This document shows positions 1 to 55,271 of a DNA stretch of 55,271 bases, piece by piece (within the stretch, counting starts at the first letter, position 1; every line of letters starts with the position of its first letter). The notes below the pieces were generated by a model. It worked only from the letters and a program-made list of their open reading frames with translations. It was not told the origin of the DNA and did not search any database. Origin of the DNA: Saccoglossus kowalevskii (taxonomy: Eukaryota > Hemichordata > Enteropneusta > Harrimaniidae); NCBI RefSeq assembly GCF_000003605.2, contig NW_003109983.1, positions 409,810 through 465,080 of the forward strand, given 5' to 3'. A program made the translations under genes and the position numbers.

Positions 1-252
1 TAGACTTATTTGAAAACAACAATATGCAGAGGCGGTCTGCGCATGCGTCGGTTATTCTTTTTTTTTCAGACAAGACCCGTGCTCATATAAATAAAAAATA
101 ACACTACCGTTAGGTACCCGAAATTCTCGAACAAAAAAAAAACATGTTCTAAACATTTATTTTCAATTTTCAGTAGAAATATTAGATTTAATCCAGAATA
201 CATTATGAAAGTTGATGACTGAGCTTTTTATTCTGCTATCATTCTCCTACAG

Positions 253-320
253 GTGAACCGATTAACGTGACGTGTGCCATCGAAGTGGTCGCCATAGACA
301 CGCTATCAGAAAGAACCATG
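253..320 (+). CDS. Subunit A, 68-bp ligand-domain exon
   Basis: Acceptor ctacag and donor gtgagt bound 68 bases that read [20 protein letters not shown] plus Thr-Met. The exon starts with two bases of a split Gly codon and ends in phase 0. It corresponds to the conserved 68-bp exon of vertebrate GABA-A and glycine receptor genes (first extracellular beta strands). It is the leftmost exon visible. Confidence 0.9.
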
Positions 321-3300
321 GTGAGTTATAATGAACAACACAGTTTTTCTTGTTAGTAACCGAATAATCATAAAAAAAATGATGCGAATGCGCAAGCATC
401 CTTATTTTTTGTACGTATTATTAATTCAAAGCGGATGTTCAATGTTATACCAGCGATTAAATTGTATCATGCGTGCTAAAGTACAACATGGCGCTGTAAA
501 CAGCAAAGCCCGCGATTATATTTACGAGAACCCACGATCCACACATATTAAAGTTTTATTGTCGAAAACACGTAGATGAAAGCCAAACCAATTTTGAATA
601 ACTTGGACAAAACTCAAGTCGTTGTGGCGTTCACGAACTGACATTCCTCGTCGTTTAGCGGTTATGGTATTATCTGTCTCCAGTACAATATATCCTGTCG
701 TAGCTTGCTATTCGAGTTCATCTGAACACAACTAGGTAGTACGTAGTGTTCGGTTTCCAAAGTTAGCTCGGACGCAGAGGTAACATTAGTAAAATAATCG
801 TATTATACAAATTCAAATGAAAGCCAACCTTAGGGCTAGACGGGAAATGACGCAAGATTCTAGAATGAATTCCTTAGTAAATCTGGAAATTTATTTTGTA
901 ATATAGTCAATCGTCGAATAGATATTCCCGGCGTCCGATTCCGGTAATGTTATAACTAAGATACTGGAAACTCGATCACAAATGCATGTTCGGAACTGTT
1001 AGATTATGTTCGGCTCATTGACAACGAGGATATTTTGCGAATACCTAAGATGTATGTTGCATTTATTGCAGATGGTTTTGAGAAACGTCTTGGATTCTGT
1101 CTTCCAAGCCCATTCATTTATGTACTAATGTACCTGAGTGTGCATGTGTGTAAATGTAATGTTTCCCATGTATGTCGGCATTGTTATATGTCCAGTATAC
1201 TGGACGTGTCAGTGTTTTTTTTTGTTTTTTTTTCATTTGCAGTGCATATGTAATAATTAATTCAAATGTCAACGGCTTCAAACAACATTTTCCAAAAATA
1301 GAACTAAAGAACACACTTCAATGAGATGTATATTTCTAGTTGGACTCTGGGATTATTTATATAGCTTTGTTTGGTGTCTTAGGGTTGTTATGTGACATAT
1401 TTTATGTTCTGAATGTGTGAGCATCGTGGGTCCAAACGTGTTTTTGCCTGGTTTCTCGAGTGGTTCTGATATCTTCGAAATTACTGCGGCCCGCTGTAAA
1501 ACGAATCTTGTTGAATCCACGCACGTTGGGACATACTTCAATAGTGTTGGCAAATGAAATTTGAACACATGCAATTGAAATGATCAATAAGCTAGGTTGC
1601 AACATCGACTAGTACATAGTCGGGAGTTGGCTATTACAACGTATTACTGTATGTATTACGTATTTGACTTCAAAATATATTCTATATTTGACCGTTCGCT
1701 ATAGTTTTCAGCGAGTGGAGAATCGATGTGGAGTCGACAAAAATGACGATTGCCTCCGTAAAACGCACGTCTTAGAGGTTGTATTATCGGGTATATTTTA
1801 TTTGTAGATTTGGACGCATAAAGTAACATATTTCAGTTTACGGCCTAATTTACTGCGTATGTTAAAGACTTCAAATAATGTTACCAGAAAAAAACAACTT
1901 TGAAGTGCAATGGTCGCCGTGCTGCACGCGGTCGTATTTCGCGCAGACTTAACAATGTGCACTTGTTGTATACGTCGCATTGGATGGACCCGTATCGATC
2001 ACGACGATGTGCATCGGCTGTGACGCTATAAGTGTCACGTATAAATTGACAAATAACGGGCATACTGTCGACGTTTACACCTACTGAACGAGCATTATTG
2101 AGCGAACTCGCGAGACAATAACCAACCGATGCAACTGCTATCGTATCACGTGATATATTGCCGCGGAGCCTCTTTTTCGTGTAACTGCTCCACTCTAGAA
2201 AATAGATGATACTTTCTCGTTGTTGTACGAAATATGACAATGATCAATTAATTAATATTGATCCATTCCCATGGGAAATTATGTTCATGGTGCTTATATA
2301 TATGAAAACAAATTGGTTGGCTCGTTAACAATGTGGCGGCGTTTGATTGTCATCAAACTGCTTTTTTCTTGTGTTCAATGTCTGTAAATTATTAATTTTA
2401 ATCATCATAACGATGCTTCGGGACATTCTTTGCTGAAAGGAAGGGGTAAAAACCATTCTGATTGGCAGGGCGTTGACTTTAAATTTGTATTTCTACTTTG
2501 CAAAATATATAAGGTACCATTCTCTGAACAATACATAACGCCATATATTAGTTAAATTTGTGAATGGTTAACAACAAAAACTGCAGCTTAGGAAATCGAA
2601 CACCTTATTTTAAGCAAGATTTGTAAACAGTATTACAATGACTCAGTTAGTGGGCTTCGTTTATCAGTTACATTGTATATATGTCTATGTAAGGGGTCGC
2701 ATAGTAATATCGAAATGAAATATTGTTTAGCTAAAACAACAATATTTTTTTATCTTTTTCTGGGGTGATGTTTTCATATTCGCAAATTGGAATGCAATTT
2801 TAATCAGAAGTTCAAGTTTTCGTCCAATGAATATATCGCGGAACTGACACCGTAGATTTAGTGTGGAATTTGTTGTTAGACGTTACCTCGTATCTTTGGC
2901 TGAAACTTGTTATAACCAAGAGACTAATAATATGAGACGGGATGAAAGAGGGCGCTCACCCCCTACACCTCAATAATTGAGCGGGCTTTTTTCTTTTCAT
3001 AATCATTGTCTTAAAGTCGTTTCGTACTTTTAATTTCTGGTTATTGTTCTTTTTCTAAGTATTTTACACCGTATCTAATTGCAGTTCACGTATAAAAGAA
3101 TGAAACGACGTAGCTTAGGTGTTGGCGTGCTTTACGATGACTTCAGTTTCAACTTTCGCGACTTTTACTTTGGCTACTGATCGATAAAGGTGTACTGGGA
3201 CATAATAAACAAACAATTACCCAAGTGAAGTTCAATATTCAGTTTTAATAACCCGAAGATGATAATAAAAAGTTTTATTCTCCGTCACGTGACCGCATTC

Positions 3301-3504
3301 TGACCAATCCAGGTCACATGTACATAGTAAGCAATGAGATACTCTTCACTTTGACTATACAGTCTCAAAGGAAGCGAAGCATACTCAGAATTGTTGATTT
3401 GTTTTATTCTGTTTTTGCATTTCCACGCGAAGTGTAAACCGTTTAACTTGATAGTTATAACGATTTATGAACGATGGATTACTGGTCCGCATGTTACCAT
3501 GCTG

Positions 3505-3569
<65 letters not shown>

Positions 3570-6500
3570 TCCTGTCTATATGTTTACGAATGCATGAATC
3601 TTTCAAAATCTGTAGGACTATTCTATTAGTTTGTCTCTGTACTTGGAATGGAATGATCCACGCTTGACGCATAACAGCAGTGGCGAGATAGTATTTCAGA
3701 CTGTGGACATTATTGAGAAGGCCTGGCTTCCCGATGTGTATTTTGTTAACGAGAAGAACGGAATGTTTCACAACATAATCTCCGAAAATATTGCACTATA
3801 TGTCCATAAAAACGGTGATGTCATCTACAGTATGAGGTAGGCGCGTGTGCACAAATCGCTCTCGTGTTTTAGCACGCTGAATTTTGATTTTTGTAAATAA
3901 TATTATTAATATTTTGTCAAAATAGTTTCAAATGCATGAATGTCACATGATTTAGTAAACGCACACACAACTCGACCTGACGCAAGGCGCATGCGTAGTT
4001 AATTCGATCATTGAAACCAACAACAGCGATAACTCATATATTTACGTATTCATTTCATTTCATAGAAAATACCCAAACGGCACGAAAAGCCATCCACGTC
4101 GTTTATTACATGTCTTACTAGCATCCGGGTCTTGAAATATTAATTGTTATATCGTTTCCTTAGGTTGGGCTTGACGCTGACATGCTATATGCAATTGAAT
4201 TATTTTCCTATGGACCGACAGGAGTGCCCAATAACGATGAGAAGTTGTGAGTTTTTTTTTTCTTTTTATTATCACCATTGATCATCATGATGCTTGGTGG
4301 TCTTCAAATTAAATGTCATATGAATGTAAAAGCTTACGCGAAAAGAAATCGATAATTCCAGTAATATAATTCAAATAGATGTATACATAATACATTGCTA
4401 TTATCAATTTTTACTCCAAAGAACCGCTGCTATTGGGAACATATTCTAATCGATAAATTACAATTGATGTTTCAACTTTGACACGTGATTTAAAATAACA
4501 GTTTTTAATTATGTTTTGTAATATGTTTTTTTTTTTTTATTATATTTATCAGAAAGCAACAAGTTGCAACTTTTTTTTGCTCGCATAAAGCCGTCTTCTA
4601 TCCTCGGGGGCGGACATCCGGGCATTATCACCGCCTGGCAACCCGCGGCGGTGAAAACAAAGGCCCAAAACTCGCAGAAAACAGTACTTTGGGATGATTG
4701 TTTAGAGTCCCCTGAACAGTGCAACAAGATTAGCCCTACGTGTGTAACATATATAAATTTGGTTGTTCGGGATTACTTCAAAGTTGAGTTTGTGTTGTTT
4801 TCTCGAATTTTCACCGGCTCGACCGGCGTTCCACAGCAGCGCGCACATAGCCCATAGAAATGCATGGTACAGTGGTGCGCGTCTTAGCAACGTGGAACGT
4901 CTGTGACGTACTCCGCCCCCGAGGATATATACAAAACGAACGGATGACCAGATTTCTCCAACTTTTACAAAATGGTTTATTTTATGCTATGGTTTTCAAA
5001 ACTCATATACAAATATGTAATATTAAATATGCAATATGATAGAGAATGTGTAATTTTCAAAAAATTTATTTGATACTTGATGTTTCTTGTAGCGAACATC
5101 TCGCAATAATCGTCCTATGCATTGACACGCAGATCGCCGCAAATGCTGAATAGCGCCACCTATGAAACAATGGAATTCTCTAACACGCATGCGCCCAGTG
5201 CGCAATCACTGTGAATGCGAATCAATGGTTTTGATTCTTCACACGATTTGGTATACAGTATGGAGTATAGAACAACAATTGTAATAAATGTACGCTTTCT
5301 TTAACAGGTGAATTAATTACAAAATGTTGTGTTCATTTCAAATGTATCTTTCGTGTAATGTTGTACATTTCCTTTCTCAGACGCTTACAATAACAGAAAC
5401 ATACAACTAAAGTGGAAACACAGCGGTGGCGACCATGACGGTATGGAGTACAACGAACATATTAAAATGCCTCAATTTAACGTGATAAATATAACCACGA
5501 GCAGCGAAGAAAGCCAGCTCAGACTGGGTAGGGTTAATGTGACTGTTTCCACATTGTCAGTAAAATACGACGTAGACGTACTTGCATGATCGGGACAACT
5601 ACGGTAGTACAAATACCAGTGCCACCTAATATACGAGGGTAAAGTGGGGTTCACAATGGCCAAACACGATTATGTGTTGAAAAATAACGATGCATTTCAA
5701 AACGCATTTGACACAAGAAGTAAGCGGGTAGTTAATCTGAGTTATTTTATATGTTTTAACATTGACAGTAACTGGGAATAATGTATTATTATTTTTGTAG
5801 TACGCAATGTTTTACATTGCTTCGGTATTTTAAATACAATAAACTGATAATATTCATGTATGCCAACTCCTTTCCATTAATACAACAAACACGAACGCGA
5901 AATAAAATGTTTATTTTTTTAACCAATAAGTTAAAAAACTGTAAACTAAGCCACGAATAGTAAGTGCGCGATTTTTTGGATGAAATCTATGGCTGATGCT
6001 AGTCCCTTACCAATAAACAATATGATATATATTATTATGTGTTACACCGTGCGCTCTGTGTTTGGACGTTTTCTTTTTTAATAATAATAACACTCAGAAA
6101 TGGATGAGTATTTCAATTATTGAAACGTTATTGGGAGTGCCGTCTTTGACCTACTCTCATATTATCGGCCTCGTGGTCACCAAGAAGCCTCGGATCCGGT
6201 GCCAGTTTGGAATCGAACATCGTAGCATATAACGATTTTTGCTAAGACATTTAATCAGCACAATTCACTTATTAGTATACACATATGCTAATTTACCCAT
6301 ATGTTTTGTTTTTTAGGTAATTTCTCGACACTGATGGCGCGCTTCACATTGGAACGCGTCATGGGGTTCTACATCGTACACACGTTCCTGCCATCGTTCC
6401 TGCTCGTCATGTTGTCGTGGATCACTTTCTGGCTGCACGTCGATGCCACCCCCGCCAGGGCTTCTCTTGGGATCACTACCGTGCTCACTGTCACAACGCA

Positions 6501-9251
6501 AGTGTCGGCATCTCGGTTCACGTTACCCGAAGTCTCTTACCCTACGGTGAGTCAGGATTACTTTTCAATGCGGAAATCGCTATTCACTGACAACAAAACG
6601 GCGTTAGCTGCGCATTCCATTGGAATGCGCTGCGTAACTGCGCAAACAACCCTGGGACAAGAAACCAGTCCAAATATACGTAGTTTATACGTATGGTGGC
6701 GCTAGGATGAGACATCAAGATGTAAAGGAAAGGTTATCCCATGTTGTCGATAGTGGTGCTCTTTATATTGAATTGGCGTTCTTTTCCACACTTTGGATTA
6801 AAGGACGATGGTCGTCTCACAGCCAATGTTTCATGTAATCAGACAATCTGATTTACACGCGTTGTGTACATCGCTATGAGTCCCATATAATCGAGAGAAA
6901 AAAAAACGCGACACGACGACCACCACCCATTAAAGGGTTGCAGCTGTCACGCCTCGTCCTGTTCGATATGGGACTCAAAGCGACGTATAGGCGTGTAAAA
7001 TACATTGTTTATTTACATGAAATTCGAACACGCGCTGCGCGACGACCACCGTGCTTTAAATTTACTTACACGAAGACGTTCACATTGTGATGTGTTTATT
7101 CAATTTGCTTTTCTATATAGGCACTGGATATTTGGTTTTCTGGCTGTCTCATGTTTGTATTCAGCGCACTGTTGGAGTTTGCGTTGGTCAACTACATATA
7201 TCTACTGGATATAAGAGTTCGACCATCGAAGCAAACCGGAACGAAGTCCGTCTACGCGACAACGGTAAGCTTATGTCAACAATGCGACTGACGTGTTCAT
7301 TTTGACCGTATATAATTGACTGTGATTGCACTTACTCCATGCCCGAGAAAGTCATCTTCAGAGCACGTTTATTGTTCTAAATACCATAGTTAGATAGAAC
7401 AGCGGAACATATTAAGTCCACTACGCCGTAACCTTTGTTTATACATGACTTGCTATGGAGTAGAGAAATTCCTTTTCAGAAATACAACTTACGGCCGACT
7501 GTTGTACTTTGTGATACACATTTAGTGAAAATCTATGACAGGAATTATCCGTATCGTACGGAAGCTGATAATAAAAAAATTAGACACACTATGAACAAAT
7601 GTCGACATTTTAAAAGCACTACAAATTTATAATATTCAATTTGCAATCAAATGAATGACGAAAAGCAACTAAAAATCGGGGTGCCCGGGTTTACAGCGTA
7701 AAAGTTGATTGGCGACAAAAAGTGCATTACAAAAAATTACAATTGAAGTTGAGGCCCAGAATTAAAAAGTTAGTTCCGATATCCGACTTTTTACGTCGTA
7801 AAGAATATTTTAGCAAAGCTTTTGGTAACTATTGCTCTAAATGTGTTAGCCGCGACCAGCCTTGGGGGCCCTGGACAATTAAAGGAAACATCAATCCAAA
7901 CAACATAATGACCTCTAAAGAAAAAGCTCCACAAATGTAGGAGAATGCAATTTACAGTTTTTAATATCACTTTTCATTTTCTAGATATTCAACTTTTCAT
8001 CAGTATTATGTGTCAGCCATCTTGATTTTCAAGCAAATGATTATGGGTAAAGTATGACATCATAGAATCTGTTGTAAGACATTGAGAAAATGATTTCATC
8101 TATAACTTCAAAGGTTGAACTGCAAATTGGCTGAAAGTTTAGAAATTGGTAGCATACATATACTGGTACCATCCATGTTTATAAAATAGTTGTCATGGAA
8201 ACTTTTCAGTTTTATGTTTTTCTACCAAATGCTCAATTTTCTTATATTGTATACAATTTACCAATGTGAGTAGGTTATATAGGTGATATATTACATGTTG
8301 ACCACAAAAAGGGGACAAAAAGTGTCAATCTATATTTCACGACTAAAATATCGATTTTTATTTTTTTAACGTTGTTAGCAATATCTTCCCTTTATGTGTA
8401 TTTTTAACATTCTAATTTCCATTGCTATAATTATATACATGACTAATATGCACAACGACAATTTGACCTAATTCGCATCAGTATTTCTCAGGGTACAGAT
8501 GAAATAATTTTCTAAATTTTTGACAACAGATTCTATGATGTCATACTTTACCCACAATCCTTTGCTTGAGAATCAAGATGGCTGACTATATAATACTGAT
8601 ATAAAGTTGAATATCTAGAGAATGAAAAGTGATATAAAAAAACTGTAAATTGCATTCTCCTACATTTGTTGAGCTTTTTCTTTATGGTCATTATGTTGTT
8701 TGGATTGATGTTGCCTTTAAGACACGCACACATGTGTGTGTGGGGGTGGTGGCGAATGCGCTATACTAACAAAAATCTCATAATGTCGTTTTTAACCTTT
8801 GTTACATTACTTGCGTTGGGGTTTGGTGAATGTTACACGATTATATCACGCTTCATGTGCACAATAATCAGCGGTCACTACAGTTCGAATTTCGTGTAAA
8901 AAAGCAATTTATTTTACACGCGTGGTATACGTCGCGTCGTTGTCAATAAAATGCAAAAACTACATTACTTACTTGTTTTGTTTTATTCAGGAACCTTCTT
9001 CGATGGATGTCAGCAATAATTCATTTGTTCCAGGCGAATACAAACCCAAAACAGACATATTTGCTGTAAAGTACGATTCATCCAGTGCGGCCACCAAGAA
9101 CGGCATAGCCAACAATGCTGGTGAAACATTCAAGCCGTACGTTCAATACGCGCAACGAATTGACCGGATATCTAGAGTGGTATTTCCACTTCTGTTCACG
9201 TTTTTCAACGTTTTATTCTGGTCTATTTATCTGCACGAACCTACAAACTGA
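253..9251 (+). CDS. Cys-loop anion-channel subunit A (GABA-A/glycine-receptor-like), 5' partial
   Basis: Seven exons join in frame: 253-320, 3616-3836, 4164-4246, 5381-5527, 6317-6546, 7121-7264 and 8991-9251, giving 384 visible residues and a TGA stop. All introns have GT/AG ends. The order is beta-strand ligand domain, Cys-loop (two Cys separated by 13 residues, C104 and C118 of the visible part), M1 (about 190-212), M2 preceded by Pro-Ala-Arg (219-221), M3 (251-275), a short cytoplasmic loop of about 75 residues, and M4 (361-378). The Pro-Ala-Arg motif is the family mark of chloride selectivity, so the product should be a plasma-membrane inhibitory channel subunit. The M2 sequence is closest to glycine receptors, but loop C has no second Cys pair and loop D has Tyr (32) where Arg is usual. 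The signal-peptide exon and the next one lie left of the window. Family certain; ligand unknown. Confidence 0.96.
321..3615 (+). other. Intron of subunit A gene (3.3 kb)
   Basis: No coding sequence is recognised here. It contains a short family-B motif around 1956-1995 and a (TA)n tract just before the next exon. The open frames at 331-579 (+) and 1881-2240 (-) have no recognisable domain and I treat them as chance. Confidence 0.7.
3507..3566. repeat. (TA)30 microsatellite
   Basis: Sixty bases of perfect alternating A and T lie 49 bases before the acceptor of exon 3616-3836. The tract is likely length-polymorphic. It creates long spurious Ile-Tyr reading frames on both strands. Confidence 0.98.
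3616..3836 (+). CDS. Subunit A, loop D / loop A / loop E exon
   Basis: Its 221 bases, between tctgtag and gtaggc, begin with Asp-Tyr and end two bases into an Arg codon. It carries the loop D strand ending in [10 protein letters not shown] and the loop A stretch [14 protein letters not shown] possible N-glycosylation site (NSS) lies between them. The loop D position that is Arg in GABA-A alpha and GlyR alpha is Tyr here. Confidence 0.96.
4164..4246 (+). CDS. Subunit A, Cys-loop exon
   Basis: This 83-bp exon completes the split Arg codon and encodes the signature Cys-loop: Cys, 13 residues including Phe-Pro-Met-Asp, then Cys. It ends with Arg-Ser and one base of a Tyr codon. The Arg occupies the loop B place that is Glu in GABA-A beta and GlyR alpha. 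The 83-bp length is the same as in vertebrate family genes. Confidence 0.96.
4599..4927 (+). mobile_element. Family-A MITE, TA target duplication (copy 1)
   Basis: A 325-bp unit (4601-4925) starts TCCTCGGGGGCGGA and ends with its exact reverse complement, flanked by TA on both sides. It has no coding capacity. It lies in the 4247-5380 intron of the subunit A gene. An inverted copy is at 52317-52608 and relatives lie at about 13957 and 18694. TA duplication and short terminal inverted repeats suggest a Tc1/mariner-type non-autonomous element. Confidence 0.9.
5381..5527 (+). CDS. Subunit A, loop B / loop C exon
   Basis: The 147-bp exon starts after tttctcag and ends at donor gtaggg. It encodes [12 protein letters not shown], a charged Gly-rich stretch, and a loop C region ending ESQLRLG. 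No Cys pair is present in loop C, unlike glycine receptors. An Asn-Ile-Thr sequon is visible. Confidence 0.93.
6317..6546 (+). CDS. Subunit A, M1-M2 pore exon
   Basis: The 230-bp exon encodes GNFSTL, M1 with the conserved SWITFW, then [18 protein letters not shown] and SYPT at the end of the M2-M3 loop. M2 has 2' Ser, 6' Thr, 9' Leu and 19' Arg. Donor gtgagt follows. A typical gene has Tyr-Val-Lys at the end of this exon; here it is Tyr-Pro-Thr. Confidence 0.97.
6843..7080. mobile_element. Family-B palindromic repeat in intron of subunit A
   Basis: TTTACACGCGTTGTGTACAT at 6851 is mirrored near 6967-7001 by a reverse complement ending GCGTGTAAA, about 80 bases apart. Between the arms lies GCGACACGACGACC. 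Downstream the sequence continues with GCGCTGCGCGACGACC at 7031. A related stretch occurs in an intron of subunit B near 41450-41560. It is probably a small hairpin transposon or a composite of two; exact borders are not clear. Confidence 0.65.
7121..7264 (+). CDS. Subunit A, M3 exon
   Basis: The 144-bp exon is phase 0 at both ends (acceptor tatatag, donor gtaagc). It encodes [14 protein letters not shown] and LLEFALVNY, the conserved M3 helix, followed by a basic start of the cytoplasmic loop. Confidence 0.97.
7879..8720. mobile_element. Fold-back element with TTAA target sites (piggyBac-like MITE)
   Basis: The two ends, about 210 bp each (7883-8090 and 8515-8716), are reverse complements with few differences. 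The outermost bases are AGGAAACATCAATCC and its mirror, and both are flanked by TTAA. The middle, about 420 bp, is AT-rich and non-coding. It sits in the last intron of subunit A. TTAA duplication is the mark of piggyBac-type transposition; no transposase is present, so it is non-autonomous. Confidence 0.88.
8904..8940. repeat. Solitary family-B terminal motif
   Basis: TTTACACGCGTGGTATACGT resembles the ends of the 6851 element and stands alone about 50 bases before the terminal exon of subunit A. Related single motifs are near 1956 and 14922. Confidence 0.5.
8991..9251 (+). CDS. Subunit A, cytoplasmic loop and M4 terminal exon
   Basis: After ttattcag, 87 codons run to a TGA. The first part is a Ser/Asn-rich cytoplasmic loop. 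The last part is [15 protein letters not shown], the conserved pre-M4 Ile-Asp-Arg-Ile-Ser-Arg motif and M4, with a six-residue extracellular tail. The short tail is normal for the family. Confidence 0.96.
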   Translation, partial: EPSSMDVSNNSFVPGEYKPKTDIFAVKYDSSSAATKNGIANNAGETFKPYVQYAQRIDRISRVVFPLLFTFFNVLFWSIYLHEPTN

Positions 9252-9605
9252 ACAAGGGTGCAATTTACCAAAGTGACGGCTAATTTGGCTGCCAACTGGA
9301 TTTAAAAAAAAGGAGCGATTATTTTTCACCAATTGAAATCGTCATATCCTGGTGACAGTCGGCGTCAGTTTGCTTGTCTAAAAATTCACAAAAGCCTATA
9401 AGCGATCGTAGTTGCTATTTGCATATTTTTTTCTAATTGTTTCTTAAACATGTATTGCGAGGGCTCACTTCAGGTAGTTGTTCGATGTAACAATGAAATT
9501 GTCTACATTACATACGTGAGCTGCTTGTTTTGATAGGTACAATAACAATGGATTATTATAAATCATAGTCCGATTTGCCCAGTATAGAGAGTATCAAACA
9601 GCAAT

Positions 9606-9611
9606 AATAAA
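9606..9611 (+). terminator. Candidate poly(A) signal for subunit A
   Basis: AATAAA lies about 355 bases after the TGA stop at 9251 and is the first canonical signal downstream that I found. It is in a T/A-rich stretch, so the call is tentative. Confidence 0.4.
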
Positions 9612-12228
9612 AAAAAATGTTTTTGTCCATATTTCATTTTTAGAGAAATGAACTGTCCGTGATTGCTGATTCCATCTTTCTCGTAGGGATTTTGGATAGA
9701 GAATAGTTATGCTTGTGAAACAGGAGAAATGAGACGATTCAAACTGTAAAAAAATAACCAAAAAACGGTCAAAAATTACGTAAATTCGCCCGAAAAATAG
9801 GCGCACAGTATATCTATAGAGGGACTGCGCAATATGTAAGCTGACTTTGAATTTCCGATATGTTTTAATACGAACCTATCACTCGAAACACCGTGGCTTA
9901 TGTTGTTCCCAGTATTAATGCGTGTCTATTTTGATTTTCTCTGTGATTTTAGGATTTGGATTAACTAGAGGATTCTTTCGCGAGCTAAGCACGGAGCCTC
10001 TTCCCCTTGTTGTTTTTTTTCCGTTCTTCCCTTACAATTCTGGCCATAATTTGTTCAAAACTATTGCCCGGTAATTTATCAACTGCAAGTGCTGGCCCAC
10101 CTATATAATATCCTGGCCAGTTCTTTTAGGTTCTGGCTGTGGGAACACACCAATCACACGACAGCGGTCATAACGTTGTCTGACGTGCCTATCACAGTGA
10201 AACCTTACACGGTTATTCATTTAAGGTAGAGATGCAGTTTATTTGTGAATTTCAATCAAAAATATTGNNNNNNNNNNNNNNNNNNNNNNNNNNNNNNNNN
10301 NNNNNNNNNNNNNNNNNNNNNNNNNNNNNNNNNNNNNNNNNNNNNNNNNNNNNNNNNNNNNNNNNNNNNNNNNNNNNNNNNNNNNNNNNNNNNNNNNNNN
10401 NNNNNNNNNNNNNNNNNNNNNNNNNNNNNNNNNNNNNNNNNNNNNNNNNNNNNNNNNNNNNNNNNNNNNNNNNNNNNNNNNNNNNNNNNNNNNNNNNNNN
10501 NNNNNNNNNNNNNNNNNNNNNNNNNNNNNNNNNNNNNNNNNNNNNNNNNNNNNNNNNNNNNNNNNNNNNNNNNNNNNNNNNNNNNNNNNNNNNNNNNNNN
10601 NNNNNNNNNNNNNNNNNNNNNNNNNNNNNNNNNNNNNNNNNNNNNNNNNNNNNNNCACTCACACGTGGCAATGTTTATGTCCAGTTGCCTAATTTGCATG
10701 CGTAAGCAAATAACGGGACCTTTGATTGACAATATGCAAATCGAGATTGTTCTCAAATCAGTTCTCACTCGCTAGCAAACCAAACATTAGAAATATCTGC
10801 CACCAAAATAAGCTATGGCAGTAAATAACAAAACATCATTTCTAACGCCACGTGTCCACATTCACAGCGTGTATACAGAGGGCACAGTAAGCTTTCTGTC
10901 CCCGGTCGTATACCATGTATCAACTCAGATTCAACATATCTTGGCGAGAGGCCCAGAATGGTGCTATCAGGGGGTTCTATTGCTGCAATCCTGTGACATT
11001 TCTAATAAATTATGGTTTCTGTAACCAAAACAAGCATGTGGAATTAATTATTCAAATGAATCCAATGTGCTATAATAACACAGTTACATTGTTAGTTGGA
11101 ATTTTCATTGTACCAATCGAGTGATTATTTAGAATGTTTGAGATGCATTTTCATATTATACAAGCTTTACCCACCGTTTTATACACTTTTTCGTAGATCA
11201 CGTATTTCTCGCTAACACAATTGTAATGTGCCACTTGGTGTAAAAATGAACGTACAACCTATCATGAAGTGTGACAATTTTATGTCGTATTGATGCACAC
11301 CCACCTCACAATGAGATCGTTCTGAGTTGAGGGATTGCAATTTTACATGTAACATTTTGTATTCATTGTCATTTATTGACGATGGCTTTTTCAGGTTTGG
11401 ACTTTATTGAATACGTTATATTTTGGTTTTTTAATCGATTTTTGTGATATGTATATCATAATATTGAAGAATTGTTTATATATTTGTTGGCACATAATCA
11501 ATAAATTGTAATTATGTCTTAATAAAGCTGTCATTTTTTTTATCACATAACGAAGAAACGCCTCTACACAGCAGCACATTATTTGTGATGGCTCTACAAC
11601 GACTTTCGCACTTCACAACCCTGTATGTTTATGTATAGTATATGATGGAAGTGCAATAGCTCAGACATTGACCGCAAGTACACTATCCGGCTTGAAACAC
11701 TTCGACGAGGCACCTAAAGCATTTTTGTACGAAGATCTGAAATTCTAATGATTTGAATAATTTTCTTTGACTGTATTGTTTATTTTTTATTTTCACATTG
11801 AATCTATCTAGAGAGAAATAGCATTCTGGACGCACGCTATTCAAACGCAATTGGTACTGACTAATCACATTGCACTGACCATGCCGATAGCAATGTGTAC
11901 ATGTGCTTTTTTTAAATTGTTCTCAAAACCTTTACATTTACAGAAACGATGACTTCACTATCTGTTTATGCGCAGAAAGCGCTGAAAATTCTAATTGTTG
12001 CGCATGTCATTATTCGTTTGCATGAAAAACACTGAAGTATCGGCAGCTCATAGTACCTTGCAGCGCGTTACCTCGATTTCCTGTCGTCCAACGGCTCAAA
12101 TGGGTTATTCCAATTTAATAGAAGAGTGACGTCAATCTCAAAGCATTTCTCCCTCTCCATTCGTTATCTGCACGCAAAAATAACTCACGCCCACCTACGC
12201 CTTGCCATCCCATAATACTATACCGTCA
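9612..12228. other. Intergenic DNA with assembly gap
   Basis: No gene is recognised between the receptor A tail and the TTAA element at 12229. An assembly gap lies within it, and short open frames around 10815-11124 and 11391-11868 lack codon structure or domains. Confidence 0.6.
10268..10655. other. Assembly gap (388 N)
   Basis: A run of 388 undetermined bases. Its length may be an estimate. Reading frames reported across it are artefacts. Confidence 0.99.
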
Positions 12229-12527
12229 TTAAGGTAGCAACAGGGGTGACATGTGTTAAATATTGTAATTCATACATTCTCTAAAATTTCTCTAAAAGCA
12301 TGCTTCTATAACAACCCATGTATCATCTGAAAGCTTATGATCGAATATGATAGTGCATATATCGTAATAATGTTTGTCTAAAGAATTACTTGGCGGTCTA
12401 TGTATATTTTATTTTATGTGAGTTGCACAGGACGTTGATTGTGACTGATTCGCCTATATTCAAACCTTCTATGATATATAGGTAGTTATAGTTGCGTACT
12501 TAATTTTAATCTATGTTGCTACCTTAA
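12229..12527. mobile_element. Small TTAA-flanked inverted-repeat element
   Basis: TTAAGGTAGCAACA at 12229-12242 is perfectly mirrored by TGTTGCTACCTTAA at 12514-12527. If TTAA is the target duplication, the terminal repeat is GGTAGCAACA and the body is 291 bp with no coding content. It is a MITE-like insertion in the intergenic region, unrelated in sequence to the 7879 element. Confidence 0.75.
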
Positions 12528-13956
12528 AACTGAGAAGAGGCGACAACACATGAAAGGTTTATAAATATCTAATTAACTAATAAATAGTTTTTTTTAACAA
12601 AGATTCTAGTAGAACATTTGGTGACATGAAAAAGTATATGAGCACGAATGGGGAGAGGCATATCAGGAATAAATAAACTTATATAATGCGGATTAACTTA
12701 GGGCTGTAAGTTAGTAACTCAAAAAGATTGTTAAATGACTCGTGAAATTGATTCTACGCTGATGAGTGATGATTAATCTCGTTTGAATAATTATGTCAAT
12801 CGCATGTCCATCCTAAATTTGGTTGATTAATTAGGAAATTTAATTATCCATGTCATTTGAACGTTTCTAGTCACACATGAAATAAATAATAAAAGAACCG
12901 CAATGTTATTTGTTTAATTAATTACAACATTCAACTTAACTTATTACTAGCCTCAGGAGTTTAGGTTATGATCGAGTTCTGTTTCGGTCAGTACATAGAC
13001 CTTTCCAATAAAGTCTCAATATCTCAAAATAATAGTCTTATCTGTAGTATTGCTGGCACAGACTGGCCCATTAGAGTTTCGTCCATGGCACGTCAACACT
13101 CCAGTAGCAGCTACAGTACTCTGGATCTGAATACTTCATTTCATAGTAATGTAACATTGAATATGCAAGATTTCATTTTCATTTATAGCTACTTTTTCGT
13201 CTGTTGTTGGATCGAAAAATCACGATTTCATCACAGGTTTTTCTTTCTTCACATATCATATCTGTTTTACCAAGTGCTTTGTCGTAGTCACGAGTTGACC
13301 TAATAATGGCCGGGTAAAAAGGATGAATGAAACACAATCTGAGATTAGTAGATTTGTTATCAGTCTTTTGGCGAATCGATATTAAAGCATAGTTTACTGT
13401 CAATTGTATGTAATTTGTTATCAAGTTCAAGTTTGAAGACACCAATTGATTTACCAGATGATGTATGAATTATACCAAGAATTGTTGCAGTCCGGGTAAC
13501 TGAATGCAATAAATAATGATGCATAGACAATTCTAGTTAAGCCTAAATCATTTCTATCTATATATTTAATTTTATCGTGAATATATGAAGCCACCACACA
13601 TCTTGGGGCGTTGATTTTGTTTTTGTGTCAAAGGTAGACGCTTATCATATATATAATTCTCCGATATACCAATTATTGAATAATCAGTAGTAAGAAGTAA
13701 ACTTTTCAAATCATCACATTAACAATTAAACTGTTAATATTGTGTTGACAAATATAAAAATCATTGTTTATCTGAGGTAAATATTAAACTAATTAATATA
13801 TAGCCTGTGACAAACTATTATCGGTGACCGGTGAATTTTAATTCTCAAATCTATGGGGATTAAATCTTAAGTGATCATAATCAAGATTTATATAATCCTC
13901 GTGATAGACGACTAGCTGTTGCTTTACATGCCAATTGCTTATTATTCTCGGGCCGT

Positions 13957-14212
13957 ACTATGTCACAGAAGGTTCAACGCTGCTAGGACGCAACCCACTG
14001 TTACCATGTATTTCTACGGGCTCTGCACAACCTACTAAGTGTGGAACGCCGGTCGAAGAGCCAATGAAAACAGCACAAACTCAACTTCTAAGTAATCAAG
14101 AACAGCCAAGTTTATATACGTTGCACATGAAGGGGTAATCTTGTTACACTGTTCAGAGGGGAGTCTCTACAACTATTATAAAGTGCCGCCGTCTTCTGAG
14201 ATTTTTCGGCTT
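13957..14212 (-). mobile_element. Family-A MITE, degenerate copy
   Basis: The stretch shares blocks with the 52317 copy in the same orientation: GTGGAACGCCGGTCGA-like bases, ACAAACTCAACTT, CAAGTTTATATACGTT and CTTGTTACACTGTTCAG. The terminal CG-rich ends are lost or strongly changed, so it is an old truncated copy. Confidence 0.8.
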
Positions 14213-16960
14213 TTTTTGTAGTATATCGCAACAACTTTTAGGCTGACTAGTTTATGTCATTTGTTCAATTCAGATATTCATTTCCTAAGAAATCTGTAAA
14301 CAAAAGAATACGCAATAACTGTGACACAAATTCAAAATATAACACACAGGGGGGAAACTTCATCCAACAAATTATGACACTACTTTCTTCAAAGAACAAA
14401 AATATACAGTTCACATATATACTCTCAAGCAAAGATCCTGGCATAATTATAGAACTTGCCAAATATATTTTCGTATATCTGGTTATTATTTCAAAACTCT
14501 TTTTGCTGTACTTATTCTATGTAAATCTTTTTACACGGAGGTAATAAAGTTATTATTATTATTCTTGCATTGGATCGCTTCATTTTTTTCAGCAAGGTTA
14601 TGTTTAGTTATTAGTCATGCAATACAAACAACCGTGTGCCTTTTAGTACTACCCGATTAGATTTCATCAATGCGTGTTTATTGCATTCCTAGAATGCAAC
14701 AACTTTTGTATACACAAATGCAAATCGCGAATCAACTGGTTTAAATTAGAAATAAATTGTGTAATTAAACTGTTTCACCCGTAATGGAAGTGTTATGTTG
14801 TCAGCTGTTTGCCAAAATTCCAAATGAAATGACGTCAGATACCTGCATAACACGGACCAATAGTTAAAAATTACCAGTGTGGCGCAACGAACCAAATAAA
14901 TCAGTTGTGTAAATAAACACTGTATCTTACACATGTTGTATACGTCGTGTGGGACCCATAAACAACCATGGCGTGAAAAGTCTGAGCCAATTACCTGTCA
15001 ACTCCAATTTAGTTGATCAACAAAAAAATTTAATTTGTAAAATGTTATGCGACCCTGAAAATATTTTCTCAATGGCTTGTAAAATTAATTCCACGTTGGC
15101 GAATAAATTACTCATTTTGAAAATAAAAAAGTAAATTGCGTGCAGTGTCCAAGCGAAATTTAGTTGATTAAAAAGAAAATATCAAGGTTGTATGTTGTAG
15201 AATTTTACCGACGCGTGAAATGTTTAAATACAAAAAAAAATAGATTATATTTACTGGGACGATTCAAGACAGGTCGAGTGATACTGATGGTTTGTGTCCG
15301 TCAACTAGTAAAAACTGCGTTGTTTAGCAATATCAGTATGGACCTTCCTTTGCATGTACCAGCATGTACAAGCATAACATGCAATTATAAATAGAACTGG
15401 CTTTAAATAGGAGGAAAGATATAGTCACGTGATTCGGACGTTGCTGTGGACCTTCATTTCGGTGACCCGGTTAATTAAACAACTTCAGAAATACGAGACG
15501 TACGAACAAAAACAAAACACTAAACTTGAGTTAAATTCAATGAGTTGACATTTTGTCATCAAAATGACGATGCAAAGAATTGAAGTTAGACAGCGAAATG
15601 CAAATTGCGTGTTACTGTGAATACATGCGTTTGCCCTTTGAATAAGAACACACGCAAACGGGAGCTCTCTAGGCGCAAGTTTTGTAATATCCGATGTCGG
15701 TCATTGGCTTTCGAGCTCTATAATATTCAGAGATGATTATCATGCAAATGTGAGTATTGACTCCACATGTTAATTTTGCTTATTTCATGAAACTATGACA
15801 ATGAAATGCACACGACTTGGTCACACATACCCGCGCCTGTTGTTACCAATAATCTAAATCCTATGTCATTTGTACTGCCGCTTCAAAACCTTTATAAGTT
15901 TTCTCTCACCAGACTATGAGTTAAATTTGACACACTGATCACATATTGCAAAACCTATTTTAGAAAAACAAATACTCTTAGAAATTCAATAGTGTCCAAA
16001 TTAATAAGTTAATTGAATAGTTTTATGGAAATCAATGTGCAATAGTACGAAACATAAAGCACCGTGGGTAGTTTGTATCGCGGATTTGCAGGATTTTTAC
16101 AGCATATTCCATTCAAAACTATCTGCATGTGACACGTTCACTGGTTGACAAGACTGGTTGCTTTGATAGCACAATTTGCGTCAAATGTTTTTTTTTTATC
16201 TTGGGGCTGGTTTGTATATTTCACAACATGCGCCCTCGTGAAATGAAACATGTTTTATATATAACCCGGCACACTGCGCCCTCACGAGAGAGCATCGTGT
16301 ATGTATCTATGCTGACATTAATTTATCGTCAGACATTCTGCCATTTATATGCCTATACTGTCATGGTTGTGTGAGCGTAAACGGCTTCGCTACTAACGAA
16401 TTTCGAGGTAGGCTACTGCATCTATCATCCTACCTTGGATGGTCAGTTGAAACTGTCACGTGTGTGTCTTCTTCTCGCCAATCGTGCGATTTAACGGGAA
16501 CGTTTAGGTCCCTGTTACAGTAAGTTGGGAGCATTCTTTACGCGTCTTCAATAGAAGCACGAGACGATAAACCTCAACAGACTGTCCTGCATAACAACAA
16601 TCATCTGAACTCAGCCAGGAACATAAATAAGCAATAGCACAGAGAGAATATGTCTGCGGTCCGTGTTTTGCTGTTTGTCAGGTAGGAGATTCACTTTGCT
16701 CGTCCATCGTTTCCATGCGTGACTCACTCGCCGCGGAACCCAAAACACCGACAATAGCTGGCTGTCATGAGGGATGGCGTAGTGGTGGGTCGGTTTTAAT
16801 CCAACCAGGGAATAGATTGACATTTTTAATTGCTTTATAGATTTAAACGCGTTAAACATAGACCATATCAGCCAGATGTTTTTATTTTACAATAACCTTT
16901 AGTTGTTATTAAAATAGATGTTACATTTGCCCGCATATTACGTAAATGTAAGACAATAGA
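14213..16960. other. Intergenic DNA, nothing recognised
   Basis: AT-rich sequence with a family-B-like motif near 14922-14960 (TTACACATGTTGTATACGTC). No open frame here has a recognisable domain or splice-supported exon structure. Confidence 0.6.
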
Positions 16961-16974
16961 CATTTGACTTACTA

Positions 16975-17360
16975 TGCTAATAGTCTATTAGGAAGGGCGC
17001 TCGACACTCAATTGACGGCGTTTGTTTCACGGCGGGGATATAGAGAATTGGTTCATAATACTAGCGTTGAATATGTAGATTTTCTGGACATGAACGTCAT
17101 GGTTAATGACCAATCTGTATTAAAACAAGGGACAGGCCAATTGCACTTTTGTTATTTTTTTTTATTATTATTTTTTTGTGCCAGGCGATAGTTTCGGACA
17201 TTGTATGTCACTTCTGTCTCTCCTAACTTTTTTTTGTATGTGCAAATTGCAAGTGATAGTGCTGATACACAGTGTATTTTTGCCACAGAAGTCATATTCA
17301 TAATTAATACGACATGGCAGGGCTGTGTGGCCATCTCCCTATCAAATGGCAATTTGAATA
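16975..17360 (+). other. Coding-like stretch, unrecognised
   Basis: A frame at 16975-17140 after a possible acceptor (tctattag) reads RALDTQLTAFVSRRGYREL and continues VEYVDFLDMNVMV, which looks more like protein than the surrounding DNA. About 55 bases on, another frame (about 17196-17340) reads VQIASDSADTQCIFATEVIF and is similar to a frame at 53236-53400. I do not recognise either segment. They could be exons of an unknown gene, a decayed mobile-element gene, or chance. Confidence 0.3.
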
Positions 17361-18693
17361 CGCTATCCTAGCGTCAACCAGGCTCGGTCGAACATAAGCA
17401 CTTGCTGACTTTAACCAAGGCTCCCCAAAGTCGTATTCGTTAGTGGATGCCAATTGTTAATATAATCGTTGATTTCACCGTTTCTAGGTTTTTCCCAAAT
17501 GTCTGTCACACCTTCAGTAATCTCAGTGACAGTCGAAGTCAATTCTAGATTCCTTGAAATACGTTACGGATCGAAGTGAGTGTTGTGTGCACGTTGTTAT
17601 AAACATATTGCACATATACTGCCGTGCATGGAAGGTTAATTCGAGAGCGGGTATGTAGCAACAATTTGTGAGCGGTTAGCACGACGTGTGTATGTATCCC
17701 GTTGAGAAAAAATTGTCGCGGTGTTTTCAAATGATTCGGAAAACTATTAGACTCAGTGTCGAGAATAACAATGTAATTGACAGCTTATTAGCGGCACGTG
17801 CACCTGCTGATACTTGATACGATCAGACCGCGCATGCGTTGAAGATCTGGTATAACTAATCGCATCCCAGGTGTCGGCTGTATTCTGGAAAACTCGTTAA
17901 CATACCCAAGCGCACTACCCCCCATCCCCAACCTTTTGCAGACGCGCTTTCTCATTGGACATACCTATATTGCTGTTACTATGGCGTGCCGTTATTTCGC
18001 GGGGGGGGTGGTTAAAATTCTTTAAAACAGTGTTCACTGAGTTGCCGATCCTTCATGTTTGTCTACACCAAATTTGTGCCCGTTTCCAGCGAAAGTTGCC
18101 TGTAGGCATGAACTACAAATGTTGGCAAGGAACATTCCAATACCAAATACCCGTGACGGTTGCTGACTTGAAACGAAACTGCTTCACTATATTCTGCCAT
18201 TCTTGCAAATCATAATATTTACGACGTGTAATTGTGTTACTGCGCATGTCTAATTTTAGTTCAAATCCCGACAATGAAGTTTTGTGTGTGTGTGTGTTTG
18301 TTTTGTTTTTGCACAGCGATTTCGTCTACCAACAGGTTTCTTTTTCTCAAACATATTTAAAATAATTCTGCATGTAGAATGGCATGCTATAATTTGTTTG
18401 TGAATCATATACGATTCGTGTAAGGAATCCCGTCACATCGTCATTTCGTTCGTGATAATTATCGTCTATAATCAACTGGGATTAAAGAGATAAAATCGAA
18501 CGCATCGCTTCACGTTCTGCCTCTGGTTGGTTCAACAGGTTGGATGTCAATGAATTCCAATACGGGTCGTTTTGCTTTAATATATTAGTTTATACAGTGC
18601 CCGCAAAATATATAACATCGAAAGAGATGGTATCATTTTACAGGACGGTGGTTGGCGTGCCGCATCGTGTTCGATAATTATCCACGCAATTTA

Positions 18694-19566
18694 TTCTCGG
18701 GTGGACATCCAGGCATTTTCACCACCGGGCAACCATCACAGGTGACTAACAACGGCAAAAACTCTCATAAAAATGAAAATTAGTTACAAAAATAAAGTCC
18801 AGTACGTTTCAAACGAATCTTCTTGAGTTTTCGTCTATCGTTTATGTGTGTTTCAATATTAGGCGGTATCAGCGAGAACAATCCCCTAAAACTGCCACAT
18901 GAAAATAAATCATTTTCTTGATTACAGATGCAAGGTTATAATCTAAGCATTGCCTCAAAGCTAATTTTGTATGGTGCAACATCAAATATTTAATAGAGCG
19001 ACAGGCTTTTTACCTTTCTCCTGTTATAGATTATTTTCACGTTGATTTATATGTATCAAACTGTCAGCAATCCCAATATATGCCAGCGTAAGCCACGGTG
19101 ACAGGACGCGAAATTAACATACGAGAAATTCGAACTCCATTTTTTTTTTGTACTAATAATACAGTGTAATAAAAATAAATAGTGGAAGTTTATTTCAGAT
19201 GTTTATTTACAAGTCAATAGACAATAAATTAGAACCTGAAGTGTTTGCAGAACCGAATCACAGTCCCTAATGTCGCCGTTGTGCAGCAATGTTCCCAGAG
19301 GACGTCACATGTATGCAAATGAGAACTAATTATGCTCCTCATTGCGTAATGCAATAAATGAAACTCATTTTATGTAAAACTAATAATAATCACATACCAA
19401 TAAGTGATTTAAGACACCAGGCTACTCTAAGAGTTCATGAGTTTGTGCCGTGTTCTCGACTTCAGTCTTTTTCGTCAGCTCGTCGACAGGCGTTTCGCAA
19501 CAGCTCACACGTAGCCCATTGAGCAACATAGAACGTTCAGTGACGTAGACTGCCCTCGGGAATACA
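18694..19566 (+). mobile_element. Family-A MITE, diverged and interrupted copy
   Basis: The left end at 18694-18770 (TTCTCGGGTGGACATCCAGG, then the Cys-Gly-rich block and AAAACTCTC) matches the 4601 copy. The right end at 19438-19566 (GTAGCCCATTGAGCAAC, GTGACGTAGACTGCCCTCGG) matches its other end. About 660 bp of unrelated AT-rich DNA lies between them, so it has an internal insertion or replaced centre. Confidence 0.72.
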
Positions 19567-22500
19567 ATGGGCCTAAAATATATTTTGTTCGCGGAAAATT
19601 CAAACAGGCTCTATCTACGCGACGACCGTGACCGCCGCCTTCTAAAGCGACACATCGCATTTGACATTTAAAATACACTTTAGATAAGAATTTCCAAATG
19701 CGCTACGCGACGACTGGCGATTCATTGTATGAACCAGTTCCCTAAACATATTTTAATGTTGAATTCGTGAGTTTTATTATAGTATGCATCCCGTTTGTTT
19801 GAGTCCATGATACAAGTTCGTAATTACAATGTACAATTACTATAACAAACAACGTCGCCGTCGCGGTTAAAATCATTACGCGTATTCCTTTGCGAATAGC
19901 GTGACCATGGCGGGCTGAAGTATTTTTAGAAGCAAGCTGAGCAGCTGGTGTACTATGCACTATGTCAGCTGACAAGACGCGTACACTGTGATCAGAAACG
20001 TGTCACATAACTACTTCATCTTCTTACTAGGCTGCGTAGATGTCATTTTTTTACAATGGATTATAATTCTCCAGGACATCAACATATTTCTACTTTAACG
20101 TGTGTGAGGTCATCAAGAATGCCCTGGCTTCTAGTATCGATGTCATATCATTGAGGTTAAGATTCTCAATAATTCTAATATTAAAGTGTAAACTAAATAC
20201 GTTAACATAAATTCAATTAAAACGGAAAGGGCGTAACCTGCGCACGCGCGAGAATTGAGTCCCAAGCGAGATTTCAGCCTCGTCGTCCTGTACTTCGTTT
20301 AGTAATTCGGACTTCCCGAAATGCGTAAAAACAGATAGTTTCACGATTTTGACACAGGAAATGCTAGTGCTTAATCATTTGCTGAGGAACGGCCACATAG
20401 GGGCGTGCACTCTAACTTTGCAGCATATGAACCTAAGAGCGTTAGGCAATCAATCAAACTGTTTACGAAAGTACATGAAGTACGTTCAATGTCTTAACTT
20501 TTTCATAGCATAAACACGGTATAAAATGCGATCAATTTACGATTCCCTCAAAGGTAAACAATGGTTCAGTCCGTTCTTCATGCCACAATTTAAAACCGTT
20601 TTTTATGCTTCACGTGTTTTTTTTTTGCTTTCAATTACGTTTTGGTGGTCGTCACTACCGTCCCTGAATCTTGCCGATAACGTTTTGGTCCGAATTTACG
20701 TAACTAGGACATTCAAAAAACGTCGTCGTTGTGTCATGGCGAAAAATATAATTAACATAACAATGTTTTTGACCTTCGTCGCCATTTTTAATTATCCTTG
20801 ACTTTCCCACGCAGTTGTGAATTACCTCACAAAAAAATTGTTCCCCAGGATTCTGTAATTAAAATTAATTCATGTTCTCCACACAAAAAAACACAACGGT
20901 TTGTGTCGTTTTGGTCCTCACGTGTTTCCCGGAATTTTGATTGGATAGCAATTAGCGTAGCTTTCGCCGAGATGTATAGTCTCTCACCCCTTGGTTATTA
21001 TCCACCGATTTGTCGTCGCCGGAGTAATTCACGTCACAAATTTTGGTTCCCCGGGCGCCTCAATTAAATAACCTGTCCTATAATTTGGCCCTCACCCTTT
21101 TTTCGCAAAGACAATAAGACTCAATTTTCAAGGACGCAGGTCGTTTGGATCGGACTGTGTCTTTTGTTCGTTGTATTATTAGAAACATGGCAACGTTGTT
21201 TTTTGGTGAATATACTAGTATAACATGTACTGTTCCAATAAAAGATTTTGATATGCATAACAATTCCTTACTGAGACGTCTCCTGTACTCGCTAAAGTTT
21301 GACAATGGCGCTAGCTCAAAATAGATTTCTTGTTCACCGCGTCTTTGATTGTAGAATAATGTTCACGTACGTAAAAACACACTCTCGAACTTGACAACAT
21401 TCATTTCAGACCCCTTAACACATTGGTGGAAACACCAGTTAAATTACTCATGAAGATTGATACATCACACATGAAGATTGATGATTCGATTGCTGGCCGG
21501 GATAGATCCATTTAGTTCTCATTTCTTTGTAAAATCATATCGCCGGTGTGGACGGCGACGGCTGACAGATTGAACTGACATTTAGCTTGTTTTACTATTC
21601 TTACATATTCATTGTCAAATTTTGTATATACCAGTCAGACACTAACGAGTAAGTAAATATTAGTACATGGTCCGGGACATGGTCAATATGGGACTCACAG
21701 GTCGGTAGGCCATGAAGATAGCGTCATCATACAGTATCCCATTTATTTATTGAACAAAATTCACATTACTATCTCATGCTTACAAATAATCCGTCAATTA
21801 TGCTGGAGAATACAGTACAATATGTATTACAAAATATGTACACATTATAATTAATTGGTAGTGGGAATTGCGAAGCCAAGTCATAAAATTGTGAACAAAT
21901 ATTTTCGTAAATAACACTGGCCGCAAAATACGCCCTTACGAAGTGTCACTATTGGAATATTTTATATTGCAATTGTTTTCAATTTTAATTAGTTGTATTG
22001 CAATGCATTAGTAATAATTAAAATATATATACATTTCTTTATTTCGTTACTGACAATGAGTTATACATTTGTTTCGTACTATAATTTCTCATCTATATTG
22101 TAAAATTGTTCTGGAAATTATTAATTTCAATAAACAATATTCAACTATCCTTCTGCAACACCAATAATTACTTACAGTATGTGACTAAACAGTATAACAA
22201 AAATGCACGATGCAAAGCCCATTCCATAAATGGTCAAATTTTTCTTGATTTAAGAAAGTAGGGGCATGGTCTTATTTAAGAAATCCTTCCAGGGCAACTG
22301 CACAAATCATAAATGCAAATCAACAGCTCCTGAGGATGGTATTCCCAAAATAGAACCAGTTGTTAAACACAAAACATTAATTCTGAATTCCGACAAATAG
22401 ACCGGTTACTACGACGAAGCTCTACTCCCCGCGAAAGCTACCCGCTACGAAATCAACTTACCACGAAAACCACTCATAGCGAAGCTACTAGTATTCTAAC

Positions 22501-23990
22501 AATTATACGAAATCCACACGATTATTGTATTCCCTTATATCTCAATTTTCTGAACACATGCTTGAAATGCTACACTTATACTTTAGTAATAGGTTCCGAA
22601 TACCCTAATCGTATTTGAGTTGTTTTCTCTAATTTTCCCATGTCACTGCCTTGAAGTGACATTCTCATTTTGAATTATTCGCAGAACTAGAGTTAGAACA
22701 AAATCCACTATTCATGCAACCCGTTCGTAACAAAGTAGTAATACGTTCATGTCACTTTAAACATTGAAGGATACTATGCAAGCGAAGTAAAAGTAAAACC
22801 AATCTTGACGAGGAACGCATTGTCATATTTGTTACTTGTCTGGGAAACTTTTTGTCCGAGGGACGTTATGTCCGAGAGATGATATTGGTTATAAATGATA
22901 AAATTAGTTGGTATGACAACAAATCCAAGTACTGAAGTTAGTTCCAAACAAGAACGCATGAGTTATCGCGTGATTATGACGTTCGTTTCGGTTATTTATC
23001 GTAGTCATCAATAAAATAACAAACTAGCCTGTGAATATTTATGTTCATGTATATACACCAACAACACTGGAGAATACAAAGACGGGCAGCTGTGGAATGT
23101 TTTGTGATGTAATTTTTCTCTTGAGATTCGAATGTGTAATCGAACGTTCGACGTGGTTGATTACGTTTAAGTATACCAAAACCAAGTACCACGATACCCG
23201 TACGAAATCCAAGATAATATTAATTACGTTTTTCGACGGAAAAAAACAACAACAATATATGTCTTACCAGATTCATGCAAATTATTCACATGAGCAGTTA
23301 TCGATTAACATATCGATTAGCATATTATCGATTAACGATCAATAAAACTGGTAATGTTATTCTGATATTTGTTTTCAATTTGAGCATTCGACTTGCGTTT
23401 AATGAAAGGCTTTCGTAAAAATGAATAAATAATGACACAATTGGTTTAGTATATTCAAAGAATAATGTTTTCACAAATATAATAATCTTTTGTAATTTTA
23501 CACTCTGAACTTTACCGATTTCATTTTAGTGACGTTTGAATGCAAAAACACGCACATACACTGCACAAAACATTCTTCTTGAAAAATCACCTTATTATTA
23601 TATTTACCACTTTGTTAATGAAATGATTTTTACGACCATTGTTTTCCAACCTAGCGGTATGTCAATAAGGGAACAACAAGAGTTTAGTGTATACAAAAAC
23701 GACTGTATCCGCACTGCACATTCAAATATAAATTACAGGGATCACAAGCTATATGATCCAGCATCCATTCCGATTTCTCACGCTTGTGGGCAATTTCTGT
23801 AGATCAAATTAACAGAAAATGAGAAAATGTAACTCTAAATGTTCATGTTCCATGACATTAAAGAAAACAATGTTATGCGATTTGTCATTCACATTCAATA
23901 TACCTCGTGACTGAAACGGCGAGTAACAAGCTTATAAATACATAACGATCAAAATGTCCCCACTGTTCCACAATAACATGCCAATCTAAC
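19567..23990. other. Intergenic DNA, nothing firmly recognised
   Basis: It includes a GCGCTACGCGACGAC block near 19698 shared with the family-B neighbourhoods at 7031 and 41528. A loosely repeated, Ala-codon-like stretch of roughly 17-bp units lies around 22410-22490. The open frames at 20526-21067 and 21078-21305 have no recognisable domain. Confidence 0.55.
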
Positions 23991-23998
23991 CAAACAAG

Positions 23999-24425
23999 TT
24001 GATTGCACTTCGTAGTCGAAAATATCATTTTGAACCAAAAATGACAATTTCGCTAAAAATGGAGAATTAATGACATCATCACGAAATTAATAAATCTAAT
24101 AGAGGTTCACCCAAGGTATATACAAATATCAAAGTAATCGTGCTCGTAATTTTCAAAACAAGAATATTTGTTACAAATTGTATTGATGATATCGTTACGA
24201 AATGAACATATTTGACAAGGCCATCAAACTCACCTACATTGATGTGGTAGTCAAAAATATTTTTTTAACAAAAAAGTCAAAAATATTTGCTAAAAATGGA
24301 GAATTGATGATATCGTCACGAAATAGATAAATATGATAGAGGTCCACTCAATGTACCTACAGAAGACGGACAGACGACAGACAATCACCTATTTGAACAA
24401 CTTAAAGATGGCAGCGGGGCTAAAA
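23999..24425. repeat. Tandem repeat of about 118 bp, with a dispersed relative
   Basis: The phrase GATGATATCGTCACGAAAT and near variants recurs at about 24068, 24185 and 24305, with flanking similarity extending over most of each unit. The block ends GACGGACAGACGACAGAC then GATGGCAGC-GGGCTAAAA. A related ending is seen near 48445-48625. Confidence 0.6.
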
Positions 24426-24429
24426 ATCA

Positions 24430-27299
24430 GATTGACGTAGTTTGAGTACGAGTAGTTGGCTGAAAACAACTCAGAGACCGATTAATTCTTGCGCTAATTT
24501 ATAGCAAATTGTACAACCTCGTTCTGTATTCAATGCGCGGCACTCAATCATGAACGCTGGATGATGAAATGCCTGGGGTATCAAATGCCGTAACATTCGT
24601 TTTGGATTATCAACGTACGCATTATCCCATTATTACATTACAGGTTCTTTTATACAAAATCGAACACAAACATGCCTACGCTAAATACTATTTATAGAAA
24701 AACGTTTCGAAAACTGGTTCCAAAACGGTAGTCTCTAATTTAAACTAGTTTGTTCTGAAAGTATTTGGTTTAATGAGTAAAAAAAACAAGTTATATAAAC
24801 AATCGGGGAAAATTGTATCATAGACTCTTAAACGGCGTTTCGTTAGCTAACGCTTATAATATGGTTATAACTCTTCAATCACTCCTGGGACGTCACGGTT
24901 CTTTACTGCTTTTGCAAGAAGTTATTTACAGAGCAATTAACTAATGCCCGTAATATGTAATCCGACCAAGCGTGACGTAAGCTTGCAAATGGCACAACGC
25001 CAGCACTGTCATGCAACCACTCTTGTCGTGTTTCAAGTGAGAATATCGTACATTCCTTCATATTACAACTCTGCACAATCATGATATAACTCTTTGTACT
25101 GGCGAAGAAATCCTCTGGCGTATATAATGTAGGTGTCTTCGGATGGTGACAAGATACAGAAACGACACCAGCTATTGACAGTTGAACAGATTTATTGAAA
25201 CACTCTTGAGGCACTACAAAGACAACACTTATATACATTTCTTAATTTTGGCGGGAAGGGTATCTATTACACCGTTATCATTGGTCAGTAAGGATGCACT
25301 ATGACTGGCTGTTTTTACATCCGGCCATATGGGATTGGTCACATAGGGGAGACATATGATTGGGTAAGAGGTTAAAGGTCGCTGAAGGCCGAATCTTAAA
25401 CTGTCACCAAGCTCGGTGATTTTGATTTCCAACATATTCCTAGTGCCGGGCAGTATCTAGATAGTGACCGCCCGTCATCTAGTAGATATTTTTAAAAGAC
25501 CGTGACTGCCTTGTAAGCTTATATTTATGGATGGTTTTAACTGGCGAGCTCCAAGCTCAATCTTACTGTTTTGTTCTTCGATCTACCAAGAATACAATGT
25601 CAGTGGACGACATTGATAACCTGTCACATATAGTCATAAACATTCATAACTTTTGCAGTTTTTGCAGTTAAACCTCATCTACCTACAATCTCATTAATAT
25701 GTAAATTTATGTGAATAACAGAAACAATGCACAATAATTTATGTGAATAATAGAAAAAATGCCCAATAATACACAATAATACCAGCAGAATCTGTCGAAC
25801 GGTATTAGCAAGTGCAATAGGTCGGTGCGATTGACGTATTGTAAGTCACCTACTGCGCTCGTGTCATGCCTTCTTTAGTTCAGTCCCCGAAAGAATGTAC
25901 TCCACTCGTACATTATCCTGTACATAAATACCATTTACGAGAATGTTCCATTGATCACTGGTCACTGAGACGTGCAAGTATCGAATAACTATTGTGTTAT
26001 TCGTATTCACTCAGCAAATAATATTTATATTCATTATAAAAATGTATTCGCAGCGGGGGATTCAAAAGAAAATTACACAGCAGTTGCAGTCTAGTCGAGT
26101 ATTTCAATGAAGGGAAAAACACTATGTATACTGGTATGAAGTTTTATTATATATATACACCTTTTTAGAGGGACAGCAACTCTTGAATACCATTAGGCTT
26201 AAACAAAAGTTCAAAACGCCCACAACAACGTCCGTCGTAATATCAATTAGGAAACACCTCCGTCTTGGTAATGTTTTAATCTCGAGAAACATTTTCGCCC
26301 CAGTAAAAAAAACGCTGTATGGCTATTATGCATATGAATAATTTGATGACGTCATCAAGCACCACGAGCCAGTCATTGCGATACCCTGGATCAGGACTCG
26401 GGCTGCTAAACCCCTGTTAATAAAATATGCGTATTTGTGTACTGACTGACACGTGTCCTTGCTCGGGGGGGGGGGAATATACGAATATCCCACAGTAAAT
26501 TGTTTAAATGATCTACTTCGCTGTATCTATTTAGCAAGTCAGATGAAGCAATCTGGTAGATTGCCATAACGTTACAAGGAAATTAATTAACTAAAAGCAA
26601 ACTCATCTCGCCCATCGCCTTAGGATGTGAAATCATATGTGCGATATGATGAAGTGTTAAATGTTTTTTTTACACTGTGTATCGATGACTGGTCGTCCCA
26701 AGACAGCGTTAGCCGATTTTTTTTTTAAATTGATTGATTAAATCACCAAGGAATAAACGAGACACGTACTACATGTTAACGGCTGTGTACGGCTTACAAC
26801 ATGCACCTTATGCTGATGGGGATCAGTGATACACTGTTGTATTTTTTTTTTTAAATGTTTAAAGTGACGTAACAATTAATTCAAGTACGCAGTAGAATTT
26901 ACTAATTGACGATAGTCTATGTAACGTGCTCGCTCTGATGTAACATTGCAAAATGGATGAGCGCATGCGCACTAAACCATACATCAACTGAATACGTTGT
27001 TTTGCTGTACACATCTAAATAGTTGGTCCATTGTAATGCGTATGCGCGCTGATTGGTTTGGTACGTGCAAAAACAATCATTGCACAAGCATATTAATGTT
27101 AGATGAGCTGCGAAAACAAAAATAGCTTTACGATGAATTCTAAGCCAATTTGGCCATCAACATGTAAAAAATGTATGTTTTCGTCGATACTGCATTGGTG
27201 TGATACGGCCATAGAGCTGTACATGTATTGTAGCCATTTTAGCATTTCTATATTCTTCATCTATTTAAATAAAAAATAACCTGTTTCAGTTCTGCCTCG
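24430..27299. other. Intergenic DNA, no gene recognised
   Basis: The open frame at 24903-25238 (-) has no recognisable domain. A G-run occurs at about 26465 and a TGACGTCA (CRE-type) palindrome near 26345. Nothing else is supported. Confidence 0.55.
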
Positions 27300-27506
27300 A
27301 TTGGTGCGGTTCGATTCTGTTCGGTTTGGTTCGATTCGGTTCGATTCTGTTCGGTGTGGTTCGATTCTGCTCAGTTTGGCTAGATTTTGTTTGGTTTGGT
27401 TCGATTCTGTTCGGTTTGGCTCGATTCCGTTCGGTTTGGTTTGGTTTGTTTCCGTTCAATTTTGCTCGATTCCGTTCGGTTTGGTTCGATTCTGTTCGGT
27501 TTGGCC
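27300..27506. repeat. Minisatellite, about 20-bp unit
   Basis: About ten imperfect copies of a TTCGGTTTGGTTCGATTCTG-type unit. The lack of stops in several frames on both strands makes Asn/Arg/Thr/Glu/Pro-rich or Val/Arg/Phe-rich spurious proteins. Confidence 0.93.
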
Positions 27507-30500
27507 GTTTATCAATGATGTCATCTGAATTCAAATGTGTTAAGTTTAAATATTCAGTGTTTAACTTTGCCAGTTGACAATAATTTATATATTTTATAGA
27601 ATTCAAAACTGTCAGGTAATTTAAATAATTTATGGAATTCCGAAGAGTTCTGAGAGCCTCAACGACCGGCAAAGAGAATCAGTATTCAACGTAACGTTCT
27701 ATTGTATTAATTGGTTCACAAATGATAATTTTTATCAACTCAGTATTCAAGGCGAGTGAGCCAGGAGATTGTGTCATGTTGATCGTTCATTCTACTTAGT
27801 AAGTGTGTTCTTTGATTGAATTATTAATGCACCCCAAGGTACAGTGCATATGAATGAAATAAATTAAACATTTGCCTGATTCTGATATGGGCAGGATACC
27901 CTTCCCCATAGATTACTAAATAAATTTCTATTATTCAATTATGCATTATATTCAGAAAAAAATCTCTGAGTGATATAGTAAACACTTTAGTAATTTTGAA
28001 TTTCAAAGACGTTGGATATTGATGATAAATTGTAGCTTTGAATTATACGTGACTTGAGCAATGGGTTCAAACATTGAATTAACAACGAATTAATATTGAT
28101 GTATAAAATGAGAACAAGTTCGTACAAATTATAATAATATGCATATATTCATTAGTATGTATACATTTATTATTTTATTCCACTCATATACATAATAATA
28201 GTCATACTAGTACAGCATTATACTTCAACGTAGCTGGGTGATTGTCAATCATTGGAAAAGAGCAATCAGTTTATCCTTGTATCTCCGCCCTACGATAACT
28301 GTCAGTGTTTGCAGTGCCGTTGAATTGATATTGAATAATTGATGTGCCCTAATCTGATTCTCTGGGAAGACTTTGAAATGATCCGATATGGATACTCTAA
28401 TTGATTGAACTTTGAAGTATTTATTATACTACGGACATGTGCCACAGTAACAGACTGTTGTTGTGGCGTGAGGCAAGTTCGGTTATTGAGAAAAAATGAA
28501 AACGCGTCGATGCCTAAGATTGTTAATTTTCTATGTTAGTTTATTTTGCACAAGGAACGCATCGATATGTTGTTTCAAGGAACGCACCATACTCTCCATA
28601 AATACAACATATTTTTTTAGAGCTTATTTTTTTTTTCAAAACCAGTGTAGTTTTCTATCTCATCCATATAATTATGTCTCAAATAAAATAATCTCGTGTT
28701 TGTGGTACAGGGACATTTATAAATTAATGCAGTGTACATTATGCCTAGAACAAACTAAACAATGAATTGAAATTAAACTAGACCGGAACTGGATTCCTTG
28801 TAAACAAACAGTTCACATATTTTCTAAGTAAATTTACATCTGAATAAATACGACTACATGATACTGGTAATCTAAAAATGACGTTCTGTTTGAATTCGAC
28901 ATCGTTTGAATAGTAATTATAAATAAATTTTAAACAAATACCAAGTAAATATTATAACATTTGCTTCGGGACTTTGCAGTTGTGGTTTACCGTACCGTTT
29001 AACACTTCTTATTGCTGCTAAACAGACGATCACCTCGCGATATCTATTTAGGAATGTAGAATATGCTATGTGGTTATGTGGCGTGCTAATTTGACGAATA
29101 ATGCGAGATCTCGCAAAGCGCTACAAATATTCTTCATGCCGTACGACGCTCTAATCACCCCATACCCGACGTCGATAGCTTACGGAGAAATTAAGTTGAT
29201 AATGACGTTTCTGTTGAAATGTGAGAGTAGGTAATGACTGGAACAATGTATAATCTTCTTTTGTAGTGGACGGAGGTGGGGAGAAAAAGTAGAAAAGATG
29301 AGATTTGTGATTATTTTGGGTCATGGTTTTTAGTTGCAATAATTGCCTCGAGCTATGTATCAATTAACACTATTTTACGAACGTTTTGGAATCTAATAAT
29401 AAGGTTAAATTCATGTTTCACTGATTAAAAATAGTTATTATCGAATAATAATTTACCTATAATCATCAAAGAATGGCAAATAAAATAATGCTGATGGAAC
29501 AAAAACTGCACTTTGTATACAACGTGAGAAAGTTATTCGTACTTTACTGAAAAACAAGATTTTCTCATCTCCATGGAAACTATTCACGTGTAACAACAGT
29601 TTGGGTCACAGTATTGCATGTGGAGAATTGCTGTTTGGAGTTAATAATTACTAAACAAACAAGAGAGCTGGAAAGCATGTCATGGTACAATAGTTTTAAG
29701 GTTTCAATCCATTTTCGCAGGGAAACATTTCAAGGATGAGTAATGTTGAATAGATGTATTGTGCGTCCTATAAAGTGTAAAGAAAACAAAGTTCCGTGAG
29801 ATTAGACGTCAATTACACCCTGAGTGTTGCAGTCTCTGAGCTTACGTAGAACATATATCATAAAAGTTTGAATGAATAAAAACGTATAGACAATATTATA
29901 GGTCGATCGTATATTAAGGGAGGTGTTCCCCCGTTGATCATAAAAATAGTATTCTATCAAGGGTAAATAATACGAGGTCCAATTTTGAATATAAAAGTGC
30001 AATTCTGCGTCCGGGTTTGCTTTTATGAGCGAAATGTTGAATCCTTCGACTGTCTTATTTCGGATAGAAAATTGACAAAGTATACATATTTACTGTTATG
30101 TTCTTCTTTTTCAAATGCACTTACCACGAGAGTGGTCTACCTGTCGTCTATTCAAATTTGCATATTCATATATGCTAGGTCAGAACGGCGTCGTCTAATC
30201 TGAAATGTACAACCTTAACAAAGCGAATATAGTTTTCACATTGTAGGTGTTTACGGTGTATGGTTGAATGGCTACTTACATCCACTACTCATCAGCAACG
30301 ATTAACGGTCGTTCTACTGGCATTTGCGAGAGTTACGCTATTAACTGTCGATTTTTATTGTTATTGGTAAATTATTTATCACTCGTCCTTCATCATCGTC
30401 CCACAGGGTCTGATAAAGGTACTTTTTTATCACCAATATTTTCTATCTAAAAATATTAACACACTCTAATGAACGTAGTTGCGCTATACCATGTTATTAT

Positions 30501-33170
30501 GCCAGACATGCGCATAACGACCCATTTATTGAGATAGTTATACTCTAATCGTTTCTCTTTCTGACATGATCTATACATATGTAGTTTGTTTTTTGCTTTT
30601 TTTTTGTTGTCATCTGTATTCAATTGTGTCGTGTTAACAACAGATTAGTGATAGAACTAGGCAACAAGGAGGGCGCTGGCCAATTACTATGTCACAATTA
30701 TTTTTATTTGATATCTCTGTACGGGGATGAGCGGTGAAGATCTCATGATCTCGCGAGTTTACAAGCGCGAGTCAATCGAACATATTTATAGTTTACTAAT
30801 CGCATGTGGAAGTTTTAAAATGCCGTATTCTAAAAAAAAGTACATAATAATACTACAGTAATCAGTTCTTTCACATACTCATTCATTTACACTAGAAATG
30901 TTACAGTATCTAGTCTTTGATGTGCGATTTGAAAAATTATCCTGTGAACGTGTGGATTCTTTAATTCGCGTGAGAAAGTCTTATACATTTTCGACCATGC
31001 TAATATGTTGAATCACACCTTGATTTTGATTATTTCCTGTATATTTTATTATATCAAATATTTGAATTTCGCGAACGGTGATATGCAATAACAATCTTAT
31101 TTCAGGTGAGTTCCATGCGTGCTTTAAACTCTAACTTTATTCTAATCATTGCTATTACAGAATCGAAAGTTTGTATCGTGAAATGAGTGATGTTATTGCT
31201 GTTTCTAAAAAGACGGAACCTTAAAACAGGTTCTTTGTCCTCACCGGTGTTATCGCCTCCTGTTTGCGTCCCCGTAAGACTACGCCGTGTTGTACTGACA
31301 TCGATTTCTATATTGACAAACGACAGGACCTCTGTTGCATAAATTTTCATAGACCTTAGATAAGGGATATGCTCGAAATGATGTACATATTTACGTGACA
31401 CGATCAGCATGTCGGCAAGATTGACATGTTCCAAGAACAATACGTCAAATGTGGGGGGGGGGGGGAACGAAAGAATTGAAAATCAGTTTATTTGTGATTG
31501 TGATTTGCTTGAACTATATGGGACAGCGAATTACAAGTTACCGTTTTGTTGAATTGCGATTTGAACTGCGTGCCATTTAGATCAAGAATTTAATTTCTTA
31601 TAGTCGGAGATATAAAGTTAGCCTGTGTGTTTTTTTTGTGATTTTTTCATCCATATATCATACTAATTATGCTGATTTTGCATTGGAATATCACTTGGAA
31701 TCCCTTGAAAGAGAAACCAGAGAAAACAAAATGTTACTGTTTTTTCTTCCGTTCGCCACACGTAGTTACGCATAATTGATCTGCATTCTTGTAATTTTCA
31801 TATAGGATCCAATAGGGTGAAATAAAGGTTAATAATTACATACATTGCCATAATAAAAAAATAAATTCACCGTACTCAAAACTTAAAACTCATTTCTAAA
31901 AGATCGTTGATAAATATCACACTAAGGTTAATAAACCAAGTCAATTTAAAAAAAGAACTAAGGTCGACCGAGTTGCAATCACCTCTACCTAAGTTAGCAA
32001 AGTAAACAGGCGGACCACCTAAATCTGAAAGTAGCGCGTTGTAACAAAAACAACAAAATGACTTATTTTTCTGGTAAACTCGTGAAATCAAAATATCCTT
32101 CAAATGTTGTCAAAAGCTTTTAGATTAAACCGCCGTTGCTATGCAAATTGTAAACTGTAATACGCCTTTGAAAAATACGCATACAATATTTTTTGTTATT
32201 TATCCCTAAATACGACCTTTAAAAATTGAACACGTCCTAAAGCGAATGGCCAACAATTCTACACAAATATCCCACCAGTATGACGTCGCGTAAGAACGTC
32301 GAACTTTTCTGAGATAATGTATGATACTGTAATGTATTTTACTATGCAAGTTAATTTGAAAACCCTACGCCCCCTACGCTGCTCAGTAACTATGTTATTT
32401 TCAGATTATGCAAATAAAGCTGTTCTGTACTTGGCCGCCATTTTGGATTGTTTTAAATACACAGCAGATACGACTACAGGCCGTTATAAATAATATAATA
32501 CCAACGATATAAACAACGAGCCAATCTGAAAATACGAGTGACTGCGAATAACAAGATTTCAACTCAGCGTGTCAAAAGCCTTTTCAAAATCTGCTATTAA
32601 AATTATCCAAAAATGTTGTACGGAGCACAATACTTGCTGTTTTCCGAGTGTAAATAGATGCCACTACATCTTTTTTAATTGACATTTGCCCACAGTTCTG
32701 CGTCTGTTCATCGTCATTAAAATCGATTAAACATTGTAACCTATTTAATTCTAGAAGCAACATTTTTTCGCTGTTTACTAAATATAAGTTTAGTTAATAT
32801 CGATGTATAAAACAACTGTAATACCATTATTACGTAACTACGTAACTTAAAGCTTCATGTATAAACACGTGTATTATTTTCGTTCATTGCAGTTCATGTC
32901 TACTTTGCCAAACCCATCGCATCGCACGGCAATGTTTTCTGTGTTTCTGTTATTCAAAAGGCACCTGAGATGCCATGCTTTTAAATTATGCACAACGTAC
33001 CGTCGTTCATTAATAATCTAAACGCGTCGGTTTGTTGAGGCATTGTTATGCTAATTGGCAATGATGTCGCCCATTGCACACGTGATGTAAGAATTCTAGC
33101 AACACATGAATCAACATATCTACCAATATATATGGCTCACTAACTCATTGCATTGAAACTTATCGGATAA
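27507..33170. other. Intergenic DNA, nothing recognised
   Basis: Mostly AT-rich. A 14-base G-rich run lies near 31452. The 112-codon frame at 31102-31440 (-) shows no known domain. I could not find a signal-peptide exon for subunit B here. Confidence 0.55.
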
Positions 33171-33345
33171 TAAGACTAAGTTGTCATTGTTTTAAATGAG
33201 CTGTTAGTTGTTCGTACTGATTTGGCATATGTTTTTACTATGTTGTCATTTACTCCAACTGAGCTGTCATTTGTTCTTACTAAGCTATCATTGTTTTTAA
33301 TGAGCTGTTAGTTGTTCGTGTTGAGCTGTCATTTGTTTGTACCAG
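33171..33345. repeat. 21-bp minisatellite, left part
   Basis: Imperfect copies of a GAGCTGTCATTTGTTCGTAC-type unit. It is the same array as at 34457-34785, now split by the element between. Confidence 0.88.
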
Positions 33346-33360
33346 GTTTGTTCATATTTT

Positions 33361-34452
33361 TAGTCCCCGTTCGGACACAGTCCGAAAACGGGGACTTATG
33401 TTTTGACCTCCGTGTGTCCGTGCGTGCGTCTGTGCGTGCGTCCGGACCTGTATCTTAGAAATGCCTGGACCAATCACAATCAAACTTCACACATACATCA
33501 TACATGATATTATACATATACACGTCAATTTGTTTAACGATCTGATTCAAGATGGCTGAATGGCGGCTATTTTTGTGCTAAAAATCATCAAAATCAAGCA
33601 TTTCTCGGCTGTTTACACATGGATTTTGTTCAAACATGGTATATGCATTAGACATTATAGGAACTTGATGCACATCATTTTGTTTTATGATCTGATTCAA
33701 GATGGCCGAATGGCGGCCATTTTTGTGCTAACAATCATCAAAATCAAGCATTTCTCGGCTGTTTACAGATGGATTTTGTTCAAACTTTGTATATACAATA
33801 GACATTATGGGACCTTGTTTTTCAGATAAGATTTAAAATGGCCGACTGGCCAATGAATGTGGTTCTCGCGCCATATCTCTGACTTGCTTTCACTGATTAT
33901 GTTCAGATTTTAAATATTCATTATACATCATGTTATAGATAGACAGATATATTGGTTTGACGATCCCATTCAAAATGGCCAAATGGTGGCCTTTTTTGTG
34001 CTAAACAATCATCAAATATCAAGAATTTCTGGCATTTATGGATGGATTTCGTTCAAACTTGGTACATGTATTAGACATTACAGGTTCCAGATGCACATCA
34101 TTTATTTTTCAGATCGGATTCAAAATGGCTGACTGGCGGCCATTTTGTTTTAATGATTGGGCTTCTAGAGCCATATCTCTTAAATGCTTTGACTTATTAT
34201 ATTTAAATTTTATATATTCGTTATACATGTTATATATATACATGTATTCAAAATGGCTGATTTTGAATGCTGTTCCAGAGCAATATTTCTCAATATGGAC
34301 AAGTACTTGTTTGACGATCAGATACAAATGTCAATCATTTTAATGTTAAAAAATCATATTCTTGACATGGTTATATTCCAGCTATATTACTATAAAGAAA
34401 ACTAGATATCTTAAATTTGATAACTAACGGGGATTGTGCCATGCATGGCTTG
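33361..34452. mobile_element. GGGGAC-ended repetitive element within a minisatellite
   Basis: It starts TAGTCCCCGTTCGGACACAG, which folds on itself with the following TCCGAAAACGGGGACT. It continues with a GTGCGTGCG-rich stretch, then four or more imperfect units of about 150-270 bp, each with a GATTCAAGATGGCCGA / TGGCGGCCATTTT core. It ends AACGGGGATTGTGCC, so the two extremities share a short CCCCGTT/AACGGGG inverted repeat. No transposase is visible. Elements with these ends are, as I recall, common in marine invertebrate genomes. Confidence 0.75.
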
Positions 34453-34456
34453 TTTA

Positions 34457-34785
34457 ATATGTTGTTATTCGTTCTCAATGAGCTGTCATTTGCTCTCACG
34501 GAGATGTCATTTATTCGTATTAAACTGTCATTTGTTCAAACTAAGATGTCATGTGTTCTTACTAAGCTGTCATTGTTCTTAATGAGCTGTCATTTGTCCG
34601 TACTGAGCTGTCATTTGTTCGTGCTCATTTGATTTTCACTATTTTGTCATTTATTCTCATTGAGCTGTCATTTGTTCTCACTGGAATGACTTTTGCTCGT
34701 ACTGTTTCCTCGTGTGTTCGTATTAGACTGCCATTTGTTCGTACTAAGCTGTCATGCGTTTCACTAAGCTCTAATTGTCCTTAGA
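34457..34785. repeat. 21-bp minisatellite, right part
   Basis: About 14 imperfect units, for example GAGCTGTCATTTGTCCGTAC. The 21-bp period keeps one frame open (34417-34632), which is not a gene. Confidence 0.9.
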
Positions 34786-36625
34786 TAGCCGTTAGCATAC
34801 CAGATGAAGAAAGGGGTCTACGACATTTACAAGATACTGTGTGAAGCAAAGCCAAAACGATTATCTAAACTCTTTTATGAACCAATATGACGCTACACGG
34901 ATTCATTAGCGTTGTTATAATCCACCACTACACGTGGGCCCCCCACGAATGATGATGGAATGAATTTGATTGCGACTAGAGGTTTAGATTATCGTGTGAT
35001 AATGTAAAGTTATGACGCCATAAGAAAACTTTAATTCTAAAAATGGCGATTTATAACACGAATTTCTATACTGTTTTCTTGGCAAATATAATTGACTATA
35101 AGCGTTCATTGTGGGATCGTTTAAGTTTATTGTAAGATTAATGAATTAGGCAAATTAGTATTTAATTCAACGTAATTGTATTCCATTACATCATGAGCTA
35201 TTATAATATGACTTAATTTATTAGTGAGTAGGAAGCGTGTTTTATTTCCACCATAAATAACTGATGTCATTGGGGTGTGCTGGAAAACTCTCTCATCCGA
35301 TAATGAAAGATGAATATTGAATATATTATTCTAAATATAAACAAATAAGATGTAAAATATATACTCTGCAATTCCTAAAATAGTCTGCCATATATTACAT
35401 TGACAGATTACTCCGGGTACACAACATTTTCTTAATAACTTGTAAAATATACATTACTCCTCGAACTACTACACAGTGTTGAATGTACGTTACCCCGGGT
35501 ACACTTGATTGCCTCAGGCTATTCAGTTCTGTGTTTGTTTATGTACTAATAGATGCATACTCGGTGCTTACGTGACTGATTCTCTCATCTAATTTCCTTT
35601 CCTAGTCAAAACATGATAGTTGTTATAGTCCAGTAATTTGAAAATATACACGAGGAGCGGTGAAGTGCAACCTAATCTCCGGGTGGTGAAAAGCAATATT
35701 TTACTTCCAACAGCTTGGCTCGACAGCTGCTGGTTTGATGATATAATTGATAACTCCGACTAGTGACGTAATATGGAGTTAGACATTCTTAGCGATATTG
35801 TATGTCTACATTTCGGCAATTATCTTTAGCAACACACATGCATTTCAAGTATTACCGTAACGAGATTTTCGTTAAAGTGGCATACTGGGAATTTAAACAA
35901 ATATTTGAATACTAGATAATTAGATGTATAATGTACACACTTTTTGTATTTTATCTTTTGGTCTTAGCGCAAATGCAATCACGAATCTTACTTATAAGAA
36001 CATATATCATGCCCCGTGTATGTTTCTACTTAATCATGTCTTGCATTTGACATAAAGACGTCTACATCTAGAGAGTCAAAATGCCAAAAGTCACGCTCTG
36101 ATTATATTATTTATTATTATTATTAAGTAAGCGGCAAACGTATGTTAGAGATCACGTATTGGGATACTGACTGTGTGCAAGAAGACCGATTTTTGATAAT
36201 ATTTATTGCACCCGGACAATAAAATAAAATGACAGATATAATCACCCCATGTCAAAGCTCTTTCCAAATATTCTATTAATTTCAGATAACAACTCACGAC
36301 TTATGTTAGCAGGCTAGTAATCCACACACTTGTAAAAGAATATTTTTCTAACTACGAGTTTTTATGGTAATTAGAGCATGCAACTGGCATGGCTTCTCCC
36401 GTTTGTATAACGTTCAGTGGCGCACAGTTTCATTTCGGAAGAAGTCGGAAAGCCGGAAACAGTCGACTGATTCACGTGGCTATAACTCGGAATCTTTTTA
36501 TTTTCAATTTCACTCGAAGATGACTTATTATTCATTTCATGTTCATTTCAGGAAATACAAACCAAAAACATAATTGTGTAGGTGGGCATTTCACATGCAC
36601 TTTACCCATACATCTTTCTATAAAG
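34786..36625. other. Intergenic DNA, nothing recognised
   Basis: AT-rich sequence without supported features. The frame at 36364-36573 has no recognisable domain. Confidence 0.55.
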
Positions 36626-36642
36626 CGCGACCTCTAGTAACG

Positions 36643-36664
36643 GAGCGATTCTGTGACGTAAATG
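36643..36664 (+). repeat. 22-bp motif shared with 45718-45739
   Basis: GAGCGATTCTGTGACGTAAA plus TG matches 45718-45739 at 21 of 22 bases. Only here is it followed by a TATAAAAG box (36670). It is a dispersed repeat end or a shared regulatory site about 700 bp before the subunit B start. Confidence 0.5.
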
Positions 36665-36858
36665 GGTGATATAAAAGCCGTTCAAAGCTTCGATATCGTA
36701 TTGATCCGTAGTCGCCCATCAATGAAGATGTTTTTTTTTTTTTTTGAGAGAGAGAGAGATTTTACTATAATCTAGAAAATGAACGACTGCAAACACAGTT
36801 GTCGATTCGACACTGCCTTCACCAATATACGTCATTCTGACTTCACAGGAGCGCTCCG

Positions 36859-36870
36859 CCACTAGAGGGC
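36859..36870 (+). promoter_or_regulatory. Candidate CTCF-type site
   Basis: CCACTAGAGGGC fits the core of the CTCF consensus used across bilaterians. It lies about 490 bp before the first readable exon of subunit B. A single motif match is weak evidence. Confidence 0.3.
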
Positions 36871-37357
36871 TCAATTTATAGAAATGGTGTAAACACAACG
36901 TGGCGCTTCTGTGCCGATGACTGTAAGCAAAGCCGTTAAAATAGACAACTCTGGTTGGTTGTGCCAACGTCAAATCTCAAATATATTTTTTTTATTGTTG
37001 ACGGTCGACCACAAAGCTAAACATTATCGATGCAGAGCGTCCCCATTTGCAAAAATGTTCATTTTTAGACAAATTTCCTTTAAACGAATATTCCCGCTGA
37101 GTTAACAAACGTTGACGACTTGTCTGCAGAATTATGAACACGCAAATTGTAAATCGGACATGTGGTAAGTTTTTATCACGTGGAATGTTCATTGGTGTAC
37201 GAGTACAAATGCTTCAGGTTGGTTCATACTAAAAATATGTTCACATTGTAGAGAAGCATCGCAATGCTTTGGAAACAAATAATTCAATTGAAACACTAGT
37301 GTGAACGAGGCTATACAGTTTGTAGTTGTATATTATTTCAAAATACGTACTTAAATA

Positions 37358-37517
37358 ATGGTGTGTTTTTTTAATTTCAGTTTGGTGTCCTGTATTTGCC
37401 ATGTGATGTGCACGGTGGAAGAAGACGATGACCATCGTTTAATGAGCGAACATGACCGACTGATGTCGAAAGTTTTGAGCAAAGACAAAATTAGTACATT
37501 CAGACCACATCTGCACG
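37358..37517 (+). CDS. Subunit B, first readable exon (start uncertain)
   Basis: From ATG 37358 the frame reads MVCFFNFSLVSCICHVMC, a plausible signal peptide, then an acidic run and STFRPHLHG before donor gtaatg. The same DNA holds a good acceptor (tttttttaatttcag, ending 37380). The exon could therefore begin at 37381 and be spliced to a signal exon further left. The split Gly codon joins the 68-bp exon in frame either way. Confidence 0.75.
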
Positions 37518-40500
37518 GTAATGTAATCAAAATCATAATCATATGTGTTTAGCAAACAATTATTAGTTGCCGAGGCATCGGCTGCAATCATTAGCTATGA
37601 CAGAGTGCATTAAATCTTGTCTGAAAGAAAGCGTCATTGATATTTAGCTAACACAGCGCCGCGCCATCCCAAGTCGCCTCGCCTCGCGTCGTGTCACGCG
37701 TTGATAGAACGGCCGGCACGTAGACGGAAACATTTTGCGCCAACTTTGCTTTCACAAAAACATACTTTCAGGGCGAAAATCATTACACTTCCAAATGACA
37801 AGCCGTCGCGTGCTGCAATTAATGACAATTGACACGTTTAATTACAAGTCAGTCCCATTTCAGCAAACTTAGCGCTATGATACAATGTCAACACTCACTG
37901 CGCAGAAAGGAAAACGCTATGCGGTTACGAGCCTGTTAATATATGCTGTTGCAGTAACAAAATTGTCCCGCATTGGTGAATGCGTAAACGTTTTCCTGAC
38001 GATTCTATAATACATTTTCGATTCACAATTTTTTTTTTTTTACATCGCCATTCATCGTCGCCAGCCAAGGACCATTTATTCAGCCGAAGCCTCAACATTA
38101 ACCCTTCGCAGATTTCACTACAATTTAATGTATGTCGCACCCACTCAAGCGATTATAAGATTCACTCGGGCTCATTTGCATTTCCCAATAAGAACTCACG
38201 ATATAAACGACACAATACTTGGTAAATTTAAAATAGGGGAATATAGAAATCAACGAACTAAGAACGAGCTTACTAACCATCAATTAGTGCTGTATATGAG
38301 GGAAACGATGTGTTTGTTCACGGTTCCTAGAACTACAACTAGTAACCGTGGTTTGTTGCAACGAAGACCGGATCGGGCAAGTCGGTATGTTATCAGTCTC
38401 GACAGATTAATGAAACACGATTTGCACAAATGTTTAGACATTCCATCGTCTTCATTCAATTGCCCACAAGACATTTTCAACGTTGTAATAAAACATTTTG
38501 GAAACCTGTCAACGAATATAGACCTTTCTGTTCTTGACTCGCAGTGAATTAGTGCAAATCCTGCACGCCGCCATTGTTTTAATCTGTGATGACCCCAGAC
38601 GTTCAAATGTATGATACAGCAACGCTGATTGGTAGCGCCAGCTCATTGGCGCGCCCAATCAAATTACTTAATATACTGCAGTGAAATACAGCTTTTCCTA
38701 ACACGATCACGCACGGGTTCGTGGGCTGGTTATGAATGGCCGGCTTTAGCGAAACCGTGCGATTCGGACGATGATCGTCATTAGCCGGGACGCATTTACA
38801 AAGAAGCTAGTAAATACAGCACATTACCAACTCCAAATGATGTGTTATGGGTGCTATGTGTGTTAAGGTAGATCTATATCTTACTGACGTCATCCCAACG
38901 CGTCGTGTTTTGTGCTCAGTCTATTGGCTGTTTGTGTTGGACTTTGTGTTAAAAACTGAGTAATTGTGAAATATTGAAGTTACCTATCATAATAGCGTGA
39001 AATAACTGAAAACAAACTCCCAGCAAAGCGTTGCTCTGGTAATAGGGCGTTGCTGTTGCTTAAATTGCCGTTGCGTGAACTCCTGAAACTTCCTCGAAAA
39101 CTACCCGGACGAAAACGATGTTGTTTGCATAAATCAATGGTTAATAAATAGGAATACTTTTCTGGGAATTTGTTTGAAAATTTACCACGTATTTATTTCA
39201 CAATTGACACATATATAAACCAAAAGCAACACATATCATGTTTCCTTTGCCCTTTTCCCTGCCATTTGTTTTTTTCTGAATTAATGAGGCATTAGATGGT
39301 TATATTAAATTTTGTTTCTGGGTTACCTCACATGAATGTAATAGAAAATTTATCGCGTTTTGCCAACGATGTGAAGATGTACGTACAATGTATCTACATC
39401 GAGATGTTTATCAACAATTTTTACAATTCGGATTTTTTTTTTTCAAATTTGGGATTGCGAAGGTCGCTGTAAATAATCAAAATCGAACAGTAATTAATTG
39501 TAGGGCTAATCTGTGCATATTAAGTAACGAGAAAATACTATATATTTATATGACTTTGGGTTCCTCACGTTTGAAAGAAAGCGTAACGAGCTCGATGTTC
39601 GGAAGACCAATCAGAGAACAGAAGATCCGAGGATGATTAGAGTGTGCACATGCGCAATTATGACATCAGTGTCTTTATTTTTTTTATCCTGTAGGTGATC
39701 CAGTTGTTGTGACAGTATATGTGTCTGTGGACAGTTTTGGATCTATTTCAGCCATGTCGATGGTGAGAAGATTTAGTTCATTTGCATAATTAACACATTT
39801 TTTTCATTATTTCCCATTTCATAGTACTCCTGACTGGGAGTGTTGCGATTCTAGTCGTTTGTTTACTGTGTTACGCGATAGTGTCAGTCCCGTAAACAAA
39901 TTAGGGGGCACTATGCAATTGATTCGAGTGTTTCAGCTTCAGTTTAGTACTGAATGCTGGTGTAGCATCCAGGTTACCTTTACAAATCATAAATATAACA
40001 TTTTTGTGTGTATTAATGTACACACTGATGAAGGGGAACACAATATGCAATTGTGGCATATTGATATTCTTGCCTAAGCGGGAGAGTGGGCTCCTGAGTG
40101 CGCATGCGGCAGACGCCCATGAGCCTTTGCGTTTCATCGCGCGTTGTCCCAATTTCCGCGCGTGCGCAGGTGACGACAGAACGAGAAACTATATTACACT
40201 CGGGAGGGAGTATAGAAAACACAGTGAACGACTGGTTGTGTAATTTTGGCTAATTTGGCGTTTAAGATAAGTCGTATATTTGATTGCATTGCCGAACCTG
40301 AGTCATGCATATATACAAAACACATGACATTGTGAAATTTGTTCGTGTTTTGAGAGAAAAACCCCTGAGAAAACAAGACAAGAGAATTCAGAAACTTTTA
40401 TTAATAATAATTCCCTATGCATCTATGAATACTTTTCATAATTACCGATTACACAAGAATATTACAGAAAAAACATAATTTGCTATATTCTATATATTTT

Positions 40501-43500
40501 TGCCTATTGTTTGTCTTATGTACGAAGAATAACTTTAATAAATATGATTTTACTGCACTGTATTTTTCTGCATAAAAACAAAGGAATTTCACAATACCGA
40601 AAATGGAAAGTCTTTATCGCAGTAATACCTTTACTGGTGTAAACGGATCAAACGTATATGTGTGTTACCGTTCTAGGAATACACTATGAATGTTGATGTG
40701 TATCTTGAGTGGGAAGACATCCGATTGGTTCACAACACAACGGATCTGGTATTTCAGACGGTCGAATCAATTAAACAATTCTGGCTGCCAGATATCTACT
40801 TCGTGAACGAGAAGAACGGAGAGTTGCACGTTGTTCTTTCTGAGAACATTGCGTTGGTGCTTCAGCAATCTGGTACTATAACATATAAGACAAGGTGAGT
40901 GAGCCCTCTATAGACACTAGATGAAAATGGCCTCCGAAATCTCATTCAAATACTATGAATATGATAAATACCGTTCCATCAACCTATAACTGTGCTGTGA
41001 GTAATGAAATGGCGATAACAAGATGTGTCGTTTAGTCGCTTGTTGACAACACTGATAAACAAACCTCTGGCGATTTAGTTACAATTTAGTCAGTGGAACA
41101 GATTGGTGTGGGATGTCGACATTTTTTATTCCAAGTCAAGTGATTACATTTTGACACTAAAATAGAAAAAAATCCTGAAAAGGATGAAATGTCGATAGAA
41201 CATGTTGCATATTGGGAAATACCCTATTGATCTTACGTTGACCGCCATTTGGCATGGACGTTTCGTAGTTGTAGGTATCAAGACTGCAATCCGAAAGTCT
41301 TTTTAACAGAAAAAGTAATTCACTCACGCCGATCAACTCGGAAACAGCCCCAATATCATGTCAGTTATGTTACCCTGATAAAACATACGGCACAATTCAT
41401 ACATGAACGACTATATTTATGGGCGGTGGTTTTCGCCACGCGTTGTTTTTGATATGGTCTGTTCGAGATATAGAACGCGTGTAAACTACATTGTTTACTT
41501 ACAAGATCTTACAAAGAATTAAAAAGCGCTACGCGACGACCAACACGGTACAAGCAGTATGTCGCATACGACTTATTTACCACTTCCGTGTTACTGAGAA
41601 TGTTCTTGAACCGTACTGTGTCTGGGTGGAATATTCTAGATTTTTTTTAGAAACTGGTTGAATAGATAATAGAACACTGTATGAGGCAATAGAAGGTAGT
41701 GGAACATTCTAGAAATGTGTAGTAAGTTCCAGACTCATTGTGTATGTTGATGTAATGGTCTATTTATAGACAGTGGGGGGTATATATAGGGGAGTTGTTC
41801 AGCACTGAGATCGGATCGGAGGTCTAGTTGAATTGTGTTGGAGTTTAAGTATCTAGTTATTGGAGGTTTGGAGTTTTACCGCGTTATTGTACTTGATGTT
41901 TGCAGAGTATAATAATACCAGTGCCAGTTGAAACCTCATCTGTTGGCTCCGTGTTCGTATGTTATCATCGCGCCAGGGAAGTCTTTATGTTACTGTTGCC
42001 ATTTTGGTATTTGAACCATCACACCTGTACTATACCAATTACGGTAATATTACGTTGCGTGTGACACAGTAGCTAAAGCGGTTTCCGAACTTTTCATAAA
42101 CCCATCAAATCGTGGAGATTTTCTGATTTGTCATTTTTATCCTGCAGTTAATTCAACCTGGGAAACTTACAATGGATTCACTACGTTTTCTTTTCAGATT
42201 GACTCTTGTATTAACATGTTATATGGAGCTCCATTTATTTCCCCTCGACATTCAGCACTGTCCTCTACTGATACGTAGCTGTAAGTGTGCATATCATTTG
42301 CATAATATACGATATATATAAATGGTCGCCGAGATCTCGGTGAAATCAAGTGAACCGCGAAACGTGTTTTTCATCGCGTCCACTGTTCCCTTGGCTTATG
42401 TCACCACGGTATTTGAAATAGTGGGCGCGATAACGGAAAAGAATAAAACGCTAATCGAAGAAATACAGATCTCGACGAGATTCTGACGGCCATTTATGTC
42501 TAACCGCCATATCAATATTGTCGATATGTTTAATGCATGGCATATATTTATGATAATTTTATGCAAGTGGTGAAAAAAATTGTTTGGGTTTCCAGAAGAT
42601 GTTTGCAAATGTTGTATTTAAGCACTTTGCCCCGTTTATATTCATTTCAATACTTTGCGTGTTTTGTAAATAATTCTGAATTTGACAACATTTATCATTA
42701 TTAATTCACTATCTACTGAATTTACTTGTTCATTTCAACGTTTTACACTCATGTCGCGTTTTGCCACAGACGCATACAATGACAAGCACGTGACTCTGAA
42801 GTGGCGAACGTACAATCCAGTAATGATAAACCCAAAGATCCAGTTACCTCAGTATGACCTGCCAACGGGGGACCCTGAGACAAGCATGAACTTGGAAGAA
42901 CTCCCTCCGCTGGGTAAGAAAATGCGTCACTTTGTGGCGATATTACTATTAAATTATTGTTCATCCCATATTATTGTCGCTATTTTAACGCAATAATTGT
43001 GATATAATCCACTCAAATATCATGTTTGATATAACGAATTTTGAAGGCTGAAACTCCTTGTGACTGTGTTGCAGGTAATTTCTCAACACTACTAGTCGAG
43101 TTCCGACTTGATAGATCACTGGGGTTCTTCATTGTGAATATGTTTCTGCCATCGGTAATACTCGTCATCATTTCTTGGATATCGTTCTGGCTACACGTGG
43201 ACGCCACTCCAGCTAGGGCGTCACTGGGCATCACATCGGTACTCACCCTGGTCACCCAGAGCGGAACTATCAGATTCACGGTGCCAGCTCTCTCCTACCC
43301 TACGGTAAGACGGATGGCTTTAAAAAAAACGATTGCCGGGTTTTAATGTCCCGTTATATCTGTGTCTATCAATGCCATTTATTTAAAATCGGTCACATTG
43401 GTCCCACAATTATATGGTTAAATTGAATACATATTGACCGGCAACGAATGGTCACCACAACATTAATCAACGCCGTGAAAAATCAATAATATATTAGGGT

Positions 43501-46242
43501 GTCAGCTGCTTTTCCGTATTCTAGCGTAAAAGCTGCGTAGAAACACGCAACGTTGGTTCGACTCACTACACTCAACACCTTTCCAGGAAGAAGATCGTAA
43601 TACAGCTAATCATTTATAAGATATATATGGTGTTCTTAATCTGTTGTAAATATGTATCAGATAGTAGGTCAGCTATTTCCCTTCCTGTCAAATATATAAA
43701 ACTTGGAATTTCGTCGTCTGTTTTACTTCTGAACAAAGATGTCACCGCAAACGCATGCGCAGAGACGAATAGTTTGATCATTCTCAGTGACATCACTATG
43801 GGAATAGTTCACCATGACTGTGCAATATGCGCTCAGTGACTGTGCACGCCCCCTGACGGTAGCGAGAGCCTACTGTATAGTCTACAATTTGTTGATGTGA
43901 CTATATCATATATTATCTTGATATAAAAAACAGGATAGTTCACTGGTTCCACGACTCAATGTAGGTCATCAAATATTATAGATAATTTTTATTCAGTGCG
44001 AAATCTCGCATAATGCGTGAAATGATTGGGAAAAACGTCTTCTGCAAAATGTCTTTAATTATAGTTCAATATCAAAATGCCGAGCTCACGTGAGGGGTAT
44101 ATGACCTTCCAGCCTGTACTTACATCAGCAAAATTGACCATCATCGAATGTGTATGTCACATAATTGGTCGTGGAAATACACAGAAAATACTTTCGCGTT
44201 TGTCGAATTTGTTTTGACGTCACTACGGTGCTCTGGCCTCTGTTTGTCCCTTTGTATGCTTGATTTCACGCATAAGGCGGGATCTCGCAGTGAACAGAAC
44301 ATGGTTCATTGAGAAGCAGCCGCCAGGGCCACTATGAAGACGCATATTTGACAGGATGTATCTGATGGTGAGAAACCTCCAAAGATAAAATTATGTTTAT
44401 TTATGTTTGTTTTGTTATTTCGACTTTACAATTCATTTTATTCCTAACTTATGTGTATGCAAGTTCCCTATCATGAATCTCTCATTTGTTCATGGCGTTT
44501 TCTTCATGATGGTGTTATTTCTATGTCTCACTCTCAGGCAATTGACATTTGGTTCTCCGTGTGCATATTATTCGTGTTCGCCGCGCTGATAGAATTCGCC
44601 CTGGTCAACTACTTCTACATCATTAGCGTGAGAGCGAGTAAGCGAGAAATAGTACGAGGTATACCCGATGACACTGCTACGGTATGTATAGGTCATTTTT
44701 ATTTGCATAATCCGAGGATCTTGAAACTACGGTCTTCGTGATGTATCAAGACTTGTGCGATTAACCACGTCTGCTTGGAGATTTAAAAACGGCGGTTTCT
44801 ATTACAGTAACATTATCCGGGGTCTGTCGCACGGTCTAAGCATTTTATTAGGATATGTTTCTCAAAATATGTCACTGTAACACACAGAAAATGCTATTTC
44901 ATGGTGCCATGAGACAGTAGCGGAGTGACGGACGGGAGTGAACTGAACAGTGTTTATGTAATATATTACTTATTCAGATTATAGTAAGAACATAGCAACA
45001 GTCATAGGTGTTTTGTGCCAGGCAGCCAATAACACGAAAAACGAAAAACTCGCAGAACCCGGTCTACGTTCGACACGCGATACGTAACTTACGTCGACTT
45101 AAGAAAAACACTGGCTGAGGCATATTGGCTCAACCATCAACTTTAATTTACTTAAAAGTTGACAGGTTCGCAATGTGTGTTAAATTTTAGGTCATTCAGG
45201 TTGTTATATTGACATTTTTACGTTGTTAAATTCGAAATTTGGCGACTGGTTCCAACATAGAGCTAAAATAGTCTAGCTACATGTTCCAACAAGTTTATTT
45301 GTATGTATATTTATGTATCATGACATTTTACATGGCCAAGAATTATTAACTATTACTGATCGAATGAAATAGTGTACACAAGACAGAAATATATGGTCAG
45401 CCGAAATATCGCCAATCTACCGTCGGAGTCAGCGCTAGTGTGCGCACTATCCAGTGGCCGCCATATCCACGCATCTTGTAAGAAATCAAGAATATATTCG
45501 TTTCAATTACCGGGGCGCAACTTACGCCTACGTGAGTTGTTTTTTTAGTGAGAATACGGTAAAAGAACTACACTTCCATTTGTATATGCGATGTTTGCGC
45601 ATTTGACATCACGACATGTATTCAATTGGCACCAGAAAGGTAATTTTGTCCCAGTATTCGATGGATTTGAATACTAGTAGGTGAAATCAAACTTTTTGTC
45701 TTGAAAGTCACGCCCTCGAGCGATTCTCTGACGTAAATGCTTTAATGCCTTCAGTGGTGCGCAATACTGCTAGGATTTGTTACTTTCTTTCTTCAAAACC
45801 ATACACAGTTATACTATTCACACCAATTATTATTATTATTCACGATATTATTCACACAAATCTACGTCATGATTCACATAAACACAGGCATAAATTCACA
45901 TAAATATTCTTTTTTCAAAAAATAACCCAATCAATGTTCCTGTGTACTCCCCAGGAGACAGAAATTGATACACCAACTGACGGCAAGACGAAATTTTCTG
46001 GCGAGGCTGAGGAGTCTAATAATACAGGAGAGTTGAGGCTGCGAATGAAAGGATCGAAAGAATACGCAATGAGCATGTCAACAAAGTCGCTGCACGACAA
46101 GCATAAGATAAAAAGCCGCTTCTACTTGAAGACTGCAATGAAGATTGATAGATATTCGAGGCTGGTATTCCCAGTTGTCTTTATTTTATTCACCACTGCG
46201 TTTACAATCTATTTCTATGCATTACAAGACAGAATCAAGTAG
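37358..46242 (+). CDS. Cys-loop anion-channel subunit B (GABA-A/glycine-receptor-like), apparently complete
   Basis: Eight exons join in frame: 37358-37517, 39695-39762, 40677-40894, 42198-42280, 42770-42913, 43075-43304, 44538-44681 and 45955-46242. They give 1335 bases and 444 residues, normal for the family. The order is a hydrophobic Cys-rich leader (1-18), an acidic linker, the ligand domain, the Cys-loop (C156 and C170, 13 apart), M1 (241-263), Pro-Ala-Arg (270-272) and M2, M3 (304-326), a charged cytoplasmic loop of about 85 residues, and M4 (420-439). It should form part of a plasma-membrane chloride channel. It has the same intron phases as subunit A and 51 of 76 identical residues in the pore exon by hand count, so the two arose by tandem duplication. 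Loop D has Tyr85 for Arg and loop B has Arg175 for Glu, so classical GABA or glycine binding is doubtful. The start is uncertain: ATG 37358 may instead be intronic, with a missed upstream signal exon. Confidence 0.95.
38360..38574 (-). pseudogene. CxxC...CxxC zinc-finger gene fragment (ZAD-like), frameshifted
   Basis: On the minus strand, ATGGCGGCG at 38574 opens a frame with CRIC within the first seven residues and stops after 21 codons. A one-base shift then gives KCFITTLKM, an Asp-rich turn and HLCKSC at about 38429-38412. Two CxxC pairs separated by about 55 residues recall the treble-clef N-terminal zinc domains of large invertebrate gene families. It lies in the first intron of subunit B, on the opposite strand. 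The shift may be a sequencing error or real decay. Confidence 0.45.
38617..38800. promoter_or_regulatory. CCAAT-box palindrome and shared downstream block
   Basis: CTGATTGG-AGCGCC and GGCGCGCCCAATCA form an inverted repeat with CCAAT boxes facing outwards. The following ACCGTGCGATTCGGACGATG resembles ACCGTCCGATTCCGACGATG near 54742. The block lies directly upstream of the minus-strand zinc-finger start at 38574, so it may be its promoter, perhaps bidirectional. Confidence 0.5.
39695..39762 (+). CDS. Subunit B, 68-bp ligand-domain exon
   Basis: It is bounded by cctgtag and gtgaga and reads DPVVVTVYVSVDSFGSISAM plus Ser-Met. Length and phase equal those of subunit A's 253-320 exon. The DSFGSIS stretch is closer to the family norm than in subunit A. 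Confidence 0.95.
40677..40894 (+). CDS. Subunit B, loop D / loop A / loop E exon
   Basis: The 218-bp exon (acceptor ttctag, donor gtgagt) begins EYTMNVDVYLEW, which aligns without gaps to GABA-A alpha loop D with Tyr at the Arg position. It also carries [13 protein letters not shown] (loop A) and an Asn-Thr-Thr sequon. It is one codon shorter than in subunit A. Confidence 0.97.
41440..41580. repeat. Family-B related repeat in intron of subunit B
   Basis: GAACGCGTGTAAACTACATTG and GCGCTACGCGACGACCAAC match the 6985-7050 region in subunit A's intron in order and spacing. It may be an independent insertion or a remnant of the gene duplication, but the two lie in different introns. Confidence 0.6.
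41590..42000 (+). mobile_element. LTR-like segment with heat-shock elements and TATA box
   Basis: Perfect three-unit heat-shock elements occur at 41598-41610 (GAATGTTCTTGAA) and 41702-41714 (GAACATTCTAGAA), with a partial one at 41629. A TATATATA box at 41781-41788 follows and a possible initiator lies near 41801. About 200 bases on, TTTTGGTATTTGAACC at 42002 could be a tRNA primer site. This order fits the U3-R-U5 of a retrotransposon LTR. Borders and target duplication could not be fixed. It lies in the 40895-42197 intron of subunit B. Confidence 0.4.
42198..42280 (+). CDS. Subunit B, Cys-loop exon
   Basis: The 83-bp exon encodes Cys, 13 residues including Phe-Pro-Leu-Asp, then Cys, ending Ile-Arg-Ser and one base of Tyr. 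Acceptor ttttcag; donor gtaagt. Confidence 0.97.
42770..42913 (+). CDS. Subunit B, loop B / loop C exon
   Basis: The 144-bp exon encodes YAYNDKHVTLKW and a Pro-rich loop C segment with no Cys pair. It starts after gccacag and ends at gtaaga. Loop C differs strongly from subunit A, so this is where the two subunits diverge most in the binding region. Confidence 0.94.
43075..43304 (+). CDS. Subunit B, M1-M2 pore exon
   Basis: The 230-bp exon encodes GNFSTL, M1 with [24 protein letters not shown] and a loop ending SYPT. M2 has 2' Ser, 6' Thr, 9' Leu, 12' Val, 15' Ser and 19' Arg. Subunit A differs at 7', 11', 12' and 15'-18'. Confidence 0.97.
44538..44681 (+). CDS. Subunit B, M3 exon
   Basis: The 144-bp exon, phase 0 at both ends, encodes AIDIWFSVCILFVF and IEFALVNYFY (M3) and the basic start of the cytoplasmic loop. 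Acceptor ctctcag; donor gtatgt. Confidence 0.97.
45010..45065. repeat. Possible family-A fragment
   Basis: GCCAGGCAGCC and AAAAACTCGCAGAA resemble the internal part of the 4601 element in the same order. Short and degenerate. Confidence 0.3.
45718..45739 (+). repeat. 22-bp motif shared with 36643-36664
   Basis: GAGCGATTCTCTGACGTAAA plus TG, 21 of 22 bases identical to the upstream copy. It lies in the last intron of subunit B. Function unknown. Confidence 0.45.
45955..46242 (+). CDS. Subunit B, cytoplasmic loop and M4 terminal exon
   Basis: After ctccccag, 95 codons and TAG follow. An acidic then Lys/Ser-rich loop leads to MKIDRYSRLVFPVVF, the conserved pre-M4 motif and M4. The many Ser and Thr beside Lys and Arg could be kinase sites. 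Confidence 0.96.
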   Translation, partial: ETEIDTPTDGKTKFSGEAEESNNTGELRLRMKGSKEYAMSMSTKSLHDKHKIKSRFYLKTAMKIDRYSRLVFPVVFILFTTAFTIYFYALQDRIK

Positions 46243-46964
46243 CTAGGCAACCGCTGGATTGTACATTACAAGGCTCGACTAAGGAATAGTCTGGATAGTG
46301 TGTCAGTTTGTGCGTGGCATGTACGCATCAGTTGCGTGGAGCGACTCTGGAACAGAGGCGTACGTTCCGCATCTTGTTCCTATTATGCGATACCAAACGA
46401 ATTTATGTGTTTTTGCGTTTACAGTCACGTGAATTTGTATAGTACTGATTGATGCCACGACATAACGCCGTAACACAATATATACGATGCGTAAGGCGAG
46501 GGGGCGTCACACAAATTAGAGTTTCGTGCCTAAGTAGTGATTCTCCCGCTCATGCTGTCGGCGCCATTTTTTTAGCGACCGGACCGTGGCCTCTTTTACG
46601 AATTTTTTAATATACGAAATATCACACCATGCCAAACCGAGTTTCAACTGAGAGGATGTATATATGTGTCAGTGTTCTGTTCGCCAACATCTTTGAACGG
46701 TGTTGCCGCATGTAAAAACCTTGGTCACGTAGTGTAGGCTATCTAGCCAATCACGGCCTTCGTTAATACTGGATGTATCGAGAAGCACCAAAGCTTTGGT
46801 GAAATGTGCTGGGCTCATATTGAGAACTGATATTAGTAATAATCAATTTAGTTCATGTGAAATTGAAAAAAAATTAATAAATGAATACGCTAGTTGTTTT
46901 GCTTTTGCTTTCAGAGGCTAGTTAGTCATGGTCATTGTTTTTATTTTCGTAATGATGTAATTTA

Positions 46965-46974
46965 AATAAATAAA
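46965..46974 (+). terminator. Candidate poly(A) signal for subunit B
   Basis: Two overlapping AATAAA hexamers lie about 720 bases after the TAG stop. Another AATAAA at 46876 could serve instead. No earlier canonical signal was seen. Confidence 0.45.
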
Positions 46975-49900
46975 CAAAAAAAACGTAATTTTTCAGACAT
47001 GGGCAAAGTGTAAAATATAATCAGATATTTTATTCTTGCGTAATCCGTACATAGACATTATGTTTTGGAAGTGTATAAAGCATTATCCACATTGAATATC
47101 GTCGCGTAATTTCCTACATGTAATTACTCTTTGGAAACCCCGTGTCATGCGAACAATCTTCCGGGTTAATTCCTGTCGTTGCACATGCGCAGTGACGTTT
47201 TTAAATTTTGTACGTGTTCTTTGCGATATACTTTCCTTCTGGTATAGTTTAGTGGATTATCGTATTTAATGTACATTGTTCAATGAAAGTAAGCTTTCTG
47301 CTGGTAGTATATGGTGTCTATGTTACAAGGAAACGATGGAATTATTGAATGTCGATGCATCGACGGCGGAAGGCTAAGTTGTCACGCATATCTCGAATAT
47401 AGGAAGTTACGACCATGGAGGTTTTGAACACACCCATGTTTTATATTTTATTGATATAATATTTGCAGTTATACGTATGTATAATTATTTTGTTATTATT
47501 TATTTTTATTTATATTTACTATGAGAAGAGTTACATGTAGTAGAGCAAGCACCCAGTGTGAAATTACGCTTCATGTCTCGTACGTGTAATTAGTGTATCT
47601 TCGTATTCATTGGAGAATTCGACGATTGCTTGTAAAACACACTCTGGATTTGACATCTCGGCGTTACGCTGCTTCAATAATGCTTCATGTCTCGTACGTT
47701 AAAAACACAGCGCATTTTTATTTATTCACGTTCAAAGTTAACATGGAAATACTATTGTTAGTACGTCCATTGTTACAAGGGCATCGTATTTATACTTATT
47801 TACTCATAACTCTACGCTGCATGTGCTTTAATCGTACAAGCTATTAGTAAATATTAGTAAAACAAATAATTAGGTATAAATATATGTATCGATAAGATAT
47901 AAAACGTGTATGCGGCGGAAACTATTTCCGGGGTCGCAAAAGATGGCCGACACTGACTTCCGCCTGATGAATATTTCATCCATATTACAATTTTCTTATA
48001 CAAAACAATTATCTTATTGGAATTATATGTTGTTGTAAGTCACGGGCTTCTCTGAAATACCGATACCAACGGTATTTGTAATATTGCAGAAACTCTCATT
48101 AATTAAATAATACAATTATAAACAAAATTCTACAACCTAGTAATATCACGGCCACCTGTGTATTTGTTTGTATATGTGCGAGTGTGTAAGACGTGGAAGT
48201 TCAACATGCAAACACCAGATGTGTATATTTTGTTTGTAATTCAAATTTTGTTTCTAAAGTTTTACTAGGATAAAATGTGAAAAAGTCTCGTCTACTCCCC
48301 TTGTATTGGTGATTCCACAAACATCTCAAGAATGACCACGTTTTATTTTTTACTAACATGAAAAACATATTTGTTAAAAATTGTAATGACTCAATGATTG
48401 ACATAAGATGCCGAAATATCAGGTATCAAATCAATTGAGCTGGTAGTTTTCAAAATCTGAGAGAGATTCACTCAAGGTATTTGTATACTAAACATCAAAA
48501 CATTCCGGCTACTGTTTTTTTAAGAAAAAAATGCAGATGAAATTGTTGAAGATCGGACGAACAGTTAACAGGAATATGATCAGCTTCGTCGCTGTGTCGT
48601 CTTCGATGGCAGCCGAGCTAAAATGTTTAAAAAATTAGTATTCAAGTCTCAATTACAAAACTTGTTATAATCAATTGAATTTGTCAATAAAATAATGTTA
48701 ATGGATAATTATATATTTTCAGTAAGCTTTAACTATTTCATTTAGGGGGATGAACGTTATGAAGTCATTTGCATAATTTAATTCTCCATCACCTGTCAGA
48801 GAATTTGCAGTTACCTGGGCGTGTTGCGCCCTCAGTCGACGCTGCCGAGAGCGACGTCACCGCCGACAGTTTTGCTGGTGTTATGGCATTGGCATTATGT
48901 TGCAACGTTGGTGAGGAATAAGATGTTTATTCTTATTACCTGTACGTCATATGTATCTGCCTTTCCCGGAACTGTTATCCACATTGCTACTTAAACTACT
49001 GGTTGACTGTCATACAGTAATTGTTGTACTCAGTATATTCTTCCTGTAATAACCTGCTAACATTGTGGAACTTACGCTCTCTAAATTACCATTCAGTTTC
49101 CGCGTGGCTATTGTCATGATTTATATTTCCATGTATTTAGATGTGAGCCCGCTTTTTGCAATTATAACGACATTCACTGATGACCGCTTGATAATTGGTA
49201 CCTGATCGAAGGGCTGGACAATATCAAACCACACTTTCCCTGTCATAGCCTGTCATGATCAAGTTTATACCGCGTATTTGGGGGTTAAAGGGATCAGTTA
49301 GTGGAACAAATGACTGATATAAATGTCAACTATGGAATGTTATTTAAGCCACTGTGGCGCCCACGATATAAACTAACGGTTCGAAGTAGAAGTAATTTCC
49401 CAACATGGGGAGCAATTAATCAAGTATATATGACGTGTTAAGTACTTCGTGTGATTGGCTACATGAGTAGAATCTTGAACTTCCATGTAAGGGAGTCAGA
49501 GGCAGTCCCCGCGAGGCGCCGAGACGAGAAGCTGACACAAATTCTATATCTGTGTGTGTCTCTGTTCGGTGAAGGGATGGCTAACGTAACGAACCCTGGT
49601 ACCTGGCTTAATGTTTTATAACACGTTAATTAAGTCATCACACTATTAGCAAACATTGGAGAGACAGTGCATTCACAACATTTAGTTAGTAGCTTGTGTA
49701 TATATATACGTATAGTAGTCAGCATTTTATACCCGTACGTGGTAAAACATAATAGAATAACAGCCACGTCAAAGGAGTTTGCATTGATACAATATTTATG
49801 TTTAGTGTGATATAAGATAAAAATACGGGTACATCGCTCTTAGTGTACTATAAAGTACTTTACGCGCATTATTACGCAGACTTATTGACATTATTTGTCG

Positions 49901-52310
49901 CTGTACATATTATATTATAAATGACATCGTAATATGTATACTGTTTTCAATACACAGGGTAATGAGGCCAAGGACCGACTGTTTACTATGGTGACTATGT
50001 GTGAGACTTACGTTCAGTTGATGCCAATGAAAACATGATTTCTGTAAAAAAAAAAAATACACAACCCAAATAACTGTGGAATCCGTGGATTGTTCTGGCA
50101 TCGGGACGAGAGTTTCTGTAACACCTCGCCTGACATTAATGGCACTAACACATCATCCCAAAAGTTGCATTGGTTTCGGTTTTCAATTTGATTATTTGTA
50201 TCTGCTAACGATTTAAAACATTTTTCGAAGGCACATGAAATCACAAACATTCGTCTCCTCCCGAATATAAAGAATACATTTACCACAATTCGCGTACATT
50301 TAGACTATTAACTATATAACACAATTTTCCTAGAACTCTGAATACATATATAAGAATAACCTCAGAAAGCAATTATAATGTCATTCTTTCGTTGACCCAA
50401 AATAGAGGAAAGGCTGTTAGAAGCTAATTGAATTCAATTAGCAGATTCAGACTGTACACACATTCTACGTTCGTTATTATTCTAAATATGGCAACATCGT
50501 GTAATTGATTACGTAATATAAATTAGAACCAATAGTGTTTGTTCCAACCCGAGATGTATGACTTCAAGTATATAGGTAATGCTACCTAGGGAGCTATCTG
50601 TACTCCAGCTATGACAAAATTGTGTGTTTAAATATAACGCGTGATACAACGCTTATGTGACGTCAACATAACGTCGTTCTAAATGGCGAATGTGTTTTAT
50701 TGTATAGTTCGTCATTTATGATGAAGCAGCGCTCTCAAAGATAATGTTTAGACGGACAGCCACAATTAGCGTCTTATCGTTCACGCATCTGCGTCACGGA
50801 CGCGGTTTGTCGCTAGAGGGCGCGACTCAATGATAGGTGTATATACTTTCCATCTGATGGAATTTGATAGTGTTATTGGCGCATTCATAAGATAGATTAC
50901 TCCCACTTTTGGTAATACAATTACGGCAATTGGCAAATACTGTGTGATTGGGAAGTGTACTGTTCTATCATTATGTTTAGTGAAGTCACCTCTATTAGGT
51001 GTCAACAAAATACTGATGAAGGGTCACTTTAAAATCCTGAAGAAAATCAATTTGCGGTGGACAGATAATAGGAGCTGATTTAATGGCTAGCATTATGAAA
51101 CGTCCTACAAAAAAAAGAAGTTAAAATAGTTTGGTTGCTAGCAATGTTCTTCCCGAAAGAGAAGGAACTGAAACTACGGGTGCTATAAATACCTCTCTTG
51201 TAGTGTCTCCCGGCGGTGATATGTATCTCTCGATCTGGCAGATAAATTAACACGTGATAAAGCTCAGTTTAAACTTGATTAAGCGTAACAATAATTCCTT
51301 CCAGGAAGCGCTCTCTATGAGTAACGTGTGTGTCTGTCTGGTGCTGGATGTTGGTTACTGCGCCCTCACCGACGGCTCCAATCTGGTACAGACGACAAGA
51401 TTTCAAGAATAATTCATGCTATGGCTATATGAGTGAGAGCGCGCCAGAGTGCTATTTTTTCCCCATTGTTTTCACATATGTCACATGATCGTATCGGAAT
51501 TATTGATACGTATCATTAAATCAACAACGGCAACGTGCGTATTCATTGATTCTTACACATTTTTGTTTGCTCCCATATAACACCTAGTGTATAAATATTT
51601 GTATAACCATATCCGATATATTATAAAAAATTGTCCATGTAAATCGTTTAGGAAGTTTAAGTTGTTTTGTGAACCTCGGAGAGGTGTTCCAATTTGACAT
51701 CATCGGTGCGCCATCACCGTACACATTTTTATTTTTTTATATTTTATGCCGTTGATGGCGCTCTCTACATACAAAAGGCTCGACATGGATTTTTTGAGTG
51801 ACAAGGTTGTCTTACAAAGCAATAATTTCAAGTATACATAATTTGTATCATGTTCAACTGAATTCGATTACAACTGTTTGTTTTGTTTTGAAAAATATAT
51901 TTTGGAAATTCATTGATAGTGAATATATGATAATGTATGTCTTATAGGTGTAATGCTGTAGGCCAATTTTCGGATGGCAAGATGAATATGTGATTATACG
52001 TGTTGAGTCTGTGTAGGTTTTTCACAAACTTCATATACAAGTTGTAAACGAACGATAGCACGTTGTCACATGTACTAACCTTTTTTTAATTTGTTCAAAA
52101 CAATAAACCCAATCTGTCTGAATTTTATAATGACTTTCGAAGGGTTCGGGGTGGTTCAGTGTTAATAAACTTACCATTATTAATCCTAGAAAAAATAATC
52201 CTAGAAAAATAGGGTAGCTTGGATATTAACGGGTCGTCGATAGAGGGCGTTTGGGCTGCCAATCTCCTTGGCTCCTCTATTGACCACAACTTGTAACTTG
52301 ACATAGAAAG
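46975..52310. other. Intergenic DNA between subunit B and kynureninase
   Basis: No gene is recognised. An exact 18-bp direct repeat (GCTTCATGTCTCGTACGT) occurs at 47568 and 47682. A relative of the 24-kb tandem repeat is near 48445-48625. The frame at 50014-50286 (-) has no recognisable domain. Confidence 0.55.
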
Positions 52311-52314
52311 CTCA

Positions 52315-52610
52315 TATCCTTGGGGCGGAGCTACGTCACAAGACGTTCCACGCTAAGACGCGCACCACTGTATTTCTATGGGCTCAGGTCGAGCCGGTGA
52401 AAATTCGAGAAAACAACACAAACTCAACTTTGAAGTAATCCTGAACAACCAAATTTATATATGTTACACACGCAGGACTAATCTTGCTACACTGTTCAGG
52501 GGGGTCTCAACAACCATCCCAAAGTACCGTTTTCTGCGAGTTTTGGCCTTTGTTTTCACCGCGAGGGTTGCCAGGCGGTGAAAATGTTCGGATGTCCGCC
52601 CCCGAGGATT
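52315..52610 (-). mobile_element. Family-A MITE, copy 2 (inverted relative to copy 1)
   Basis: The unit at 52317-52608 starts TCCTTGGGGCGGA and ends TCCGCCCCCGAGGA. Its full length is the reverse complement of the 4601 copy with scattered changes and small gaps. The left flank is TA, the right TT, so one target base has changed. Confidence 0.88.
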
Positions 52611-53235
52611 GATAAAATTTGCAGCAACGTTATTTTTATAACTTTTTATTTTATAAATTTCACAACTACGACATTTTGTACATAAATTTAGTCTTATTCT
52701 ATTATCCAACTCCTAATTCGTCCACATATTTCCATGTTGCTCCTCTTTTGCAAAAAACAAAGATATTTCTCCTCTCTGTCAATCACAAACCTGATTATTT
52801 GATTTTTATTTCAGTCGTTTTTTTTATTAAACCATCGGTGATCCCGAATGGCTTTCCATGGCAAAACTGTTAATAATTTGGCACACTAACCCTATTGGAA
52901 CTGAGCTACAATAATCAAAAGCATTCAGATGGTATCTTCTCAAACCAGATGGTTGAGCAAAAACATCGTCGTTAACTGAACATCACCATGCTATCCCGCT
53001 AAAAATCAACTGACCCAAACTCCTCACAGGCATCTGATCAATAATAACACATGTGAGAAACATGTTTGTAACAACATTCCAATTTTAGTTTGTAAAACAT
53101 GCCTCAAACATTTTAACTACATACTGCACGAAAGCCAGAGTGAGAGATAAACGTCAGGATTAAACATAATTTAGATATGTTTAATTGGTGATAATGTCGT
53201 ATGTAACATATATAATTCTATTATTATTCTTTTAA

Positions 53236-53430
53236 ATGTTTTACGTGACAGTTCTGAGCAATGTTTTCCCTCTCGACGTTTTTGATATGCAAGTTGCAAG
53301 TACGAGTGCTGATAGACAGTGCATTTTAGCCACAGACGCCATATTCATGTTTTGGACTACATTACAGGTCTGTGCGACCATTGGTTCTACTGTTTCCCGT
53401 CATTTTAGCATTTACATACCATCCTTTAAA
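53236..53430 (+). other. Coding-like stretch similar to 17196-17340
   Basis: A frame reads MQVASTSADRQCILATDAIF, alignable codon by codon with the 17.2-kb segment (VQIASDSADTQCIFATEVIF). Many of the base differences change amino acids, so a dispersed non-coding repeat is as likely as an exon pair. Family not recognised. Confidence 0.3.
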
Positions 53431-53583
53431 TGTGAGATTAAAAATATAATGTACAAACATGTTCACAACTAAATGACGCAAGCCATATAAAGCTTTAATG
53501 TGTATAATGATTGTAAAGCACACCATTTACATAAAATTACCATTAAGACCATGTTCTTTCAATTTAACTGAAGTTAAATACAA

Positions 53584-53589
53584 TTTAAT
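53584..53589 (-). terminator. Candidate poly(A) signal for kynureninase
   Basis: ATTAAA on the minus strand about 75 bases past the stop codon. It is the common variant hexamer. Another lies at about 53494-53499. Confidence 0.35.
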
Positions 53590-53663
53590 AGCCGACACTA
53601 ATTCTATCCTCGCAAATATAATCTCATATCTACTCATCATGCGACAAGCCGTCTAGACAATCA

Positions 53664-53780
53664 CTATTTCGCGGCATTTAGAGCTTCCCCAAGAAATGTA
53701 ATGAATCTATGAACATCCGTAAAGGAATTGTACATGGCTGTCGGTGCTACACGAATAACATTTGGCTCTCTCTTGTCACA
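53664..53780 (-). CDS. KYNU: Kynureninase, terminal exon
   Basis: The exon has 38 codons plus TAG after acceptor ttcag. It reads [20 protein letters not shown], then a helix ending NAAK. It carries the substrate-carboxylate Arg. It is too short to stand out without splicing. Confidence 0.96.
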
Positions 53781-55101
53781 CTGAAATGAAAAAAAAAAGA
53801 AAAAAAAAAGTTAATATTTTGATTATACACTGTATATCGGTTATAAATTGTGATCATGCTTACATATCGCATTATGTTGCATGGGCTAAACGTAACTGCA
53901 TCCTACCATATTAGGCAATACGTTTTCCAAATATGGAAACATTATGCGATATTCCCAACTTCGCAGCCATGTTTACGTTGTACATGAAATTCATGGAAAG
54001 AAAGTTCTAATTTTCACATCCAATCCAGTTTTGGGCTTCCTTCCAAACATTTCTGGATTAGGGGGTGAATATTAATAAAGTTATTATGCGATACCACAAT
54101 GTTTTCACTCAGAGAGTATATGTAATTCTCGGCTAGCATTTGCACGTCAGTTACAGAGGTGTTTCTAAGATAAAAATATGTTAATAATTTAATATACAAG
54201 TGATGCAATTTTTGGTTTAAATACACTTGTATTGCAGATGCGCTTCTAATAGATAAAACACGGTGTGCCCACTTTTGTTTACCCAACCGTCTTATCGTCT
54301 TATTGTGACTCAAAGAATCTTCAATAGCCAAGGTCTAAGTCTAAACAGACCTTGGCAGAACGACCATCAAATATGCGTATTCTAACAGCGCCCCAGTAGT
54401 CAGTTGCGGCTAATCATTGTCCAATCAGTTTGCGTGTTTCAAATCCCTCTCTGGCGTTTCATTTTAAACAAAATGGCGGCGCCCATGAATCGTGATATTT
54501 GTGATGATAAAATTGCGAAAGTTTTCGGTGCTCGTGCCCTCAAGCCTCATCAGGTACAGGCAATCGACGCAGTTTTGTGTGGGAAGGATGTCTTCATAGT
54601 GGAATTTTGTTTTATAATTTGGTACGTCCAAGCTGATTGGGCGCCTTGTTTCGAGGCGCGCCCAATCAGATCTCACTGCTTAAGATACAACCAATGCGAT
54701 CCCGCACGGTATCGTAAGGCCTATAGGTCGAAGACACGGGACCGTCCGATTCCGACGATGGACTCAAAGTGTAGCACAATCGATGCGTCCCTCGTAGCAC
54801 ACCATGCAACGCTGCAATTGATCGGGGGTATTTCTAATGATTCGTACTCAGTACTCACCACAACTCCTCGTTTTTCCAATTCCTCGAATACTTTTAAAAT
54901 TGGCACGGAGAACATCAGTGAGAGCTGACATCCCCGTTGTTTTGGATCGGATGGGGTGATGATGTCCACATAAGGTTTGTCGAGCTTGTTTTCCAAAGGA
55001 TCAGACGGTTTAGAATAGTATGTTTGAATCAGTAACTCTAGATAGCCAGTAAGCAGGTAAGACTTTGCTCTTAAATCAGACATCGGAACTTGCATGAAAA
55101 T
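53664..55101 (-). CDS. KYNU: Kynureninase, C-terminal part (5' partial)
   Basis: Two minus-strand exons, 55101-54859 and 53780-53664, join in phase 0 and encode the last 119 residues. Visible family motifs are [14 protein letters not shown], then [24 protein letters not shown] joined to CDKREP, and [13 protein letters not shown] ending in Lys-stop. Kynureninase is a cytosolic PLP enzyme of tryptophan catabolism that cleaves kynurenine to anthranilate and alanine, or 3-hydroxykynurenine to 3-hydroxyanthranilate. The Arg of VIRVAP corresponds to human Arg434, which binds the substrate carboxylate. The PLP lysine lies in exons right of the window. The gene is tail-to-tail with receptor subunit B. 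The frame looks intact. Confidence 0.97.
54473..54601 (+). pseudogene. RecQ-type helicase N-terminal fragment inside a kynureninase intron
   Basis: From ATGGCGGCG at 54473 the plus strand reads a short leader, then [20 protein letters not shown] and [10 protein letters not shown]. This matches the Q-motif region of RecQ helicases (Phe-Gly, Leu-Lys-Pro, Gln, Ala-Ile, Gly-Lys-Asp-Val-Phe). The Walker A loop that should follow is absent; the frame runs on into unrelated residues to 54928. A donor-like gtacgt at 54622 is possible. It is probably a retained promoter-plus-first-exon fragment of a dispersed helicase family, not a working gene. Confidence 0.6.
54636..54765. promoter_or_regulatory. 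CCAAT-box inverted repeat, second copy
   Basis: CTGATTGGGCGCC and GGCGCGCCCAATCAG form an almost perfect palindrome with a 9-base loop. The bases after it (through ACCGTCCGATTCCGACGATG) match the block after the 38617 palindrome. It sits immediately after the RecQ fragment and about 90 bases before the end of the kynureninase exon. Confidence 0.6.
54859..55101 (-). CDS. KYNU: Kynureninase, penultimate exon
   Basis: This exon has 81 codons between acceptor tcaaacag and donor gtgagt (minus strand), phase 0. It begins Ile-Phe-Met-Gln and ends KRGVV. An insertion-like stretch ([16 protein letters not shown]) is variable in the family. Confidence 0.96.
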
Positions 55102-55271
55102 CTGTTTGACATACCAAAAATGATATCTATATAAATTCAGTTTATTAAATATATATATATTATTTATTATTTTCGCCTTCTCTTGTTTTGAATCTATTTA
55201 ACGACTAAATGAGTAAACACGAGTCATTTGTCGGTCGATATTGCCTATACGTAAAATAGTAACATACAAGT

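What the first reader, a model, noticed from the sequence alone, without database searches (positions are those of the whole stretch)
253..46242. Tandem pair of anion-type Cys-loop receptors lacking the usual amino-acid-binding residues
Both genes have intact Cys-loops and Pro-Ala-Arg pore entries. In both, the loop D Arg of GABA-A alpha and GlyR alpha is Tyr, the loop B Glu of GABA-A beta and GlyR alpha is Arg, and loop C has no second Cys pair. The same changes in both copies suggest an old, constrained subfamily that senses a different ligand, or that acts only with other subunits. GluCl channels also lack the loop B Glu, so that residue alone does not exclude an amino-acid ligand.
Basis: partly seen in the sequence, partly recalled or inferred. 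Interest (0 to 1): 0.78.

Follow-up and report, generated by a model that had tools for sequence, protein, structure and literature searches.

The report
Acorn-worm orphan chloride-channel receptor pair
Two neighbouring genes, most likely from an acorn worm, code for chloride-channel receptors related to the glycine receptor whose usual transmitter-binding amino acids have been replaced, so they probably answer to some other chemical or work only together with other subunits.

Summary
Genes A (253-9251) and B (39695-46242) are intact, GT-AG-spliced, anion-type Cys-loop subunits. In both, loop D Arg65 is Tyr, loop B Glu157 is Arg, loop C Thr204 is Leu, and loop C lacks a Cys pair. The genome's mitochondrial contig has Saccoglossus hallmarks, so the host is very probably that acorn worm. 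A and B end a cluster of six genes on one contig. With a seventh gene they form a clade (98/94) that replaces loop B Glu in 7 of 7 and loop D Arg in 6 of 6 read; in the other genes sampled Glu is kept in 12 of 12 and loop D Arg in 20 of 28. Placing A and B alone among GABA-A/RDL or GlyR is rejected (p 4e-4, 1e-4); the clade's deeper position is unresolved. Siblings carry other replacements, so the pocket diversified; it is not one constrained subfamily. Loss of GABA/glycine gating is inferred, not tested. Human gamma-2 also lacks both residues and is a partner subunit, so that rival is serious. Comparable cnidarian radiations are published.

The parts
253..320 (+). Gene A, first visible coding exon (start of the extracellular domain)
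   Evidence: AG/GT borders, frame, match to GlyR exon
3616..3836 (+). Gene A exon with loop D (SLYLEW: Ser63, Tyr65, Glu67) and loop A ([13 protein letters not shown])
4164..4246 (+). Gene A exon with the Cys-loop and the start of loop B (Arg157)
5381..5527 (+). Gene A exon with the rest of loop B (AYNN) and loop C without a Cys pair
6317..6546 (+). Gene A exon with M1 and M2, pore entry PAR
   Evidence: Pfam PF02932 9e-16 on the open frame
7121..7264 (+). Gene A exon with M3
   Evidence: PF02932 over the spliced protein
8991..9251 (+). Gene A last exon with M4 and stop
   Evidence: PF02932 9e-5 on the open frame, below the curated cut-off
39695..39762 (+). Gene B, first visible coding exon
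40677..40894 (+). Gene B exon with loop D (DVYLEW: Asp63, Tyr65, Glu67) and loop A
42198..42280 (+). Gene B exon with the Cys-loop and the start of loop B (Arg157)
42770..42913 (+). Gene B exon with the rest of loop B and loop C without a Cys pair
43075..43304 (+). Gene B exon with M1 and M2, pore entry PAR
   Evidence: PF02932 1.7e-13 on the open frame
44538..44681 (+). Gene B exon with M3
   Evidence: PF02932 1e-5 on the open frame, just below the curated cut-off
45955..46242 (+). Gene B last exon with M4 and stop
   Evidence: PF02932 8.7e-7 on the open frame

Best explanation
A and B are working subunits of an anion-selective pentameric channel, from a lineage-specific, clustered radiation of glycine-receptor-like genes in an acorn worm (very probably Saccoglossus). 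Their transmitter pocket has been rebuilt: the negative residue that holds the amine of glycine or GABA (loop B Glu) is now Arg; the positive residue that holds the carboxylate (loop D Arg) is now Tyr, with a Glu two positions on and, in B, an Asp two positions before; the loop C Thr is Leu. Gating would go as in other Cys-loop receptors: ligand closes loop C, the Cys-loop and M2-M3 loop pass this to M2, chloride flows. The trigger is probably not GABA or glycine; with Arg on the principal face and acidic residues on the complementary face I expect a ligand whose negative group faces loop B. Shown here: gene models, residues, clade, pore motif. Inferred: pentamer, anion flux, loss of GABA/glycine gating, a different ligand.
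For: Intact domains, Cys-loop, PAR and splice borders. Three contacts of amino-acid agonists replaced in both genes; in print, loop D Arg to Ala abolishes or drastically cuts agonist response in GluCl, GlyR and GABA-A. 7-gene clade 98/94, also 98/94 with pocket columns removed; A+B rejected inside GlyR and GABA-A/RDL. Purifying pattern by codon position. Box aromatics at 99, 159 and 207, Glu103 and Arg131 kept, so the site is rebuilt rather than erased. Precedent: in a cnidarian radiation 0 of 7 receptors tested answered GABA or glycine, 3 answered glutamate and 4 none of the ligands tried on them.
Against: No functional, expression or structural data. Human gamma-2 lacks both residues and is a partner subunit (recalled). 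Loops C and E are diverged between A and B (6 of 16 and 3 of 8 identical), and pocket identity (6 of 10) is not above that of some sibling pairs. The clade as a whole is not excluded from GlyR (p 0.088) or GABA-A/RDL (p 0.12). N-terminal exons not found.
Confidence: 0.5

Rival explanations
1. A and B are partner subunits that do not bind transmitter at their own sites. They assemble with canonical glycine-like or GABA-like subunits of the same animal and change kinetics, location or modulation, as GABA-A gamma-2 does.
For: Human gamma-2 is the one reference of ten that lacks both loop D Arg and loop B Glu (Ala, Ser; recalled sequence). Canonical-looking partners exist in the genome: C184, C4571, and RDL-like C4198. 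Loop C, which caps the principal site, is diverged and lacks Tyr202 and Thr204.
Against: Replacements are charged or bulky and opposite in sign across the interface, not merely small; box aromatics are kept. Several siblings with other pockets suggest diversification of binding.
Confidence: 0.3
2. A and B still bind an amino acid such as glutamate through other residues, as GluCls of several lineages do with differently placed basic residues.
For: Glutamate recognition arose several times with Arg in loop G or loop A, or Lys in loop C. A and B have a basic residue at loop B, and B also Lys129.
Against: The verified GluCls discussed there keep loop D Arg and nearly all the loop C Thr or the aromatic motif; loop D Arg to Ala abolished glutamate response. 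A and B lack both. The loop B position in GluCls is small and uncharged (Ala).
Confidence: 0.12
3. One or both genes are decaying copies with no function.
For: N-terminal exons not found for either. B has a longer branch than A (0.94 against 0.13), and 1 of 7 relative-rate tests is significant (p 0.009).
Against: No stop, frameshift or broken splice border in seven exons of either gene. Third codon positions differ most, second least. Six of seven relative-rate tests not significant.
Confidence: 0.08

Closest known systems
Vertebrate glycine receptor alpha subunits (GlyR alpha)
   Same: Best PDB matches; same intron positions by recall of the vertebrate genes; PAR pore entry; Cys-loop; Glu103 and Arg131 kept.
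   Different: Arg65, Glu157, Tyr202, Thr204 and the loop C Cys pair replaced; A+B alone with GlyR rejected.
Cnidarian (Nematostella) radiation of GABA-A/GlyR-like receptors (PMC13335744; abstract, parts of Results and of Discussion read)
   Same: Lineage-specific expansion of anion-type receptors with altered pockets; 0 of 7 tested answered GABA or glycine, 3 answered glutamate.
   Different: Different phylum; the three nvGluCls keep loop D Arg. Their sequences were not at hand for comparison.
GABA-A gamma-2
   Same: Lacks both loop D Arg and loop B Glu (recalled sequence).
   Different: Ala and Ser in place of Tyr and Arg; A+B with GABA-A/RDL rejected.
HisCl1 and nematode amine-gated chloride channels (ACC-1, MOD-1, LGC-55)
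   Same: No loop D Arg (PMC4006026 passages).
   Different: HisCl1 keeps loop B Glu (recalled sequence); nematode sequences not compared.
Orphan non-neuronal chloride channels of insects (CG7589, CG6927, CG11340; PMC4938653, passages)
   Same: Duplicated anion-type subunits without an assigned transmitter in that paper.
   Different: Insect branch; sequences not at hand, relation not tested.

Membership tests
Cys-loop (pentameric ligand-gated) receptors | Ligand-binding domain, 13-residue Cys-loop, four membrane segments | tested here: met
   PF02931 and PF02932 above cut-off in both; Cys-loop and M1-M4 read. Signal peptide not seen.
Anion-selective (GABA-A/GlyR-type) branch | Pro-Ala-Arg at the M2 entry | tested here: met
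   PAR in both. Ion selectivity itself was not measured.
Glycine receptor | Loop D Arg, loop B Glu, loop C Thr | tested here: not met
   Tyr, Arg, Leu in both
Glycine receptor | Second Cys pair in loop C | tested here: not met
   Loop C of A and B holds no Cys
Glycine receptor | Clade membership | tested here: inconclusive
   A+B alone with GlyR rejected (p 1.3e-4); the 7-gene clade with GlyR not rejected (p 0.088)
GABA-A receptor | Clade membership | tested here: inconclusive
   A+B alone with GABA-A/RDL rejected (p 4.4e-4); 7-gene clade with them not rejected (p 0.12)
GluCl | Loop D Arg with loop C Thr | tested here: not met
   Both replaced; clade with GluCl not rejected (p 0.30)
HisCl | Clade membership | tested here: inconclusive
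   7-gene clade with HisCl1 (recalled, long branch) not rejected (p 0.17)
pHCl, insect group I, nematode amine-gated channels | Clade membership | not testable with these tools
   No sequences at hand
All of the above | Gating by the family's ligand | not testable with these tools
   Needs expression and recording

The most novel reading that the evidence does not exclude
A and B carry a charge-swapped transmitter pocket (Arg on the principal face, Tyr with Glu and, in B, Asp on the complementary face) that binds a transmitter in the opposite orientation to glycine and GABA, or binds an anionic or other ligand new to Cys-loop receptors. On this reading they belong to an acorn-worm radiation in which each paralog group has its own charge pattern and so its own ligand.
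Probability: 0.2. Interest if true: 0.68.

Novelty: new variant of a known kind. Interest (0 to 1): 0.45.

Why it matters
Fast inhibition in vertebrates uses two ligands, GABA and glycine. If hemichordates, deuterostomes like us, radiated many glycine-like receptors with altered pocket charges, that narrow use would be a vertebrate simplification rather than the deuterostome rule. The clade offers natural variants at the residues that decide ligand choice (65: Tyr, His, Lys; 157: Arg, Leu, Ser), next to canonical-looking paralogs in the same animal, so ligand switching could be tested directly.

Tried and rejected
N-terminal exon search for A and B by motif, by scored splice scan and by tblastn between upstream regions: nothing convincing. 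The scored scan also found nothing in its two comparison loci, which hold little upstream DNA, so it is a weak test; the top scores upstream of A (29) exceeded its shuffles (12-14), but those shuffles are depressed by the N-rich sequence and the peptides lack the motif.

A faster-evolving B as a sign of decay: the branch is longer, but only 1 of 7 relative-rate tests is significant; dropped.

A 14-gene union of the 7-gene clade with the C346 group, which would make loop D Arg loss a single event: 87/83, but not resolved when the pocket columns are removed or split codons corrected; not claimed. The fewest changes on the tree are 4 for loop D Arg and 3 for loop B Glu.

Stronger constraint on the pocket than elsewhere: A/B pocket identity is 6 of 10; the six sibling pairs with nine or ten positions read range from 1 of 10 to 6 of 9 (counting Phe at 159 of C3285). 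No case.

Literature: searches on Saccoglossus or hemichordate Cys-loop receptors listed no paper whose title or shown abstract treats them. Of the papers listed there I opened only PMC5377815 (passages). One search listed 20 of 302. Most subscription journals are not held.
Full report
WHAT IS THERE. The window holds most of two genes on the + strand, 30 kb apart. Exons were delimited by reading frame and AG/GT borders. Both genes show seven exons with the same phases and similar lengths; the spliced proteins are 383 residues (A) and 390 residues (B) from the first visible exon to the stop. Pfam finds the ligand-binding and membrane domains in both. The closest solved structures are glycine receptor alpha subunits, then a GABA receptor beta chain (9she, near-identical to recalled Drosophila RDL) and GABA-A beta. 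As a yardstick, recalled C. elegans GluCl, Drosophila RDL and Drosophila HisCl1 score 331, 335 and 275 bits against their best GlyR alpha chain, while A scores 282 and B 245 without their N-terminal ends. A and B are about as far from GlyR as other named classes are.

THE RESIDUES. GlyR numbering is recalled; columns are, with split-codon letters. Position 63/65/67: Phe/Arg/Gln in GlyR alpha1, Ser/Tyr/Glu in A, Asp/Tyr/Glu in B. Position 157: Glu in GlyR, Arg in both. Position 204: Thr, Leu in both. Position 202: Tyr, Leu in A, Pro in B. Position 129: Ser, Ser in A, Lys in B. Loop C is gappy, so 202 and 204 depend on the alignment. Kept in both: aromatics at 99, 159 and 207, Glu103, Arg131, PAR, 9' Leu, 19' Arg. 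Lys276 of the M2-M3 loop is Glu in A, Ala in B, and replaced in 7 of 7 of the clade (by Arg in one); it is also replaced in 4 of 18 other genome rows and in GluCl, HisCl1 and rho1.

WHICH ANIMAL. The genome search answered on the fifth try: the window is the end of contig C451 in a 572 Mb assembly of 4830 contigs. Its one COX1 match was read. TGA stands at Trp positions, ATA at Ile positions, AAA at Lys positions, AGA at a Ser position of NAD1, AGG is absent from the three genes read, and COX1 lies inverted between NAD1 and COX2. PMC3121625 (passages) gives for Saccoglossus kowalevskii AUA = Ile, AAA = Lys, AGA = Ser, no AGG, and an inversion of COX1 against the Balanoglossus order; Balanoglossus lacks AAA, echinoderms read it as Asn, Rhabdopleura reads AGG as Lys. 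The host is therefore very probably Saccoglossus. Which positions are conserved is my recall.

THE FAMILY IN THIS GENOME. PF02932 gives 142 exon matches (all Cys-loop types, lower bound). Protein A gives 108 matches, many at the same two exons, in clusters on C451, C346, C2442, C2750, C4609, C4668 and C693. On C451 six genes lie between 172 and 456 kb; A and B are the last two. From fetched DNA I read loop D in 34 genes (a 35th exon call was dropped because its loop D was not read) and the start of loop B in 19. Loop D 65: Arg 20 of 34, Ser 4, His 3, Tyr 2 (A and B only), Lys, Thr, Ile, Pro, Val 1 each. Loop B 157: Glu 12 of 19, Leu 4, Arg 2 (A and B only), Ser 1. The sample was led by similarity to A, so it is not the whole repertoire. 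C184 and C4571 look like canonical glycine receptors (loop C CTKQYNTG, Glu157, Thr204; Arg65 read in C184 only), and C4198 groups with RDL, 97/92.

PLACEMENT. Maximum-likelihood trees of 32 to 35 rows (217-223 columns) put A and B together (100/99 to 100/100) in a clade with four other C451 genes and one on C3285: 99/97, 99/95, 98/94 without the pocket columns, 98/94 with corrected split codons. Holding A+B alone with GlyR costs 33.6 log units (p 1.3e-4), with GABA-A/RDL 30.2 (p 4.4e-4). The whole clade is not excluded from GlyR (p 0.088) or GABA-A/RDL (p 0.12), nor from GluCl (p 0.30) or HisCl1 (p 0.17) (placeholder split codons). So 'outside the well-characterised clades' holds for the pair, but the deeper root of the clade is open. 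No pHCl, insect group I, nematode amine-gated or cnidarian sequences were at hand. Most reference rows are recalled sequences.

WHAT THE CHANGES MEAN. In GlyR and GABA-A the ligand amine sits near loop B Glu and the aromatic box, and its carboxylate meets loop D Arg and loop C Thr (PMC4006026 passages; PMC4338433 Results; PMC13335744). A and B replace all three. Loop D Arg is also missing in HisCl1, ACC-1, MOD-1 and LGC-55, whose ligands carry no negative charge. GluCls lack loop B Glu but use loop D Arg and loop C Thr. Human gamma-2 (recalled) lacks both Arg and Glu and works with alpha and beta subunits (recalled). The pair fits no simple amino-acid site; a new ligand and a partner role both remain. 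I lean to a new ligand because the replacements are charged or bulky and opposite in sign across the interface, and because box aromatics and most gating parts are kept. In the cnidarian radiation 4 of 7 receptors tested answered none of the ligands tried on them. The invertebrate orphan Alpo4, of the nicotinic branch, binds a steroid detergent at this site (PMC10338036 passages), which shows that unusual ligands fit Cys-loop pockets.

CONSTRAINT. A and B are 52% identical over 285 columns and 175 of 365 aligned codons encode the same residue. Differences by codon position (155, 100, 240) show purifying selection averaged over both lineages; silent sites are saturated. Loop A is 12 of 13 identical, but loops C and E only 6 of 16 and 3 of 8, and the pocket as a whole 6 of 10, within the range of sibling pairs. 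The clade's pockets look diversified, with A and B sharing one inherited version.

KNOWN OR NEW. An anion-type Cys-loop receptor of unknown ligand in a lineage-specific expansion is known from cnidarians (PMC13335744), lophotrochozoans (many predicted subunits without the usual motif, PMC4338433) and insects (PMC4938653 passages). No paper listed treats a hemichordate one in its title or shown abstract. Tyr65 with Arg157 was seen only in A and B among the sequences compared here.

LIMITS.

Noticed in passing
window 39780-39790, 42296-42306, 44701-44711: The exact 11-mer ATTTGCATAAT lies 15-19 bases after the 5' splice site in 3 of the 6 introns of gene B and after none of the six donors of gene A. 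Within one mismatch the window has 14 copies against 5.2 expected; TTTGCATAA occurs 3 times within 80 bases of 87 donors, 0.22 expected. Splicing signal or repeat end; unexplained.
   Followed up: partly
C346 cluster, loci L027-L037: Eight of eight genes read on C346 have lost loop D Arg (Thr, Ile, Ser, Pro or Val) and carry Asp at position 129, while loop B Glu is kept in the seven where it was read: an acidic pocket that would suit an amine. A second orphan group in the same genome.
   Followed up: partly
window 54721-55197 (-): Open frame matching the kynureninase C-terminal domain (PF22580, E 1.9e-7) at the contig end.
   Followed up: no
window 33521-33817: Two 150-base tandem copies, about 90% alike, near arrays of a 21-base unit (33175-33337, 34481-34622).
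   Followed up: no
window 27303-27504: Degenerate GGTTC-rich array, period 20 (72% matches), giving long open frames by repetition.
   Followed up: no
L020-L023 and L062, M2 entry: The five siblings of A and B have Ala-Ala-Arg instead of Pro-Ala-Arg at the pore entry, as recalled GABA-A beta-3 and GlyR beta do.
   Followed up: no
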